In this document: positions 1-64,000 of the stretch, piece after piece
How the letters are laid out: the number at the start of each line of letters is the position of its first letter
Numbering within the stretch: the first letter of the stretch is position 1
Source of the DNA: Glycomyces terrestris
GTDB taxonomy: Bacteria; Actinomycetota; Actinomycetes; Mycobacteriales; Micromonosporaceae
Direction of reading: 5' to 3'
NCBI RefSeq assembly: GCF_003933745.1
Contig: NZ_RSEB01000002.1
Location: 806,001 to 870,000, forward strand
DNA length: 64,000 nt
Notes under the pieces: generated by a model
The model's database searches: none
What the model saw: the letters and a program-made list of their open reading frames with translations, nothing else
Told to the model about the DNA's origin: nothing
Program-made: the position numbers and the translations under genes

Positions 1-1
1 C

Positions 2-886
2 CTGTCGGAGCGCCGCGGCGCCAAGGTCGACCTGCGCGTGCCCCGCCGCGGCGACAAGCGCGCGCTGGCCGAGACCGTCGAGAAGAACGCCCTGGAGAAC
101 CTCCAGCGCCACAAGCTCAAGCGCGCCGGCGACCTCACCTCCCGCTCCAAGGCCCTCGAAGAGCTCGCCGACGCCCTCGACCTGCCCGAGGCCCCGCTGC
201 GGATCGAGTGCTACGACGTCTCGCAGTCCCAGGGCGAGGACGTGGTCGCCTCGATGGTCGTGTTCGAGGACGGCCTGCCGCGCAAGAGCGAGTACCGGCG
301 CTTCGTCATCAAGGGCGAGCGCAAGGACGACCTCGCCTCGCTCCAGGAGACGCTGCGCCGCCGCCTCGCCAGGCTCGCCGACCAGCCCGCCGGCTCGCCG
401 GTCGAAGAGGGGGAGGAGCCGAAGCGCGGCTTCCACTACCCGCCGCAGCTCCTGGTCGTCGACGGCGGCCAGCCGCAGGTCGCGGCCGCCGAGCAGGTCT
501 TCGCCGAGCTCGGGATCGACACGATCAACCTCGCCGGGCTCGCCAAGCGCCTCGAGGAGATCTGGCTCCCGGGCGAGGAGTTCCCGGTGATCCTCTCGCG
601 CACCTCCGAGGCCCTGTACCTCATGCAGCGCGTCCGCGACGAGGCCCACCGCTTCGCGATCTCCTTGCACCGCAGCCGCAGGCGCAAGAAGATGACCGCC
701 TCCGCCCTCGATGGCGTCCCGGGCCTGGGGGAGTCGAAGAAGAAGGCGCTGCTGAAGGAGTTCGGGTCGGTGAAGCGCCTCCGCGAGGCCGAACTGTCCG
801 ATTTGGAGGCCGTGCCCGGGATCGGCCCGAAACTGGCGGAGGCCTTGCAGACACATCTGCGTAATCCGGATGACAACGGCGCTTGA
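2..886 (+). CDS. uvrC: UvrABC excinuclease subunit C, 3' part (5' end outside window)
   Basis: UvrC makes both incisions around lesions in nucleotide excision repair, acting with UvrA and UvrB. The frame is open from the window edge, so the N-terminal GIY-YIG nuclease is missing. What remains is the C-terminal endonuclease of RNase H-like fold, with a family-typical block ([20 protein letters not shown], near residue 67 of the visible part), the conserved VVDGG segment, and the tail reading [20 protein letters not shown] then IPGIGPKLA-like ([12 protein letters not shown]), a helix-hairpin-helix pair for DNA binding. It is followed by rapZ, yvcK and whiA, the usual actinobacterial order. The call is firm; only the 5' extent is unknown. 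Confidence 0.97.
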
Positions 887-980
887 GACTGCTCTGGTAG
901 CTATACGATGGTCGATTCGGCGAACGGGCCGGGGCCGTGTCACCACGGCGGTTGGAAACGAACTCGGGGATACTTGACTT

Positions 981-1880
981 ATGGGTGTGGCAGCTGTGCA
1001 TGCGGGTTCGAGCGACCGCAGCGAATTGGACCTCGTCATCGTCACCGGCATCTCGGGCGGCGGACGCTCGACAGTGGCGCGCGCATTGGAGAACGTCGGC
1101 TATTACGTGATCGACAACCTCCCGGAGTCGCTGGTCGGCCAGGCCGCCGAGCTGGCCGCCGCGGGCGGCGAGGAGGTGCGGCGCACCGCGATGGTGCTCG
1201 ACGTGCGCTCCCGCGCGTTCATGACCGACCTCGTGGGCGTCATCGAGGACCTGCGCAAAGGCGGCTTCAAGCCGCACCTGGTGTTCGTCGACGCCGACGA
1301 CGACGTGATCATCCGCCGCTTCGAGAAGGTCCGCCGCGCCCACCCGCTCCAAGGGGACGGGCTCCTGGCCGACGGCATCGCCGCCGAGCGCCGCCTCCTG
1401 GAGCCGGCGCGCGGCTCGGCCGACACCCTGTTCGACACCACGCACCTGAACGAGAACCAGCTGCGCGCCCGCGTCGAGGAGGCGTTCCTCGCCCCGTCCT
1501 CGCCGCGCCTCCAGTTCACCTGCATGTCGTTCGGGTTCAAGTACGGCATCCCCCGCGACGCCGACTACGTCGCTGACGTACGATTCCTTCCCAACCCGTA
1601 CTGGGTCCCGGCCCTGCGCGAGCACACCGGCACCGACTCCGACGTCTCGGAGTACGTCCTCGGTCAGGACGGCGCGGAGGAGTTCGTCGAGTCGTACACG
1701 GCGCTGCTCCTCGGCACCACCCAGGGCTTCGAGCGGGAAGGCAAGCGCTACATGACGATCGCCATCGGCTGCACCGGCGGCAAGCACCGCAGCGTCGCCA
1801 TCTCCGAGGAGATCGCCAAGCGCCTGACCGCGGCCGGGTTCCCCGCGAACACCCACCACCGGGACCGCGGGAACGAGTAG
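981..1880 (+). CDS. rapZ: RapZ/YvcJ family nucleotide-binding protein
   Basis: P-loop protein of about 299 aa. The N-terminal phosphate-binding loop reads GISGGGRST near residues 24-32. Arg replaces the usual Walker Lys, which I recall as common in actinobacterial members. A YYVIDNLP block follows. The C-terminal half has the family signature YMTIAIGCTGGKHRSVAIS, linked in E. coli RapZ to sensing of glucosamine-6-phosphate metabolism and small-RNA control; in actinobacteria the role is unsettled. The gene lies 94 bp after uvrC and just before yvcK and whiA, a conserved cluster that suggests coordination of cell-wall precursor metabolism with growth. The ATG at 981 has only a weak Shine-Dalgarno sequence, so the exact start is less sure than the identity. 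Confidence 0.93.
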   Translation: MGVAAVHAGSSDRSELDLVIVTGISGGGRSTVARALENVGYYVIDNLPESLVGQAAELAAAGGEEVRRTAMVLDVRSRAFMTDLVGVIEDLRKGGFKPHLVFVDADDDVIIRRFEKVRRAHPLQGDGLLADGIAAERRLLEPARGSADTLFDTTHLNENQLRARVEEAFLAPSSPRLQFTCMSFGFKYGIPRDADYVADVRFLPNPYWVPALREHTGTDSDVSEYVLGQDGAEEFVESYTALLLGTTQGFEREGKRYMTIAIGCTGGKHRSVAISEEIAKRLTAAGFPANTHHRDRGNE

Positions 1881-1926
1881 TCCCCCCGGCACCACCACCG
1901 ACACCCCCGATCCGAGGTAACCGCTG

Positions 1927-2844
1927 ATGCAGAAAGTGGTCGCGTTCGGCGGCGGGCGGGGCCTGTCGGCCTCGCTGCGCGCGCTCTCGAGGCTCGACGT
2001 CGATCTGACGGCCGTGGTCACGGTCGCCGACGACGGCGGCTCGTCGGGGGACATCCGCGCCACCCGCCGGGTGCTGCCTCCCGGGGACCTGCGCAAGGCC
2101 CTCGTCGCGACCGCCGACCCCTCCCGCGCCGAGGCCGCCGAGCTGTTCTCGCACCGCTTCGGCGGCGAGGACTTCCTCTCGGGCCACCCGGTCGGCAACA
2201 TCGTCCTGCTCTCGCTGCTCGAACGCCACGAGAACCCGGTCGAGGCCGTCGCCGCGGCCGGGCGCATCGTCGGCTCCCGCGCCCGCGTCCTGCCCATGTC
2301 CTGCACCCCGCTCGACATCGAGGCCGACCTCGCCGAGGGCGCCGGCACCCGCACGATCGTCGGCCAGCACGACGTCGCGGTCGCCGACGGCCAGGTCGAG
2401 GACGTGCGCCTCCTGCCCGCCGACGCCCCGGCCTGCCCCGAGACCCTGGAGGCGATCGCCGCCGCCGACTGGCTCGTCTTCGGCCCCGGCTCCTGGTACA
2501 CCTCCGTGATCCCGCACCTGCTCCTGCCGTCGCTGCGCGAGGCCATCGCCGCCTCCGCGGCCCGCAAGATCGTGGTGCTCAACCTCTCGGAGGAGAAGGA
2601 GACGGACGGCCTGACCCTCGCCGGTCACGTCGACACGCTGCGGCGATACGCAGAAGGTGTCCGGTTTCACTACGTCGTGTCAGGCGACGCCCGAACCCTC
2701 GCCGAGCCCGGCTCGTTGAACAGTGCGGCACAATCGTTGGAGGCCCGGTTGGTCGCGGCGGACCTCGCCGCCGACGGCGTCACGCACGACGTCGCGTCCC
2801 TGGCCGCCGTATTGGGAAAGCTGCTGGTCGAAGATGGTGGTTAA
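1927..2844 (+). CDS. yvcK: YvcK/CofD-like UDP-sugar-binding protein (gluconeogenesis factor family)
   Basis: 305 aa. It opens with VVAFGGGRGLSASLRALSR, the Rossmann-type nucleotide loop of the CofD/YvcK fold, followed by VADDGGSSGDIR, the family's Asp-rich substrate motif. A second block (FGPGSWYTSVIPHLL) lies near residue 184. YvcK proteins bind UDP-GlcNAc and are needed for normal growth and cell shape on gluconeogenic carbon; in mycobacteria the homologue CuvA affects wall synthesis. A good ribosome site (gaggt) lies about 8 nt before ATG 1927. The next gene, whiA, begins 3 nt after the stop, so the two are translationally coupled. CofD itself (F420 synthesis) is the alternative paralogue, but the whiA neighbourhood and N-terminal motifs favour YvcK. 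Confidence 0.94.
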   Translation: MQKVVAFGGGRGLSASLRALSRLDVDLTAVVTVADDGGSSGDIRATRRVLPPGDLRKALVATADPSRAEAAELFSHRFGGEDFLSGHPVGNIVLLSLLERHENPVEAVAAAGRIVGSRARVLPMSCTPLDIEADLAEGAGTRTIVGQHDVAVADGQVEDVRLLPADAPACPETLEAIAAADWLVFGPGSWYTSVIPHLLLPSLREAIAASAARKIVVLNLSEEKETDGLTLAGHVDTLRRYAEGVRFHYVVSGDARTLAEPGSLNSAAQSLEARLVAADLAADGVTHDVASLAAVLGKLLVEDGG

Positions 2845-2847
2845 CGA

Positions 2848-3834
2848 ATGGCGATGACCTCGGAGGTCAAGGACGAGCTCAGTCGCATCGAGGTGACGAA
2901 GTCCTGCTGCCAGCGCGCCGAACTCGGCGCGCTCTTCCGGTTCGCCGGGGGCCTCCATCTCGTCGGCCAGGGCAACGTGGTCGTCGAAGCCGAGGTCGAC
3001 GCCGGCAACGTCGCCCGCCGAGCCAAGCGCATGATCAACGACCTCTACCACTACGAGTCCGAGATCCACGTCCTCGTGGCCGCCGGACTGCGCCGCAACA
3101 ACCACTACCTGCTGCGCGTCATGGCCGACGGCCAGGCGTTCTCCAAGCAGATCGGCCTCACCGACCAGCGCGGCTACCCCGTCCGGGGCCTGCCCAACCA
3201 CGTCGTCGGCGCCTACCCGTGCTGCGCCGAGGCCGCCTGGCGCGGCGCGTTCCTCGCCCGCGGCTCCCTCACCGAGCCCGGCCGCTCCTCGGCCCTCGAG
3301 GTCACCTGCCCCGGCCCCGAGTCCGCGCTCGCCCTCGTCGGCGCCGCCCGCCGCCTCGGCATCGCCGCGAAGTCCCGCGACGTCCGCGGCGTCGACCGCG
3401 TCGTCATCCGCGACGGCGACGCCATCGGCGAGCTGCTCACCCGCCTCGGCGCCCACGCCTCCGTCCTCACCTGGGAGGAGCGCCGCGTCCGCCGCGAGGT
3501 CCGGGCCACCGCCAACCGGCTCGCGAACTTCGACGACGCGAACCTCCGCCGCTCCGCGCGCGCGGCCGTCGCCGCCGCCGCGAAGGTCACCCGCGCCCTC
3601 GAAGTCCTCGCCGACGACGTCCCCGAGCACCTCGCCTCCGCCGGGCGCCTCCGGCTCGAGCACCGCCAGGCCTCCCTCGAGGAGCTCGGCGCGCTCGCCG
3701 ACCCGCCCCTTACCAAGGACGCCATCGCGGGACGGATCCGGCGCCTGATCAACATGGCGACCAAACGCGCCCAGGAGACCGGCGTCCCCGGACCCGACGA
3801 CGTCGTCGCAGAAGAGGAAGCCCTGGTCGCATAG
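2848..3834 (+). CDS. whiA: WhiA sporulation/division transcription regulator
   Basis: 328 aa. WhiA joins an N-terminal LAGLIDADG-like homing-endonuclease fold (about residues 1-220, without nuclease activity in the family) to a C-terminal helix-turn-helix. Seen here: the opening [13 protein letters not shown], a central segment with [20 protein letters not shown], and the C-terminal [20 protein letters not shown] helix-turn-helix. In Streptomyces it works with WhiB to switch on division and chromosome-segregation genes during sporulation. It starts 3 nt after yvcK and is the last gene of the uvrC-rapZ-yvcK-whiA run. About 75 nt past its stop lies a 12-bp perfect inverted repeat. Confidence 0.96.
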
Positions 3835-3908
3835 GGCGGCTTCGACCCGATTCGCCGCACCCGACGCACCCGTCGCGGTCCGCCGATCAAGGGTTAGGCT
3901 TAACCGCG

Positions 3909-3937
3909 ATGTCACACCCGCGTCCCGGGTGTGACAT
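3909..3937. promoter_or_regulatory. 12-bp perfect inverted repeat between whiA and gap
   Basis: Two perfectly complementary 12-base arms (3909-3920 ATGTCACACCCG and 3926-3937) are separated by 5 bases. It could be the whiA transcription terminator, although no T-run follows, or an operator for the gap operon about 180 bp downstream. The 284-bp gap between whiA and gap otherwise holds a possible -10 (TAGGGT, 3982-3987). A 13-base version of the left arm, GATGTCRCACCCG, recurs in both DUF4132 promoters. Confidence 0.55.
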
Positions 3938-4103
3938 GATCGGGGGGAACCGGCCGCGGAAGGTCTGAGAACCGGAGCGGTTAGGGTCAAGGAGTGCTCG
4001 GCGACGTGGCCGAACAGCGATCTGTTCCACCGTCGCTCTTCGGCTGAACGGATCGCGTGCGAGACCGCCTCCGGTCTCATTCAGATATCCGATCCTGTTC
4101 TAG

Positions 4104-5114
<1,011 letters not shown>

Positions 5115-5121
5115 CGCAGCG

Positions 5122-6318
5122 ATGAAGACGCTCGACGAACTCCTGGAGGAGGGCGTCAACGGTCGGCGCGTACTCGTACGCGCCGACCTCAACGTGCCTC
5201 TGGACGGGAAGACCATCACCGACGACGGCCGCATCCGCGCCGTCGCCCCCACGATCAAGGCGCTCGCCGAGGCCGGCGCCCGTGTCGTGGTCTGCTCGCA
5301 CCTGGGCCGCCCGAAGGGCGCGCCGGACCCCGCCTTCTCGCTGGCCCCCGTGGCCAAGCGCCTCGGCGAGGTCCTGGGGCGCGAGGTCGCGTTCGCCAAC
5401 GACACCGTCGGCTCCGACGCCGAGTCCAAGGCCGTGGCCCAGGTCGACGGCGACGTCCTCCTGCTGGAGAACCTGCGCTTCAACAAGGGCGAGACCAGCA
5501 AGGACGACACCGAGCGGGCCGAGTTCGCCGGCCAGCTCTCCGCGTTCGGCGACCTGTACGTGGACGACGCGTTCGGCGCGGTCCACCGCAAGCACGCCTC
5601 CGTGTACGACGTCGCTACGCTTCTCCCGCACTACGCCGGCTGGCTCATCGCCAAGGAGGTCGAGGTCCTCTCGAAGCTCACCGGCAAGCCCGAGCAGCCG
5701 TACGTCGTCATCCTCGGCGGCGCGAAGGTCTCCGACAAGCTCGCGGTCATCGACAACCTGCTCGACAAGGTCGACACGCTCATCGTCGGCGGCGGCATGA
5801 TGTTCACCTTCCTCGCGGCCCAGGGCTACGAGGTCGGGTCGTCGCTGCTGGAGAAGGACCAGATCGAGACCTGCAAGAACTACCTCGAGCGCGCCGCCGA
5901 ACTCGGCGTCGAACTCCTGCTGCCGGTCGACACGACCACGGCCGCCGAGTTTGCCGCCGACGCCGAGCCGCTCACCGTGTCCGTGGACGCGATCCCGGCC
6001 GAGCGCATGGGCCTCGACATCGGCCCCGAGTCCGCGAAGCTGTTCGCCGAGCGGATCGCCGGAGCCAAGACCGTGTTCTGGAACGGCCCCATGGGCGTCT
6101 TCGAGTTCCCCGACTACGCCGCGGGCACGCGCACCGTCGCCCAGGCGCTGGTGGACTCCGAGGCGTTCAGCGTGGTCGGCGGCGGCGACTCCGCTGCCGC
6201 GGTCCGCACCCTCGGCCTGCCCGAGGACGGCTTCGGCCACATCTCGACCGGCGGCGGCGCGAGCCTCGAATACCTCGAGGGCAAGACGCTCCCCGGCCTG
6301 GACGCACTGGAGAAGTGA
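5122..6318 (+). CDS. pgk: Phosphoglycerate kinase
   Basis: 398 aa, full length for the family. It makes ATP from 1,3-bisphosphoglycerate. Signatures are [13 protein letters not shown] near residue 19, the substrate-binding SHLGRPKG, the middle block [14 protein letters not shown] and the C-terminal nucleotide-binding GGGDSAAAV with [14 protein letters not shown]. The start lies 7 nt after gap and the stop overlaps the region of the tpiA start, so it is read as part of the glycolytic operon. Confidence 0.98.
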
Positions 6319-6320
6319 AC

Positions 6321-7106
6321 ATGACTGAGACCCGCAAGCCGCTCATCGCCGGCAACTGGAAGATGAACCTCAACCACCTCGAAGCGATCGCGCTGGTGCA
6401 GAAGCTCGCCTTCAGCCTTACCCGCGAGCAGCTCGAAGCGGTCGAGACCGTCGTCCTCCCGCCGTTCGTCGACATCCGCAGCGTGCAGACGCTGGTCGAC
6501 GGCGACAAGCTGACCATCGGCTTCGGCGCGCAGGACCTGTCGGCGCACCCGTCGGGCGCGTACACCGGCGAGATCGCCGGCTCGATGCTCGCGAAGCTGG
6601 GCTGCTCGTACGTGGCCGTCGGCCACTCCGAGCGCCGCCAGTACCACGAGGAGTCCGACGAGCTGGTGGCCGCCAAGGTCCGCCAGGCGCTCAACAACGG
6701 CATCAGCCCGATCCTCTGCGTCGGCGAGGCGCTGGACGTCCGGGAGGCGGGGAACCACATCTCGCACTCGGTCTCCCAGCTGATCGCCGCCGTGGACGGG
6801 CTCACCGAGGAAGAGCTCGGCAAGGTCGTCGTCGCGTACGAGCCCGTGTGGGCCATCGGCACCGGCCGCACGGCCTCCGCCGAGGACGCGCAGGAGGTCA
6901 TCGGCGCACTGCGCGCGGCCCTCGCCGAGAAGTTCGGTGCGGTGGCGGAGCGGGTCCGCATCCTCTACGGCGGCTCGGTGAAGTCCTCCAACGTCGCCCA
7001 GATCATGGCCAAGCCCGACATCGACGGCGCCCTCGTGGGCGGCGCCTCGCTCGACGCCGAGGAGTTCGCCAAGATCGTCCGCTTCCCGGAGCACGCCGGG
7101 GCTTAA
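6321..7106 (+). CDS. tpiA: Triose-phosphate isomerase
   Basis: 261 aa TIM-barrel enzyme that interconverts dihydroxyacetone phosphate and glyceraldehyde-3-phosphate. It begins [17 protein letters not shown], with the catalytic Lys in NWKMN. The electrophilic His lies in VGHSERRQ and the catalytic Glu in [17 protein letters not shown]. The phosphate-binding end reads [15 protein letters not shown] at 6315 is in frame, but ATG 6321 is preferred because ggagaag sits at a proper distance. It ends the glycolytic operon and is followed by two strong hairpins. Confidence 0.97.
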
Positions 7107-7115
7107 CTCAATACC

Positions 7116-7144
7116 GCCGCAGCGCCCGAGCTGAGCGCTGCGGC
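7116..7144 (+). terminator. Hairpin 1 after tpiA
   Basis: Perfect 10-bp stem (7116-7125 with 7135-7144) and 9-nt loop, starting 10 nt after the tpiA stop. There is no T-run, as is common for actinobacterial terminators. A second hairpin follows 11 nt later. Confidence 0.7.
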
Positions 7145-7155
7145 CCGCAGGCAGG

Positions 7156-7181
7156 GCCGCCGTACAACGTCGTACGGCGGC
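7156..7181 (+). terminator. Hairpin 2 after tpiA
   Basis: Perfect 10-bp stem (7156-7165 with 7172-7181), 6-nt loop. Together with the hairpin at 7116-7144 it forms a tandem terminator for gap-pgk-tpiA, or an mRNA 3'-end stabiliser. Confidence 0.7.
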
Positions 7182-7249
7182 TCCTTGCGTCCACGCCCGT
7201 GCGCATTCGCACGGATGGAGTCGCAATTCATGCGACTGAGCACGCCCCA

Positions 7250-7269
7250 TGGACTTACCGATAAGTCCA
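7250..7269. promoter_or_regulatory. Inverted repeat upstream of secG
   Basis: TGGACTT and its complement (7250-7256 and 7263-7269) flank 6 bases, just before a possible -10 (TAGACT, 7275-7280). It may be an operator of the secG promoter. The rest of the 232-bp gap holds the two tpiA hairpins and a minor repeat at 7220-7236. Confidence 0.4.
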
Positions 7270-7338
7270 ACCGCTAGACTCGTGCGTGGCCCGCGCCCCA
7301 TAACGGGCCAGATTTGCTGAGAGGAAACCCGATCACTG

Positions 7339-7587
7339 ATGATGTCGGTTCTGAGTTGGGCCCTGCTGGTCATCCTGCTGCTCTCCAGCGCGATCCTGAT
7401 CCTCATGGTGCTGCTGCACAAAGGTAAGGGCGGCGGCCTGTCGAGCATGTTCGGCGGCGGCATGTCCTCCGTCGCGTCGGGCTCCACGGTCGCGGAGAAG
7501 AACCTCACCCGGATCACGATCGGCGTGGGCATCATCTGGTTCGCCAGCATCATCGCCTTCGGTCTCCTCCTGCGGACCATGGTCTAA
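7339..7587 (+). CDS. secG: Preprotein translocase subunit SecG
   Basis: 82 aa inner-membrane protein of the SecYEG channel. It has two hydrophobic helices, about residues 5-25 (SWALLVILLLSSAILILMVL) and 58-78, joined by the glycine-rich family loop HKGKGGGLSSMFGGG. ATG codons at 7339 and 7342 are both possible. The place right after gap-pgk-tpiA is the usual actinobacterial one. A long hairpin follows the stop. Confidence 0.95.
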   Translation: MMSVLSWALLVILLLSSAILILMVLLHKGKGGGLSSMFGGGMSSVASGSTVAEKNLTRITIGVGIIWFASIIAFGLLLRTMV

Positions 7588-7605
7588 CGACCGACAGACT
7601 TCGAA

Positions 7606-7634
7606 GGGCCCCGACCGCGCCGCGGTCGGGGCCC
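7606..7634. terminator. Bidirectional terminator between secG and the MerR gene
   Basis: Very GC-rich inverted repeat with 14-base arms (7606-7619 and 7621-7634). In practice an 11-bp stem with a 7-nt loop. It lies between the convergent stops of secG (7587) and the minus-strand regulator (7649), so it can serve both. Confidence 0.85.
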
Positions 7635-7648
7635 TCATTCGTCTCCGC

Positions 7649-7993
7649 TCAGGAGTCCTCGTAGCGCTCCAGCCGCCGCTGCGCCTCGCCGAGCTCGGAC
7701 CGCAGCCGCTGGTTCTCGACCTCCATCTCCAGGACCAGCTTGATCCCGGCGAGGTTCAGCCCTCCGGCGAGCAGCTCGCCGATCCGCTGGATGCGGCCGA
7801 GGTCGTCGTCGCTGTACCGGCGCGTGCCGCCGGAGGTCCGGCTCGGCTCGATGAGGCCGCGGGCCTCGTAGACGCGCAGCGTCTGCGGCGCGAGGTTCAT
7901 CAGCTCGGCCGCCACCGAGATGCCGTACACGGCATGGTCGGACGCGTGTCGGTTGAGCGGCTGCGAATCCGGTGCCACATTCCCTCCAGCCAC
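7649..7993 (-). CDS. MerR-family regulator, HspR-like
   Basis: 114 aa. The winged-helix segment YGISVAAELMNLAPQTLRVY (about residues 23-42) with RGLIEPSRTSGGTRRYSDDD is typical of HspR-type heat-shock repressors. The tail (EVENQRLRSELGEAQRRLER) is a coiled coil for dimerisation. It is divergent from the hsp20 gene at 8111. A TTGA-N7-TCAA repeat overlaps the hsp20 -35 box, so repression of hsp20 and of itself is the natural reading. The start is uncertain: GTG 7993 or GTG 7978; a ggaggg stretch lies just before the latter. Confidence 0.85.
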   Translation of the reverse strand: MAGGNVAPDSQPLNRHASDHAVYGISVAAELMNLAPQTLRVYEARGLIEPSRTSGGTRRYSDDDLGRIQRIGELLAGGLNLAGIKLVLEMEVENQRLRSELGEAQRRLERYEDS

Positions 7994-8034
7994 CTGTGTC
8001 TGCTGTCGGCTCCAGTTTATCTGATTCCGGCGGC

Positions 8035-8063
8035 TTGACGAAATCTCAAATGCGCGCTATATA
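8035..8063 (+). promoter_or_regulatory. hsp20 promoter with overlapping operator-like repeat
   Basis: -35 TTGACG (8035-8040), a 17-bp spacer and -10 TATATA (8058-8063) make a near-consensus promoter, rare for such GC-rich DNA. The repeat TTGA-N7-TCAA (8035-8049) covers the -35. The published HspR site (HAIR) has CTTGA and TCAAG 11 bp apart; here the spacing is 7, so the binding protein is inferred from position only. Confidence 0.7.
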
Positions 8064-8110
8064 TTTTCATGTCGTTACGTTCATAGGTCTCATCCAGGAG
8101 GTGACCTTCG

Positions 8111-8527
8111 ATGCTGATGCGCACGGACCCGTTCCGAGAGCTCGACCGTCTCGCTCAGCAGTTCATGTCCCGCAGCGATTCCCAGCTCATGATGCCGATG
8201 GACGCGTGGAAGGAGGGGCATTCCTTCACCGTCGAGCTGGACCTGCCCGGCGTCCGGGAGGGCGACATCGACCTCGAGGTCGAGCGGAACGTCCTCACCG
8301 TCCGCGCCGAGCGCCGCGCGACCGACGCCGGTGACCGCGAGGTGATCCACTCCGAGCGCCCCACCGGCGTGTTCATGCGGCAGATCTTCCTCAGCGACGC
8401 CCTCGACACCGAGCACGTCGAGGCGTCCTTCCGGGACGGCGTGCTCACACTCCGGATCCCGATGGCCGAGGAGGCCAAGCCGCGCAAGGTGCTCATCGGC
8501 GCCGGCAAACGCGAGATCGAACAGTAG
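8111..8527 (+). CDS. Small heat-shock protein, Hsp20/alpha-crystallin family
   Basis: 138 aa. The alpha-crystallin domain spans about residues 35-125: SFTVELDLPGVREGDIDLEV, then RNVLTVRAERR, and the conserved DGVLTLRIP near the end. It begins MLMRTDPFRELDRLAQQF, the usual N-terminal helix. It is an ATP-independent holdase that keeps unfolding proteins soluble in the cytoplasm. A very strong ribosome site (aggaggtga) lies 7 nt before the ATG. It is divergent from the HspR-like regulator. Confidence 0.93.
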   Translation: MLMRTDPFRELDRLAQQFMSRSDSQLMMPMDAWKEGHSFTVELDLPGVREGDIDLEVERNVLTVRAERRATDAGDREVIHSERPTGVFMRQIFLSDALDTEHVEASFRDGVLTLRIPMAEEAKPRKVLIGAGKREIEQ

Positions 8528-8603
8528 CCGCACCCGCCGCGGCACCCGGAGACCCGGGGCGCCCGGCCCCCGCCGGACGCGCCCCGGTTTGGAGGCATAT
8601 GAC

Positions 8604-8843
8604 ATGAGCGGAGCCTGCTACAGCCGCCGTGACGGCGGCGTCGAGTACGAGCTGCACTGCGACGGTTGCGGCGTCCCCTTCCGCTGCGGCGACGACTCGT
8701 ACTTCAGCTGGCCGGTCCTGTGCGCGGCCGCCGAGGCGGAGGGCTGGGGCGTCGCCCCCGACCTCGGCGGCGAGCACCGGTGCGGCGAGTGCGCGGCCTC
8801 CGGGCGTCCTGCCGGCGCCCGGCGCCGCCTCGTCCCCGTCTGA
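8604..8843 (+). CDS. Small cysteine-rich protein, unknown
   Basis: 79 aa from ATG 8604, chosen because ggagg sits 8 nt upstream. It has paired cysteines, LHCDGCGVPFRC near residues 19-30 and HRCGEC near residue 59, plus a single Cys between, which looks like a zinc ribbon. It begins 76 nt after hsp20 with no terminator seen between, so it may be co-transcribed with the heat-shock gene. Coding bias matches the neighbours. I do not recognise the family and assign no function. Confidence 0.6.
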   Translation: MSGACYSRRDGGVEYELHCDGCGVPFRCGDDSYFSWPVLCAAAEAEGWGVAPDLGGEHRCGECAASGRPAGARRRLVPV

Positions 8844-8986
8844 TCCGGCCGCCCGGCCTCCGCCCGGTGCTCGGGGTCTCCTCGGGCGGAGGCCGGCGCT
8901 TCCCACTGGGCCGCAACGCCACCGAAGCAGGGCAGGTCGTTCCAGAACCGGCCGGGGCGTGCGCACGCCCCTCATTCATGACATCT

Positions 8987-9015
8987 TGCCACTGTGTGCG
9001 TTACGTCATAGAATT
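8987..9015 (+). promoter_or_regulatory. rbpA promoter
   Basis: TTGCCA (8987-8992), 17-bp spacer, TAGAAT (9010-9015). The transcript would start near 9022 and have a leader of about 147 nt before rbpA. This promoter is the only clear content of the 325-bp gap between the Cys-rich ORF and rbpA. Confidence 0.65.
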
Positions 9016-9168
9016 ACTCGGTGCGGTGCCCCAGCCGCCACGGCCGCCGACTCCACGGCCACGCCCTCGGGGAGTCGCGGCCTTCCTCCCGCCGACGCTC
9101 CGGGACCGTGGTCGCGCGCGGTCGACATCCACAGAAGATCCCCCTGTCTGTGAGGAGCGATCACACAT

Positions 9169-9522
9169 ATGTCCAACGGACACGCCATCCGCGGCACCCG
9201 CATCGGCGCCATACCGGGTCTCCACTCGGAACGCGGCGAGCCGGTGGCCCGGCAGAACGTCAAGTACTGGTGCGCCAACGGACACGAGACCGTACTGCCA
9301 TTCGCACTGTACGTGGAGGTGCCGCAGGAATGGGACTGCACCTGCTGCGGCTGGCCCGCCGGCCCCGACCAGGACAATCCCCCCGAACGGCGCACCGCCA
9401 AACCGTACAAGACCCATCTGAACTACGTCCGCGAGCGCCGCAGCGAGGAGGAGGCCGAAGACCTCCTCGCCGAAGCCCTCGCCGCCAGAGCCGCCGCCCG
9501 CGGCGAGCGTTCCCTCTTCTAG
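9169..9522 (+). CDS. rbpA: RNA polymerase-binding protein RbpA
   Basis: 117 aa. RbpA is an actinobacterial protein that binds RNA polymerase and the group 1/2 sigma factors and stabilises the open complex. It shows AIRGTRIGA near the N-terminus, the core YWCANGHETVLPF then WDCTCCGWPAGPDQDNPP (zinc-type cysteines), and the C-terminal sigma-interacting region with KTHLNYVRERRSEEEAE. gaggag lies upstream of ATG 9169. A hairpin shared with pgl follows. Confidence 0.95.
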   Translation: MSNGHAIRGTRIGAIPGLHSERGEPVARQNVKYWCANGHETVLPFALYVEVPQEWDCTCCGWPAGPDQDNPPERRTAKPYKTHLNYVRERRSEEEAEDLLAEALAARAAARGERSLF

Positions 9523-9653
9523 TCCCTCCACCCGCTACACGAATCCCCTAGCCGCCCTTCACAAGGTTGGGTGAACCGGGCGCAGGATCGCACCGCTGGA
9601 CGGGTCCCACCACCCGAGCGGCACCGCGCCCCACCAGGCGGCACCGAATACAC

Positions 9654-9686
9654 CGAGGGCCCGGATCGCATCGATCCGGGCCCTCG
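9654..9686. terminator. Bidirectional terminator between rbpA and pgl
   Basis: Perfect 15-bp stem (9654-9668 with 9672-9686), between convergent rbpA (ends 9522) and pgl (ends 9695). Confidence 0.85.
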
Positions 9687-9694
9687 TCCGCGTC

Positions 9695-10438
9695 TCAGAA
9701 CTCCAGGTGCTTCAGGTTCGCGGCCGCGTCCTTGTCGACGAGCCAGCGGGTGTGGCCCGCCGCCTTGACGCGGCCGGCCGGGAGCTCGCCCTTGGCGAGC
9801 GCCTCGTCGACCGCCTCGGCCTTGCCCGAACCCGACGCGATGATCCACGCCGCCGTCGCGGAGTTGATCGCCTCCATCGTGAGCGACACCCGCTCCGGCG
9901 GCGGCTTGGGGGAGTGGCGCACCCCCACCGCCGCCCCCGCCGCGTCGAGCGCCGGGTTGCCCGGGAACAGCGAGGCGACATGGCCGTCCTCGCCGATCCC
10001 CAAGAGCAGCAGGTCGAACGCCGGCACGCCGGAGCCGCCCGCCGCGGCCGCCAGCTCGGCAGCGTACTGCGCCGCGGCCTCCTCCGGCGTCGCCACCGCG
10101 TCGGACGCGGCCATCGGGTGCACCCGCTCGGGGTCGATCAGGATCTTGTCGAGGAACGCCGCGCGCGCCTGCGTCTCGTTCCGCTCGGGGTCGCCCGCGG
10201 GCAGGAAGCGCTCGTCGCCCCACCAGAAGTCGACCCGCGACCAGTCCACGACCGAGCGGATCGGCGACTCCAGCACGTACCCGTACACCTTCGCCGCGAT
10301 GCGGCCGCCGGTGAGCACGATCGAGGCCTCGCCCCGCTGCGCCTGCGCGTCGGCGAGCCGGTTGATCAGGCGCGACGCGACCGCCTCGGCCAGGACCTCG
10401 GCGCCCTCGTGGACGATCACGGCGCTGGAGCGGCTCAT
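9695..10438 (-). CDS. pgl: 6-phosphogluconolactonase
   Basis: 247 aa enzyme that hydrolyses 6-phosphogluconolactone to 6-phosphogluconate in the oxidative pentose-phosphate path. Family marks: IVLTGGRIAAKVY near residue 40, VDFWWGDERFLP (the DER block), FDLLLLGIGEDGHVASLFPG, and the C-terminal GELPAGRVK. It starts at ATG 10438, with ATGA overlapping the opcA stop. It is the last gene of the minus-strand operon. Confidence 0.95.
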   Translation of the reverse strand: MSRSSAVIVHEGAEVLAEAVASRLINRLADAQAQRGEASIVLTGGRIAAKVYGYVLESPIRSVVDWSRVDFWWGDERFLPAGDPERNETQARAAFLDKILIDPERVHPMAASDAVATPEEAAAQYAAELAAAAGGSGVPAFDLLLLGIGEDGHVASLFPGNPALDAAGAAVGVRHSPKPPPERVSLTMEAINSATAAWIIASGSGKAEAVDEALAKGELPAGRVKAAGHTRWLVDKDAAANLKHLEF

Positions 10439-11373
10439 GCCTTGATCCCCGCGTAGTGCTCCTGGAAGGTGTCGAGCACCTTCCGGTAGGCGGTGTCGGG
10501 GTCTATGTGCCGCAGCTCCTCGGCGAGGAGCTGGCCGAGGGTCCGGCCCTGGAGCGTCTGGCGGCGCTTCGGCAGCCCCGCCTGGCGCAGGATCGTGGTC
10601 CCGTCGGCGGTGCGCTCGACCTCCATCGTCTCCCCGCCCGACATCGTGAACGCCACGGAGGCGATCGCCGGCAGGTGCTCGGAGTTCCGCTCGACCTCGG
10701 TGTCGACGACTTCCGGCGCGACGCCCAGGCGCGTGTGCAGCCACGCGGCCATGAGCTGCGCCGACGGGTCGTCGGCGTCGGCCTTGATGGTGATCGACTC
10801 GACCGACTGCGTGACCCCGTCGAAGGCGCTGGCGATGAGCGAGCGCCACAGGCTGATGCGAGTCCAGCAGATGTCGGTGTCGCCGGCCGCGTAGGACTCG
10901 GCGCGGCGGAACAGCGACTGCACCGGGTCGGCCGCGCGGGCCGAGTAGGTGATGCGGCGGTCGGCGAACGAGCGCAGCTCGTGCTCCAGGCCGTAGCGGA
11001 CCGGGTCGAGGAGCCACCAGGTGACCACCGGGATGTCGGAGGCCAGCATGGGCAGCACGATCGAGCTCAGGTGCGCGGCGGCCGGGCCGTCGAGGCGCAG
11101 GATGATCGCCTCCGCGGACCCGAGGCGCTCGCCGACGGTGACCTCGGCGTCGATGCGCGGCTCGGTCGCCTCCAGGTCGCGCGGGATCACCAGGATCAGG
11201 CGGTACGGGTGCTCCTGCGCGGCCACGGACGCGGCCTTCTCGACCTCTTCGCGCTCGTCCTCGGTGGTGAGCGCCACCAGGTTGAGCGCGAGGCTGGAGC
11301 CGCCGCCGACCTCGTGGAGGAGCCCGTCGAGCGCCTTCATGATGTCGCCGGTGGTGGTGTCCTTCAGATGCAT
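10435..11373 (-). CDS. opcA: Glucose-6-phosphate dehydrogenase assembly protein OpcA
   Basis: 312 aa. OpcA is an allosteric activator or assembly factor of glucose-6-phosphate dehydrogenase in actinobacteria and cyanobacteria, tied to redox control. Seen: an N-terminal LKDTTTGDIMKALDGLLHE, the central SSIVLPMLASDIPVVTWWL, and the C-terminal GRTLGQLLAEELRHIDPD. It lies directly behind zwf (15 nt) and overlaps pgl by 4 nt, as in other actinobacteria. Confidence 0.95.
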   Translation of the reverse strand: MHLKDTTTGDIMKALDGLLHEVGGGSSLALNLVALTTEDEREEVEKAASVAAQEHPYRLILVIPRDLEATEPRIDAEVTVGERLGSAEAIILRLDGPAAAHLSSIVLPMLASDIPVVTWWLLDPVRYGLEHELRSFADRRITYSARAADPVQSLFRRAESYAAGDTDICWTRISLWRSLIASAFDGVTQSVESITIKADADDPSAQLMAAWLHTRLGVAPEVVDTEVERNSEHLPAIASVAFTMSGGETMEVERTADGTTILRQAGLPKRRQTLQGRTLGQLLAEELRHIDPDTAYRKVLDTFQEHYAGIKA

Positions 11374-11388
11374 GTCCGGACTCCCCTT

Positions 11389-12927
11389 CTAAGCCCGGCG
11401 CCAGCGGCGGCCGGACGCTTGCAGCATGAGATCGGAGCCGGCGGGGCCCCACGTGCCGGACTCGTACGGCTCGGGCTTGGTGCCCTTCCAGAACTCCTCG
11501 AGCGGGTCGATGACCGCCCAGGACGCGTCCACTTCCTGCGCGTCCGGGAACAGCGTCTTGTCGCCCAGGAGCACGTCCAGGATGAGCCGCTCGTACGCCT
11601 CGGGGCTGGACTCGGTGAACGTCTCGCCGTAGCCGAAGCCCATCGAGATGTCCCGCAGCTCCATGCCCGTGCCCGGCACCTTGGAGCCGAACTTCACGGT
11701 GACGCCCTCGTCGGGCTGCACGCGGATGACGAGCTGGTTGTTGCCGAGCGTCTTGGTGTCGTAGTCGGCGAACGGCATGTGCGGCGCCTCCTTGAAGACC
11801 ACCGCGATCTCGGTGACCCGCTTGGGGAGGCGCTTGCCCGTGCGCAGGTAGAACGGCACGCCGTTCCAGCGCCGGTTCTGGATGCCCAGCTGCACCGCCG
11901 CGTACGTCTCCGTGGTGGAGGTCGGCGGGATGTTGTCCTCGGACAGGTAGCCCTTGACGGGGCGGCCCTGCACCCAGCCGTCGGTGTACTGGCCGCGGAT
12001 CGCGGTCGACTCGAGGTCGTCGTGGAGCTTGATGGCCCGCAGGACCTTGAGCTTCTCGGTGCGGATCTCCTCGGCCTCGAACCCGTTGGGCTGCTCCATG
12101 GCCGCGATGGCCAGGAGCTGGAGGACGTGGTTCTGGAGGACGTCGCGGGCGGCGCCGTTGTCGTCGTAGAACCCGGCGCGCGAGCCGATGCCGACGTCCT
12201 CGGCCATCGTGATCTGCACGTGGTCGACGTAGTTGGAGTTCCAGATCGGCTCGAACATCGCGTTCGCGAAGCGCAGCGCGAAGATGTTCTGCACCGTCTC
12301 CTTGCCGAGGTAGTGGTCGATGCGGAACACGTCGGGCGCGGTGAAGACCCGGTCGACGAGCTCGTTCAGCTCCGACGCGGACGCGCGGTCCTCGCCGAAG
12401 GGCTTCTCGACCACGACGCGGCGCCAGCCGCCGCCGTCCTGGCGGTTGTCCGACATGCCGGTGCGCTGGAGCTGCTTGAGCACGGTCGGGAACGCCAGCG
12501 GCGGGATCGAGAAGTAGAACGCCGCGTTGCCGACGATGCCGTGCGTGATGCGCAGCTCGTCGACGGTGGCGTCGAGCTTGTCGAACGCCTCGTCGTCGTC
12601 GAAGGACCCGGGCACGAACTTGAAGTTGCCGGCCAGGCGGGCCCAGACCTCTTCGCGCCACGGGGTGCGCGCGTGGGACTTGGCCGCCTCGCGGGACATC
12701 TCCTCGAACGTCTCGTCGCCCCAGTCGCGGCGGGCGAACCCGACGATCACGAACGACGCCGGGAGCAGGCCCCGGTTGGCGAGGTCGTAGACGGCCGGGA
12801 TGAGCTTCTTCTTCGCGAGGTCGCCGGTGACGCCGAAGATCACCAGAGCGCACGGCTCGGGGATGCGCGGCAGGCGCCGGTCGGCCGGGTCGCGGAGCGG
12901 GTTGGAGGGCAGGTGTTCGGCACCCAT
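11389..12927 (-). CDS. zwf: Glucose-6-phosphate 1-dehydrogenase
   Basis: 512 aa, usual length. It oxidises glucose-6-phosphate to 6-phosphogluconolactone with reduction of NADP (or NAD). The coenzyme loop VIFGVTGDLAKKKLIPA is near residue 29, the substrate block FRIDHYLGKETVQN holds the catalytic region near residue 205, and VVVEKPFGED is present. Its ATG follows directly on the pgi stop with no gap, so the operon is tightly coupled. Confidence 0.97.
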   Translation of the reverse strand: MGAEHLPSNPLRDPADRRLPRIPEPCALVIFGVTGDLAKKKLIPAVYDLANRGLLPASFVIVGFARRDWGDETFEEMSREAAKSHARTPWREEVWARLAGNFKFVPGSFDDDEAFDKLDATVDELRITHGIVGNAAFYFSIPPLAFPTVLKQLQRTGMSDNRQDGGGWRRVVVEKPFGEDRASASELNELVDRVFTAPDVFRIDHYLGKETVQNIFALRFANAMFEPIWNSNYVDHVQITMAEDVGIGSRAGFYDDNGAARDVLQNHVLQLLAIAAMEQPNGFEAEEIRTEKLKVLRAIKLHDDLESTAIRGQYTDGWVQGRPVKGYLSEDNIPPTSTTETYAAVQLGIQNRRWNGVPFYLRTGKRLPKRVTEIAVVFKEAPHMPFADYDTKTLGNNQLVIRVQPDEGVTVKFGSKVPGTGMELRDISMGFGYGETFTESSPEAYERLILDVLLGDKTLFPDAQEVDASWAVIDPLEEFWKGTKPEPYESGTWGPAGSDLMLQASGRRWRRA

Positions 12928-14544
12928 CTAGCTCAGCTCCCTCAGGGCGTGCACGAGCTGGTTGATCCCGCGCTTGCGGTCGGTCAGGTGCAGGCGCACG
13001 AGCGGGCGCCCGCGCGACTGGAGCGCCTGGCGGTCGCCGGCGGCCTGCGCGGCCTGGAGGCCCGCGAACGTGAACTCGCGGTCGGGGATGAGCAGGTCCT
13101 CGCCCACCTCGCCGGTGATCTGGAGGAACACGCCGGTCTGGCGGCCGCCCTTGTGGAACTGGCCGGTGGAGTGCAGGAACCGCGGGCCCCAGCCCCACGT
13201 GACGGGCGCGCCCGTCCGCTCGGCCAGGCCGGCCCGCAGCTGCGCGACCTCGGCGTCGTCGATCCGGTCCAGGTAGGCCATGACGGCGATGTACGCGCCC
13301 TCGCTGTCGGCGTCGGTGAGGATCTCCCCGAGCGCGCCCGCGACGGTGTCGGCGTGCGAGCCGTAGATCTCCACGGCGCCGTCGACGGCGTGCGGACGCT
13401 CGTCCGGCAGGCCCTCGGCGAGGAGGCGCTTGGTGTTCTCCTTGGACTCGGTCACGTTCGGCTGGTTGAACGGGTCGATCCCGATCAGGTAGCCGGCGTA
13501 GGCGGTCGCGAGCTCCCACGCGAGGAACTGCGCGCCGAGCGGGCCGTTGACGACCACGTCGGGCATCGCCAGGGCCGAACCGGAGGCCGGCAGGCCCGTC
13601 GAGGAGCCGCCGACGGTGGCGTACACGCGGTCCGCGCCGCGCGCGCCCGGCGCGGCCGGTCCTTCGAGGACGACCGGGAGCGTGCCCTTGCCGTCCTTGC
13701 CGAGGGACTCGGCGATGAGCTGCTCGGCCCAGTCGCCCAGGCCCACGATGCCGGTGCCGTCGTCGGCGATGGTGATCGTCGGCCGGGCCGCGATGACGGC
13801 GCCGAGCACGACGGCCGGGTTGTCGCCCTCGCTGGTGATCGAGGTGGCGAACTCCTCGGCCTGGTCGATGAGCTCGGCGATGTCGGCGCCCGCGAGCGCG
13901 GTCGGGACGAGCCCGAACGCGGTCAGCGCCGAGTAGCGCCCGCCCACGGTCGCGTCGGCGAGGAACAGGTGCGAGCCCTGCGCGTTCGCGAGCTTCTCCA
14001 GCTCCGAGTCGGGGTCGGTGACGAACACGAAGCGCTTCGCGTAGTCCTCGATGCCGACGCCCTTGAACGCGGCCTCGAAGCCGCGGCGCTGGGAGTCGGT
14101 CTCCACGGTGGACCCGGACTTGGAGGACACGACGACGACGGTGCGGCGCAGCGACGCCTCGCCGAGCTCGGCGAGGATCTGGCCCGGGTCGGTCGAGTCG
14201 AGCACCGAGATGCCCAGTCCGAGCGTGCGGGAGATGACCTCGGGGGCGAGCGAGGAGCCGCCCATGCCGCACAGGGCGACGTGGTCGATCCCCTGCTCGG
14301 CGAGTTCGGCGCGGAGCTTCGCGAGCGGCGCGACGAGCTCCTTGGACTGGACGAACGTGTCGACCCAGCCGAGGCGGATCGACGCCTCCTCCTCGGCCTC
14401 GGGGCCCCACAGGGTGGCGTCCTTGGCGGCGACCTTGGCCGGGATGCCCTCGGTCCTGAGCCGGTCGACGCCGGCGTTCACGTCGACGCCCGTGGTGACC
14501 GCGAGGCCACCGGCGGCTTCCATCTTGCCCATCGGCTCGCTCAC
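12928..14544 (-). CDS. pgi: Glucose-6-phosphate isomerase
   Basis: 538 aa from GTG 14544, which overlaps the tal stop as GTGA with ggagc 7 nt upstream; ATG 14532 is an alternative. Sugar-isomerase marks are [44 protein letters not shown] and the C-terminal [14 protein letters not shown] with catalytic residues. It interconverts glucose-6-phosphate and fructose-6-phosphate. Its place between tal and zwf lets non-oxidative products be recycled into the oxidative branch. Some tal-pgi pairs are fused in other bacteria; here they are separate but overlapping. Confidence 0.95.
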
Positions 14545-15677
14545 TTCTGTGCTCCGTTTTCGAACGACGTGCTGGTCTCGAGCTTGGACCCGATCTGCTC
14601 CAGCAGCTGGTTCCAGCTGACGATGAACTTCTCCACGCCCTCGTCCTCCAGGACCTTGACGACGTCGGCGTAGTCGACGCCGACGCGCTCCAGCTCGAGC
14701 ATCACGGCCGCCGCGTCCGCGTAGAACGGGCGGACGGTGTCGGCCTCGACCTCGCCGTGGTCGGCGAAGTCGTGGATCGTGCCCTCGGGCATGGTGTTGA
14801 CGGTGCCGGGGGCGATGAGGTCCTCGACGTAGAGGACGTCGCGGTAGTCGGGGTTCTTCACCGAGGTGGAGGCCCACAGCGGGCGCTGCGGGACCGCCCC
14901 GGCCGCGGCGAGCGCCTCCCAGCGCGGGGACGCGAAGGCGTTCTCGTACTCCTGGTACGCGAGGCGGGCGTTCGCGACGGCGGCCCTGCCCTTGAGGGCC
15001 TTGGCCTCGTCGGTGCCGATCGCGTCGAGGCGCTTGTCGATCTCGGAGTCCACGCGGGACACGAAGAACGAGGCGACCGAGCGGATCTTCGACAGGTCGT
15101 GCCCGGCGGCCTTGGCGCCCTCCAGGCCCGCCATGTAGGCGTCCATGACGCCCCGGTAGCGCTCCAGGGAGAAGATCAGGGTGACGTTCACGCTGATGCC
15201 CGCGCTGATCGCGGCGGTGATGGCGGGGAGGCCGGCCTCGGTGGCCGGGATCTTGATCATGGTGTTGGGCCGGTCGACGGCCCACCACAGGTACTTGGCC
15301 TCCGCGATCGTCGCCTTGGTGTCGTGGGCGAGCCGCGGGTCGACCTCGATCGAGACGCGGCCGTCCTGGCCGCCGGTGTGCTCGAACACCGGGGCCAGGA
15401 CGTCGGCGGCCCAGCGGATGTCGTAGGTGGTGATGGCGCGAGCGGCTTCCTCGACGCTCACTCTGCGGACCGCCAGGTCGGCGATCTGCTCGTCGTAGCC
15501 GTCGCCCTTGGAGATGGCGGTGGCGAAGATGGTCGGGTTCGAGGTCACGCCCGTGACCGACGACCCGGCGATGAGTTCCTTCAGGTTGCCCGACTCGAGT
15601 CGGTGCCGGGAGATGTCGTCGATCCAGACCGACACGCCCGCCGCCGACAGTCCCGCGAGGTTCTCGTTCGCGCTCAT
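14541..15677 (-). CDS. tal: Transaldolase
   Basis: 378 aa, of the longer actinobacterial/cyanobacterial type. It moves a dihydroxyacetone unit between sugar phosphates. Visible are [15 protein letters not shown] at the N-terminus, [13 protein letters not shown], the active-site strand [16 protein letters not shown] with the Schiff-base Lys, and [15 protein letters not shown]. It starts at ATG 15677, 51 nt after tkt, and overlaps pgi. Confidence 0.96.
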
Positions 15678-15728
15678 CGGTTCCTCCAGCTTTCCAGCTA
15701 GTTTTCGTTCCGCTTCAGTTCAGTTGTA

Positions 15729-17807
15729 TTACTGCTGTGCCTTCTTGATGGAGGAGCGGGCCGCGTCCGCGACGGCGGCGGCGGTGATCCCGAATTCCTC
15801 GTACAGCTTCTCGAACGGCGCGGAGGCACCGAAGTGTTCCAGGGAGACGCTGACTCCCGCGTCACCCACCAGGCCGCGCCACGACAGCGCGATGCCGGCC
15901 TCGACCGAGACGCGCGCCTTGACGGCCTTGGGCAGCACGGACTCCTTGTACTCCTCGTCCTGCTCCTCGAACCACTCGATGGAGGGGACGGAGACGACGC
16001 GGGCCTTGACGCCCTCGCCGGCGAGGGTCTCGGCGGCCTTGACGGCCAGCTGGACCTCGGAGCCGGAGCCGAGCAGGATCACGTCGGGGGTGCCCTCGGT
16101 GTCGAGCAGGGTGTACGCGCCCTTCGCGGCGCCCTCGGCCGAGGCGAACTTCGTGCGGTCCCACACCGGGATGTTCTGGCGGGTCAGCGCCAGCGCGGCC
16201 GGGCGGTCCTGCTTGCGCAGCAGGGTCTTCCAGACCACGGCGGTCTCGTTCGCGTCGCCGGGGCGGATGACGTCCAGGCCCGGGATCGCGCGCAGGGCCG
16301 CGAGGTGCTCGACCGGCTGGTGGGTCGGGCCGTCCTCGCCGAGGCCGATCGAGTCGTGCGTCCACACGTACACGACCGGGGTCTTCATGAGGGCCGCCAG
16401 GCGCACCGCGCCGCGCATGTAGTCGGAGAACACGAGGAACGTGCCGCCGTACGGGCGGGTGGGGCCGTGGAGCTTGATGCCGTTGAGGATCGTGCCCATC
16501 GCGAACTCGCGGATGCCGAAGTGGAGGGTGCGGCCGTACGGGTTGCCCGGGTACGCCTTGGTCTGGCGCGACAGCGGCAGGAACGACGGCTCGCCGTCCA
16601 TCGTGGTGTTGTTCGAGCCGGCGAGGTCGGCCGAGCCGCCCCACAGCTCGGGGAGGACCGGCGCGAGCGCCGAGAGGACCTTGCCGGAGGCCGAGCGGGT
16701 GGCGACGCCCTTCTCGGACGGCTCGAACTCGGGGAACGCGTCCTCGAAGCCCTCGGGGAACTCGCCCGCCCACAGGCGGTCGTGCAGGGCCTTCCTCTCG
16801 GGGTTCGCGGCGGCCCAGTTGTTGAAGTCGGCGCGCCAGGCCGAGTGCGCCTCGTGGCCGCGGGCGACGGCGCCGCGGGTGTGGGCCAGGACCTCGTCGG
16901 ACACGTAGAAGGACTGGTCGGCCGGGAAGCCGAGGATCTCCTTGGTGGCGGCGATCTCGTCGGCGCCGAGGGCCGAGCCGTGCGCGGCGTAGGAGTTCTG
17001 CTTCTTCGGCGCGGGCCAGCCGATGATGGTCTTCAGGCGGATCAGGGAGGGCTTGTCGGTGACGGCCTTGGCGCGCTCGATCGCCTCGAAGAGGGCCTTC
17101 GGGTCCTCCTTGTACTCGTCGCCGTGGCGCCAGTTCACGTCCTGCACGTGCCAGCCGTACGCCTCGTAGCGCTTGGCGACGTCCTCGCCGAGGGCGATCT
17201 TGGTGTCGTCCTCGATCGAGATCTCGTTGTCGTCGTAGATCAGGACCAGGTTGCCCAGCTCCTGCACGCCGGCGATCGCGGAGGCCTCGTGGGTCACGCC
17301 CTCCTCGATGTCGCCGTCGGAGGCGAGGACGTACACGAAGTGGTCGAACAGGCTCTCGCCGAGCGCGGGCTCGGGGTCGAACAGGCCGCGCTCGCGGCGG
17401 GCCGCCATCGCCATGCCGACCGCGGTGGCCAGGCCCTGGCCGAGCGGGCCGGTAGTGGTCTCAACGCCCGCGGTGTGGCCCACCTCGGGGTGGCCGGGGG
17501 TCAGCGAACCCCACTGGCGCAGGCTCTTCAGGTCGTCCAGTTCCAGGCCGTACCCGGCCAGGTACAGCTGCACGTACAGCGTCAGGCTGGAGTGGCCGCA
17601 CGAGAGCACGAAGCGGTCGCGGCCCTCCCAGTGCGGGTCGCTGGGGTCGTGGCGCATGACCTTCTGGAACAGGGTGTGCGCGACCGGGGCGAGGCTCATC
17701 GCGGTGCCCGGGTGCCCGTTGCCCGCCTTCTCGACCGCGTCGGCGGCGAGCAGCCGCGCCGTGTCGACCGCCTGCCGATCGAGTTCGGTCCACTCGAACT
17801 GTGCCAC
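15729..17807 (-). CDS. tkt: Transketolase
   Basis: 692 aa thiamine-diphosphate enzyme that moves two-carbon units in the non-oxidative pentose-phosphate path. Marks: NGHPGTAMSLAPVAHTLFQK, the diphosphate-binding SDGDIEEGVTHEASAIAG, and in the pyrimidine domain HDSIGLGEDGPTHQPVEHLA. It starts at GTG 17807 with aaggag just upstream. It is the first gene of tkt-tal-pgi-zwf-opcA-pgl. The 210-bp gap to divergent ctaB holds the promoters of both, none strongly consensus. Confidence 0.97.
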   Translation of the reverse strand: MAQFEWTELDRQAVDTARLLAADAVEKAGNGHPGTAMSLAPVAHTLFQKVMRHDPSDPHWEGRDRFVLSCGHSSLTLYVQLYLAGYGLELDDLKSLRQWGSLTPGHPEVGHTAGVETTTGPLGQGLATAVGMAMAARRERGLFDPEPALGESLFDHFVYVLASDGDIEEGVTHEASAIAGVQELGNLVLIYDDNEISIEDDTKIALGEDVAKRYEAYGWHVQDVNWRHGDEYKEDPKALFEAIERAKAVTDKPSLIRLKTIIGWPAPKKQNSYAAHGSALGADEIAATKEILGFPADQSFYVSDEVLAHTRGAVARGHEAHSAWRADFNNWAAANPERKALHDRLWAGEFPEGFEDAFPEFEPSEKGVATRSASGKVLSALAPVLPELWGGSADLAGSNNTTMDGEPSFLPLSRQTKAYPGNPYGRTLHFGIREFAMGTILNGIKLHGPTRPYGGTFLVFSDYMRGAVRLAALMKTPVVYVWTHDSIGLGEDGPTHQPVEHLAALRAIPGLDVIRPGDANETAVVWKTLLRKQDRPAALALTRQNIPVWDRTKFASAEGAAKGAYTLLDTEGTPDVILLGSGSEVQLAVKAAETLAGEGVKARVVSVPSIEWFEEQDEEYKESVLPKAVKARVSVEAGIALSWRGLVGDAGVSVSLEHFGASAPFEKLYEEFGITAAAVADAARSSIKKAQQ

Positions 17808-18017
17808 TGCGATACTCCTTGGTACTCGTCGTATTTGGGCCGGTGACGTGTGCCTTCTGACCCTACCTACACAGGCTGAACTTTATGCGCAGTCTCTCGG
17901 GAGGCGGAATTCCGCACGTTGTGAACCCGCCCACGAGCCAGTCTCGCATTGGAAAGCGCCTGCTAGGGGCCCTCGACCCGCGGCCGGGTCACAACCTCAC
18001 CGCCCGTACTGTGGGCG

Positions 18018-19004
18018 GTGATGAACGAGGACCCGACCCAGGCCGTCGCCGCCGCCCCCCGGCCCGCCCGCAAGCGAATCGAACTGCCCGAGCCCGGTGC
18101 AGCCCCGCAGGAGCGACCGAGCCTGCGCGCCCTCGTCGGCGCGTACGTCTCGCTTACCAAGCCGCGCATCATCGAGCTGCTCCTCATCACCACCATCCCG
18201 GCGATGCTGGTGGCCGCGCGCACGGAGTACGACGCGCTCCCGTCGCTGACGGCCGTGGTCGCGACCCTGCTCGGCGGCGCGCTCGCCGCCGGCTCGGCCA
18301 ACGCGATCAACTGCTACATCGACCGCGACATCGACCAGCTCATGCGCCGCACCGCGCGGCGCCCGCTCGCCAAGCACCAGATTCCGCCGCGCAACGCCCT
18401 CGTCTTCGGGCTCGTCATCGGCGCGGTCGCGGTCCTCGGCATGGGCCTGCTCGTCAACTGGCTCGCCGCGCTGCTCACCTTCGGCGCCATCGTCTACTAC
18501 GACGTCGTCTACACGATTTGGCTCAAGCGCACCACGCCGTACAACACGGTGTGGGGCGGCGCCTGCGGCGCGGCCCCGGTGCTCATCGGCTGGGCCGCGG
18601 TCACCGGGCACATGTCGTGGATGGCGTGGGTCCTGTTCGCCGTCGTGTTCCTCTGGCAGCCCCCGCACTTCTACGTCCTCGCGTTGAAGTTCAAGGACGA
18701 CTACGCCGCGGCCGGCATCCCGATGCTCCCGGTCGTCGCCCCCGCCAAGCGGGTCGCCGTCGAGTCCGTCGTCTACGGCTGGGCGATGCTCGCCGTCTCG
18801 CTCGTCGCCGTCCCGCTCGGCTCGACCTGGCTGTACGGCTCGGTCGCCGTCGTCGCCGGCGGCCTGTTCGTGTGGGAGTGCCACAAGCTCCTCGGCCGCG
18901 TCAACCGCGGCGAGGACCCCAAGCCGATGCGGCTGTTCCACTGGTCCACCAGCTACCTGACGCTGCTGTTCCTGGCGCTGGCGGTGGACTCCTTCATCAT
19001 GTGA
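18018..19004 (+). CDS. ctaB: Protoheme IX farnesyltransferase (heme O synthase)
   Basis: About 328 aa polytopic membrane prenyltransferase that adds farnesyl to heme B, making heme O for the aa3 oxidase. It has the UbiA-family Asp motifs [17 protein letters not shown] (about residue 95) and the [16 protein letters not shown] block, with about eight or nine hydrophobic helices. The cytoplasmic N-terminus is Pro-rich. The start is GTG 18018 or ATG 18021; a TACTGT -10-like element ends 5 nt before the GTG, suggesting a leaderless message. ctaA lies far away at 57.7 kb. Confidence 0.95.
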
Positions 19005-19016
19005 GCAGAGCGTTCG

Positions 19017-19050
19017 GAGGGCCGGGCGATCCTTGGATCGCCCGGCCCTC
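19017..19050. terminator. Bidirectional terminator after ctaB
   Basis: Perfect 16-base arms (19017-19032 and 19035-19050), between the stops of ctaB (19004) and the convergent minus-strand ORF (19062). Confidence 0.85.
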
Positions 19051-19061
19051 TCGCCGTCTGT

Positions 19062-19370
19062 TCAGGTGTTCTCGGGTTCGGCGATGAGCCGGCGGGCCCG
19101 GCCGAGGATCCAGGGGCACCACGGGTCGCGCTTCCAGGCGCCGAACCACTCGGGCACGGCTTCGGGTTCATCGAAGAACTGGCAGATGGTGCGGGGCCCG
19201 GCGCCGTCGTTGCACTCGATGCGGTACTCGGGCGGTCCGAGCGGGTGCGCGGTCTCCCGGTAGAGGGAGAACACGGCCGGGCCGCGGCGGAAGTCCCCGA
19301 GCCAGCCGTCGCTGTCGGGGTGGGAGCCCGGTTCGGGTCGCGGCTCGGAGTCTGCGGGTTCAGCCGTCAC
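19062..19370 (-). CDS. Small hypothetical protein
   Basis: 102 aa, GTG start. The N-terminus is Pro/Asp-rich and likely disordered; the rest is mixed and Trp-rich (WFGAWKRDPWCPWILGRA near residue 75). There is no signal peptide or membrane helix. It overlaps the preceding ORF by 11 nt, so the two form one unit. I do not recognise the family. It sits at the left edge of the accessory stretch. Confidence 0.6.
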   Translation of the reverse strand: MTAEPADSEPRPEPGSHPDSDGWLGDFRRGPAVFSLYRETAHPLGPPEYRIECNDGAGPRTICQFFDEPEAVPEWFGAWKRDPWCPWILGRARRLIAEPENT

Positions 19371-19716
19371 AGAACTTCACCTGCCCGGGCCGGGGCCGGT
19401 TGTCGATGGCGCGGCCGTTGTAGAACACCGCAAATGCGGAGTCCTCGCACCACACCTTCCATTCGGGCGCGAAGCTCCGCCAGCCCTGTCCCCAGGTGGC
19501 GTGCAGGTGGCCTGAGTTCAGGCCGGACACGATGAGGACGAGGTCGGCCGGGTTGTTCGCGACCGAGACTTGGAACGAGTCCGGCGCGCTCTCGGAGGAG
19601 GCGCGGACGATGAAGCGGCTGTGCCGGTCGCCGAAGGTCCCCCGAACGAGCGGATCGACCGGGCGGCCTTCACGGTTGGGATTGTCGGGCGCGTGCGCGA
19701 CAATGGGTCTGGACAC
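19360..19716 (-). CDS. Small hypothetical protein
   Basis: 118 aa, GTG start preceded by ggagg at 7 nt. Beta-rich with many Trp/Phe, e.g. SFQVSVANNPADLVLIVSG (about residue 47) and WRSFAPEWKVWCED. It has no membrane helix and no known motif. It is the first gene of a two-gene minus-strand unit, divergent from the XRE regulator 246 bp away. No function assigned. Confidence 0.6.
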   Translation of the reverse strand: MSRPIVAHAPDNPNREGRPVDPLVRGTFGDRHSRFIVRASSESAPDSFQVSVANNPADLVLIVSGLNSGHLHATWGQGWRSFAPEWKVWCEDSAFAVFYNGRAIDNRPRPGQVKFCDG

Positions 19717-19886
19717 GGATCAACCTCCGATGTCTCCAAGACCGGGGCGGGGCACTTGGCGTAGGAACCTGATCCCGCCCCGGTCGGCTTTCGGTGGAGC
19801 ACGCGAAATGTCTGGCTTCACGAGTTCTCTCCCGAGCAATCCCATGATGCGCTACTCGTGCTTGATTGATATCATGGCACAGCCGA

Positions 19887-19916
19887 ATCGGTTTGCGCAA
19901 GATTGCGCCAACCGAT
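19887..19916. promoter_or_regulatory. Operator-like inverted repeat before the XRE regulator
   Basis: 13-base arms (19887-19899 and 19904-19916) with one mismatch and a 4-bp centre, just upstream of a TACTAT -10-like element (19922-19927) and 46 bp before the regulator start. It fits autoregulation. The rest of the 246-bp gap is lower in GC than the surroundings. Confidence 0.5.
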
Positions 19917-19962
19917 CGAGGTACTATTTCTGTGTCGGCGACCCGACTGATCTGGAGAGCTC

Positions 19963-20826
19963 ATGGCAAGCGTGCCCGGACCTGGACCGAGCCTTCGATC
20001 GCAATGGCTCGGCGACAAGATCCGCGACCTGCGCAAATCGCGCAAGATGTCGCTCAAGGAGGTGGGTGAGTATCTCCAGCGAGACCAAGGGACCATCAGC
20101 CGTTACGAGAACGGTGAGCTGCCGGTCCGGCGCGGCGACCTCGTGGTGATGCTCGACCTCTTCGGCGTGTCGGACGAAAAGGTCCGCGAGGACCTCGAAC
20201 AGCTCAGGGCGGAATGCTGGCGGAAAGACTGGTGGGACCAGCACAAGGATGACTTCGGCAGCAACTTCCTCAATGTGCCCTGGCTGGAGAGTCGAGCGGA
20301 CAAGATCTGCACCTACCAGCATTTCCTGGTGTATGGGCTATTCCAGACCCGGCGCTATGCGGCGGCGGTGATCAGTCGCCTGGAGGCGCAAAAGGCATCG
20401 CCCGGACAGATCCAGCGATGGGTCGACCTTCGAATCGAGCGGCAGCGGATTCTGTCGGCCGACAACCCTCCGGTCATCGATGCGGTGTTCGAGGCGGCGG
20501 TGCTAGAGCGAACAGTCGGAACGGCGGAGGTCATGCGGGAGCAGCTCCGGCGGCTCTTGGAGCTCGGCGAGGCCGACACTGTCACCATCCGGCTCATTCC
20601 CACAGCGGTCGGGCCGCACAGCGGAGTGAGCGGCAGCTTCAACCTCTTCGAAATGCCTGAGCCCTATCCCGCGGTGGCCTATGTCGAAACGACCGCCGGG
20701 TCCCTCTATGCGGAAGAGCCGAAGGCGAGTAACTTCGAGGCCGTGTGGCAAGATCTTGACCGATCGGCCCTGTCGGCCGCCCGGTCGATTGATCTGATTG
20801 CCAAGCGCCTGAAGGAGATTGAATGA
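19963..20826 (+). CDS. XRE-family regulator with DUF5753 domain
   Basis: 287 aa. N-terminal helix-turn-helix: GDKIRDLRKSRKMSLKEVGE with QRDQGTISRYENGE (residues about 17-50). From about residue 95 it has the DUF5753 region typical of actinobacterial regulators paired with DUF397 proteins: ICTYQHFLVYGLFQTRRYAA, later RLIPTAVGPHSGVSGSFNLF. Such pairs (BldB/AbaA-orfA-like families) are numerous in filamentous actinobacteria and affect development or antibiotic production; the specific target is unknown. Codon use is less GC-biased than in core genes, hinting at transfer. The stop overlaps the DUF397 start as ATGA. Confidence 0.92.
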   Translation: MASVPGPGPSLRSQWLGDKIRDLRKSRKMSLKEVGEYLQRDQGTISRYENGELPVRRGDLVVMLDLFGVSDEKVREDLEQLRAECWRKDWWDQHKDDFGSNFLNVPWLESRADKICTYQHFLVYGLFQTRRYAAAVISRLEAQKASPGQIQRWVDLRIERQRILSADNPPVIDAVFEAAVLERTVGTAEVMREQLRRLLELGEADTVTIRLIPTAVGPHSGVSGSFNLFEMPEPYPAVAYVETTAGSLYAEEPKASNFEAVWQDLDRSALSAARSIDLIAKRLKEIE

Positions 20827-21062
20827 GCACCGAGCAGCAGCTCTCAGCTGAGGAGCTGTCGGGCATCCGCTGGCACATCAGTACCCGAAGCGACAGCGGC
20901 GGCGGCCAGTGCGTAGAAGCCGGTCCTCTAGCTGACGGCTCGGGCCGGGTCGCGGTGCGGCACTCGCACCACCCGGCGGGCTCGGTGATCGTCTACACCC
21001 GCGCCGAGTGGGAGGCCTTCCTCGCCGGCGCCAAAGACGGCGAGTTCGACTTCACCGACTAG
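20823..21062 (+). CDS. DUF397 protein, copy 1
   Basis: 79 aa. It has the DUF397 pattern: IRWHISTRSDSGGGQCVEAG, then SGRVAVRHSHHP, and VIVYTRAEWEAFLAGAKDGE at the end. It overlaps the XRE gene and is its expected partner. Its last 120 coding bases match those of the gene at 21942 at 118 of 120 positions, so one copy arose by recent duplication or conversion. Confidence 0.9.
   Translation: MSTEQQLSAEELSGIRWHISTRSDSGGGQCVEAGPLADGSGRVAVRHSHHPAGSVIVYTRAEWEAFLAGAKDGEFDFTD
20934..21053 (+). repeat. 120-bp direct repeat, copy 1 (second copy 22053-22172)
   Basis: The 3' halves of the two DUF397 genes are identical except for two bases, while the 5' halves have clearly diverged. The copies are 1,119 bp apart in direct orientation, so recombination between them could delete the cassette at 21.1-22.0 kb. 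Confidence 0.95.
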
Positions 21063-21190
21063 ACCGACCCTAACCGACCCGCCCGAGAAGCGGGCATGGC
21101 AGGCGCTGCCCGTCGAACGCCATGGAGACCTGGGCGGCTCCCAGCATTCGACCCTGACCATCGCTGCCGTCGACTCTTCCTAGGACCAGG

Positions 21191-21334
21191 GTGCCAGTGG
21201 CTTCGATCGGAGATGTGGCCGCCGCGCTCCGCGCGGCCCTCCAGGTGATCGATGAAGCTGCGCAAGTCATCAAAGCGGCCGACGAGCAGCTACAGGATGC
21301 TCTCATCGACCTTGGTGTCGCCCTTGGGAAGTGA
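21191..21334 (+). CDS. Small helical protein (47 aa), possible prefix gene of a toxin-immunity cassette
   Basis: GTG 21191. The product is almost all helix-forming: ASIGDVAAALRAALQVIDEA then AQVIKAADEQLQDALIDLG. Short proteins of this kind stand before secreted-toxin genes in other actinobacteria as far as I recall. Here no toxin follows; the next gene begins at the stop (GTGA overlap at 21331). The ribosome site is weak. The gap before it, 21063-21190, shows only a small hairpin (21081-21095). Confidence 0.5.
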   Translation: MPVASIGDVAAALRAALQVIDEAAQVIKAADEQLQDALIDLGVALGK

Positions 21335-21819
21335 GAAAACCTATGTCGGAGGAGCAGACAGTGAGGGAGCAGGACATGCCCCTGCCGAAACCGCTCGCTA
21401 CATCGTTCGGCGGGCACTTCGCGGCCGACATCGAGACCCGCGCCGAGCTTGAGCGGTTCCTCGAACAGGCGACACGCATGCACGGACCGAGCGGAGAACG
21501 CTCGACCGCGGAAATCGGGCCTTCAGGCAGCGATGCGATCGTCTTCGAGTTCGCGCTCTTCGAGGAATGCGCCTATCTCCGCCATGGCGATCAAGTCGCG
21601 GTCGAAGCGGGGCTCCAGACCAAGGAACACGATGGCAATCCAGGTATCGATCGCAGCCTGGTGAAGCTCGTCAACAACCCCACGGACGAGGTGGAGACGC
21701 TGCGGGCCGACCAATTGCTCTGCACTCCGCAGTGGGTACGCGGCGTGGTGCCCGCATACGCCACCACCGGCGATATCCCCAGCGACATCACCTGGAAGCC
21801 CGCGCCCCCGGAGGCGTGA
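21331..21819 (+). CDS. Hypothetical protein, immunity-protein-like
   Basis: 162 aa if started at GTG 21331; ATG 21343 or 21376 (with gagggag upstream) are alternatives. The body has AADIETRAELERFLEQATRM, then IVFEFALFEECAYLRHGDQV, a helix-strand layout resembling the Imm1 immunity family, but this is a weak visual likeness. The C-terminus ends TTGDIPSDITWKPAPPEA. It is soluble, with no signal. It overlaps the 47-aa helical ORF and lies between the two DUF397 copies. It could be an orphan immunity gene whose toxin has been lost. Confidence 0.55.
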   Translation: MRKPMSEEQTVREQDMPLPKPLATSFGGHFAADIETRAELERFLEQATRMHGPSGERSTAEIGPSGSDAIVFEFALFEECAYLRHGDQVAVEAGLQTKEHDGNPGIDRSLVKLVNNPTDEVETLRADQLLCTPQWVRGVVPAYATTGDIPSDITWKPAPPEA

Positions 21820-21820
21820 G

Positions 21821-21868
21821 TTCCGGAAGAACAGCGGCAGTCACGGCGAGTTCGACTTTGGGGGATGA
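21821..21868 (+). pseudogene. Possible collapsed remnant of a DUF397 gene
   Basis: A 16-codon stretch reads FRKNSGSHGEFDFGG and stop. It looks like the N-terminal RKSS-SGS motif of DUF397 joined to the C-terminal GEFDF found in both intact copies. The bases ACGGCGAGTTCGACTT are shared exactly with the ends of both. It may mark a deletion between DUF397 copies. Short, so uncertain. Confidence 0.35.
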
Positions 21869-21941
21869 TCGCCCGTCCGAGGGCGAATAGCCTGGAGTCA
21901 ACGGTCGGCCGACTTGGCCGCCCAGGGATCGAAGGGGAGCG

Positions 21942-22181
21942 ATGAGCACCGATCAGCAGCTCACGAACGCGCAGCTGGCTGGAATCCGTTGGCGCACAAG
22001 CACTCGCAGCTCCGACAACGGTGGTCAATGTGTGGAGGCCGGACCCCTGTCCGACGGCTCGGGCCGGGTCGCGGTGCGGCACTCGCACCACCCGGAGGGC
22101 TCGGTGATCGTCTACACCCGCGCCGAGTGGGATGCCTTCCTCGCCGGCGCCAAAGACGGCGAGTTCGACTTCGCCGACTAG
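21942..22181 (+). CDS. DUF397 protein, copy 2
   Basis: 79 aa: IRWRTSTRSSDNGGQCVEAG and VIVYTRAEWDAFLAGAKDGE. ATG 21942 has gggagcg upstream. No HTH gene is directly before it, unlike copy 1, so it probably derives from the XRE-linked copy. Its stop overlaps the stop of the convergent minus-strand ORF (CTAG, 22178-22181). Confidence 0.9.
   Translation: MSTDQQLTNAQLAGIRWRTSTRSSDNGGQCVEAGPLSDGSGRVAVRHSHHPEGSVIVYTRAEWDAFLAGAKDGEFDFAD
22053..22172 (+). repeat. 120-bp direct repeat, copy 2
   Basis: Second copy of the repeat at 20934-21053, differing at two positions by my count. Confidence 0.95.
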
Positions 22182-22414
22182 CCTTCCGGGCTGATATCCC
22201 CGGGCTCGATGACATGCCGGATGGTGCGTTGCCAGGTGAATCGCTCGGCACGCCCAGCCGGCGAGTCCACGAAGTCAACCCGCACATACCAACCCGGCTC
22301 ATCGTCGGGCGGCGCTATACCGAGGGTCCCCCGAACATAGTCGCCGAGCTCGGCGACCGACATCTCCTCAGTCGCCTCCAAGCGCCGCTGGTACTCATCT
22401 TCACTGATCGCCAT
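22178..22414 (-). CDS. Small hypothetical protein, paralogue of the upstream ORF
   Basis: 78 aa from ATG 22414 (gaggag upstream). It begins AISEDEYQRRLEATEEMSVA and has ELGDYVRGTLGIAPPDDEP, which resembles ELGEYAASLGLEAP in the neighbour at 22401-22760; the two overlap by 14 nt. A beta-rich end follows (WYVRVDFVDSP). Soluble, family unknown. The two may act as partners in one complex or as immunity/antitoxin-like proteins, but nothing in the sequence decides this. Confidence 0.55.
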   Translation of the reverse strand: MAISEDEYQRRLEATEEMSVAELGDYVRGTLGIAPPDDEPGWYVRVDFVDSPAGRAERFTWQRTIRHVIEPGDISPEG

Positions 22415-22760
22415 CGGCAGGATCACTCCTCGGGTCCTTTGGCGTTGACTGCGGAGCCTCAACAACTTCGACAACTCCCACCCATGGATTGTCTGCATCG
22501 CTCCACTCCTCTTCTTCGTCTTCCTCCTCACCTGGTTCGGGCACATCCCAGACCAAGACGCCCGTCGCACTGCCAGGCGGGAACTCGAAGACGACTGACG
22601 GAACACTCCCCGAGGGGGCTGTCACCGGAGCCTCCAATCCGAGCGATGCCGCATATTCCCCAAGTTCTCGTGAACCGGCGCCCTCGCTGTGTTTTCGCCG
22701 CAAGCGCGCATCCAGCTCAGGGTCGCTGGTAACTTGGTTCGCGATTTCATTGCCGCTCAT
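22401..22760 (-). CDS. Small acidic hypothetical protein
   Basis: 119 aa from ATG 22760 with aggagagg upstream; longer in-frame starts are less likely. It has SRELGEYAASLGLEAPVTAP near residue 32, then a strand-rich part (VVFEFPPGSATGVLVWDV) and a very acidic run (GEEEDEEEEWSDAD). No signal or membrane helix. First gene of a two-gene minus-strand unit. The 174-bp gap up to 22934 shows no clear feature beyond its promoter position. Confidence 0.6.
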   Translation of the reverse strand: MSGNEIANQVTSDPELDARLRRKHSEGAGSRELGEYAASLGLEAPVTAPSGSVPSVVFEFPPGSATGVLVWDVPEPGEEEDEEEEWSDADNPWVGVVEVVEAPQSTPKDPRSDPADGDQ

Positions 22761-22934
22761 GCGATTGCCTCTCCTGTCGTCCGATCGCCATGGCTCCTTG
22801 AGATCCGAAGACGGGAAGGCGCGACCTGGCGGCAGTGCGCAGGTTGCCAAGACCCTCATGGGCGGAGCGGTTGGAGGAATCGGCGAGTGTCGCTTCGAAG
22901 GAAGATCGTCTCAGGTCGGCATCTCGGGGGTCCG

Positions 22935-23318
22935 CTAGGGCGCGGTGTCGGCGTTCACCAGGCGCTTGCGGCGCAGCCGGATGGCCAGGCCGATCCAGGA
23001 GGCCAGGACGACCGCGGCGGCGGTCAGTTGGACCGTCGGCCAGTGCTCGGCCGGGTAGACGACGCCGATGAGGTACGTCTCGACGAAGCCGGCCGGCTCG
23101 AGCCCGGCCTGGCCGGCCTTGAGCCGCCAGTGGTGCTCGAGCGGGGTCAGCGGGCACACGAACTGGATGATGCCGTTGAACGTCCCGTACACCGCGACGG
23201 CCGCGTGGGCGAACCAGGTCCGCGGCCAGCGCCAGGCGATGAACCCGCCCGCGACCACGTAGGCGAGGAACATGAAGTGGACGATCATCGTGGCGTCGGC
23301 CAGGATGCGGTAGAACAT
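22935..23318 (-). CDS. DUF2784 family membrane protein
   Basis: 127 aa with four hydrophobic helices, starting MFYRILADATMIVHFMFLAY. The block QFVCPLTPLEHHWRLKAGQ with FVETYLIGVVYPAEHWP is characteristic of the DUF2784 family, which has no known function. Start at ATG 23318. It is independent of the neighbours by spacing; the LysR gene ends 60 bp upstream on the same strand. Confidence 0.85.
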   Translation of the reverse strand: MFYRILADATMIVHFMFLAYVVAGGFIAWRWPRTWFAHAAVAVYGTFNGIIQFVCPLTPLEHHWRLKAGQAGLEPAGFVETYLIGVVYPAEHWPTVQLTAAAVVLASWIGLAIRLRRKRLVNADTAP

Positions 23319-23377
23319 GAGGCGGCTCCGTGCGTCGGCTACGTCCCCGTCACTCCATGTTCCCAGCAGATCGCGGC

Positions 23378-24286
23378 TTACGCCATCGTCTGCGCGGATC
23401 CGACACGTTCCAGGAGCGCGGCCAGGGCCGGGTTGTCGTGCGTGGTGCGCCAGGTGCAGAACAGCTCGACGGTGCCGCGCGGCATGTCGGCGACGTCGAG
23501 GAACACCAGGTTCGGCAGGCCGAGCGCAGCCGAGGAGCTGGGCACGAGCGCGACCCCGAGTCCCGCGTTGACGACGGCCGCCACGGTGTGGACCTGGCTG
23601 ATGTGCTGGACGTACCGCGGTGTGACGCGGGCGTGCTGGAACGCGGCGACGACGAGCTCGTAGAAGTACCAGGCCTCGGAGGGGGAGTAGGTCACCACGT
23701 CGTGCTCGGCGACGTCGGCGAGCGAGGGCGCCCGGCCCAGCCGCGTCAGCGGGTGCTCGCGGGGTGCGGCCAGGACCAGCGAGTCCGTGGCGACCAGGCG
23801 CGAGTCGAGGATCTCCGAGCGGGGGACCTGCCGCACCAGGCCCACCTCCAGCTCCCCGGCCAGGAGCGCGTCGAGCTGCGCGTGCGTGACCATCTCCGAC
23901 AGCACCAGGTCGACCTCGGGCAGTTCCGCGGCGGCCGTCTTGATCCACTCGCCGAGCACGGTGAGCGCCGAGACCGCGGTGAACCCGATCCGGATCGTCC
24001 CGGCCGTGCCCGCCGCGACCCGGCGGGCCCGCAGCGGTGCGATGTCGGCGGCCGTGAGCAGCCGCCGCGCCTCGTCGAGGAACACCCGCCCGGCCGGCGT
24101 CAGGTCCGCGCCCGTCGCGCTGCGGGTGAACAGCGCGAACCCGATGGTCCGCTCCAGCCGCTGGACCTGCCGGCTCAGCGGCGGCTGCGTCATGTGCAGC
24201 CGCGTCGCCGCCCGTCCGAAATGCCCCTCCTCGGCGACCGCGACGAAGCCGCGGAGCTGGTCCAGGGTGTAGCCGCCTTCGCTCAT
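23378..24286 (-). CDS. LysR-family regulator of the sugar-acid operon
   Basis: 302 aa from ATG 24286 (ATG 24307 is also in frame). N-terminal helix-turn-helix: YTLDQLRGFVAVAEEGHFGR then AATRLHMTQPPLSRQVQRLE. The C-terminal effector domain of the type-2 periplasmic-binding fold follows. It is divergent from kdgD; the 100-bp intergenic region carries an inverted repeat overlapping the kdgD -35 box. It likely senses glucarate/galactarate or an intermediate and controls kdgD-aldehyde dehydrogenase-gudD. Confidence 0.92.
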   Translation of the reverse strand: MSEGGYTLDQLRGFVAVAEEGHFGRAATRLHMTQPPLSRQVQRLERTIGFALFTRSATGADLTPAGRVFLDEARRLLTAADIAPLRARRVAAGTAGTIRIGFTAVSALTVLGEWIKTAAAELPEVDLVLSEMVTHAQLDALLAGELEVGLVRQVPRSEILDSRLVATDSLVLAAPREHPLTRLGRAPSLADVAEHDVVTYSPSEAWYFYELVVAAFQHARVTPRYVQHISQVHTVAAVVNAGLGVALVPSSSAALGLPNLVFLDVADMPRGTVELFCTWRTTHDNPALAALLERVGSAQTMA

Positions 24287-24310
24287 GCCCTGAAGGTATC
24301 GGCTCATGTC

Positions 24311-24350
24311 CAAACGGTGTTTGACGGGTATCGATGAAGGCTCTTAGGGT
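24311..24350 (+). promoter_or_regulatory. kdgD promoter with LysR-type operator
   Basis: -35 TTGACG (24321-24326), 18-bp spacer, -10 TAGGGT (24345-24350). The repeat CAAAC-GGT-GTTTG (24311-24323) covers the -35 and matches the LysR T-N11-A layout. The word GGTATCG occurs twice, at 24295-24301 and 24328-24334, 33 bp apart, which may be a second contact. Confidence 0.65.
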
Positions 24351-24386
24351 ACGTTCCATCCCTACGACCTCAGGAGTTCTCCCCGA

Positions 24387-25301
24387 ATGACCCGATTCGC
24401 CCCCGCTGAGATCCAGACGGCCCTCGGTTCCGGACTGCTGTCGTTCCCGGTCACGCACTTCCGCGATGACCTCTCCTTCGACGAGGCGGCCTACCGCGAG
24501 CACCTGGCGCACCTGGCGGCCTACCCGGCCGCCGGGCTGTTCGCCGCGGGCGGCACCGGCGAGTTCTTCTCCCTCACCGCCGCCGAGACCGCGCAGGTGG
24601 TGCGGGCCGCGGTCGAGGAGTCGGCCGGGACCGTCCCGATCGTCGCCCCAGCCGGGCTTGGCACCGCGCAGGCGGCCGCGTTCGCCCGCGACGCCGAGGC
24701 CGCCGGCGCCGACGCGGTCCTGCTGTTCCCGCCCTACCTCACCGAGGCGAGCCAGGACGGCCTCTACCTGCACGCCAAGGCCGTGTGCGACGCGACCGGC
24801 CTGGGCGTGGTCGTCTACCACCGCGCGAACGCCGCCTACGACGTCGACACCGTCCAGCGCCTCGCCGACGCCTGCCCGAACTTCATCGGCTTCAAGGACG
24901 GCGTCGGCGACATCGAGTTCATGACCCGCCTGTACGCGACCCTCGGTGACCGCCTCCTGTACGTCGGCGGCCTCCCCACGGCCGAGACGTTCGCGCTCCC
25001 GTACCTCCAGCTCGGCGTCACCACCTACTCCTCGGCCATCTTCAACTTCGTGCCCGAGTTCGCGCTCGCCTTCTACGAGGACGTGCGCGCCCGGAACACC
25101 GCCGAGGTCTACCGCCGCCTGAGCGAGTTCGTCCTGCCGTACCTCGACATCCGCAACCGCGGCAAGGGGTACGCGGTCGCGATCGTCAAAGCCGGGATGC
25201 GCGCCGCCGGCCGCCCCGCCGGGCCCGTCCGCCCGCCGCTCTCCGAACTGCGCGACGACGAGTTCGCCGCGCTCGCCGCACTCGTGGAGAAGGTCAAATG
25301 A
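24387..25301 (+). CDS. kdgD: 5-dehydro-4-deoxyglucarate dehydratase
   Basis: 304 aa class I aldolase-type barrel (DapA superfamily). It dehydrates and decarboxylates 5-dehydro-4-deoxyglucarate to 2,5-dioxopentanoate. Marks: [38 protein letters not shown], the active-site Tyr in [12 protein letters not shown] and the Schiff-base Lys in [11 protein letters not shown]. It overlaps the next gene as ATGA, and the product is the substrate of that dehydrogenase. Confidence 0.95.
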
Positions 25302-26701
25302 GCGAGTTCCCCGAAGTCGACGCCGCCGCGGCCGCTGCCGCCGCCGCGTTCGGCCCCTACCGCGCCACCGCGCCCGCCGCGCGGGCCGCCCTCCTGACCG
25401 CGATCGCCGACGGCATCGAGGCCCTCGGCGACGACCTCGCCGCCACCGTGCACCGCGAGACGCACCTCCCGCTCGCCCGCGCCCGCTCCGAGCGCGACCG
25501 CACCTGCAACCAGCTGCGCATGTTCGCCGACCTTCTGGAGCGCCCGGACTGGAACCGCCCGCGCGCCGCCCCCGGCGACCCCGGCCGGGAGCCGCTGCCG
25601 CGGCCCGACCTGCGCCTGCGTCACATCCCGCTCGGGCCCGTGGCCGTCTTCGGCGCCAGCAACTTCCCGCTCGCGTTCTCCACCGCCGGCGGCGACACCG
25701 CCGCCGCGCTCGCCGCGGGCGCGCCCGTCATCGTCAAAGCCCATGAGGCCCATCCGGACACGTCCCGCCTCGTCGGCGGCGTCGTCACCGACGCCCTCGC
25801 CGCGGCCGGCCTGCCCGCCGGGGTCTTCACGCTCCTGTTCGGCCCCGGCCGCACCCTCGGCCAGGCCCTCGTGGCCCACCCCGCCGTCAAGGCCGTGGCC
25901 TTCACCGGCTCGCGCGCCGCCGGGCTCGCCATCGCCGCGACCGCCGCCGCCCGGCCCGTGCCGATCCCGGTCTACGCCGAGATGTCCAGCGTCAACCCGG
26001 TGTTCCTCCTGCCCGGCGCGCTCGCCGACGCCCCCGGGGACCTCGCCCGCGGCTTCGCCGCCTCCGCCGTCCTCGGCTCCGGCCAGTTCTGCACCAACCC
26101 CGGGCTCGTCTTCGCCCGCGAGGGCGAGGGCCTCGACGCCTTCCTGAAGACCGCCGCCGCCGCGTTCGCCGCCACCGACGCCCAGCCGATGCTCACCGAC
26201 GGCATCCGCGCCGCCTACGAGTCCGGCCGCGACCGCCTCGGGACCGTCCCCGGCGTCGAACTCCTCGCCCGCGGCGCCGGCGAGCCCGCGGCCGCGCTCT
26301 ACCGCTCCGACGCCGCGACGTTCCTCGCCGAGCCCGCCCTGCGCGACGAGGTCTTCGGCGCGACCTCCCTCGTCGTCACCGTCGCCGACGAGGCCGAGAC
26401 CCACCGGATCGTCGACGTCTTGGAGGGCCAGCTCACCGCGACCGTCCACACCGGACCAGGCGACCTGGACGAGGCCGCGCGGCTCCTCCCGCGGCTCGAA
26501 CTACTCGCCGGACGCATCGTCCACGGCGGCTGGCCCACCGGCGTCGAGGTCGGCCACGCCACCGTCCACGGCGGACCGTTCCCCGCCACCAGCGACGCCC
26601 GCAGTACCTCCGTCGGCACCCTCGCGATCGACCGCTTCCTGCGCCCCGTCGCCTACCAGGACCTCCCCGCCGAGCTCCTGCCCGAGGAGCTGCGGCCGTG
26701 A
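25298..26701 (+). CDS. 2,5-dioxovalerate (2-oxoglutarate semialdehyde) dehydrogenase
   Basis: 467 aa aldehyde dehydrogenase that would oxidise 2,5-dioxopentanoate to 2-oxoglutarate, feeding the TCA cycle. Seen: [20 protein letters not shown], coenzyme-binding [11 protein letters not shown], the Glu region [15 protein letters not shown] and the catalytic Cys in SGQFCTNPG. The substrate is inferred from the operon (kdgD before, gudD after) and from similarity to this aldehyde-dehydrogenase branch. Both ends overlap neighbours as ATGA/GTGA. Confidence 0.92.
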
Positions 26702-28017
26702 CGCCCAAGGTCACCGCCCTCCGCGTCGTGCCCGTCGCCGGGCGCGACTCGATGCTGCTCAACCTCTCCGGCGCCCACGCGCCCTTCTTCACCCGCAACC
26801 TGGTGATCCTCACCGACGACTCCGGGGCCACCGGCGTCGGCGAGGTTCCCGGCGGCCAGGCCATCGCCCAGACCCTCGAGGACGCCCGCGACCTGGTCGT
26901 CGGCCGCCCGATCGGAGCCTGGAACGCCGTGCTCGGCGACGTGCGCCGCCGCTTCGCCGGCCGCGACGCCGCCGGGCGCGGCCGCCAGACCTTCGACCAG
27001 CGCGTCGAGGTCCACGCCCGCACCGCCCTCGAAGCCGCGCTCCTCGACCTCCTCGGCAAGCACCTCGGCGTCCCCGCCGCCGCCCTCCTCGGCGATGGCG
27101 TCCAGCGCGACACCGTGCCGGTCCTCGGCTACCTCTTCTACATCGGCGACCGCACCAAGACCGACCTGCCCTACCGCGCCGGCACCGGCGCCGACGACCC
27201 CTGGCTGCGCCTCCGCGACGAGGAGGCCCTCACCCCCGAGGCCGTCGTCGCCCTCGCCGAGGCAGCCCGCGCGCGCTACGGCTTCCGCGACTTCAAGCTC
27301 AAGGGCGGCGTCCTGCCCGGCGCCGAGGAGGCCGCCGCCGTCACCGCCCTCGCCGAGCGGTTCCCGGACGCGCGGATCACCTTGGACCCCAACGGGGCAT
27401 GGGCCCTAAACGACGCAATTGCCTTGTGCCGTAATCTAAGCGACATTCTTGCCTACGCAGAGGACCCGTGCGGTGCCGAGGACGGCTACTCCGGCCGCGA
27501 AGTCATGGCCGAGTTCCGCCGCGCCACCGGCATGCCCACGGCCACCAACATGATCGCCTGCGACTGGCGCGAACTCGGCCACGCCGTGCGCGCCGGCGCC
27601 GTCGACATCCCCCTGGCCGACCCGCACTTCTGGACCATGTCCGGCTCCGTGCGCGTCGCCCAGCTCTGCGACGCATGGGGACTCACCTGGGGCTCCCACT
27701 CGAACAACCACTTCGACGTGTCGCTGGCGATGTTCACCCACGTCGCCGCGGCCGCCCCCGGCGAGATCACCGCGATCGACACCCACTGGATCTGGCAGGA
27801 CGGCCAGCGCCTCACCAAGGCGCCCCTGCGGATCGAGGATGGCGCGATCGCGGTCCCGGACGCGCCCGGACTCGGCGTCGAACTCGACCTCGACCAGGTC
27901 GAGGCGGCGCACGCGCTCTACCGCGAACACGGCCTCGGCGCGCGCGACGACGCCGCGGCCATGCAGTACCTGGCCCCCGGCTGGGCCTTCGACCCGAAGC
28001 GACCCTGCCTGGCCTGA
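26698..28017 (+). CDS. gudD: Glucarate dehydratase
   Basis: 439 aa enolase-superfamily enzyme that dehydrates D-glucarate (and L-idarate) to 5-dehydro-4-deoxyglucarate. It has the KxK base in [13 protein letters not shown], metal ligands in [20 protein letters not shown] and [12 protein letters not shown], and the second base His in [16 protein letters not shown] start overlapping the upstream stop. A 60-bp patch (27403-27462) has about 52% GC and AT-ending codons, unlike the rest of the gene. Confidence 0.96.
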
Positions 28018-28069
28018 CCTCCCACCCGAACTCGAGAAACCCGGACACTCAATGAGGAGTCGAGCACAC

Positions 28070-29065
28070 ATGAACCCCTTCCCCCGACGCGGACTGCTGG
28101 CCGGCCTCGCCGTCTCGCCCCTCGCCGCCGTCGCGGCGTGCCAGGTGCAGGGCGGCGCGGACGCGGCCGAGGCCGACTTCCCGACCAGGGCCGTCGACTT
28201 CATGGTCCCCTTCGACCCGGGCGGGTCGGGCGACCTCGTCAGCCGCGCGGTCGCCGAGGCCGCCGAGGAGCCCCTCGGCCAGTCCCTCGCCGTCAGCAAC
28301 AAGCCCGGCGCGAACGGCGCCGTCGGCCTCAAGGAGCTGCTCGCCGGCGACGCCGACGGCTACACGATCGCGCTGGCCGTCAAGTCGCTCTTCGCCATCA
28401 CGCCGCTCGCCGTCGACGACCCCGACGCGGTCGTGATCGACGACTTCCGCATCATCGCCACGCTCACCCAGGAGGCGTACGTGCTCGTCGTCCACGCCGA
28501 CTCGCCCTACCAGACCCTGGACGACCTGCTCGCCGCCGGATCGGTCGACTACGCCACCACCGGCGTCGGCACCGGCTCGCAGCTGTCCGCGCAGCTGCTG
28601 TTCACCGGCGCGGGCATCGACGCCACCGACGTCCCGTTCGACGGTGGCGCCCCCGCGGTCACGGCCCTCCTCGGCCAGCAGGTGGACGCCGTCTCCGCGT
28701 CCCTGGCCGAGACCATGCCGCAGATCGAGGCCGGCGAGCTCCGCGCCGTCGCCGTCTTCTCCGAGGAGCGCAGCCCGTTCCTCAACGAGGTCCCGACCGC
28801 CGTCGAGTCCGGCTACGACGTCGTCGTCGACCAGCGCCGCTTCATCGTCGTCCCCGCCGAGGTCGGCGACGAGGCCGCCGGCGTGCTCTCCCTCGCGTTC
28901 GAGGAGGCCCGCGAGTCGCCCGAGTACGGCCAGTTCCTCCAGGACAACTACATGGACCGCTGGGAGGTCGACAGCCTCGAGGCCAAGACCCACCTGTCCG
29001 ACGCCGCCGCGGAGTACGCCGCGCTTGTCGAGGACGCCGGCCTCGACCTCGGTGAAGGTTCATGA
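28070..29065 (+). CDS. TctC/Bug-family solute-binding lipoprotein
   Basis: About 331 aa. The N-terminus has a twin Arg (FPRRGLLAG), a hydrophobic stretch and a lipobox ending VAAC, so it is a lipoprotein, possibly Tat-exported. The mature part is of the Bug family: FMVPFDPGGSGDLVSRAVAE, then NKPGANGAVGLKEL, and TTGVGTGSQLSAQLLF. It binds a carboxylic acid outside the membrane for the TctAB permease. ATG 28070 was chosen for its gaggag; ATG 28052 is possible. Substrate is probably an aldarate, judged from neighbours. Confidence 0.92.
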   Translation: MNPFPRRGLLAGLAVSPLAAVAACQVQGGADAAEADFPTRAVDFMVPFDPGGSGDLVSRAVAEAAEEPLGQSLAVSNKPGANGAVGLKELLAGDADGYTIALAVKSLFAITPLAVDDPDAVVIDDFRIIATLTQEAYVLVVHADSPYQTLDDLLAAGSVDYATTGVGTGSQLSAQLLFTGAGIDATDVPFDGGAPAVTALLGQQVDAVSASLAETMPQIEAGELRAVAVFSEERSPFLNEVPTAVESGYDVVVDQRRFIVVPAEVGDEAAGVLSLAFEEARESPEYGQFLQDNYMDRWEVDSLEAKTHLSDAAAEYAALVEDAGLDLGEGS

Positions 29066-29583
29066 GCGAGGCGGTCGTGGCCGACCCGGAACGTGAAGCG
29101 CCCCGAGAGGACGCGTTCGAGGAGCCGCGCCCCGGCGGACGCGTCCAGGCCGTCGCGGCCGGGGTCGCGCCCGTCGCGATCGGCGCGTTCGCGGTCTGGC
29201 TGGCGTTCGGGCTCGAGATCGGGAGCCTGACCGCGCCGGGACCGGGCCTGTGGCCCCTGATCGTGGCCGGACTCCTCGTCCTGTGCGGCGCCGGCATCGT
29301 CGCCGTGGCCGCCACCGCCGGGACGACCGGCGGCACGGAGGCGTTCACCCGCGGCACGATCCACGTGCTCCTCGCCGCCGGCGGACTCGCGGTGTACGCG
29401 TCCCTGTTCGAGGTCGTCGGCTTCGAGGCGCCCACGCTCGTGCTGCTGTTCGCGTGGCTGCGGTTCCTCGGCCGCGAGTCGTGGCTCGCGAGCGCCGTGA
29501 TCGCGGCCTCGGCGACCGCGGTCGCCTACGCCCTGTTCATCCTCGGCCTCGGTGTGCCGCTGCCGCACATCATCGCCTTCTAG
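29062..29583 (+). CDS. TctB-family small membrane subunit
   Basis: 173 aa with four predicted helices, e.g. VAPVAIGAFAVWLAFGLEIG, WPLIVAGLLVLCGAGIVAVA, a third near residue 110 and a C-terminal pair. It is the small permease subunit of tripartite tricarboxylate-type transporters. The acidic N-terminus is cytoplasmic. It overlaps tctC (ATGA) and is followed by tctA after 15 nt. Confidence 0.9.
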   Translation: MSEAVVADPEREAPREDAFEEPRPGGRVQAVAAGVAPVAIGAFAVWLAFGLEIGSLTAPGPGLWPLIVAGLLVLCGAGIVAVAATAGTTGGTEAFTRGTIHVLLAAGGLAVYASLFEVVGFEAPTLVLLFAWLRFLGRESWLASAVIAASATAVAYALFILGLGVPLPHIIAF

Positions 29584-29598
29584 GGGAGCGGAGACACC

Positions 29599-31110
29599 GT
29601 GGACCTCTCTTCCGTGCTCTCCGGCTTCGCGGTGGCGTTCGAGCCGCAGAACCTGCTGTTCTGCCTCATCGGCGTCACCGTGGGGATGCTCATCGGCGTG
29701 CTGCCGGGCCTCGGCCCGGCCGCCACCATCGCGATCCTGCTGCCGATCACGTACAGCCTGGAGCCGACCGCCGCGGTCATCATGCTCGCCGGGATCTTCT
29801 ACGGCGCCCAGTACGGCGGCACGATCACCTCGGTGCTCCTGCGGATGCCCGGCGAGGCGTCCTCAGTGGTCACCGCGCTCGACGGGCACGCCTTGGCGCG
29901 CAAGGGCGAAGCCGGGCCCGCGCTCGGCGTCGCCGCGGTCGCCTCCTTCATCGGCGGCACCGCCTCGATCCTGCTGCTGACGTTCATCGCGCCCGCCCTC
30001 GCGGGGGCCGCGCTGGCGTTCGGGCCGGCCGAGTACACCGTGCTGGCGCTCATCGGGATCTTCCTGGTCGGCACCCTCGGCTCCGGATCGCTCTGGAAGA
30101 GCGCCGCCGCGGCGGCGCTCGGCCTCCTGATCGCCACCGTCGGCCTCGACCCGATCCTCGGCACGCCGCGGTTCACGTTCGGGACCGACCAGCTCGCCGA
30201 CGGCATCGACTTCACCATCGTCGCCATGGGGCTCTTCGGGGTCGGCGAGATCCTGTACAACCTGGAGCACCGCGACCGGCCGCAGCCGGCCGTGCCGGCC
30301 TTCGGGCGGGCGATCCCGGGCCGGCTGCACTGGCTGCGCTCGCGGGCGGCGATCCTGCGCGGTTCGGTCACCGGCTTCGTGCTCGGCATCCTGCCGGGCG
30401 GAGGCGCGACCATGTCGTCGCTGGTGTCGTACGCGGTCGAGAAGCGCGTCGCGAAGGACCCGTCCCGGTTCGGCAAGGGCGCCGTCGAGGGCGTCGCCGG
30501 CCCGGAGTCGGCGAACAACGCGGCGGCCACGTCCTCGTTCATCCCGCTGCTCACCCTGGGCATCCCGGCGAACGCGACGATGGCGGTGCTGTTCGGCGCG
30601 CTCATGCTCCAGGGCATCACGCCCGGGCCGGGCCTGATGACCGAGCACCCGGACGTGTTCTGGGGCGTCGTCAACTCGATGTACGTCGGCAACCTGCTCC
30701 TGCTGGCGCTGAGCATCCCGCTCATCGGGGTGTTCGTGCGGATGCTCAAGGTGCGCCCCGGCGTGCTCGCGCCGCTCACCGTCGTCATCACGATGCTCGG
30801 CGTGTACTCGATCCGCAACAACGCCTTCGACATGCTGCTGGTGATCGCGCTGGGCCTGCTCGGCTACGGGATGCGCAAGCTCGGGTTCGAGCCGGGGCCG
30901 TTCGTGCTCGCGTTCGTCCTCGGATCGCTGCTGGAGGCGTCGTTCCGGCGCTCCATGCGGATCTTCGGCGGCGACGTCACCGAGTTCGTGCAGCGGCCGG
31001 TCTCCGGCTCGCTCGTGGCGGTCCTGGTGCTCACCGCGGTGATCGTCCCGGTCCTGCGCAAGGTCCGGACCCGCCAGTCGGGGGCCGCGGAACAGCCTGC
31101 GGCGCAATGA
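29599..31110 (+). CDS. TctA-family large permease subunit
   Basis: 503 aa, about 11-12 hydrophobic helices. Family motifs: GVTVGMLIGVLPGLGPAATI near residue 28, FYGAQYGGTITSVLLRMPGE and the second GILPGGGATMSSLVSY, plus NNAAATSSFIPLLTLGIPAN. It is the transport channel, driven by an ion gradient. GTG start with ggagcggag upstream. The transporter genes directly follow gudD, so uptake of glucarate or galactarate is inferred. Confidence 0.94.
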   Translation: MDLSSVLSGFAVAFEPQNLLFCLIGVTVGMLIGVLPGLGPAATIAILLPITYSLEPTAAVIMLAGIFYGAQYGGTITSVLLRMPGEASSVVTALDGHALARKGEAGPALGVAAVASFIGGTASILLLTFIAPALAGAALAFGPAEYTVLALIGIFLVGTLGSGSLWKSAAAAALGLLIATVGLDPILGTPRFTFGTDQLADGIDFTIVAMGLFGVGEILYNLEHRDRPQPAVPAFGRAIPGRLHWLRSRAAILRGSVTGFVLGILPGGGATMSSLVSYAVEKRVAKDPSRFGKGAVEGVAGPESANNAAATSSFIPLLTLGIPANATMAVLFGALMLQGITPGPGLMTEHPDVFWGVVNSMYVGNLLLLALSIPLIGVFVRMLKVRPGVLAPLTVVITMLGVYSIRNNAFDMLLVIALGLLGYGMRKLGFEPGPFVLAFVLGSLLEASFRRSMRIFGGDVTEFVQRPVSGSLVAVLVLTAVIVPVLRKVRTRQSGAAEQPAAQ

Positions 31111-31126
31111 GAGCGGCGCGGTGAGG

Positions 31127-31891
31127 TCAGCCTTCGGGCCGCACGTGTCCGAGCCGGCGGGACACGATCCCGGCCGCCTCGGCCACGAGCGGCCCGAAGG
31201 CCTCGCCCGCGACCCGGGCGGTGGGCCCGGCGACGCTCACCGCGGCGGCCACCTGGCCGCTCTGCTCGAACACGGGCGCGCCGAAGCACGTGGTCCCAGC
31301 GTCGAACTCGCCGCGCTCCTCGGTCCAGCCGCGGCGGCGGGCCGCGGCGAGCTCCTCACGCAGCCGGTCCGGATCGGTGACCGTCGCTTCGGTGAACCGC
31401 TCCAGCGCAGACCCGGCGATGAGCGCGTCGCGCCGCTCGGGGGAGAGCCCGGACAGGTACGCCTTGCCGACCGCGGTGGCGTGCAGCGGCCTGCGCGCGC
31501 CGAGCTCGGAGCGGACCTGCACCGCATGGCGCCCCAGCTCCCGGAACACGAACACGATCTCCCCGCCGCTGAGCACGCCGAGGTTGACGGTCTCGCCGGT
31601 GCGGGCCGCGAGGTCGCGCAGCAGCGGCGGCGCGGCGGCGAAGACGTCCATGTGCTGCACGGCGGCCATGGCCATCCGCGCGGCCGCGGGCCCGAGCCGC
31701 CACCGGCCGTCCGCGAGCGCGAGGTACTCGGCGGCCTGGAGCCGCTCGACGAGCCGGTAGACCGCGCTCCGGCTGGCGCCCACCGCCTCCACGAGTTCGG
31801 CGGTCGTGGCGCTGCCGCGCACGGTCAGGATCTCGAAGACCTCCAGGGCCCGGTCGAGCGAGCCTTTCGGGGGCGCCTCGGCGCGCGGCAT
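31127..31891 (-). CDS. IclR-family regulator
   Basis: 254 aa. The winged helix-turn-helix at the N-terminus (SLDRALEVFEILTVRGSATT) is followed by the IclR effector domain: ARTGETVNLGVLSGGEIVFV, then HATAVGKAYLSGLSP and the ligand-binding AAAVSVAGPTARV. It lies downstream of the talarate-type dehydratase on the same strand, converging with tctA. It likely controls that dehydratase through TGGGAC repeats at 33.2 kb. Confidence 0.9.
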   Translation of the reverse strand: MPRAEAPPKGSLDRALEVFEILTVRGSATTAELVEAVGASRSAVYRLVERLQAAEYLALADGRWRLGPAAARMAMAAVQHMDVFAAAPPLLRDLAARTGETVNLGVLSGGEIVFVFRELGRHAVQVRSELGARRPLHATAVGKAYLSGLSPERRDALIAGSALERFTEATVTDPDRLREELAAARRRGWTEERGEFDAGTTCFGAPVFEQSGQVAAAVSVAGPTARVAGEAFGPLVAEAAGIVSRRLGHVRPEG

Positions 31892-31990
31892 GGCGTGGTC
31901 CTTACTCGTCCGTGGCGGCGTACCAGGGCCCGCCGGGTGCCCACCAGCGTAATCGGGGCCCGGCGCCGCGAGGTGCCGGGCCGTGCCGGG

Positions 31991-33211
31991 TCAGCCGTGC
32001 GAGCCGAACCGCTCGCTCGCCGTCGTCCAGGCCCGCGCCCGCTCGCTCAGGCTGAAGCCGAGCCCGGGGCGCGCCGGGACGGCCATGCGCCCGCCCGCGG
32101 TCTCCAGCCGCTCGTTGAACAGCGGCTCCAGCCAGTCGAAGTGCTCCACCCACGGGTCGTGCTCGTAGGCCGCCGCGAGGTGCAGGTGGATCTCCATCGC
32201 GAAGTGCGGGGCCATGCGCACCCGGGCGTGCTCGCCGAGCGCCATGATCTTCAGGAACGGCGTGATGCCGCCGACGCGCGGCGCGTCCGGCTGCATGAAG
32301 TCGACGCTGCGCCTGGCGATGAGCTCGGCGTGCTCGGCGACGGAGGTGAGCATCTCGCCGGTGGCGATCGGGGTCGCCAGCTCGCGGGCGAGGTCGGCGT
32401 GGCCCTCGGCGTCGTACGCGTCGAGGGGCTCCTCGATCCACGTCAGGTCGAACTCCTCCAAGGCCCGGCCGACCCGAATCGCGGTGCTGCGGTTCCACTG
32501 CTGGTTCGCGTCCACCATGAGGTCGATCCCGTCCCCGACCGCCTCCTTGACCGCCGCGACCCGCTTGAGGTCGATGCGCGTGTCCGGCTGCCCCACTTTG
32601 ATCTTGACGCCGCCGATGCCGGCCGCGGCCGTCGCGTGCGCGTTCTCGACGACCTCCTCGATCGAGGAGGACAGGAACCCGCCCGAGGTGTTGTAGCAGG
32701 CGACCGAGTCGCGGTGCGCGCCGAGGAGCTTCGCCAGCGGCAGCCCCGCGCGCTTCGCCTTGAGGTCCCACAGCGCGATGTCGAACGCCGCGATCGCCTG
32801 CGTCGCCAGGCCGCTGCGCCCCACCGAGGCGCCCGCCCAGACCAGCTTCGTCCAGATCCGCTGGACGTCGCTCGGGTCCTCGCCGAGGAGCTCGGGCGCG
32901 ACCTCGCGCGCGTGCGCGTACTGGCCCTCGCCGCCGGCGCGCTTGGAGTAGGAGTACCCGACGCCTTCGAGGCCCGCCTCGGTGCGGATCTCCGCGAACA
33001 GGAACGCGATGTCCCGCAGCGGCTTCTGGCGCCCGGTGAGCACCTTCGCGTCGCTGATCGCGCCCTTGAGCGGCAGCACCGCGTGCGAGATCCGCACCGA
33101 CGCGATCCGGTCGAGGCTCGCCTCCCCGGGCCGGAGCGCGCCGAAGTGCCGCTCGTTGACCGCGCTCGTCTCGGTCGCGCTGGTGAAGTCGAGGAACGTG
33201 GAGTCAGTCAA
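31991..33211 (-). CDS. Enolase-superfamily dehydratase, L-talarate/galactarate dehydratase type
   Basis: 406 aa of the mandelate-racemase subgroup. KxK: GIGGVKIKVGQPD; metal ligands in DLMVDANQQW, TWIEEPLDAYD and ATGEMLTS; base His in MAPHFAMEIHLHL. Galactarate or talarate would give 5-dehydro-4-deoxyglucarate, joining the kdgD route. Start is TTG 33211 with gagg 7 nt upstream; the visible N-terminus has an extra polar stretch before the domain. Exact substrate is inferred. The 99-bp gap to iclR shows nothing. Confidence 0.87.
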   Translation of the reverse strand: MTDSTFLDFTSATETSAVNERHFGALRPGEASLDRIASVRISHAVLPLKGAISDAKVLTGRQKPLRDIAFLFAEIRTEAGLEGVGYSYSKRAGGEGQYAHAREVAPELLGEDPSDVQRIWTKLVWAGASVGRSGLATQAIAAFDIALWDLKAKRAGLPLAKLLGAHRDSVACYNTSGGFLSSSIEEVVENAHATAAAGIGGVKIKVGQPDTRIDLKRVAAVKEAVGDGIDLMVDANQQWNRSTAIRVGRALEEFDLTWIEEPLDAYDAEGHADLARELATPIATGEMLTSVAEHAELIARRSVDFMQPDAPRVGGITPFLKIMALGEHARVRMAPHFAMEIHLHLAAAYEHDPWVEHFDWLEPLFNERLETAGGRMAVPARPGLGFSLSERARAWTTASERFGSHG

Positions 33212-33229
33212 GGGGGAACCTCGCCGTCA

Positions 33230-33266
33230 GTCCCGTTGAGTGGGACTTAATGTCGATGAATGGGAC
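33230..33266. promoter_or_regulatory. Operator-like repeats before the dehydratase
   Basis: GTCCC-N7-GGGAC inverted repeat (33230-33246) plus a second TGGGAC at 33261-33266, exactly 20 bp (two helical turns) from the first at 33241. They lie just upstream of the minus-strand dehydratase start, the place expected for the neighbouring IclR protein. Confidence 0.5.
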
Positions 33267-33282
33267 AGCCTGAGCATAGGGG

Positions 33283-33318
33283 ACCGGCCCGCCCCGCGCA
33301 AGGCGGCGGCGGGCCGGT
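33283..33318 (-). terminator. Terminator of the tetR-smr operon
   Basis: 11-bp perfect stem (33283-33293 with 33308-33318) and 14-nt loop, 10 nt past the last smr stop. Confidence 0.7.
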
Positions 33319-33327
33319 GCCATCGGT

Positions 33328-33645
33328 CTAGTGGCCGCCGATCTCGACCAGGAGGACGCCGGCGCCGACGAGGGCGATGCCGAAGGCCATGAGCTTCGAG
33401 AGCGGCTCCTTGAACAGGAGGCGGCCGCCGACCGCCGTCAGGGCCACGCCCGCGGCGACCCAGATGCCGTAGGCGACGCCGATGCCCAGGCCGCGGTCGA
33501 GCGCGAACGTCAGGCTCGTGAACGCCAGGCCGTACCCGGCGGCCACCACCGCGTACCAGCCCTTCCTCCCGTCCGAGGCGGCCTTCAGCGACAGGCTGGC
33601 CGCGACCTCCGAGAGGATCGCGCCGATCAGGAACACCCAGGCCAT
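33328..33645 (-). CDS. Small multidrug resistance (SMR) protein, subunit B
   Basis: 105 aa, four helices. It begins MAWVFLIGAILSEVAASLSL with the membrane-embedded Glu of the AxxxE motif near residue 13. VAYGIWVAAGVALTAVGG lies in helix 3. It exports cationic compounds or guanidinium-like solutes using protons. Start ATG overlaps the previous stop by one base. A pair of unequal smr genes usually makes a heterodimer (EbrAB, YkkCD type). Confidence 0.9.
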   Translation of the reverse strand: MAWVFLIGAILSEVAASLSLKAASDGRKGWYAVVAAGYGLAFTSLTFALDRGLGIGVAYGIWVAAGVALTAVGGRLLFKEPLSKLMAFGIALVGAGVLLVEIGGH

Positions 33646-33995
33646 CACGCCGCCTCCGCCTTCGCGCGGGCGGCCGCCCGCTCCGCGCCCATCTCGATCG
33701 TGAACACCCCGGCGATGATGAGCGCGATGCCCGCGCCCATGACCGCCGTCAGCGGCTCGCCGTACAGGACCGCGCCGAAGACGGCGGTGAGCACCACGCC
33801 CATCGCGCCCCACACGCCGTACGCGACGCCGAGCGGCATGCCGGACTTGAGGACCAGGCTCAGGAACGTGAACGCCGAGAGGAACCCGGCGCCCACCACG
33901 ACGTAGAGCCAGGGGTTCCCGATCGCCGCCTTCAGGGAGAGCGAGGCGGTCACCTCGCTGACGATCGCCCCCGCCAGGAGCAGCCACGGCCTCAT
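33645..33995 (-). CDS. Small multidrug resistance (SMR) protein, subunit A
   Basis: 116 aa: RPWLLLAGAIVSEVTASLSL, with the conserved Glu near residue 14, and GVAYGVWGAMGVVLTAVFG. It has a charged C-terminal tail (ERAAARAKAEAA) that its partner lacks. Overlaps tetR by 4 nt (ATGA) and subunit B by one base. Confidence 0.9.
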   Translation of the reverse strand: MRPWLLLAGAIVSEVTASLSLKAAIGNPWLYVVVGAGFLSAFTFLSLVLKSGMPLGVAYGVWGAMGVVLTAVFGAVLYGEPLTAVMGAGIALIIAGVFTIEMGAERAAARAKAEAA

Positions 33996-34522
33996 CGCAA
34001 ACCCTCCAGCATGGACTGCGCCAGGTCCCGCAGGCCGGCCCTGGTCGCCTCGTCCGGCGGATGGTTCCGCATCGCCTCGGCGAACCACAGGCCGTCCGCC
34101 ATGAGCCGCACGGCGGTCAGCCGCACCCGCTCCTCGGCCGGAACGCTGGCGGGCATCGCCAGCCACGTCTCCATCCGCTCGACCCAGTGGGCCGTCAGCC
34201 GCTCGCACAGGCGCGGGTCGGCGAACATCACCAGGTCGCCGAGGTCCGGCTCGTCCACGAGCGTCCACTCCAGATACGCCGCCATGCGCGCCGCGGGCGG
34301 CGCGCCGTCCACCGGGCCCGCGAGGAACCCCGCGAGCCGCTCCTCCCAGCCGTCGACGACGCGGTCGACCAGTGCCAGCATGAGTGCCTCCTTCGTCGGG
34401 AAGTGGTACATGAGGCCGGGCTTGGTCAGCCCGGCGCGCCTGGCGGCGGTCTCCAGGGAGACCGATCCGCCCTCCTTGAGCAGCGCGAGCGCGCCGTCCA
34501 GGATCTGCTCTCTCGAACTCAT
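33992..34522 (-). CDS. TetR-family repressor of the smr pair
   Basis: 176 aa. N-terminal helix-turn-helix: SSREQILDGALALLKEGGSV then LETAARRAGLTKPGLMYHFP. The C-terminal ligand domain is Trp- and Met-rich. Its own promoter contains the perfect palindrome ACCTTCCGGAAGGT, so it probably represses tetR-smr-smr until a drug binds. ATG 34522 is 6 nt after a TAAAGT -10, so the message is likely leaderless. Confidence 0.92.
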   Translation of the reverse strand: MSSREQILDGALALLKEGGSVSLETAARRAGLTKPGLMYHFPTKEALMLALVDRVVDGWEERLAGFLAGPVDGAPPAARMAAYLEWTLVDEPDLGDLVMFADPRLCERLTAHWVERMETWLAMPASVPAEERVRLTAVRLMADGLWFAEAMRNHPPDEATRAGLRDLAQSMLEGLR

Positions 34523-34528
34523 GCCATT

Positions 34529-34558
34529 ACTTTACCTTCCGGAAGGTTGGTACGGCAA
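34529..34558 (-). promoter_or_regulatory. tetR promoter and operator
   Basis: On the minus strand: -35 TTGCCG (34558-34553), 18-bp spacer, -10 TAAAGT (34534-34529). The 14-bp palindrome at 34534-34547 fills most of the spacer and touches the -10, a classic repression layout. Confidence 0.7.
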
Positions 34559-34606
34559 CCCGGGCCGATGGATCACACTGCGTCGTTCGACGCCGCCGCC
34601 CCGTCG

Positions 34607-34629
34607 ATGTCGCACCCGCCTCCTACTGT
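34607..34629 (+). promoter_or_regulatory. Promoter of DUF4132 gene 1, PafBC-type (RecA-independent damage) pattern
   Basis: ATGTCGCAC (34607-34615), exactly 8 bases, then TACTGT (34624-34629). The published motif is tTGTCRgtg-N8-TAnnnT, with capitals being the conserved positions; all capitals match. The 11-mer GCGTCGTTCGA lies upstream (34580-34590). The same arrangement recurs before DUF4132 gene 4. Confidence 0.6.
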
Positions 34630-34665
34630 CAGGAGCGTGAATCCCCGCCCGGCCGAAGGACGAGA

Positions 34666-37600
34666 ATGACTGAACCCGTTGCACCCCAAGAAGACCAATT
34701 GATCCTGCCGACCGCCTGGGCCAACCGCGCGCTCGCCCGCCGGGGCCGCGGCGGCAGGCCGTTCGTCCCGGAGGAGGACGCGGCCGAGCGGCTGCGCCGC
34801 AAGATCGACGGCCGCACCGGCAAGATCCGCCTCGCCCTCGCCCGCGAGGAGAACGCCCCCTACGCCGACGCGGCCGAGGACTTCATCGCCGGCAAGGCCG
34901 ACCCGCTCGGCGCCGCCGCCGTCGCCGCCCTCATGTGCGACGTCCACAGCCGGCACGACCAGTCCTGGATCCGCCCCGAATTCGACGCCTGGATCGGCAT
35001 GCACGGCGCCCCCTTCGCCGTCGCCGCCGTCGTCGCGCGCCTCGCCGTGCGCCACGAATACCACCGCGGCAACGACTACGAGCAGCGCGTCATCGTCGAG
35101 AACGACGTCCACTACAACAGCCCCCTCGTGCACGAATACGAGCAGGGCGCCCTCGCCGCCGTCCGCTCCCTCGTCGCCGGCCTCCCCGACGACGCCTACG
35201 CCGAGGCCGTCGCCCTCACCGCCCCGCTGCGCGACACCCCCATCAAGCGCATCGCCGCCGCGATCGTGCTCCCCGACGAGACCGCCTGGGTCGACGAGGC
35301 CGTGGCCGACTACGCGCAGCTGCGCTCCTACGGCTGGTCCGACCGCCTCTTCCTGCACTCGGTCACCAGCGTCGAGCAGTTCCAGGCCACCCAGGTCGGC
35401 GTCCTCAACGAGTACTACACCGACGCCGGCACCGTCGCCTCCCTCGTCGCCAACCTCGGCCCCGCCGCCCTCCCGATCCTCACCGCCCCCCTCGCCCAGC
35501 CCGGCCACCTCCCCGCCGAGTTCAAGAAGCTCCTCTACAAGGGCATCGCCCTGCTCCCCAGCGACGACGCGATGGCCTACCTGCTCGGGCACCTCGGCGA
35601 CGCCCACATCTTCGAGTCCGCCGCCGACGCCGCCGGGCGCTTCCCCCAGCGCGCCCTCCGCGTCCTCCTCAAGCGCGCCGCCACCGCCACGGGCGACGAC
35701 CGCCAGCGGCTCACCGCCGTCGCCGGCCTCATCGGCGACGCCGAGCGCGACCGCCTCGACGGGCCCGACCGCGAAGCCCTCGACGCCCTCCTCGCCGGCA
35801 GCGGCCGCGCCCCCGAGGCCGACCCCGCCGAACTCCCCGCCCTCCTCGTCTCCCCGCCCTGGACCGGCAGGCGCGCCAAGCGCACCCCCGTCGTCCTCGA
35901 CGGGCTGACCGCCCCTGAAGGCGTCGAGCTCCACTGGGCCCCGGGCGAGCGCGAGGAATGGGGCGGCCTGCGCGAATACTGGGACTACGACGAGGACGAC
36001 TTCGGCGACCTGTCCGGCCTCGAAGCCGACCACTGGCGCATCCAGTCCTTCCTCGCCTTCGGCGACCCCGAGCGGGCCGAGCCCTACCTCGACAAGTGGC
36101 TCGAACACGACTACAACGGCTACGAGCACACCATCCTGCGGATCGTCGCCCGCTACGGCGAGCGCGCCGTGCCCTGCGCCGTCGCCGCCGCCCGCCGCGA
36201 CGCCGCCTTCCTGCGCCTCCCCGGTCCCGTCCTCGGCCTCGACGCCGCCCGCCTCGCCGCCGAACGCCTCGACCGGCTCAAGTCCACCCGCGCCTCGGCC
36301 GCCAAGTGGTTCGAACGCCACGGCCTCGCCGCCGTCCCCTACCTCGTCCCCGACGCCCTCGGCACCGACAAGAAGCGGCGGCGGTACGCCGAGACCGCCC
36401 TCCTGCACCTCGCCCTGCGGCACGGCGCCGACCAGGTCGCCGCCGCGGCCGAGCCCCACGGGCCCGAAGCCGCCGCCGCGATCGCCGGCCTCCTCGCCGG
36501 CGACCCGCTCGAACCGCGCGGCGTCAAGGTCCCCAAGCCCGGCCCCTGGGCCTCCCCGGCCCTGCTCCCGCAGGTCCTGCTGGAAGGCGGCGAGCGCGCT
36601 CTGCCCGCCGAGTCCGTGCGCCACCTCCTCACCGTGCTCGCGCTGGCGACCCCCGAGTACCCGTACCCGGGCCTCGACGTCGTCGCCGCGGCCTGCGACC
36701 GGGCCTCGCTCACCCGCTTCGGCCGCGCCCTGTTCCAGCTGTGGCTCTCGGTCGGCGCGCCCGCGAAGGACGCGTGGGCGCTCACCCAGCTCGCCCACTT
36801 CGCCGCGGACGAGACGGTGTGGATGCTCGCCCCGCTCATCCGCGAGTGGCCCGGCGAGTCGCAGCACAAGCGGGCCGTCGCCGGCCTGGGCGTGCTCGGC
36901 GCGATCGGCTCCGACGAGGCGCTGCGCGCGATCCAGACCATCGCCGACCGCGTGAAGTTCAAGGCGCTCAAGGACGAGGCGGGCCGCCAGATCGCCCGCA
37001 TCGCCGCCGACCAGGGCCTGTCGCGCGACCAGCTCGCCGACCGGCTCGTGCCCGACTTCGGCCTCGGCGAGGACGCCGCGCTCGTCCTCGACTACGGGCC
37101 GCGCCGGTTCACCGTCGCCTTCGACGAGGCCCTCAAGCCGTTCGTCACCGACGAGACCGGCAAGCCCCGCAAGACCCTCCCCAAGCCCGGCGCGAAGGAC
37201 GACCCAGACCTCGCCCCCGCCGCGTACCAGCGGTTCACCGCCCTGAAGAAGGAGCTGCGGGCCGTCGCCGCCGACCAGATCTCCCGCCTCGAGGCGGCCA
37301 TGACCGGCGGCCGCACCTGGACGGCGGAGGAGTTCCGGCGCTACTTCGTGGAGCACGCCCTCACCCGGCACCTCGCGCGCCGCCTCGTGTGGCTCGCCGA
37401 GTCCGGAGGGGACCGCCTCGGCTTCCGCATCGCCGAGGACGGCACCTTCAGCGACGTCGAGGACGAGGCCCTGGACCTGCCCGCCGACGCCGCCGTGCGC
37501 GTCGCCCACCCCGCCCTCCTCGGCGAGGAGCAGGTGCGCGCCTGGGCCGAGATCCTCGCCGACTACGAGATCCTCCAGCCGTTCGACCAGCTCGACCGCC

Positions 37601-37983
37601 CCGTCCTGGCCTTCACCGAGGAGGAGCTGGCGACCGGCCGCCTCACCCGCTTCGAAGGGGCCACCGTGGACGTCGGCCGCGTCCTCGGCATGGTCAAGCG
37701 CGGCTGGCGGCGCGCCGCGCCCGAGGACGGCGGCGTCGAGCCCGGCATCGCCTACGCGCTGCCCGGCGGCGGCTACGTCACCGTCGCGCTCGACCCGGGC
37801 GTGTACGTCGGCGCCGTCGGCGAGTCCCCCGAGCAGACCGTCCGGAGCGTCCAGCTCACCGAGCACGAGCAGTACTGGTGGCGCCCGGAGGAGTACCCGA
37901 ACCGCAAGTACCCCAAGGACCTCGACGAGGTCGCCGCCGCCGAGGCGCTCGGCTCCCTGGCCCGCCTCACCGGACGTTCGTAA
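34666..37983 (+). CDS. DUF4132 protein 1 of 4 (YehI/MolR-like)
   Basis: 1,105 aa, soluble. It begins EPVAPQEDQLILPTAW, a short N-terminal motif shared by all four copies. The centre is alpha-helical repeat-like (HEAT/ARM appearance), with SVRHLLTVLALATPEYPYPG and VAGLGVLGAIGSDEALRAIQ. The C-terminal DUF4132 domain holds DYGPRRFTVAFDE, RKTLPKPGAKDD, FRIAEDGTFSDVED and the family signature DYEILQPFDQL at residue 966. No WGR domain is seen at the N-terminus, unlike what I recall for E. coli YehI/MolR. Start ATG 34666 has gaagga upstream. First gene of an eight-gene unit ending in the MoxR, DUF5682, VWA and SWIM genes. Function unknown. Confidence 0.9.
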   Translation: MTEPVAPQEDQLILPTAWANRALARRGRGGRPFVPEEDAAERLRRKIDGRTGKIRLALAREENAPYADAAEDFIAGKADPLGAAAVAALMCDVHSRHDQSWIRPEFDAWIGMHGAPFAVAAVVARLAVRHEYHRGNDYEQRVIVENDVHYNSPLVHEYEQGALAAVRSLVAGLPDDAYAEAVALTAPLRDTPIKRIAAAIVLPDETAWVDEAVADYAQLRSYGWSDRLFLHSVTSVEQFQATQVGVLNEYYTDAGTVASLVANLGPAALPILTAPLAQPGHLPAEFKKLLYKGIALLPSDDAMAYLLGHLGDAHIFESAADAAGRFPQRALRVLLKRAATATGDDRQRLTAVAGLIGDAERDRLDGPDREALDALLAGSGRAPEADPAELPALLVSPPWTGRRAKRTPVVLDGLTAPEGVELHWAPGEREEWGGLREYWDYDEDDFGDLSGLEADHWRIQSFLAFGDPERAEPYLDKWLEHDYNGYEHTILRIVARYGERAVPCAVAAARRDAAFLRLPGPVLGLDAARLAAERLDRLKSTRASAAKWFERHGLAAVPYLVPDALGTDKKRRRYAETALLHLALRHGADQVAAAAEPHGPEAAAAIAGLLAGDPLEPRGVKVPKPGPWASPALLPQVLLEGGERALPAESVRHLLTVLALATPEYPYPGLDVVAAACDRASLTRFGRALFQLWLSVGAPAKDAWALTQLAHFAADETVWMLAPLIREWPGESQHKRAVAGLGVLGAIGSDEALRAIQTIADRVKFKALKDEAGRQIARIAADQGLSRDQLADRLVPDFGLGEDAALVLDYGPRRFTVAFDEALKPFVTDETGKPRKTLPKPGAKDDPDLAPAAYQRFTALKKELRAVAADQISRLEAAMTGGRTWTAEEFRRYFVEHALTRHLARRLVWLAESGGDRLGFRIAEDGTFSDVEDEALDLPADAAVRVAHPALLGEEQVRAWAEILADYEILQPFDQLDRPVLAFTEEELATGRLTRFEGATVDVGRVLGMVKRGWRRAAPEDGGVEPGIAYALPGGGYVTVALDPGVYVGAVGESPEQTVRSVQLTEHEQYWWRPEEYPNRKYPKDLDEVAAAEALGSLARLTGRS

Positions 37984-37997
37984 ACCGCTCACGCGCG

Positions 37998-38020
37998 GGG
38001 TCGCCCCGGGGCCGTATCCT
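37998..38020 (+). promoter_or_regulatory. Weak possible promoter before DUF4132 gene 2
   Basis: GGGTCGCCC, 8 bases, TATCCT (38015-38020). It has the same spacing as the stronger promoters at 34607 and 44716 but matches only four of five core bases. It may be a decayed copy. Confidence 0.3.
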
Positions 38021-38053
38021 CGGGGCGGCACCCCCCACCCTGGAAAGACCGGT

Positions 38054-41000
38054 ATGTCTGCACAAGCGCCGCAAGAAGACCGCCTCGAACTCCCGGCGGC
38101 CTGGGCCGCGAAGCTCCTGCCGCGCCGCGGGAGCCGCACCGGGGAGCCCGTCGCGATCGACCCCGACGCCCCCGACCTCCTCGCCGAGCAGCTGGAGCTC
38201 CACGCCGAACTCGTCCCGCAGCTCCTGCGCATGAAGAAGAACCGGCCCTATCGGGATTCGATCAACGCCTTCCTCACCGGAGCGCCCGACCCCCGCGGCG
38301 CCGCCGCCGTCGGCACCCTCCTGGCCCACGCCGGCGGGCACACCTCCGGCTGGTGGAGCCGCCTCGAGACCCACGCCTGGGTCAAGGCGCACGGCCTGCC
38401 CTGGACCGTGCGCGCCGCGATCGAGCGGTACGCCCTCCAGACCAGCGGCTGGCACTCCGACGGCGCACGGCCCCCGCTCGAACACCTCCAGCTCACGCCC
38501 CCGCTCGGCTACGAGGGCCGGGCCGTCGAGGGCGACCTCGCCAACGGCGTCGTCGCCGAGCTGCGCGCGCTCCTCGCCGCCGCCTCCGACGAGGAGTACG
38601 CCGCCGTCGTCGCGGCCGCCGCCGAGCACCGCGACCACCCCGCGAAGCGCTTCGCCGCCGCGCTCCTCCTCCCGGACCAGGCCGACTGGGTCGCTGAAGT
38701 CTGCGCCGAGGCCCAGGGCCTCCACGCCTCGACCGCCACCCAGCCCATCCTCCTCCAATGCGCCAGCGACCCCGCCCACCTCGCGGCCGCCGGGGTGACC
38801 GATCTCGGCTACTACGAACTCGAACTGGAGTCCATCGCGGCCCTGGTGGACTCGCTCGGCGCCGCGAGCCTCCCGATCCTCGCCGCGACCCTCGAGAGCC
38901 CCTGGTACCTCAGCGCCGCCGTCCAGCGGCAGCTCATCAAGGCGATCGCGCTCCTCCCCGGCGACGAGGCCGCCGCCCACCTCGTCGCCAGGCTCGACAA
39001 GCCGTTCTACCTCGACGGGGCGATCGAGGCCGCCCGCCGCCACCCCGCGGCCGTCCTGCGCGCCGTCGCCGCCGCGGCCGGCCCCGCCTCCCCGGCCGAA
39101 CGCGGCCGCCTCGCCGTCGTCGCCGCCGCGGCCGGCCCCCTCGACCGCGTCCCCGCCGACGTGCGCGCCCCGATCGAGGGCCTCACCGCCGCCCTGCGCC
39201 CCGTCCCCGACGCCGACCCCGCCGACCTCCCGCCCCTCCTCGTCACTCCACCATGGACTGTCAAGCGCCGCAAGGCGAAACCGGTGGTCCTCGACCTCGA
39301 ACCGGTCGCCGAGGACCGGTTGGTCTGGGACGAGGAGCAGACCGCGCACGCCCAGCGCCTGCGCGAGACCTACGAACAGGAGCCCCGCGTCCTCGCCGAC
39401 TGGTCCCGGTTCGCCGCGAACCGCACCTCGAACGCGTACGACTACCGCCTCGCCCAGATCGCGGCCTACGGCCCCGACGGCGTGGCCGAGCGCATGTTCG
39501 CCGACTGGGCCGCCCACGCCGCCGAGTCCTACCCGAGCGACGTCGAGGCGATCCTCCACCGCCACGGCACCGCCGCGATCGCCCCCGCCCTGCTCGTCGC
39601 CGAGCGCTGGGGCTGCTCCGACTTCGTCCTCCCGATGTTCAGCGCCGACACCGCCAGGTTCGTCGCCGGCCGCTACGCCCGGCGCAAGACCGAGCGCGCC
39701 GCCGCGGCCGCCTGGTTCGCGCTCCACGGCCTCGCCGCCGCCACCGCGCTCGTCCCCGACGCCCTCGGCGCCGACCGGAAGCACCGCCGCCACGCCGAGA
39801 CCGCGCTCGCCCACCTCGCCACGGTCCACGGCGCCCCCGCCGTCGTCGCCGCCGCCGAACCCTACGGGCCCGAAGCGGCCCGGGCGATCGCCGCGTTCTT
39901 CGACGGCGACCCGCTCGAACCGCGCGGCGTCACGGTCCCCAAGCCCGGCCCGTGGGCCGCGCCCGCGATGTTCCCGCAGGTCCTCCTCGAAGGCGGCGGC
40001 CGGGCGCTCCCGGAGGACTCGGTGCGCCACCTCCTGACCGTCCTCGCGCTGGCCGCCCCCGACTACCCCTACCCGGGGCTCGACGTCGTCGCCGAGACCT
40101 GCGACCGGGCCTCCCTCGCCCGCTTCAGCCGCGCCGTCTTCGAGCAGTGGCTCGCCGTCGGCGCGCCCGCGAAGGACCAGTGGGCGCTCACGCAGCTCGC
40201 GCACTTCCCCGAGGACGAGACCGTGTGGCTCCTCGCCGCGCGCCTGCGCGAATGGCCCGGCGAGGGCCAGCACAAGCGCGCCGTCACCGCCCTCGGCGTG
40301 CTCGGCGCGATCGGCACCGAGGAGGCGCTGCGCGCCGTCCAGACCACCGCCGGCAAATCGAACTACCAGGGCCTCATGTGGGAGGCGACCGAGCAGGTCG
40401 AGCGCATCCGGAAGGAGCTGGGCCTCACCGCCGAGCAGCTCGCCGACCGCCTCGTGCCCGACTTCGGCCTCGGCGAGGAGGGCTCCCGCGTCGTCGACTA
40501 CGGCCCGCGGAAGTTCACCGTCGCCTTCGACGAGCAGCTCAAGCCCTACGTCGTCGACGAGTCCGGCAAGGCCCGCAAGAGCCTTCCCCGACCCGGCGTC
40601 AAGGACGACGCGGTCGTCGCCGAAGACGCCCACCGGCGCTTCCAGGCGTTCCGCAAGGAACTCAAATCCGTTGCCGCCGAACAGGTCTCGCGCCTGGAGT
40701 CGGCCATGACCACCGGCCGCTCCTGGGCCGTGGGGGAGTTCCGCCGCTACTGCGTCGAGCACGCCCTCACCGGCCTCCTCGCCCGCCGCCTCGTCTGGCT
40801 CGCCGAGCACGACGGCGCCTCGACCGAGTTCCGCATCGCCGAGGACGGCACCTTCTCCGACGTCGACGACGACGCGTTCGACCTCCCCGAGGACGCCGCC
40901 GTCCGCCTCGCCCACCCCGCGCTCCTCGGCGACCGGGTCGGCGCCTGGGCCGAAGTGCTCGCCGACTACGAGATCCTCCAGCCCTTCGACCAGCTCGACC

Positions 41001-41368
41001 GGCCCGTCGACGCGTTCACCGAGGCCGAGCTCGCGACCGGCGTCGTCGAGCGCTTCACCGGCGCCGTCGTCGCCACCGGCCGCGTCCTCGGCCTCGCCAA
41101 GCGCGGCTGGAACCGCGCCTGGCCCGGCGACGGCGGCCTCGTCCCCGGCTGCACGTACCTCCTCGGCAGCGGCTGCTTCCTCGTCCTCTCGGTCGCACCC
41201 GGCATCTCGCTCGGATACGCCGCCGAGCACCCGGAGCAGACCGTCGCCTCGGTCCGCTTCTGCGACAGGGAGACCTTCGGCGCCGACCCCGTCCCGCCGA
41301 CCGCCCCGATCGACCCCGTCGCCGCCGCCGAAGCCCTCGGCTCGCTCGCCCGCCTCGTCCGCGCCTGA
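38054..41368 (+). CDS. DUF4132 protein 2 of 4
   Basis: 1,104 aa. N-terminus SAQAPQEDRLELPAAWAAKL. It shares with copy 1 the central repeat block (SVRHLLTVLALAAPDYPYPG, LGVLGAIGTEEALRA) and the C-terminal domain, with DYGPRKFTVAFDEQLKPY, FRIAEDGTFSDVDDDAFDLP and DYEILQPFDQL at residue 971. It differs most in the first 400 residues, where the copies would be expected to specialise. ATG 38054 with ggaaag upstream, 70 nt after copy 1. No signal peptide or membrane helix. No function is known for the family beyond the old molybdate-regulator name of MolR. Confidence 0.9.
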   Translation: MSAQAPQEDRLELPAAWAAKLLPRRGSRTGEPVAIDPDAPDLLAEQLELHAELVPQLLRMKKNRPYRDSINAFLTGAPDPRGAAAVGTLLAHAGGHTSGWWSRLETHAWVKAHGLPWTVRAAIERYALQTSGWHSDGARPPLEHLQLTPPLGYEGRAVEGDLANGVVAELRALLAAASDEEYAAVVAAAAEHRDHPAKRFAAALLLPDQADWVAEVCAEAQGLHASTATQPILLQCASDPAHLAAAGVTDLGYYELELESIAALVDSLGAASLPILAATLESPWYLSAAVQRQLIKAIALLPGDEAAAHLVARLDKPFYLDGAIEAARRHPAAVLRAVAAAAGPASPAERGRLAVVAAAAGPLDRVPADVRAPIEGLTAALRPVPDADPADLPPLLVTPPWTVKRRKAKPVVLDLEPVAEDRLVWDEEQTAHAQRLRETYEQEPRVLADWSRFAANRTSNAYDYRLAQIAAYGPDGVAERMFADWAAHAAESYPSDVEAILHRHGTAAIAPALLVAERWGCSDFVLPMFSADTARFVAGRYARRKTERAAAAAWFALHGLAAATALVPDALGADRKHRRHAETALAHLATVHGAPAVVAAAEPYGPEAARAIAAFFDGDPLEPRGVTVPKPGPWAAPAMFPQVLLEGGGRALPEDSVRHLLTVLALAAPDYPYPGLDVVAETCDRASLARFSRAVFEQWLAVGAPAKDQWALTQLAHFPEDETVWLLAARLREWPGEGQHKRAVTALGVLGAIGTEEALRAVQTTAGKSNYQGLMWEATEQVERIRKELGLTAEQLADRLVPDFGLGEEGSRVVDYGPRKFTVAFDEQLKPYVVDESGKARKSLPRPGVKDDAVVAEDAHRRFQAFRKELKSVAAEQVSRLESAMTTGRSWAVGEFRRYCVEHALTGLLARRLVWLAEHDGASTEFRIAEDGTFSDVDDDAFDLPEDAAVRLAHPALLGDRVGAWAEVLADYEILQPFDQLDRPVDAFTEAELATGVVERFTGAVVATGRVLGLAKRGWNRAWPGDGGLVPGCTYLLGSGCFLVLSVAPGISLGYAAEHPEQTVASVRFCDRETFGADPVPPTAPIDPVAAAEALGSLARLVRA

Positions 41369-41386
41369 TCCCCGAAGGAACCACCG

Positions 41387-44300
41387 ATGACCTACGACGC
41401 CTCCCGAGAGGACCGCCTCGACCTCCCCGCCGCCTGGGCCCCCATGCCCGTGCCGCGCCGCACCGACCCCGGCGAACCGGTCGCGCTCGACCCCGAAGCG
41501 CCCCAACGGGTCGCGGAGATCCTGCGCGCCTGCGAGGACGACATCCGCCACGTCCTCGCCCAGCACCCGGCGTTCGCGCCGGCGGCGCTGCGCCACCTCG
41601 ACGGCGACCCCGACCCCGAAGGCGCCGCGGTGCTCGCGGCCATCGCCAGGACCCGGCCCGGGCACACCGAGATCTCCCGGCTCCGGCCCGACCTCGACGC
41701 GTGGGTCCAGGAGCACGGCCTCGGGTTCGCCGCCGCCGCCGCGCTCCACCGGCTCGGCCTCCACGCCTGGTACGGGTACAAGGGGTCCATTCGCGACACC
41801 AGGATGCACTGGCTCACGCCCCCCGAGCTCCACACGCTCCGCTCGGAGATCGAGCACGGCCTCGCCGCGTTCCGCGGCCTCCTCGCGCACGCGTCCGAAG
41901 CGGACTACGCGGCGGCGGTGGCCGCCGTCGCGCCCCTCCGGACCTCGCCGGCCGCGCGGTTCACCGCCATGGCCCTGTTCCCCGACGAGGCCGGCTGGGC
42001 CGAGGAGGCCTGCCGCGAGTACCAGGCCGTCGGGTACGCCGACGCGGTCGTGTGGTGCACCGTCACCCGCATCGAGCACCTCGCGCTCACCGGCATCACC
42101 CGCTTCGACCAGTGGGGGATCTCGCGCCGGTTCCTCGGCACCGTGCTGCGCGCGTTCGGCGGCGAGGCGCTGCCCTACGCGACCGCGAGCCTCCAGCAGC
42201 AGCCCGGCACCGACCTCCGCCACCTCCTCCTCGACGCGATCGCGCTCATGCCCACCGACGAGGCCGCCGCCCACCTCGTCGGCCGCCTCGGCGAGGAGTA
42301 CCTGTTCCAGGCCGCGACCCTGGCCGCCGAGCACTACCCGCGCCGCGTCCTGCGCACCGCCGCCGCCGCGGCCGCGCGGATCGAGCCCGAACTGCGCCCC
42401 CGCCTCACCGCGCTCGTCGCCGGCATCCCCGCCGAGCACCGCGACGCCCTCGCGGCCGGCGACCGGGCGGCCGTCGACGCGCTCCTCGCGCCCTCACCGA
42501 CCCCGCTCGCCGACCCCGGTCAGCTGCCCGCGATCCTCACCGCCCCGCCGTGGACCCGCAAGGGCCCCAAGCGGAAAGCCCAGACGCTCGCGCTCACCGC
42601 GGACGCGGAGCCGACCGTCCACTGGGCTCCGGGCGAGTCCGAGGCGTGGTCGAAGCCGGCGCACGACTACTTCCGGACCTACACCGACTCCCAGTGGGAG
42701 CTGATGCTCACCAAGGGCCACCGCCGCGACTCGGCGATCGTCGCCACCTACGCACCCGCCTCGTACGCCCTGCGCGGCCTCCAGCAGTGGAGCGGCGGCT
42801 ACAGCCACTACTCCCACGGCGACCTCAAGACCGTCCTCAGCCGCTTCGGGCCCCTGGCCGCCGAGAAGATCGTGATCGCGCTGCGCGCCAACCCGCCCCT
42901 CCACGAGACCCTGGTGCCGATCCGCAGCGTCGAGGCCGCCCGGCTCGCCGCCGACTGGTACGCCCGCCTCAAGACCGCCCGCGCGAGCGCCGTCGCCTGG
43001 TTCGAGCGCCACGGCGCCGACGGCGCCGCCCTGCTCGTCCCGGACGCCCTCGGCGCCGACAAGCAGCGCCGCTCCAACGCCGAAGGCGCCCTGTGGGCCA
43101 TCGCGCTCCGCACCGGCGCCGAGGCCGTCACCGAGGCGGCCGGACGGTACGGCCCCGAAGCGGCCCAGGCGATCGCCGAACTCCTCGCCGGCGACCCCCT
43201 CGAACCCCGCGGCGTCAAGCTCCCCAAGCCCGGCGCGTGGGCCAACCCGGTCATGCTCCCCGAGGTCCGCACCGCGGACGGGGCGCACGCGCTCCCGGCC
43301 GACTCGGTGCGCCACCTCATCACCGTCCTCGCCCTCGCCACCCCCGACTACCCGTACGCCGGCCTCGACGTCGCCGCCGACGCGCTCGACCGCGGGTCCC
43401 TCACCCGCTTCAGCCGCGCCCTGTTCCAGCTGTGGCTCTCCATGGGGTCGCCCGCGAAGGACGGCTGGGCGCTCACCCAGCTCGCGCACTTCGCCGACGA
43501 CGACACCGTGCGCCTGCTCGCCCCGCTCGTGCGCGAATGGCCCGGCCAGTCCCAGCACAAGCGGGCCGTCACCGGGCTCGGCGTCCTCGGCGCGATCGGC
43601 TCCGAGGCGGCCCTGCGCGCCATCCAGGGCATCGCCGAGAAGGTGAAGTTCAAGGCGCTCAAGGAGGAGGCCCGGGTCCAGATCAACGCGATCGCCGCCG
43701 AGCTCGGCCTCACCCGCGAGCAGCTCGCCGACCGCCTCCTCCCGGACTTCGGCCTGGGCGAGGACGGCGCCCTCGTCCTCGACTACGGGCCCCGCTCCTT
43801 CACCGTCGCCTTCGACGAGCAGCTCAAGCCGTTCGTCAGGGACGACACCGGCAAGCCCCGCAAGAGCCTGCCGAAGCCCGGCGCGAAGGACGACCCCGAG
43901 ACCGCCGGCGCCGCCTACAAGCGCTTCGCCGCCCTCAAGAAGGAGCTGCGGGCCGTCGCCGCCGACCAGGTCCAGCGCCTCGAGGCCGCGATGATCAACG
44001 GCCGCACCTGGACCAAGGACGAGTTCGAGCGCTACTACGTGCGCCACCCGCTCACCTGGCACCTCACCCGCCGCCTCGTCTGGTCGGCGGCCGTAGGGGA
44101 CGCGCAGCAGGGCTTCCGCGTCGCCGAGGACCGCACCTACACCGACGCGAACGACGACGCCTACGACCTCCCCGACGGCGCCGTCATCCGCCTCGACCAC
44201 CCGGTCCGCATGGGGGACAAGGCCGCCGAGTGGGCCGAGCTGTTCGCCGACTACGAGATCCTCCAGCCCTTCGACCAGCTCGCCCGGCCCGTCCTCGCCT

Positions 44301-44674
44301 TCACCCCCGAGGAACTGGAGACGGGCGTCATCGAGCGTTTCACCGGCGCGAAGGTCGAGGTCGGCAAGCTCCTCGGCCTCACCAGCCGCGGCTGGTTCCG
44401 CTCCTCGCCCGAGGACGGCGGCGTCGAGCCCGGCATGTACTTCCCGCTCCCCGGGGGCGGGTACGTCACCGTCGCCCTCGACCCGGGCATCTGGGTCGGC
44501 ATGGTCGCCGAGAACCCGGTCCAGACCCTCGACGGCGTCCGCATCTCCGCCACCGAGGACTACTGGTGGAGCCGCAGCGGCCGCGCCGCGGACGGCAACC
44601 ACCCCAGGGACATCGACCCGGTCACCGCCTCCGAGGTCCTGGCCGCCCTCACCCGCGTCACCGCGAAGGAGTAG
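41387..44674 (+). CDS. DUF4132 protein 3 of 4
   Basis: 1,095 aa, shortest copy. N-terminus TYDASREDRLDLPAAWAPMP. It has SVRHLITVLALATPDYPYAG and VTGLGVLGAIGSEAALRAIQ in the middle, and DYGPRSFTVAFDEQLKPF, FRVAEDRTYTDANDDAYDLP and DYEILQPFDQL (residue 955) at the C-terminus. It starts 18 nt after copy 2 (ggaacc before ATG), so they are co-transcribed. Its C-terminal half is closest to copy 1 by eye (same ...VKFKALK and RAVAADQ segments), suggesting a 1-to-3 duplication. Confidence 0.9.
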   Translation: MTYDASREDRLDLPAAWAPMPVPRRTDPGEPVALDPEAPQRVAEILRACEDDIRHVLAQHPAFAPAALRHLDGDPDPEGAAVLAAIARTRPGHTEISRLRPDLDAWVQEHGLGFAAAAALHRLGLHAWYGYKGSIRDTRMHWLTPPELHTLRSEIEHGLAAFRGLLAHASEADYAAAVAAVAPLRTSPAARFTAMALFPDEAGWAEEACREYQAVGYADAVVWCTVTRIEHLALTGITRFDQWGISRRFLGTVLRAFGGEALPYATASLQQQPGTDLRHLLLDAIALMPTDEAAAHLVGRLGEEYLFQAATLAAEHYPRRVLRTAAAAAARIEPELRPRLTALVAGIPAEHRDALAAGDRAAVDALLAPSPTPLADPGQLPAILTAPPWTRKGPKRKAQTLALTADAEPTVHWAPGESEAWSKPAHDYFRTYTDSQWELMLTKGHRRDSAIVATYAPASYALRGLQQWSGGYSHYSHGDLKTVLSRFGPLAAEKIVIALRANPPLHETLVPIRSVEAARLAADWYARLKTARASAVAWFERHGADGAALLVPDALGADKQRRSNAEGALWAIALRTGAEAVTEAAGRYGPEAAQAIAELLAGDPLEPRGVKLPKPGAWANPVMLPEVRTADGAHALPADSVRHLITVLALATPDYPYAGLDVAADALDRGSLTRFSRALFQLWLSMGSPAKDGWALTQLAHFADDDTVRLLAPLVREWPGQSQHKRAVTGLGVLGAIGSEAALRAIQGIAEKVKFKALKEEARVQINAIAAELGLTREQLADRLLPDFGLGEDGALVLDYGPRSFTVAFDEQLKPFVRDDTGKPRKSLPKPGAKDDPETAGAAYKRFAALKKELRAVAADQVQRLEAAMINGRTWTKDEFERYYVRHPLTWHLTRRLVWSAAVGDAQQGFRVAEDRTYTDANDDAYDLPDGAVIRLDHPVRMGDKAAEWAELFADYEILQPFDQLARPVLAFTPEELETGVIERFTGAKVEVGKLLGLTSRGWFRSSPEDGGVEPGMYFPLPGGGYVTVALDPGIWVGMVAENPVQTLDGVRISATEDYWWSRSGRAADGNHPRDIDPVTASEVLAALTRVTAKE

Positions 44675-44715
44675 CCCCGGCGCTCCGCGTCGTTCGAGGA
44701 CCGCAGCGGGGCGGG

Positions 44716-44738
44716 ATGTCGCACCCGGACTCTATGAT
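44716..44738 (+). promoter_or_regulatory. Promoter of DUF4132 gene 4, PafBC-type pattern
   Basis: ATGTCGCAC (44716-44724), 8 bases, TATGAT (44733-44738), with GCGTCGTTCGA again upstream (44687-44697). Distance to the start codon (34 nt) is nearly that of gene 1 (37 nt). It would drive copy 4 and the four genes behind it. Confidence 0.6.
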
Positions 44739-44771
44739 CTGGGGGAGCCTCCCGCCCCGTGAAGGACCGAG

Positions 44772-47700
44772 ATGACCGAAGCCGTTGCAGCGCAAGAAGA
44801 TCAGTTGATCCTTCCTGCGGAGTGGACGGCGTGGCTGCTCCCGCGGCGCGGGCGCGGAACGGGCATTCCGGTCGAGCCGGACGGTGCGGTCCGAGACGAT
44901 GTGGCCCGAGCCGGCGGTCCTGCTCGAAACGGCCGTCCCGGAATCGACAGCGCCGACCGCACCACCCCTCCGGACCTCGCCGAGGCGTCCCGGAACGCGG
45001 CCGCGGTCGCCGCCTCCCGGCGCGCCGACCTCGTCGCGGCTCTCGAACTGCCCGAGTGCGCCCCGGACCTCGGCCGGGCCGGGCTCGCGCACCTGAACGG
45101 CGAGCCGAGCCCGCTCGGCGCCGCCGTCGTCCTCACCCTGATGCGCTACGCCAAGCCCTACAGCGGCTGCCTGTTCAACAGCGGCGGCGAGCACGCCGCC
45201 GCCAACCGCGAGCTGTTCGCCGCCGTCGTGGCCGACCACGGCCTCCCCTTCGCCGTCGCCGCCGCCATCGAGGAGCTGGAGATCGACACCCACTGGGGCA
45301 GCTCGAACGGCTGGGGTCCCGACGGCATCCCCACCGTCGGCCCCGGCGGCTTCTCCACCCTCAAATGGCTGGTGGTCTGGTCCGACCCCGCGGGCGTCCT
45401 CCCGCTCGCGCGCGGCCTCGTCGCCGCCGCGGACGACGACGAGTACCGCCGGATCGTCGCGGCCGCCGCCGCGCACCGCGACACGCCCCTCAAGCGCATC
45501 GCCGCCGCGATGCTGCTGCCCGACGAGCGCGACTGGGTGGCCGCCGCCTGCGAGGACCGCACCGCCTACGCCCCCAACGGCCTCATGGGGAACGCCGACG
45601 TGCAGCGGTCCGTCTGGTCCGCCATGAGCGGCGCGGACCACCTGCGCGCCTCCGGGCTCACCGCCCTCGCCCAGCACCACGTGCGCCCCGCGCTCGTCGC
45701 CGAGCTCACCGCCAACCTCGGCGCCGCCGCCCTCCCCGTCTTCGCCAAGACCCTCGGGCGCGCGAGCCTCGAACTCGGCCAGCGGACCCTGCTGTACCGT
45801 GCGATCTCACTGCTCCCCAGCGACGAGGCCGCCGAATTCCTGGTCGAGCAGGCCGCGCAGCCCGGCGCCCTCGCCGCCGTCAAGCCCGCCGCCGCGCGCT
45901 TCCCGCACCGGTTCGCGCGCGCCGTCGCCGCCAAGGCCGCGGGCCTGCCCGCGGCCGACCGCTTCCGCCTCGCCGGCGCCCTCCGCCAGGACGAGGTCCC
46001 CCTCGACGACGTCCTCAAAGGACTCGACGCCGACGCCAGGCCCGCCGTCGAAGCGCTCCTCGCCGAGGCCGCCCCCGCCGTCGCCGCCCCCGAGCAGCTC
46101 CCCGCCGCCCTCGCCGCACCGCCCTGGGCCGAGCGCCGTCGCCGCCGCCCCCTCGACCCCGTCCCCGGCCTGCACGCCCCCGCGGGCGTCGAGATCGTCT
46201 GGCCCGCAGGCGCACAGGAAGCGGCCCTGGCCGTCGAACCGGCCTTCGCCGAATGGGACGAGGACACCTTCTGGTTCACCGACGCCGAGACCGGCATCGG
46301 CTTCGCCGACCGCCTCCTCGGCCGCCTCGCCCGCGGCGGCGCCGCCGAAGCCGCCTTCGTCCTCGAGAAGCTCCGCAACGCCCCCAAGCACGCGTCCGCG
46401 CTCGTGCCGATCCGCAGCGCTGCGGCCGCCGCGCTCGCCGCCGACTGGTTCGCGCGCCTCAAGTCCGCGCGCGTCCACGCCGCCGACTGGCTCGACCACC
46501 ACGGCGCGCACGCCGTGCCCTACCTCGTCCCGTGCGCCCTCGGCGAGGACAAGCGCCTGCGCGACGGCGGCGAGGCCGCCCTGCGCCACCTCGCCCGCCG
46601 CCTCGGCGACCGCGCCGTCCTCGACGCCGCCGCCCCCAGCGGCCCCGCCGCCCTCGCCCGCGTCGAGGCCCTCCTCGCCACCGACCCGCGCGTCCCCCTC
46701 GCCGGCGCCGTCACCCCCGGCGCCTGGGCCGACCCCGCGATGCTCCCGCCGGTCATGCTGCGCGGCAACGAACTCGCCCTCCCCGCCGACACCGTGCGCC
46801 ACCTCGTCGCGGCCCTCGCCCTGTGGACGCCGCGCCTGCCGTTCCCCGGCGTCGACGACTTCGCCGCCCACTGCGACCCCGCGTCGCTGCGCCGCTTCTC
46901 GCTGGCGCTGTTCGACCTGTGGCTCCGCGCCGAGGCCCCCGCGAAGGACTCGTGGGCCGTCGACCAGCTGGGCGCCTTCGGCGACGACGAGACCGTCGCC
47001 GTCCTCGGCCCGCTCGTCGCCTCCTGGCCCGGCCGCAGTCAGAACGACCGCGCCCTCACCGGCCTCGACGTCCTCGCCCACATCGGCACCGAGGCCGCCT
47101 TCACCGCGCTCCGCGACATCTCGCGGTCCTTCAAGTACGCCAACGGCACCAGCGAGCGCGCCCGCGAGCTCGCCGCCGGCATCGCCGCCGCGCGCGGCCT
47201 CACCTACGAGGGCCTCGCCGACCGGCTCCTGCCCGACCACGGCGTCCCCGGGCCACTCGCGTTCGACTACGGCCCCAGGCGCTTCCACCTCACCTTCGAC
47301 CGCCTCCTCACCCCGCGGCTCACCGACGACGACGGCAGGCCCCGCAAGGCCCTCCCCAAACCCGGCGTCCGCGACGACGCCGCGGCCGCCAAAGCCGCGG
47401 CCGCCCGGTACAAGGCCCTCGTCAAGACCGTCGAGACCACCGCCGAGGAGCAGGCCGAGCTCCTGCGCGACGCCATGCTCGGCGGCCGCGTCCTCACCCT
47501 CGACGACCTCCGCGTCCTCGACGCCCACCCCATCACCGGCGTCTTCACTCGCCGCCTCGCCTGGTACAGCCGCGGCGCCGGGTTCCGCATCGCCGAGGAC
47601 GGCGGCTTCGCCGACGTCGAGGACCGCGAGTTCGCGCCCGACCCGGCCGCCATCCGCCTCGCCCACCCCGGCCTCCTCGGCGACGACACCGCCGCCTGGG

Positions 47701-48128
47701 CCGCGGTCTTCGCCGACTACGAGGTCATCCAGCCGTTCGACCAGCTCACGCGCCCCGCACTCCGCTTCACCGCCGACGAGCTCGAGACCGGCCGCCTCAC
47801 CCGCTTCGACGGCCTCCAGGCCCGCTACGCCGAGCTCGACGAACGCCTCGGCTGGACCCAGGTCTACCGCTCCGCCGACGAGCCGGCCGCCTGGGTCTGG
47901 CGCCTCCAGCGGCCCGTCCCCGGCGGCTGGATCCTCGCCGACGCGACCCCCGCCCCCGACCGCACCGACCCCGACCCGGACCTGGTCCACACCGTCACCG
48001 CCGTCCGGCTCCAGGCGAACCGCAACCGCCACCCGAAGCACGCCCGCCCGCTCCCCGGCCGCGCGATCGACCCGGTCGCCGCCGCCGAACTCCTCGCCCG
48101 ACTCTCCGGCCACACCCGCACCAGCTAG
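44772..48128 (+). CDS. DUF4132 protein 4 of 4
   Basis: 1,118 aa. N-terminus TEAVAAQEDQLILPAEWTAW, nearest to copy 1, but with an extra Arg/Gly/Pro segment around residues 35-75. The body is the most diverged: SVRHLL becomes TVRHLVAALALWTPRLPFPG, and DYEILQPFDQL becomes DYEVIQPFDQL (residue 982). RKALPKPGVRDD and FRIAEDGGFADVED are kept. It has its own promoter and is 10 nt from the ATPase gene, so it is the paralogue most tightly tied to the MoxR-DUF5682-VWA-SWIM part. It may be the ancestral copy. Confidence 0.9.
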   Translation: MTEAVAAQEDQLILPAEWTAWLLPRRGRGTGIPVEPDGAVRDDVARAGGPARNGRPGIDSADRTTPPDLAEASRNAAAVAASRRADLVAALELPECAPDLGRAGLAHLNGEPSPLGAAVVLTLMRYAKPYSGCLFNSGGEHAAANRELFAAVVADHGLPFAVAAAIEELEIDTHWGSSNGWGPDGIPTVGPGGFSTLKWLVVWSDPAGVLPLARGLVAAADDDEYRRIVAAAAAHRDTPLKRIAAAMLLPDERDWVAAACEDRTAYAPNGLMGNADVQRSVWSAMSGADHLRASGLTALAQHHVRPALVAELTANLGAAALPVFAKTLGRASLELGQRTLLYRAISLLPSDEAAEFLVEQAAQPGALAAVKPAAARFPHRFARAVAAKAAGLPAADRFRLAGALRQDEVPLDDVLKGLDADARPAVEALLAEAAPAVAAPEQLPAALAAPPWAERRRRRPLDPVPGLHAPAGVEIVWPAGAQEAALAVEPAFAEWDEDTFWFTDAETGIGFADRLLGRLARGGAAEAAFVLEKLRNAPKHASALVPIRSAAAAALAADWFARLKSARVHAADWLDHHGAHAVPYLVPCALGEDKRLRDGGEAALRHLARRLGDRAVLDAAAPSGPAALARVEALLATDPRVPLAGAVTPGAWADPAMLPPVMLRGNELALPADTVRHLVAALALWTPRLPFPGVDDFAAHCDPASLRRFSLALFDLWLRAEAPAKDSWAVDQLGAFGDDETVAVLGPLVASWPGRSQNDRALTGLDVLAHIGTEAAFTALRDISRSFKYANGTSERARELAAGIAAARGLTYEGLADRLLPDHGVPGPLAFDYGPRRFHLTFDRLLTPRLTDDDGRPRKALPKPGVRDDAAAAKAAAARYKALVKTVETTAEEQAELLRDAMLGGRVLTLDDLRVLDAHPITGVFTRRLAWYSRGAGFRIAEDGGFADVEDREFAPDPAAIRLAHPGLLGDDTAAWAAVFADYEVIQPFDQLTRPALRFTADELETGRLTRFDGLQARYAELDERLGWTQVYRSADEPAAWVWRLQRPVPGGWILADATPAPDRTDPDPDLVHTVTAVRLQANRNRHPKHARPLPGRAIDPVAAAELLARLSGHTRTS

Positions 48129-48138
48129 AAAGAAACCC

Positions 48139-49227
48139 ATGAGCGACACCGCAACCGCCGAACCGCGCCTCCAGCGGCCCCCCGCCGAGCAGCGCTACGC
48201 CGACGAGCTCGCCAAGCTCGCCGCCGAGGACGACGCCCCGCGCCCGCCCGGCTGGGCCCTGAGCCTCCAGGCCGCCCGCACCTTCATCGTCGGCGACGAG
48301 TCCCGCGGCATCGCCAAGAAGTTCGTCGGCGACCCCTCCCTCATCGACCGCGGCCTCGTCACCCTCGCCACCAGCCGCGGCCTCATGCTCGTCGGCGAGC
48401 CCGGCACCGCCAAGTCCCTGCTGTCCGAGCTCATCGCCGCCGCCGTCTCCGGCGACTCCACCCTCACCATCCAGGGCGGCGCCTCCACCACCGAGGACCA
48501 GATCGCCTACTCCTGGAACTACTCCCTGCTCGTCTCCGAGGGCCCCACCCAGCGCGCGCTCGTCCCCGCGCCCCTCCTGCGCGGCATGGCCGAAGGCCGC
48601 GTCGTCCGCTTCGAGGAGATCACCCGCTGCCCCCTCGAAGTCCAGGACTCGCTCCTGTCGCCGCTCTCCGACCGCGTGCTCGCCATCCCCGAGCTCGAAG
48701 GCGACTCCATGGTCTTCGCCCGCGAGGGCTTCAACATCATCGCCACCGCCAACACCCGCGACCGCGGCGTCAACGAGATGAGCGCGGCCCTCAAGCGCCG
48801 CTTCAACTTCGAGACGGTCTTCCCCATCGCCGACTTCAAGACCGAACTCGACCTCGTCGAGCACGAGGCCGCGAACGCGCTGGCCCGCTCGGGCGTCCCG
48901 CAGGCCCCCTCCCGCGACGTCCTCGAAGTCCTCGTCCGCGTCTTCCGCGACCTCCGCGTCGGCGACGCGGGCGGCGGCCGCCCCCAGGCCGTCATGTCCA
49001 CCGCCGAGGCCGTCTCCGTCGCGCACGCCGTCGGCATCAAGGCGTGGTACCTGCGCGGCGGGGTCGCCGAGGCCGGCGACATCGTCGACTGCATGGCCGG
49101 CGCCGCCGCCAAGGACTCCTCGGAGGACCTCGCGCGCCTGCGCCGCTACCTGGAGCAGAAGGCCCCCAAGCGCAAGGGCCCGCACTGGCAGTCGCTGTAC
49201 CAGGCCCGGAACCTGCTGCCGGGATGA
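48139..49227 (+). CDS. MoxR-type AAA+ ATPase (YehL-like)
   Basis: 362 aa. The AAA+ core has Walker A GEPGTAKS at residues 86-93, Walker B VVRFEEI at 155-161, where the usual Asp-Glu is Glu-Glu, and a sensor-1 Asn in IIATANTRDRG near residue 209. MoxR ATPases work with VWA proteins as chaperone-like machines that remodel or load metals into large partners. ATG 48139 lies 10 nt after DUF4132 copy 4 behind a aagaaa stretch; the stop overlaps the DUF5682 start (ATGA). The much longer open frame reaching back to 45799 is an overlap inside copy 4 and is not used. Confidence 0.94.
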   Translation: MSDTATAEPRLQRPPAEQRYADELAKLAAEDDAPRPPGWALSLQAARTFIVGDESRGIAKKFVGDPSLIDRGLVTLATSRGLMLVGEPGTAKSLLSELIAAAVSGDSTLTIQGGASTTEDQIAYSWNYSLLVSEGPTQRALVPAPLLRGMAEGRVVRFEEITRCPLEVQDSLLSPLSDRVLAIPELEGDSMVFAREGFNIIATANTRDRGVNEMSAALKRRFNFETVFPIADFKTELDLVEHEAANALARSGVPQAPSRDVLEVLVRVFRDLRVGDAGGGRPQAVMSTAEAVSVAHAVGIKAWYLRGGVAEAGDIVDCMAGAAAKDSSEDLARLRRYLEQKAPKRKGPHWQSLYQARNLLPG

Positions 49228-51494
49228 TCGACCGCCTCCACGTCCAGGGGGTGCGGCACCACTCGCCCGCCTGCGCCCGCCTCGTCGCCGCGCGCATCGA
49301 GGAGCTGCGGCCCGCGGCCGTGCTCATCGAGGGCCCGGCCGACTTCAACGACCGGCTCGACGAGCTCGCGCTCGAACACGAACTGCCCGTGGCGATCTAC
49401 TCGTACGCGAGCACCGGCACCGCCGTGCGTCGCTCGTGGACCCCGCTGTGCGACTACTCTCCCGAGTGGACGGCGCTGACCGAGGGCCGCCGCGCCGGCG
49501 CGCAGGTGCGGTTCATCGACCTGCCCGCCTGGCACGACGCCTTCGACGGGGTCGAGAACCGCTACTCCGACGCCGAGCGGCGCTACACCGAGGCCACCGA
49601 CCGCCTCTGCGCCGCCTTCAGCGCCGACAACCAGGACGCCCTGTGGGACCACCTGGTCGAGAACGCCGACCCGGACGGGCTCGCCGAGCGCCTCGACCAC
49701 TACTTCGACCTCGTGCGCGGCGAGGCCGACGCGAACGGCGCCGACACCGCCCGCGAAGCCCATATGGCCCAGTGGATCCGCGCGGCCCTCGCCGAGCACG
49801 AGGGCCCCGTCCTGGTCGTGTGCGGCGGCTTCCACGCGCCCGCGCTGCGCCGCCTCGCCGCGGCCGACGGCCCGGCCGCCCCGGAGGTCCCGCGGCCCCC
49901 GGACGGCACCGATGTCGGCGGGTTCCTCGTCCCGTACTCGTTCAAGCGCCTCGACGCGTTCGCGGGCTACCAGTCCGGGATGCCCTCGCCCGAGTACTAC
50001 CAGCGCCTGTGGGAGGACGGCCCCGCCGTCGCGGCCGGCGCGCTCATGGAGCGCATCACGACCCGCCTGCGCGGCAAGGGACTCCACGTCTCCACCGCCG
50101 ACCTCATCGGCGCCCGCGCCCTCACCGACGGCCTCGCGCGCCTGCGCGGCCACACCGTGCCGGGCCGCACCGACCTCCTCGACGGCCTCGCCAGCGCCCT
50201 CGTCAGCGACGACCTGGAGGGCCCGCTGCCGTGGACGCGGCGCGGGCCCCTCACGGCCGGAACGCATCCGGTCGTCGTCGAGATGACCGCGGCGCTCACC
50301 GGCGAACGGGTCGGCTGGCTCCACCCCGACACGCCCGCGCCGCCCCTCGTGGCCGACGCGCAGGCCGAGATGGAGCGCCTGGGCCTCGACAAGGACGGGA
50401 CGCTCCGCCTCGACCTGGCCCGCCCGGGCGACCTCGAGCGCAGCCGCGTCCTCCACTGCCTGCGGCTCCTCGCCGTCCCCGGCGTGCGCCGCGACGACGG
50501 GCCCGCCGCGGGCGCCGACGTCACGGCCGAGGAGCACTGGACGCTGCGCCCGGTCGACGACCGGCTCCCGGCGCTCATCGAGGCCGGCGCGCTCGGCGCG
50601 ACCCTCGGCGACGCCGCCCAGACCGTCCTCGAGCAGCGCCTCGACCGCGACGGCGCCCTGGAAGCCTTGGCTGCCATCCTGTTCGACGCGGCCCTGTGCG
50701 GGCGCGCGCACCTGACCGACCGCCTCGGCGCGGCCGTCGAGGCGGCCGTGGCCGAGTCGAGCGACCTCGCCGCGGTCGGCCAGGCCCTCGCGGTCGCGCT
50801 CGCGCTGTGGCGCCACGACCACCTGTTCGGCACCGCCGGCAGCGACCTGTACGGCTCGGTCGTCACCGCCTGCTGCGACCGCGTCCTGTGGCTCGCCGAG
50901 GGGCTCCACGCCGCGCCCGGGCCGGCCGAGCCCGGCCGCCTGCGGGCGCTCGTGGCCCTGCGCGACGCCGTGCGGCACGCCCCGGGCCTGGCCCCGGCCG
51001 CCGGGACCGTGACGGGCGCGGCCGACCGGATCGCGCTCGACCCGCAGGCCCCGCCGGACCTGCGCGGCGCGGCCCTGGGCCTCGCCTGGGCGCTCGGCGC
51101 GCCCGCCGACGCCGCCGCGGCGGCCGAGGGCGCGGCCGCCCCCGAGCGCCTCGGCGACTGGCTCGCCGGCCTGTTCTCCCTCGCCCGCGAGGAGGTCGCG
51201 GCCGAGGACGAGGGCGTCATCGCCGCCGTCGACGAGCTCGTCGGCGACCTGAACGAGGCCGAGTTCCTCGAAGCGCTCCCCGCGCTGCGCCACGCGTTCG
51301 CGATGTTCCCGCCGCGCGAGCGCGGCCTCATCGCGGAGCGGGTCGTCGCCCTCCGCGGCGGCGGCGACGCGGCCGACCTGACCAAGCGCCTGGACGTCGA
51401 CCCGGTGACCGTGGCGGCGTCCCTCGCCCTCGAAGCCCGGGTCGACCTCGTCCTGGGCCGCGAGAACCTCCTATTCGGATCGGAGACGGCATGA
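49224..51494 (+). CDS. DUF5682 protein (YehM-like), possible TraB/EreA-like hydrolase fold
   Basis: 756 aa, close to the length I recall for YehM (about 759). The N-terminal 210 residues carry GVRHHSPACARLV with paired His at residues 12-13, LIEGPADFND with E36-G37-P38, and VVCGGFHAPAL with His 204. This pattern recalls the TraB/TIKI/EreA hydrolase-like fold, but I see it by eye only. The rest is helical. Soluble. It overlaps the ATPase before and the VWA gene after (ATGA on both sides), so equal-ratio synthesis is likely. Function unknown. Confidence 0.85.
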   Translation: MIDRLHVQGVRHHSPACARLVAARIEELRPAAVLIEGPADFNDRLDELALEHELPVAIYSYASTGTAVRRSWTPLCDYSPEWTALTEGRRAGAQVRFIDLPAWHDAFDGVENRYSDAERRYTEATDRLCAAFSADNQDALWDHLVENADPDGLAERLDHYFDLVRGEADANGADTAREAHMAQWIRAALAEHEGPVLVVCGGFHAPALRRLAAADGPAAPEVPRPPDGTDVGGFLVPYSFKRLDAFAGYQSGMPSPEYYQRLWEDGPAVAAGALMERITTRLRGKGLHVSTADLIGARALTDGLARLRGHTVPGRTDLLDGLASALVSDDLEGPLPWTRRGPLTAGTHPVVVEMTAALTGERVGWLHPDTPAPPLVADAQAEMERLGLDKDGTLRLDLARPGDLERSRVLHCLRLLAVPGVRRDDGPAAGADVTAEEHWTLRPVDDRLPALIEAGALGATLGDAAQTVLEQRLDRDGALEALAAILFDAALCGRAHLTDRLGAAVEAAVAESSDLAAVGQALAVALALWRHDHLFGTAGSDLYGSVVTACCDRVLWLAEGLHAAPGPAEPGRLRALVALRDAVRHAPGLAPAAGTVTGAADRIALDPQAPPDLRGAALGLAWALGAPADAAAAAEGAAAPERLGDWLAGLFSLAREEVAAEDEGVIAAVDELVGDLNEAEFLEALPALRHAFAMFPPRERGLIAERVVALRGGGDAADLTKRLDVDPVTVAASLALEARVDLVLGRENLLFGSETA

Positions 51495-52633
51495 GCGCCG
51501 ACCTCGAACGCTGGCGGCTCATCCTCGGCCCCGCCGCCGAGCGCAGCACCGGCGGGCTCAGCCAGGAGAACGCCGGCCGCGACGCCGCCCTCGACTGGCT
51601 CTACGGCCGCGACGACGACCTCGGCAAGCGCGACGTCCGCCGCGGCGGCGCCCGCGGCGACTCCGACGACCGCAGCGGCGGCGACGGCGACTCCATCGTG
51701 ACCACCGTGGACTGGCTCGACACCATCCACCGGCTGTTCCCGAAGGAGACGATCGAGCGCCTCGAACGCGACGCGATCGAGCGCTACCAGATCAACGACG
51801 TGCTCACCGACCCCGAGGTCCTGGGCCGCATCGAACCGAACCCGGCCCTGCTCAAGGCCGTGCTCCAAACCAAGCACCTGATGAACCCGGCCGTGCTCGC
51901 CGCCGCCCGGCGCATCGTCGAGGAGGTCGTGCGCCAGCTGGTCGAGAAGCTCTCCGTGCAGGTCCGCACCGTGTTCACCGGCAGCCGCTCGCGCAAGCCG
52001 AGCTTCCACCGCCGCGCCCGCGACTTCGACCTCAAGCGCACCCTCAAAGCCAACCTGAAGCACTACCGGCCCGAGGACCGCCAGGTCGCGATCGAGCGCC
52101 CCCACTTCCACTCGCGCACCTCCAAGCGCCTGGAGCAGTGGCAGCTGGTGCTCCTGGTCGACCAGTCCGGGTCGATGACGAGCTCGGTCATCCACTCGGC
52201 CGTCACCGCCGCGTGCCTGTACGCCCTCCCGGGCCTGAAGACCCACCTGGTCGCGTTCGACACCAACGTGGTCGACATGACCTCCGAAGTGGACGACCCG
52301 GTGGAGCTGCTCATGAAGGTCCAGCTCGGCGGCGGCACCGACATCGCCCGGGCCGTCGAGTACGCGGCCGGCCTCATCGAGAACCCGCGCCGCTCGATCG
52401 TCGCGCTCATCACCGACTTCTACGAGGGCGGCAGCGAGGCCCGCCTCGTCCACACCACCAAGCAGCTGTGCGAGCAGGGCACCCAGTTCCTCGGCCTCGC
52501 GGCCCTGGACGAGGAGGCCAACCCCTCCTACGACCGCAACCTCGCCAAGCGCATGTCCGACGTCGGCGCCCACATCGGCGCGATGACGCCCTCCCACCTG
52601 GTCGAATTCGTGGCGGAGAGGCTCGGCACATGA
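51491..52633 (+). CDS. VWA-domain protein with intact MIDAS (YehP-like)
   Basis: 380 aa. The N-terminal 210 residues are charged and helical, with a disordered Gly/Asp segment near residues 50-66. The C-terminal VWA domain has a full metal site: D224-Q-S226-G-S228 (LVDQSGSMTSS), Thr 283 in GGGTDIARA and D309 in ALITDFYEGG. VWA proteins of this kind bind MoxR ATPases and hand on substrates. The arrangement resembles CoxE/YehP proteins. Start overlaps DUF5682; 51 nt separate it from the SWIM gene. Confidence 0.94.
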   Translation: MSADLERWRLILGPAAERSTGGLSQENAGRDAALDWLYGRDDDLGKRDVRRGGARGDSDDRSGGDGDSIVTTVDWLDTIHRLFPKETIERLERDAIERYQINDVLTDPEVLGRIEPNPALLKAVLQTKHLMNPAVLAAARRIVEEVVRQLVEKLSVQVRTVFTGSRSRKPSFHRRARDFDLKRTLKANLKHYRPEDRQVAIERPHFHSRTSKRLEQWQLVLLVDQSGSMTSSVIHSAVTAACLYALPGLKTHLVAFDTNVVDMTSEVDDPVELLMKVQLGGGTDIARAVEYAAGLIENPRRSIVALITDFYEGGSEARLVHTTKQLCEQGTQFLGLAALDEEANPSYDRNLAKRMSDVGAHIGAMTPSHLVEFVAERLGT

Positions 52634-52684
52634 GCGGCCCGCACCCCCTGCCCGCCGCGCTCACCTCCCCGAACCGGAGCCACC

Positions 52685-54628
52685 GTGTCCAGAAGTGACC
52701 TCCTCGCCCTGACCCAGGACGCCCTTGCGGCCCTTGCAAACCGCGGCCTCGTCAAGCGCGCCGCGAAGGACCTCGACGCCGGGACCGCCCCCGAGCTCAG
52801 CCTCGACGGCGACGGCGCCCTCACCGCCGTCTTCCCCGACGGCGCCACCGCCGTCCTCCCGGCCGCGGGCGGCCTCGAGACCGCCACCTGCACCTGCGGC
52901 GCGGCCGGCAAGTGCCGCCACCGCGTCGGCGCCGTCCTCGCCTACCAGCGCGAGCACACCGCCGCGGCCCCCGCGGCCGAGGCCGAGGCGGCCCCCGACG
53001 AGCCCGTGATCACCACGCCCGCGGTCATCACCGACGACGAGCTCCGCGCCGCCCTCGGCCCCCACGCCCTCAAGGCCGCCGAGGCCACCCGCAAGGCCGG
53101 CTACACCGCCCGCCTCACCTGGCCCGGCCCCGACCGGCCCGCCGCCGCCGAGCTGCCCGCCGCCACCGTCAGCTTCCTCGTCCCCGGCCTCGGCTACGTC
53201 CACACCGACGCCACCGGCCCCGCCCGCGACACCGCGATCGTCCTCGCCGTCTGGGCCTTCCGCGAGGCCGGGCCCGACGCGGCGACCGTCAGCGTCGGCG
53301 GCGCGAACCCCGAGGAGACCCTCGCCGAGTCCGTCGCCCTCGCCCGCCAGGTCCTCCTCGACGGCGCCGCCGGCGCCGACGCCGTCCTGCGCGCCGCCCT
53401 CCAGCGCGAGGCCAAGGCCCTCACCCGCCGCCGCGCCCACTGGCCCGCCGGCGCCGTGAACGACCTCATCGACCAGCTCCAGCGCTACGAGGACCGCTCC
53501 GCCGCCTACGACCCGCACCGCCTCGCCGTCCTCCTCGCCGAGATCCCCGCCCGCGCCCGCGCCGCCGCCCACCCGCAGGGCACGCCCGCCGCGCACGTCC
53601 TCGGCAGCGAGGAGGCCGACGCGACCCCGCTGACCCTCGTGCGCCTCACCGGCCTCGGCGCCCGCGTCGGCACCGAGGGCGACCGCCGCACCCTCGAGCT
53701 CTACCTCGCCCAGCCCGAGACCGGCATGGTCCTCTCCATCAAGCGCGACTGGACGATCCCCGAAGGCGAGACCCTCACCGGGGCCGACGTCGCCGCCCGC
53801 CGCCTCGCCGGCTGCCGCATCGGATCCCTCGCGGCCGGCAACACCGTCACCGAGGCCGCCACCCGCACCGCCGCCCGCGCCCTCAAGCTCGGCACCGGCC
53901 GCCTCGCCAAGACCCAGGTCCTCCCGCTCGGCCTGGCCTGGAACGACCTGCCGTCCTCCTTGCGCGCCACCGACCTCGACGCGCTGGCCGCGGAGCTCGC
54001 CGAGCGCCCGCCCGCGCTCGTGCGCCCGCGCGTGGCCGCCGAGTCCCTGCGCGTCCTCGCGGTCGCCGAGACCGAGCTCCTCGGCTACGACCCGGCCTCC
54101 CAGCGCCTTCACGCCCTGGTCGCCGGGACCGACGGCGGCTCGGCGATCGTCCGGATCGGCCACACCTCGGCCGCGCCCGGCGCGCTGGAGGCCGCCGAGG
54201 CCGCGCTCGCCGCCGGGCCGCTCGCCGTCGCCGGGCACGTCCACCGCCACCGCGGCCGCCTCATCGTCGAGCCGACGGCGATCCTCACCGCCGACGGCCC
54301 GGTCGTCCCGGACCTCGCGCCCGGCGACGACTCCGCGGACCTCGCCGCCGCCGGGGACGCCGCCGCCTCCGAGCCCGTCTCGGCCGTCATCGAGGAGGCG
54401 ATCGCGGTGTGCGCGGACCTGGCGCACCAGGGCCTGCGCCGCTCCCGCGAGCCCTCCCGGGTCCGCGTCGAGGCCGCCGCCGCCGCGCTGAACAAGGTCG
54501 GCCTTCAGAGGGCCGCAACGGATTTCGTGCACCTGTCCAAAGCGTTGGGCGATGAGGACGAGGCCGCCAAGGGCGCGGCGTGGACGGCCGCCGCCGTCCG
54601 GATGCTGGTCACCGCTGAGCTACACTAG
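52685..54628 (+). CDS. SWIM zinc-finger protein (YehQ-like)
   Basis: 647 aa. The SWIM finger is C69-T-C71-GAAGK-C77-R-H79, the CxCx(n)CxH zinc pattern used for DNA or protein binding. It is followed by a long helical and mixed region, ending VRVEAAAAALNKVGLQRAAT. GTG 52685 with ggag upstream; the 51-bp gap contains no terminator, so it is the last gene of the unit. SWIM proteins often act in DNA repair or recombination, which would fit the damage-type promoters, but this is inference. Confidence 0.9.
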   Translation: MSRSDLLALTQDALAALANRGLVKRAAKDLDAGTAPELSLDGDGALTAVFPDGATAVLPAAGGLETATCTCGAAGKCRHRVGAVLAYQREHTAAAPAAEAEAAPDEPVITTPAVITDDELRAALGPHALKAAEATRKAGYTARLTWPGPDRPAAAELPAATVSFLVPGLGYVHTDATGPARDTAIVLAVWAFREAGPDAATVSVGGANPEETLAESVALARQVLLDGAAGADAVLRAALQREAKALTRRRAHWPAGAVNDLIDQLQRYEDRSAAYDPHRLAVLLAEIPARARAAAHPQGTPAAHVLGSEEADATPLTLVRLTGLGARVGTEGDRRTLELYLAQPETGMVLSIKRDWTIPEGETLTGADVAARRLAGCRIGSLAAGNTVTEAATRTAARALKLGTGRLAKTQVLPLGLAWNDLPSSLRATDLDALAAELAERPPALVRPRVAAESLRVLAVAETELLGYDPASQRLHALVAGTDGGSAIVRIGHTSAAPGALEAAEAALAAGPLAVAGHVHRHRGRLIVEPTAILTADGPVVPDLAPGDDSADLAAAGDAAASEPVSAVIEEAIAVCADLAHQGLRRSREPSRVRVEAAAAALNKVGLQRAATDFVHLSKALGDEDEAAKGAAWTAAAVRMLVTAELH

Positions 54629-54724
54629 TCCGATCTCGGGAGATCCCCAGCCACAACTCACGCCACTCGGACACCACGGGGCCCATCCGTCCCTTCCGCA
54701 GTTCCGGCGTTTCGCAACGAAGCA

Positions 54725-55881
<1,157 letters not shown>

Positions 55882-55885
<4 letters not shown>

Positions 55886-56835
55886 GACTCGGCGAGGAGC
55901 TTCGCCAGCGCCGTGATCAGCTCGCGGCCCTCGACCTGGGAGGACCACTCCCGGGGGAGGGCCGCGTGGCCGTACGCGGCCCCGTAGAGGTTCCCGAGGA
56001 TCGCCCCGGTCGAGTCCGAGTCGCCGCCGTGGCTGACCGCGGCCACCAGCCCGGCCCGCACGTCGTCGGTGCCGAGCAGGCAGTACACCGCGATCGCGAG
56101 CGCCTCCTCGGCGACCCAGCCCTCCCCGAGCGGGGCGCACGTGTTCGGCCCGGGCGGCACGTTCCCGGCCCGCGCGAACGCGTGCTGGAGCGCGTCGGCG
56201 GTCTCGGCGCGCGACCGGTCGCGGCGCAGGTGCAGCAGCGTCTCCGAGACCGCCCGCTGCGGCGTCTCGCCGTTCATCAAGTGCGACACGATCATCGCGA
56301 ACGCCCCGGCCGAGGCCCCCGCGGTCGGGTGCCCGTGCGTCAGGGCCGAGCAGCGCTCGGCCAGGTCGTACGCCTCGGCGGGGGAGTGGCGCAGCCCGAA
56401 CGGAGCCGAGCGCATGACGGTGCCGCAGCCCTTCGAGTTCGGGTTGACGCCCGGGCGCGCCCCGTGGGCGAGGCCGGTGATGCAGGCGTTCCCGGGCGCG
56501 CGGCGCGCGTACAGCCACGGCTGCGCCGCCAGCCCTTCGGACGCCAAGGGCGGCATGGGCTCCCGCTGCGTCTCCAGCCAGCGCAGGTACGCCTGGCGCA
56601 CGGACTCGACCTCGCCGCCGGGCGGCGCGAGCAGCAGGCCCTCGGCGGTGAACAGGGTCATCTGGGTGTCGTCGGAGACGCGGTTGTACCGCATCTCGGT
56701 GACCCCGCCGGGCCCCCACTCCTCCTCGATGAACCGCCAGGCGTCGAACTCGACCTGGTACCCGAGGGCGTCGCCGACCGCCCCGCCGATGAGGCAGCCG
56801 AGGACGCGGTCGTGCCGCGAGAGCGCTTGTGTCAC
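55882..56835 (-). CDS. ADP-ribosylglycohydrolase (DraG) family protein
   Basis: 317 aa from GTG 56835. DraG fold: RVLGCLIGGAVGDALGYQVE at the N-terminus, the metal-binding RVSDDTQMTLFTAEGLL, NSKGCGTVMRSAPFGL, and the C-terminal HGGDSDSTGAILGNLYGA with Asp ligands for two Mg. The family removes ADP-ribose from proteins or small molecules. A longer frame extends upstream, but the domain starts here. The GTG is 6 nt after TACAAT (56847-56842), suggesting a leaderless message. It is divergent from vapBC; its target is unknown. Confidence 0.88.
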
Positions 56836-57012
56836 GCCGGGATTGTATGGCGTCCATGCCGCCGCACCCCTCACCGCCGCGTCCTGGGAGGCCTCGGACC
56901 GGTTGCGGGGCCCCGAAACCGAACGCGACACGCGCTCGGTGCGAGAATCCGGAATCCCGGGGCCGCTGATTGTATTCTGGTGGCTGTGGGTGCAATTCGC
57001 TATCATGAGGCC

Positions 57013-57240
57013 ATGACCAAGGCCGTGCAGATCCGTGACATCCCCGACGAGTCGCTCGACGTGATCCGTGTACGGGCGGCGGCCGAAGGCATGAGCCTCC
57101 AGGCCTACCTGCGCCGCATGGTAGTCGAGGCCGCGGCCAGCCCGACCGTCGCCGAAGTGCTCGCACGAGCGTCGCGCCGCACATCCGGGGTTTCGATGGC
57201 GGACATCGTGGCGGCGACCCGCGAGGGCCGCGACCTGTGA
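57013..57240 (+). CDS. VapB/FitA-like antitoxin
   Basis: 75 aa. The ribbon-helix-helix at the start (KAVQIRDIPDESLDVIRVRA then EGMSLQAYLRRMV) binds the promoter; the tail (SRRTSGVSMADIVAATREGR) should clamp the toxin. ATG 57013 lies 6 nt after TATCAT (57001-57006), so it is likely leaderless. It overlaps vapC (GTGA). It should repress its own operon. Confidence 0.9.
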   Translation: MTKAVQIRDIPDESLDVIRVRAAAEGMSLQAYLRRMVVEAAASPTVAEVLARASRRTSGVSMADIVAATREGRDL

Positions 57241-57632
57241 ACGAGCTCGTCGTCGACAACTCGCTCATCATCTACGTCCTGCTCGAAGGCAACGGCAACG
57301 ATCTGTTGCGGCGCCGACTCTCGGCCCCCCGGACACTCCATGCCCCGAACCTCATCGACTACGAGTTCGGCCACGCATTGCGCGGCCTGCTGATCGGCGG
57401 CAAGATCACCGAGGCCGACGCGGATTCGGCGCGCACCGATTTCGCGGACCTGCCGATCCGGCGCTACCCCGGCTCCGCCACGGCCGACCGCGCCTGGGCA
57501 CTGCGACACAACTTCACCGTCTACGACGCCTCGTACATCGCGCTCGCAGAACTGCTCGGAGCGCCCCTGCTCACCGGTGACGCGAAGCTGCTCGGCGCAC
57601 ACCACGCGCACGTCGAACTCGTACCCGGCTAG
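57237..57632 (+). CDS. VapC-type PIN-domain ribonuclease toxin
   Basis: 131 aa, GTG start. It has the four acidic residues of the PIN site: the Asp in LVVDNSLIIYVLL, the Glu in LIDYEFGHALRG, the first Asp in TVYDASYIALAELL and the Asp in PLLTGDAKLL. Such toxins cleave tRNA or rRNA when the antitoxin is degraded. All key residues are intact, so it should be active. The stop is 19 nt from the convergent ctaA stop. Confidence 0.9.
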   Translation: MNELVVDNSLIIYVLLEGNGNDLLRRRLSAPRTLHAPNLIDYEFGHALRGLLIGGKITEADADSARTDFADLPIRRYPGSATADRAWALRHNFTVYDASYIALAELLGAPLLTGDAKLLGAHHAHVELVPG

Positions 57633-57651
57633 AGCCGACCGAGGTCGCCCG

Positions 57652-58674
57652 TCAGGAGGCCGGCTCCTCCACGGGCTCCCGCTCCGCGGCGTCCTCGCGC
57701 TCCGCAGATTCATCGCGCTCCACGATGCGGTCGCCCTCGCGCTCGCCGTGGATCTCGTAGTGGAGCGGCACCGCGTCCGCGCTCGGCTCCCGCCGGCGGA
57801 GGCTGAACGGCACCGCGACCGCGGCCACCCACAGGACCCCGGCGCCGAGCATGTGCAGGCCGACCAGCAGCTCCGGCAGGTCGAGGTAGTACTGCGTGTA
57901 GCCGATGACGCCCTGGAGCAGCTCGACCGCGAGCAGCGCGTACGCCGTGCGGATCGCGGCCTCGGGGGCCTTGACGGCGTGCAGGGCCGCGATCAGGGCC
58001 ACCGTCATGCCGAGCAGGAGCCACACCAGATCGGCGTGCAGCTGCGACATCAGGGCCGGGTCGAGGCCGTTGCGCGGCGTGTCGGCGTCGCCCGCGTGCG
58101 GGCCCGAGCCGGTGACGACCACGCCGAGCACGATCACCGCGAACGCCACCCCCACCAGGCCGCGGCCCAGCAGCACCACCGCGCGCGGGACCAGCGGCAC
58201 GACCTCGCCGTCCGGCTCGCCCGAGCGCACGTACAGCGCCACCGAGAGCGCCACGAGCGGGATCGACGCCAGGAAGTGCAGGCCCACCACCCACGGGTTC
58301 AGGCCCGTCCACACCGTGATCCCGCCGATGACGGCCTGGACCGGCACGTACAGGCACGCGCCGAACGCCAGCCTCACCAGCGACGCGCGCCGCGGCACCC
58401 GCAGCCACGCGGCCGCCAGCGCCCCGAGCGCCACCGCGATGAGCACGCCGGTCAGCACCCGGTTCCCGAACTCGATCGCCCCGTAGATCCCCATCTCCGG
58501 GGTCGCCACCAGCGAGTCCGCCGTGCACTTGGGCCACTCCGGGCAGCCCAGCCCCGACTCGGTCAGGCGCACCGCGCCGCCGGTCACGATGATGCCGACG
58601 TTCGCGATCACACTGGCCAGCGCCCACCGGCGCACTGCGCCCGGCTTGCTGAACCACCGCTGCAACAGGTTCAC
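57652..58674 (-). CDS. ctaA: Heme A synthase
   Basis: 340 aa, eight hydrophobic helices. It oxidises the C8 methyl of heme O to make heme A for cytochrome oxidase. Family marks: VTGGAVRLTESGLGCPEWPK with the Cys pair (GLGCPEWPKC) in the first outer loop, and heme-ligand His in GLHFLASIPL, LHADLVWLLLG and VGLHMLGAGVLW. A charged C-terminal tail (about 45 residues, Glu/Arg) is unusual. GTG 58674 comes 6 nt after TAGGTT (58686-58681), so it is probably leaderless. The 158-bp gap to sufR holds the iron box. Confidence 0.94.
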   Translation of the reverse strand: MNLLQRWFSKPGAVRRWALASVIANVGIIVTGGAVRLTESGLGCPEWPKCTADSLVATPEMGIYGAIEFGNRVLTGVLIAVALGALAAAWLRVPRRASLVRLAFGACLYVPVQAVIGGITVWTGLNPWVVGLHFLASIPLVALSVALYVRSGEPDGEVVPLVPRAVVLLGRGLVGVAFAVIVLGVVVTGSGPHAGDADTPRNGLDPALMSQLHADLVWLLLGMTVALIAALHAVKAPEAAIRTAYALLAVELLQGVIGYTQYYLDLPELLVGLHMLGAGVLWVAAVAVPFSLRRREPSADAVPLHYEIHGEREGDRIVERDESAEREDAAEREPVEEPAS

Positions 58675-58752
58675 CCGGCGAACCTAACCCGCAGCGCACG
58701 GGCGGCCTCCGCCCGGGTCCGCAGGTGTGGGCCGCATCGTCGCCCGCCGATG

Positions 58753-58771
58753 TGAGGTTAGGCAAACCTGC
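58753..58771. promoter_or_regulatory. DtxR/IdeR-like iron box between ctaA and sufR
   Basis: TGAGGTTAGGCAAACCTGC matches the 19-bp iron-box consensus (TTAGGTTAGGCTAACCTAA) at 15 of 19 positions, with an intact AGGTTAGGC...AACCT core. It sits 80 bp before the sufR start, close to both divergent promoters. It predicts iron-dependent control of the suf operon and perhaps ctaA. Confidence 0.65.
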
Positions 58772-58796
58772 GTGCCCCGTCTCACCGCGAGCCGTC

Positions 58797-58825
58797 TCGA
58801 CGCCCCGGAGCGAATTAAGTAACAT
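58797..58825 (+). promoter_or_regulatory. sufR promoter
   Basis: -35 TCGACG (58797-58802), 17-bp spacer, -10 TAACAT (58820-58825). GTG 58833 follows 7 nt later, and no Shine-Dalgarno sequence is visible, so sufR is likely leaderless. Confidence 0.6.
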
Positions 58826-58832
58826 TTACCTT

Positions 58833-59588
58833 GTGGAAATGGTGACGAGGGCGGTCAGTCACTCGACGGACGGGGACACCCGCCGCCGAGTGACCCGCCT
58901 CCTGCTCGAGCGCGGCCACGCCACGGCCGCCGACCTCGCGCGGGAACTCGGCATCACCGCCACCGCCACCCGCCGCCATCTCGACGCGATGGAGGCCGAA
59001 GGCCAGGTCGAGACCCGCGTGGTCAAGACCGCCGGCCGCGGACGGCCCGCCAAGAGCTACCAGCTCACGCCCGCCGCCCGCACCTCCTTCGGCCACACCT
59101 ACGACGACCTCGCGATGGAGGCGCTGCGCTGGATCCGCCGCTTCGAAGGCGAAGGCGCCGTCAGCGGCTTCGCCGCCGAGCAGGTCGCCCGCCTGGAGGC
59201 CCGCTGCCGGGCCGCCCTCGACGCGGTCGACTCGGACGATCCGCTGGCCCGCGCCCAGGCGCTGGCCACCGCCATGTCGAGCGAGGGCTACGCCGCCACG
59301 GCGTCGGTCATCGCCTCGGGCGGGCAGATCTGCCAGCACCACTGCCCGGTGGCGGGCGTGGCCGCGGAGTTCCCGCAGCTGTGCGAGGCGGAGACGCGGG
59401 TGATCAGCCGCCTGCTGGGCGTCCACGTCCAGCGCCTGGCGACGATCGCCAACGGGGACGGGGTGTGCACCACCCACGTGCCCGGCACGAGCGGCCGCAG
59501 GGCCGCCGCAGCGTCCAGGGGAAGCGGCCCGCAGCCGCTGCCCGACCCCCGGCGCGCCCAGACCGACAACCCGACAGGTCAAAGGTGA
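58833..59588 (+). CDS. sufR: SufR-type Fe-S cluster transcription regulator
   Basis: About 251 aa. The N-terminal winged helix ([20 protein letters not shown] then [20 protein letters not shown]) is followed by a cluster-binding domain with cysteines in [22 protein letters not shown] and GDGVCTTH. In mycobacteria and cyanobacteria SufR holds a cluster and represses the suf operon until clusters run short. Start is GTG 58833 or ATG 58839; longer starts have no support. It is the first gene of the operon, 8 nt before sufB. The C-terminal tail is Ser/Gly/Pro-rich. Confidence 0.93.
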
Positions 59589-59596
59589 GACTTCAG

Positions 59597-61030
59597 ATGA
59601 CCGACACGCAGAAGAGCGAGCCGCTGAGCCAGGAGGAGGCCCTCGCCTCCCTCGAACGCTACGAGTACGGCTGGGCCGACTCGGACGTCGCCGGCGCGAA
59701 CGCGCGGCGCGGGCTGACCGAAGAGGTCGTCCGCGACATCTCCGCGCGCAAAGGCGAGCCCGAATGGATGCTCGACCTGCGCCTGAAGGGCCTCAAGCTG
59801 TTCGGTCGCAAGCCCATGCCGAACTGGGGCGCCGACCTCTCGGGCATCGACTTCGACAACATCAAGTACTACGTCGAGGCCTCCGAGAAGCAGGCCGAAT
59901 CCTGGGAGGACCTGCCCGAGGACATCAAGCGCACCTACGACAAGCTGGGCATCCCTGAGGCCGAGCGCCAGCAGCTCGTCTCCGGCGTCGCCGCCCAGTA
60001 CGAGTCCACCGTCCTGTACCACTCCATCCGCGAGGACCTGGAGCAGCAGGGCGTCATCTTCATGGACACCGACACCGGCCTGCGCGAGCACCCGGAGATC
60101 TTCAAGGAGTACTTCGGCTCCGTGATCCCGGTCGGCGACAACAAGTTCGCCGCGCTCAACACCGCCACCTGGTCGGGCGGCTCGTTCATCTACGTCCCCA
60201 AGGGCGTCCACGTCGAGATCCCGCTCCAGGCCTACTTCCGGATCAACACCGAGAACATGGGCCAGTTCGAGCGCACGCTCATCATCGCCGACGAGGGCTC
60301 GTTCGTGCACTACATCGAGGGCTGCACCGCCCCGGTGTACTCCTCCGACTCGCTGCACTCCGCGGTCGTCGAGATCATCGTGAAGAAGGACGCCCGCGTC
60401 CGCTACACGACCATCCAGAACTGGTCCTCGAACGTCTACAACCTGGTCACCAAGCGCGCGGTCGCCGAGCAGGGCGCCACCATGGAGTGGGTCGACGGCA
60501 ACCTCGGCTCCAAGGTCACCATGAAGTACCCGGCCGTGGTCATGGTCGGCGAGCACGCCAAGGGCGAGGTCCTGTCGGTCGCCATGGCCGGCGAGGGCCA
60601 GCACCAGGACACCGGCGCCAAGATGACGCACGCCGCGCCGCACACCTCCTCGACCATCGTGTCGAAGTCGATCTCCCGCGGCGGCGGCCGCACCTCCTAC
60701 CGCGGCCTGGTCCAGGTCGACGAGGGCTCGCACCACGCGAAGTCCACCGTCAAGTGCGACGCGCTCCTGGTCGACACCATCTCGCGCTCCGACACGTACC
60801 CGTACGTCGACATCCGCGAGGACGACGTCGACATGGGCCACGAGGCCACGGTCTCCAAGATCGGCGAGGACCAGATGTTCTACCTCATGAGCCGCGGGCT
60901 CACCGAGGACGAGGCGGCGGCCATGATCGTGCGCGGCTTCATCGAGCCGATCGCCAAGGAGCTCCCCATGGAGTACGCCCTGGAGCTCAACCGCCTGATC
61001 GAGCTGCAGATGGAAGGCGCGGTCGGTTAA
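59597..61030 (+). CDS. sufB: Fe-S cluster assembly scaffold SufB
   Basis: 477 aa. SufB builds clusters with SufC and SufD in the cytoplasm. Marks: [39 protein letters not shown], the beta-helix segment [18 protein letters not shown], and the C-terminal [20 protein letters not shown] with the conserved His, then [12 protein letters not shown]. No intein is present; some mycobacterial SufB proteins carry one. aaaggtgag upstream of ATG 59597. Confidence 0.97.
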
Positions 61031-61065
61031 GCGACCCGGCCCGGAGACTAGGAACCAGATTTTCC

Positions 61066-62265
61066 ATGAGCATTGAAGTGGCGCCCAAGCCGCACACCCA
61101 CGGCCTCGGTGAAGTCCCGCCGAAGACCAAGTCGCAGCTGCTGCGCTCGTTCGAGCCCGCCGACTTCCCGGCCCTCACCGGCCGCGAGGAGGACTGGCGC
61201 TACACGCCCGTGAAGCGCCTCGCCGGACTCGACAGCGCCGAGACCGCGCCGGCCGCCAAGGCCGCCGAGTACGCGATCCGCAGCCTGCCCGCGGGGGTCA
61301 CCGCCGAAGCCGTCGGCAAGGACGACCCGCGGCCCGGCTCGATCCTGACCCCGTTCGACCGCCCCAGCGCGGTCGCCTGGGCCAAGACCGAGAAGGCCCT
61401 CCTCGTGTCGGTCGCGCCCGAGACCGCCGTCGCCGAGCCCGTCTGGATCGACGTCACCGGCGGCGGCCTCGACGGCGCCACCTGGGCCCACACGTTCATC
61501 GAGATCGGCCACCACGCCGACGCCACCCTGATCGTGCGCCACACTGGGCAGGCCCGCCTCGGCGACAACGTGGAGATCGCCGTCGGCGACGGCGCCCACC
61601 TGCGCCTGGTCGTCCTCGCCGAATGGGACCGCGAGTCCACCCACGTCGAGCACCAGAAGGCCCGCCTCGGCACCGACGCCAAGCTCGACCACATCGCCGT
61701 CACGCTCGGCGGCGACCTGGTCCGCCAGTACCTGTCGGTCGACTACGCCGGCCGCGGCGGCTCCGTCGACGCCTACGGCCTCTACTTCGCCGACACCGGC
61801 CAGCACCTGGAGCAGCGCCAGCTCGTGGACCACTCCGTCCCCGACTGCCGCTCCAACGTGAACTACCGCGGCGCCCTCCAGGGCGAGACCGCCCGCACCG
61901 TGTGGGTCGGCGACATCCTCATCCAGGACGCCGCCACCGGCACCGACACGTACGAGATCAACCGCAACCTCGTCCTCTCCGACGGCGCCCGCGCCGTCTC
62001 GGTCCCCAACCTGGAGATCGAGACCGGCGAGATCGCCGGCGCCGGCCACGCCTCCGCGACCGGCCGCTTCGACGAGGAGCACCTGTTCTACCTCCAGTCG
62101 CGCGGCATCCCCGAGGCCGAGGCCCGCCGCCTGGTCGTCAAGGGCTTCTTCAACGAGATCATCGCCAAGGTCCCCGACGAGGCCCTCCGCGAGGAGCTCA
62201 CCGAGCTCGTCGTGGCCCGCCTCGACCAGGGCCCCGACGCCGCCCCCGCCCAGGGAGCGGCCTGA
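61066..62265 (+). CDS. sufD: Fe-S cluster assembly protein SufD
   Basis: 399 aa. SufD partners SufB in the SufBC2D complex and is needed for iron entry. It shows EEDWRYTPVKRLAGLD at the N-terminus and the C-terminal LEIETGEIAGAGHASATGRF with EEHLFYLQSRGIPEAEARR. ATG 61066 is 35 nt after sufB; its stop overlaps the Rieske gene start (TGATG). Confidence 0.95.
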   Translation: MSIEVAPKPHTHGLGEVPPKTKSQLLRSFEPADFPALTGREEDWRYTPVKRLAGLDSAETAPAAKAAEYAIRSLPAGVTAEAVGKDDPRPGSILTPFDRPSAVAWAKTEKALLVSVAPETAVAEPVWIDVTGGGLDGATWAHTFIEIGHHADATLIVRHTGQARLGDNVEIAVGDGAHLRLVVLAEWDRESTHVEHQKARLGTDAKLDHIAVTLGGDLVRQYLSVDYAGRGGSVDAYGLYFADTGQHLEQRQLVDHSVPDCRSNVNYRGALQGETARTVWVGDILIQDAATGTDTYEINRNLVLSDGARAVSVPNLEIETGEIAGAGHASATGRFDEEHLFYLQSRGIPEAEARRLVVKGFFNEIIAKVPDEALREELTELVVARLDQGPDAAPAQGAA

Positions 62266-62603
62266 TGACCGACGCCGAATTCCTGCGCGTGTGCGCGCTC
62301 GACGACCTGCCGGAGTCCGAGCCCGTCGCGGCCGACATCCACGGCACGTCGATCCTGCTCGTGCGCAAGTCCGACGAGGTGTTCGCCCTCTACGACGAGT
62401 GCTCCCACGCGGCCGTGGCGCTCTCCGAAGGCGACGTCGACGACTGCTCGATCGAATGCTGGCTGCACGGGTCGATGTTCGACCTGCGCACCGGCAAGCC
62501 GTCGGGGCCGCCCGCCACGACGCCGGTGCCGACCTACCCGGTCGAGCTCCGCGACGGCGACGTCTACCTCAGCCTGAAGCCCAAGACCACCGAAAACGCC
62601 TAG
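62265..62603 (+). CDS. Rieske [2Fe-2S] ferredoxin-like protein
   Basis: 112 aa. Rieske ligands are Cys-X-His in DECSHAAVALSEG and Cys-X2-His in ECWLHGSMFDLRTG, with GPPATTPVPTYPVEL after them. It resembles ferredoxin subunits of ring-hydroxylating dioxygenases, but its fixed place between sufD and sufC in actinobacteria points to electron supply for cluster assembly, or a cluster-sensing role. Start overlaps the sufD stop by one base. Confidence 0.93.
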   Translation: MTDAEFLRVCALDDLPESEPVAADIHGTSILLVRKSDEVFALYDECSHAAVALSEGDVDDCSIECWLHGSMFDLRTGKPSGPPATTPVPTYPVELRDGDVYLSLKPKTTENA

Positions 62604-62617
62604 AGGAAACCAGCACC

Positions 62618-63379
62618 ATGAGCAAGCTCGAGATCCGCGACCTGCACGTCTCGGTCAACACCGACGAAGGCGCCAAGCCGATCCTGCACGGCGTCGACCT
62701 CACCATCAACTCCGGGGAGACCCACGCCATCATGGGCCCCAACGGCTCCGGCAAGTCGACCCTGGCCTACTCGCTGGCCGGGCACCCGAAGTACGAGATC
62801 ACCGGCGGCACGGTCCTCCTCGACGGCGACGACGTCCTCGAGATGAGCGTCGACGAGCGCGCCCGCGCCGGCCTCTTCCTCGCCATGCAGTACCCGGTCG
62901 AGGTCCCCGGCGTCAGCGTCTCCAACTTCCTGCGCACCGCCAAGACCGCGGTCGACGGCGAGGCCCCCAAGCTCCGCACCTGGATGAAGGACCTCAAGGG
63001 CGCCATGGCCGAGCTGAAGATGGACGAGGCGTTCATCAACCGCAACGTCAACGAGGGCTTCTCCGGCGGCGAGAAGAAGCGCCACGAGATCGTCCAGATG
63101 GAGCTCCTCAAGCCCAAGTTCGCGATCCTCGACGAGACCGACTCCGGCCTCGACGTCGACGCCCTCCGCGTCGTCTCCGAGGGCATCAACCACGCCAAGG
63201 AGACCACGAACTCCGGCGTCCTCCTCATCACCCACTACACCCGCATCCTGCGGTACGTGAAGCCCGACTTCGTGCACGTCTTCGTCGACGGCCGGATCGC
63301 CGAGGAAGGCGGCCCGGAGCTCGCCGAGAAGCTCGAGGCCGAAGGCTACGAGTCCTACGTCGGCACGAAGGCCGCCTAG
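62618..63379 (+). CDS. sufC: Fe-S cluster assembly ATPase SufC
   Basis: 253 aa ABC-type ATPase. Walker A GPNGSGKST near residue 39, signature region FSGGEKKRHEIVQ, Walker B FAILDETDSGLDVDAL, and the switch His in LLITHYTRIL. It powers shape change of SufBD; no membrane partner is involved. gaggaaa lies upstream of ATG 62618, and it is followed by sufS after 14 nt. Confidence 0.97.
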   Translation: MSKLEIRDLHVSVNTDEGAKPILHGVDLTINSGETHAIMGPNGSGKSTLAYSLAGHPKYEITGGTVLLDGDDVLEMSVDERARAGLFLAMQYPVEVPGVSVSNFLRTAKTAVDGEAPKLRTWMKDLKGAMAELKMDEAFINRNVNEGFSGGEKKRHEIVQMELLKPKFAILDETDSGLDVDALRVVSEGINHAKETTNSGVLLITHYTRILRYVKPDFVHVFVDGRIAEEGGPELAEKLEAEGYESYVGTKAA

Positions 63380-63393
63380 ACCAGGAGGAGCCC

Positions 63394-64000
63394 GTGGAGG
63401 CTGTCACCAAGCTCGACGTCGAGGCGATCCGCGCCGACTTCCCGATCCTCCAGCGCCGGATCGGGGACCGCGCGATCGCCTACCTGGACTCCGCTGCGAC
63501 CTCGCAGAAGCCCGTCCAGGTCGTCGAGGCCATGCGCCGCTTCACCGAGCACTCGAACGCGAACATCTCGCGCTCGGTGCACACCCTCGGGGCCGAGGCC
63601 ACCGAGGCGTACGAGGGCGCCCGCGCCCGGGTCGCCGCCTTCATCGGCGCCCCCAGCGCGAACGAAGTGGTGTTCACCAAGAACTCCACCGAGTCGATCA
63701 ACCTGCTCGCGTACGCGTTCCAGAACGCCACGCTCGACCCGCACGCCGACCCGCGGTTCCGCCTCGCGCCCGGCGACGAGATCGTCGTGACCGAGATGGA
63801 GCACCACGCGAACCTCATCCCGTGGCAGCAGCTCGCCCAGCGCACCGGCGCGACCCTGAAGTGGATCGGCATCACCGACCACGGCCGGCTCGACCTCGAG
63901 TCGATCCCCGAGGTCATCACCGAGCGCACCAGGGTCGTCTCCTTCACGCACGTCGCGAACCTGCTCGGCACGGTCAACCCGACCTCGCAGATCACCGCCC
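63394..64000 (+). CDS. sufS: Cysteine desulfurase SufS, 5' part (continues past window)
   Basis: At least 202 aa from GTG 63394 (aggaggag upstream), running off the right edge. This PLP enzyme frees sulfur from cysteine for the suf system. Visible: IRADFPILQRRIGDRAIAYL, DSAATSQKPVQVVEAMRRF, NISRSVHTLGAEATEAYEGA, TEMEHHANLIPWQQLAQRTG. The PLP-binding Lys and the active Cys lie beyond the edge. The frame is open to base 64000. Confidence 0.95.
   Translation, partial: MEAVTKLDVEAIRADFPILQRRIGDRAIAYLDSAATSQKPVQVVEAMRRFTEHSNANISRSVHTLGAEATEAYEGARARVAAFIGAPSANEVVFTKNSTESINLLAYAFQNATLDPHADPRFRLAPGDEIVVTEMEHHANLIPWQQLAQRTGATLKWIGITDHGRLDLESIPEVITERTRVVSFTHVANLLGTVNPTSQITA

What the first reader, a model, noticed from the sequence alone, without database searches (positions are those of the whole stretch)
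34666..54628. Eight-gene DUF4132x4-MoxR-DUF5682-VWA-SWIM operon: an uncharacterised ATPase system
Seen: eight co-oriented genes over 20 kb. Gaps are 70, 18, 97 and 10 bp up to the ATPase, then two 4-bp overlaps and a 51-bp gap. All key motifs are intact (Walker A/B, sensor 1, complete MIDAS, CxC...CxH). Known: MoxR ATPases act with VWA proteins as remodelling chaperones. From memory, the same five families occur as yehI-yehL-yehM-yehP-yehQ in E. coli, none with a proven function, so the set is kept together across distant phyla. Inference: the MoxR-VWA pair acts on the large DUF4132 helical-repeat proteins, with DUF5682 as a possible hydrolase and SWIM as a nucleic-acid contact.
Basis: partly seen in the sequence, partly recalled or inferred. 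Interest (0 to 1): 0.9.

Follow-up and report, generated by a model that had tools for sequence, protein, structure and literature searches.

The report
Conserved chaperone machine, fast-changing partner proteins
A twenty-kilobase gene cluster encodes a probable protein-remodelling machine that is kept together in bacteria as distant as soil actinobacteria and E. coli, nearly always beside large, rapidly changing partner proteins, which suggests that the unexplained E. coli yeh operon recognises something that keeps changing.

Summary
In detail: eight co-oriented genes (four DUF4132, MoxR AAA+ ATPase, DUF5682, VWA, SWIM) with the stated gaps. It is the YehL-type MoxR system: E. coli K-12 has yehI-L-M-P-Q in the same order, at 65/56/41/31-34/31% identity for MoxR/VWA/DUF5682/DUF4132/SWIM. 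A survey anchored only on MoxR found all five families co-oriented in 70 of 80 loci from four phyla.

New here: (1) the DUF5682 N-terminal domain looks like a Tiki/TraB/ChaN-superfamily hydrolase (each line modest alone). (2) DUF4132 is predicted to be an ARM/HEAT-like solenoid plus a conserved C-terminal alpha/beta domain. (3) DUF4132 copies vary in number and have the highest dN/dS of the operon genes tested, in Glycomyces and in three of three E. coli comparisons.

Best reading: a constant AAA+/VWA/hydrolase/zinc machine working on diversifying recognition proteins. An immune-type role is inferred only: PADLOC has no match at E <= 0.01 for the eight proteins, and positive selection is not shown. 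DNA-damage or housekeeping roles remain open.

The parts
34666..37983 (+). DUF4132 copy 1 (1105 aa); Pfam domain at residues 832-1014
   Evidence: 50% identical to copy 2 and 51% to copy 3
38054..41368 (+). DUF4132 copy 2 (1104 aa)
   Evidence: dN/dS 0.78 against its best match in L213
41387..44674 (+). DUF4132 copy 3 (1095 aa); predicted ARM/HEAT-like solenoid (about 38-785) plus C-terminal alpha/beta domain (about 790-1060)
   Evidence: model pLDDT 89.9, fold matches
44772..48128 (+). DUF4132 copy 4 (1118 aa), the most divergent of the four, beside MoxR
48139..49227 (+). YehL-type MoxR AAA+ ATPase (362 aa)
   Evidence: 65% identical to E. coli YehL
49224..51494 (+). DUF5682 / YehM family (756 aa)
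   Evidence: 41% identical to E. coli YehM; model pLDDT 86.1
49224..49973 (+). N-terminal domain of DUF5682 (residues 1-250): Tiki-superfamily-like alpha/beta domain with H12, H13, E36, R177, E178, H204; the rest is mostly helical
51491..52633 (+). VWA (CoxE-like) protein with complete MIDAS, YehP family (380 aa)
   Evidence: 56% identical to YehP
52685..54628 (+). SWIM zinc-finger protein, YehQ family (647 aa, GTG start); motif CTCGAAGKCRH at residues 69-79
   Evidence: 31% identical to YehQ

Best explanation
A YehL-type AAA+ remodelling system with a constant machine and changing recognition proteins. Shown by sequence: MoxR ATPase, VWA protein, DUF5682 and SWIM protein form a conserved core under purifying selection; DUF4132 is the variable, multi-copy part. 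Predicted: DUF5682 carries a Tiki-superfamily-like hydrolase domain followed by a mostly helical arm; DUF4132 is a long ARM/HEAT-like solenoid with a conserved C-terminal alpha/beta domain. Inferred mechanism: the variable N-terminal solenoid of each DUF4132 binds a changing target (a foreign or damage-associated protein or nucleic-acid complex); its conserved C-terminal half docks on the machine; the VWA protein, through its metal-dependent adhesion site, hands the loaded DUF4132 to the MoxR ring; ATP hydrolysis remodels it and thereby brings the target to, or switches on, the DUF5682 hydrolase; SWIM, and WGR where present, provide zinc- or DNA-dependent localisation. Several DUF4132 copies give one machine several specificities.
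For: All five families co-oriented in 70 of 80 MoxR-anchored loci: DUF5682 in 80, DUF4132 in 76, VWA in 74, SWIM in 72. Same order in E. coli. 20 of 22 same-genus genomes, own included, have this MoxR; in 17 fetched same-genus stretches MoxR is 87-98%, DUF5682 68-93%, and (16 of 17) VWA 78-95% and SWIM 65-89% identical, while DUF4132 copies are 34-79% identical and number 3-5. dN/dS against L213: MoxR 0.14, VWA 0.13, DUF5682 0.19, SWIM 0.28, but DUF4132 copies 2-4 0.78, 0.60, 0.70, with residues 1-500 at 1.08, 0.83, 0.80; controls outside the operon: malic enzyme 0.09-0.22, ADP-ribosylglycohydrolase 0.26-0.31. E. coli repeats the ranking: yehI 0.20-0.27 is the highest of the yeh genes compared in each of three strains; yehL 0.03-0.07, yehP 0.05-0.08, yehM 0.11, yehQ 0.09-0.20, metG 0.01-0.02. 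Frames stay open: of 68 DUF4132 ORFs in the 17 stretches, 9 are cut by a stretch edge, 52 of the other 59 are 1000 aa or longer, 7 are 758-983 aa. Hydrolase: H12, H13, E36, R177, E178 and H204 in 21 of 21 aligned DUF5682 proteins of several system types; over 24 N-terminal domains the families matched by most members after DUF5682 are ChaN (8) and TraB (4), both Tiki superfamily, in register in the window protein.
Against: No physical interaction was tested. No dN/dS is significantly above 1, so weak constraint could explain part of it; NG86 with third-position GC of 95-98% underestimates dS in all genes alike. The N-to-C contrast is not universal: copy 4 has 0.90 in residues 781-1060 against L213, and in E. 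coli the N-terminal half has the higher dN in three of three comparisons but also the higher dS, so its ratio is higher in only one of three (0.24 against 0.12; 0.20 against 0.20; 0.24 against 0.37); allelic exchange may contribute. For strain 07_3636 the yehI and yehQ intervals overlap. In E. coli the locus is near-core (yehL matched in 5171 of 5426 genomes), unlike patchy defence systems. PADLOC: no match at E <= 0.01 (one at 0.018). Profile comparison of DUF5682 with TraB is weak (probability 9, P 0.0036) and with erythromycin esterases not significant; a single-member match to an unrelated family (CBM46, E 0.0041) scores as well as the best ChaN match (0.0049), and GATase_3 matches the same stretch. 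H13 is only nearly invariant in the 44- and 24-row alignments, and H204 in the 24-row one. Three loci (L086, L088, L113) show no DUF4132 within the fetched flank.
Confidence: 0.43

Rival explanations
1. Housekeeping maturation chaperone: MoxR-VWA, as in RavA-ViaA or CoxD-CoxE, folds or loads a cofactor into DUF4132, which is itself an enzyme whose active site lies in the conserved C-terminal domain; DUF5682 and SWIM are assembly factors.
For: MoxR-VWA pairs of known function are described as maturation chaperones (passages of PMC3893208 and PMC7159879). The DUF4132 C-terminal half is the conserved one, with H887, R911, H938, D955, Y956 and Q964 in all 44 aligned sequences. Near-core in E. coli. 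Flanking genes look ordinary.
Against: Does not readily explain 3-5 diverging copies with N-terminal dN/dS near 1 beside conserved partners. Four further DUF4132 copies lie elsewhere in the genome with no core gene found in the fetched flanks.
Confidence: 0.27
2. DNA-damage or nucleic-acid stress response: WGR and SWIM bring the system to damaged DNA and the machine removes or cleaves proteins bound there.
For: A WGR-type N-terminus is matched on DUF4132 in 31 of 80 loci; Pfam confirms WGR on 3 of 5 DUF4132 proteins tested and on YehF. [quoted passage not shown]
Against: No WGR in the window copies at E <= 0.1 nor in the own genome at E <= 0.001. Three one-mismatch SOS-box-like matches in the window lie inside genes and are no more than chance.
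Confidence: 0.15
3. Anti-phage or other conflict system in the strict sense (overlaps the best explanation), with DUF4132 as receptors and DUF5682 as the effector.
For: Fast-evolving multi-copy partner beside a conserved AAA+ core, the general pattern of MoxR-vWA conflict systems (passages of PMC7159879); carriage on plasmids typed as conjugative (Sinorhizobium, Allorhizobium) or mobilisable (Iodobacter), in the last with restriction-modification genes just downstream.
Against: PADLOC models give no match at E <= 0.01; no clear defence-island context in the part scanned; fixed, near-core chromosomal site in E. coli; no typical toxic effector.
Confidence: 0.3
4. Relaxed constraint: DUF4132 copies are decaying duplicates.
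For: K-12 yehH is a pseudogene and E. coli strains show DUF4132 and core genes annotated as broken. dN/dS is nowhere significantly above 1, and copy 4 is high in its C-terminal part too (0.90). 7 of 59 uncut Glycomyces copies are shorter than 1000 aa.
Against: 52 of 59 uncut Glycomyces copies keep frames of 1000 aa or more. The C-terminal parts of copies 2 and 3 stay at 0.51 and 0.39 while their N-terminal parts are at 1.08 and 0.83 (against L213).
Confidence: 0.1

Closest known systems
E. coli yehI-yehL-yehM-yehP-yehQ cluster (YehL subfamily of MoxR)
   Same: Same five families in the same order; MoxR 65%, VWA 56% identical; three tandem DUF4132 in strain CMZE065. YehL is one of seven MoxR subfamilies (passage of PMC3893208).
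   Different: Window has four DUF4132 copies and no WGR domain or yehK; DUF4132 and SWIM are only about 31-34% identical. Annotated as putative or uncharacterised in K-12.
MoxR-vWA ternary conflict systems (VMAP, iSTAND, FtsH, beta-propeller classes; PMC7159879, passages only)
   Same: AAA+ MoxR plus vWA core with variable partners that often carry repeats.
   Different: Partners here are DUF5682, DUF4132 and SWIM; a search of that paper's main text for YehL, SWIM, DUF4132, WGR and MolR gave no hit.
RavA-ViaA MoxR-VWA chaperone
   Same: MoxR ATPase with a VWA partner from one operon (passage of PMC3893208).
   Different: A different MoxR subfamily; that its operon has no DUF5682, DUF4132 or SWIM is recalled.
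DUF5691-MoxR-DUF5682 loci (Deinococcus, Methylosinus, Rhizobium, Hymenobacter)
   Same: Share MoxR and DUF5682; VWA annotated in three of four (not listed for Methylosinus) and SWIM in two of four (Deinococcus, Methylosinus).
   Different: DUF5691 stands where DUF4132 does; MoxR only 44-45% identical (Deinococcus and Hymenobacter); 0 of 80 YehL-type loci match the three DUF5691 queries.
Tiki/TraB/ChaN/erythromycin-esterase superfamily
   Same: GxxH, E, R and a second GxxH in the same order and similar spacing; N-terminal fold matches two Tetrahymena complex IV chains at Z 9.6 and 9.3, a complex reported to hold a TraB-family protein (figure legend of PMC10060162).
   Different: Fused to about 500 mostly helical residues and part of a MoxR-VWA operon; sequence support is weak taken singly.

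Membership tests
YehL subfamily of MoxR AAA+ systems | MoxR close to E. coli YehL rather than to other MoxR proteins | tested here: met
   65% identity over 359 residues; E. coli YehL and the window fall in one set of 84 rows (96/91) apart from the three other MoxR rows included; other MoxR subfamilies were not in the tree
YehL subfamily of MoxR AAA+ systems | Linked DUF4132, DUF5682, VWA and SWIM genes | tested here: met
YehL subfamily of MoxR AAA+ systems | ATPase activity and ring assembly | not testable with these tools
   Walker A/B, sensor and arginine motifs intact
MoxR-vWA ternary conflict systems | Third component VMAP, iSTAND, FtsH or vWA-fused beta-propeller | tested here: inconclusive
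   No such Pfam family among the eight proteins over its cut-off; bpMoxR and nSTAND1 only below cut-off; no dedicated VMAP profile was run
MoxR-vWA ternary conflict systems | Diversifying partner beside a conserved MoxR-vWA core | tested here: met
   positive selection itself not shown
Tiki/TraB/ChaN/Ere hydrolase superfamily (for DUF5682 residues 1-250) | Two His motifs, Glu and conserved basic residue in order | tested here: met
   invariant in 21 of 21; same order in TraB and Ere alignments; H13, and in one alignment H204, nearly invariant in larger sets
Tiki/TraB/ChaN/Ere hydrolase superfamily (for DUF5682 residues 1-250) | Significant profile similarity | tested here: inconclusive
   ChaN best E 0.0049 in 8 of 24, TraB 0.013 in 4 of 24, but CBM46 0.0041 in 1 of 24; hhalign P 0.0036 for TraB, 0.25 for Ere
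Tiki/TraB/ChaN/Ere hydrolase superfamily (for DUF5682 residues 1-250) | Shared core fold | tested here: inconclusive
   Z 9.6, 180 aligned, 4.6 A to 8b6h_DQ over residues 1-218; that this chain is the TraB-family subunit is inferred from a figure legend
Known anti-phage defence systems (PADLOC) | Match to a PADLOC model | tested here: not met
   No match with E <= 0.01 for any of eight proteins; one at 0.018

The most novel reading that the evidence does not exclude
A further class of MoxR-vWA recognition systems: arrays of fast-evolving ARM/HEAT-like receptors (DUF4132) feed one conserved AAA+/VWA machine that unleashes or supplies a Tiki-superfamily hydrolase (DUF5682), spread from actinobacteria to E. 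coli.
Probability: 0.32. Interest if true: 0.87.

Novelty: new variant of a known kind. Interest (0 to 1): 0.62.

Why it matters
yehL, yehI and yehQ are matched in 95-98% of 5426 complete E. coli genomes (5171, 5283 and 5300; with at least 80% coverage 5160, 5177 and 5267), yet the K-12 proteins are annotated as putative or by domain only. Showing that the cluster is one five-part set conserved over four phyla, with a probable hydrolase and a fast-changing client or receptor, turns an annotation gap into specific experiments. If the recognition reading holds, it adds a class to AAA+-driven recognition systems in the most studied bacterium.

Tried and rejected
SOS control of the operon: three one-mismatch matches to an actinobacterial-style box (motif recalled), all inside genes and not above chance. 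Defence-island context: of 198 downstream ORFs of 150 aa or more found by a simple coding score in 66 loci, 125 were selected (at most two per locus) and 108 of these scanned with PADLOC and Pfam. The 17 left out were dropped by eye as likely repeats from related species, without a check. PADLOC (E <= 1e-10) matched 31 families, 25 listed: one (mad2) in three proteins, the others shown in one protein each, many of them versions of one model name (PD-T4-6); no matched control was run and upstream flanks were not scanned. Solved relatives by sequence: none at E <= 10 for the DUF5682 profile, DUF4132 copy 3 or SWIM. A TraB profile does not find the Tetrahymena chains in the PDB by sequence. Foldseek gave no match with E <= 0.001 for DUF5682 and six, all helical-repeat proteins, for DUF4132; the DUF4132 C-terminal domain was barely tested by these searches and is not claimed as a new fold. 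Recent arrival of the window operon by transfer was not pursued: GC is even over the operon and 20 of 22 same-genus genomes have the MoxR. In one search the values for copy 1 against L213 and L214 compare paralogues, because the likely counterpart is cut by the fetched stretch; they are not used. In one search protein 4 was given in a wrong frame, so its empty result means nothing. Literature: no paper in the held library has both DUF4132 and MoxR, none has DUF5682, three have DUF4132; subscription papers are largely missing, and a 2006 review recalled as defining MoxR subfamilies was not seen.


Full report
What is there. Pfam gives DUF4132 four times, an AAA_5 (MoxR-type) ATPase, DUF5682, a CoxE-like VWA protein and a sub-threshold SWIM finger. 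The DUF4132 copies are tandem paralogues, 36-51% identical over the aligned parts. Upstream lie divergent TetR and two small multidrug resistance genes, downstream a malic enzyme and a convergent ADP-ribosylglycohydrolase.

It is the E. coli yeh system. In MG1655 the order is yehF (WGR), yehH (pseudogene), yehI (DUF4132), yehK, yehL (MoxR), yehM (DUF5682), yehP (VWA), yehQ (SWIM). Identity to the window falls in a gradient: MoxR 65%, VWA 56%, DUF5682 41%, DUF4132 31-34% (C-terminal part only), SWIM 31%. Sinorhizobium and Allorhizobium plasmids have the five with DUF4132 between DUF5682 and VWA; an Iodobacter plasmid has two DUF4132 genes before MoxR.

Conservation survey. A profile of seven YehL-type MoxR proteins was the only anchor in a scan of one genome for each of 84,980 species. 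With phmmer at E <= 1e-5 and more than 60 bits on the MoxR strand, DUF5682 is in 80 of 80, DUF4132 in 76, VWA in 74, SWIM in 72, all five in 70. Of the ten others, five lie on stretches cut short by contig ends (L080, L096, L114, L119, L145), two have further DUF4132 genes after DUF5682 that fill the 10-kb flank (L076, L079), and three show no DUF4132 (L086, L088, L113; L088 also no SWIM). In the MoxR tree the 80 rows are Actinomycetota 64, Pseudomonadota 12, Myxococcota 3 and Acidobacteriota 1; the actinobacterial rows form one side of a branch (100/98), which fits mostly vertical descent inside that phylum. The window sits beside Glycomyces artemisiae and G. dulcitolivorans. Because the best-scoring 80 were kept, the count says how constant the YehL type is, not how common it is.

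Related systems. MoxR-DUF5682-VWA is a wider core: 21 of 296 actinobacterial genomes have DUF5682, and in most of the loci fetched MoxR and VWA lie beside it without DUF4132 or SWIM by these queries; in some DUF5682 and VWA share one frame. In Deinococcus, Methylosinus, Rhizobium and Hymenobacter DUF5691 stands before MoxR; SWIM is annotated in the first two and VWA in all but Methylosinus.

DUF5682 is probably a hydrolase. The AlphaFold2 model (44 sequences, pLDDT 86.1) has an N-terminal alpha/beta domain and then mostly helices. Across 21 proteins of different system types R11, H12, H13, E36, R177, E178 and H204 are invariant; in a 44-row alignment H13 is nearly invariant, and in a 24-row one H13 and H204 are. 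TraB proteins show GxxH, E, R and GxxH in the same order and similar spacing; erythromycin esterases show G44 and H286 as invariant and H48, E76 and R257 as nearly invariant columns. Over 24 N-terminal domains, the Pfam families matched by most members after DUF5682 are ChaN (8, best E 0.0049) and TraB (4, best E 0.013), both of the Tiki superfamily, at the same place in the window protein; GATase_3 matches two members there too, and CBM46 matches one member at E 0.0041. hhalign pairs the R...GxxH stretch with TraB (P 0.0036) and, without significance, with Ere. The best VIA-align rows for residues 1-218 are 8b6h_DQ (Z 9.6) and 7w5z_E (Z 9.3), chains of Tetrahymena complex IV, a modest score; a figure legend of PMC10060162 says this complex contains a TraB-family protein, but that these chains are that subunit is inferred. 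In a Tiki-family protease two His and two Glu are essential and a nearby basic residue is conserved (passages of PMC6254334). Together this is good but not decisive evidence.

DUF4132. The model of copy 3 (42 sequences, pLDDT 89.9) is a helical solenoid to about residue 785 and an alpha/beta domain at about 790-1060; fold matches are helical-repeat proteins, none over Z 11. Among 44 sequences from Glycomyces to E. coli the mean share of the commonest residue is 0.30-0.43 over residues 1-500 and 0.53-0.66 over 501-1000, with H887, R911, H938, P939, D955, Y956, P961 and Q964 in all 44. A WGR-type N-terminus is matched in 31 of 80 loci, but not in the window copies or the own genome. Four more DUF4132 genes lie elsewhere in this genome, with no core gene found in the fetched flanks.

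The fast part and the slow part. 20 of 22 same-genus genomes, own included, hold the YehL-type MoxR at 87% identity or more. In 17 fetched same-genus stretches MoxR is 87-98% and DUF5682 68-93% identical to the window, VWA 78-95% and SWIM 65-89% in the 16 that reach them, while DUF4132 copies are 34-79% identical and number 3-5 (some alignments are partial, and the 20-kb limit makes copy numbers lower bounds). NG86 dN/dS against L213, the relative with the most similar MoxR, is 0.13-0.28 for the four core genes and 0.60-0.78 for DUF4132 copies 2-4; residues 1-500 give 1.08, 0.83 and 0.80, residues 781-1060 give 0.51, 0.39 and 0.90. L214 gives 0.11-0.26 for the core and 0.68-0.74 for copies 2-4. 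Copy 1 could not be compared with a true counterpart there. The malic enzyme gives 0.09-0.22 in four Glycomyces loci and the ADP-ribosylglycohydrolase 0.26-0.31 in three. Third-position GC is 95-98% in all eight genes, so the bias in dS is shared. In E. coli yehI has the highest ratio of the yeh genes compared in each of three strains: yehI 0.20-0.27 (three), yehL 0.03-0.07 (three), yehP 0.05-0.08 (two), yehM 0.11 (one), yehQ 0.09-0.20 (two), metG 0.01-0.02 (two); genes annotated as broken were left out. There the N-terminal half of yehI has the higher dN in all three but also the higher dS, so its ratio is higher in only one; exchange of divergent alleles is a possible cause. No value is significantly above 1, so positive selection is not shown; but 52 of 59 uncut Glycomyces copies keep frames of 1000 aa or more, so the proteins are maintained.

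Function. MoxR-VWA pairs are described as remodelling client complexes (passages of PMC3893208 and PMC7159879). A conserved remodelling core with a probable hydrolase, beside solenoid proteins that duplicate and diverge while their C-terminal part stays more alike, is best read as one machine serving changing recognition proteins. What is recognised is unknown. Against a classical defence system stand the lack of PADLOC matches, ordinary-looking downstream flanks and the near-core status in E. coli (yehL, yehI and yehQ matched in 5171, 5283 and 5300 of 5426 genomes); for it stand the evolutionary pattern and plasmid carriage. A damage-response reading has support from Deinococcus regulation (passage of PMC8533742) and WGR domains elsewhere, but no SOS-like site above chance was found here.

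Verdict. Not a new kind of machine, but a new variant among MoxR-VWA systems, with two features that I did not find in print in the searches made: the Tiki-like domain of DUF5682 and the fast evolution of DUF4132.

Noticed in passing
G000 loci L057-L060 (C12:151885, C12:35946, C11:388385, C8:598302): Four further DUF4132 genes stand elsewhere in the genome; in a tree printed without support values one (L060) groups with an in-operon copy of Glycomyces artemisiae that has no counterpart in the window operon.
   Followed up: partly
L233-L235, L063 (E. coli): Between metG and yehL the four E. coli strains seen carry one to three intact DUF4132 genes; K-12 yehF and yehH may be remnants of further copies. 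Core genes are annotated as broken in some strains: yehM in two, yehP in one, yehQ in one.
   Followed up: partly
L067-L070: A sister system with DUF5691 before MoxR and DUF5682 sits on plasmids of Deinococcus, Hymenobacter, Rhizobium and Methylosinus.
   Followed up: partly
L048, L049, L051, L061, L071: Actinobacterial DUF5682 proteins with a VWA domain in the same reading frame, next to MoxR.
   Followed up: no
window 54725-57006: Malic enzyme and a convergent ADP-ribosylglycohydrolase follow the operon; matches were found in 4 of 4 and 3 of 4 Glycomyces loci examined, so this looks like plain synteny.
   Followed up: partly
downstream flanks in alignment A7: Three of 108 flanking proteins match DUF2201 (putative metallopeptidase and VWA-like domains) and two match AAA_5, possibly another MoxR-VWA pair next door.
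   Followed up: no
window 33328-34522: Divergent TetR regulator with two adjacent small multidrug resistance genes just upstream of the operon.
   Followed up: no
L072 (MT835988.1): A 14-kb gut contig labelled as phage encodes a MoxR 41% identical to the window protein; the record is unverified and unannotated.
   Followed up: no
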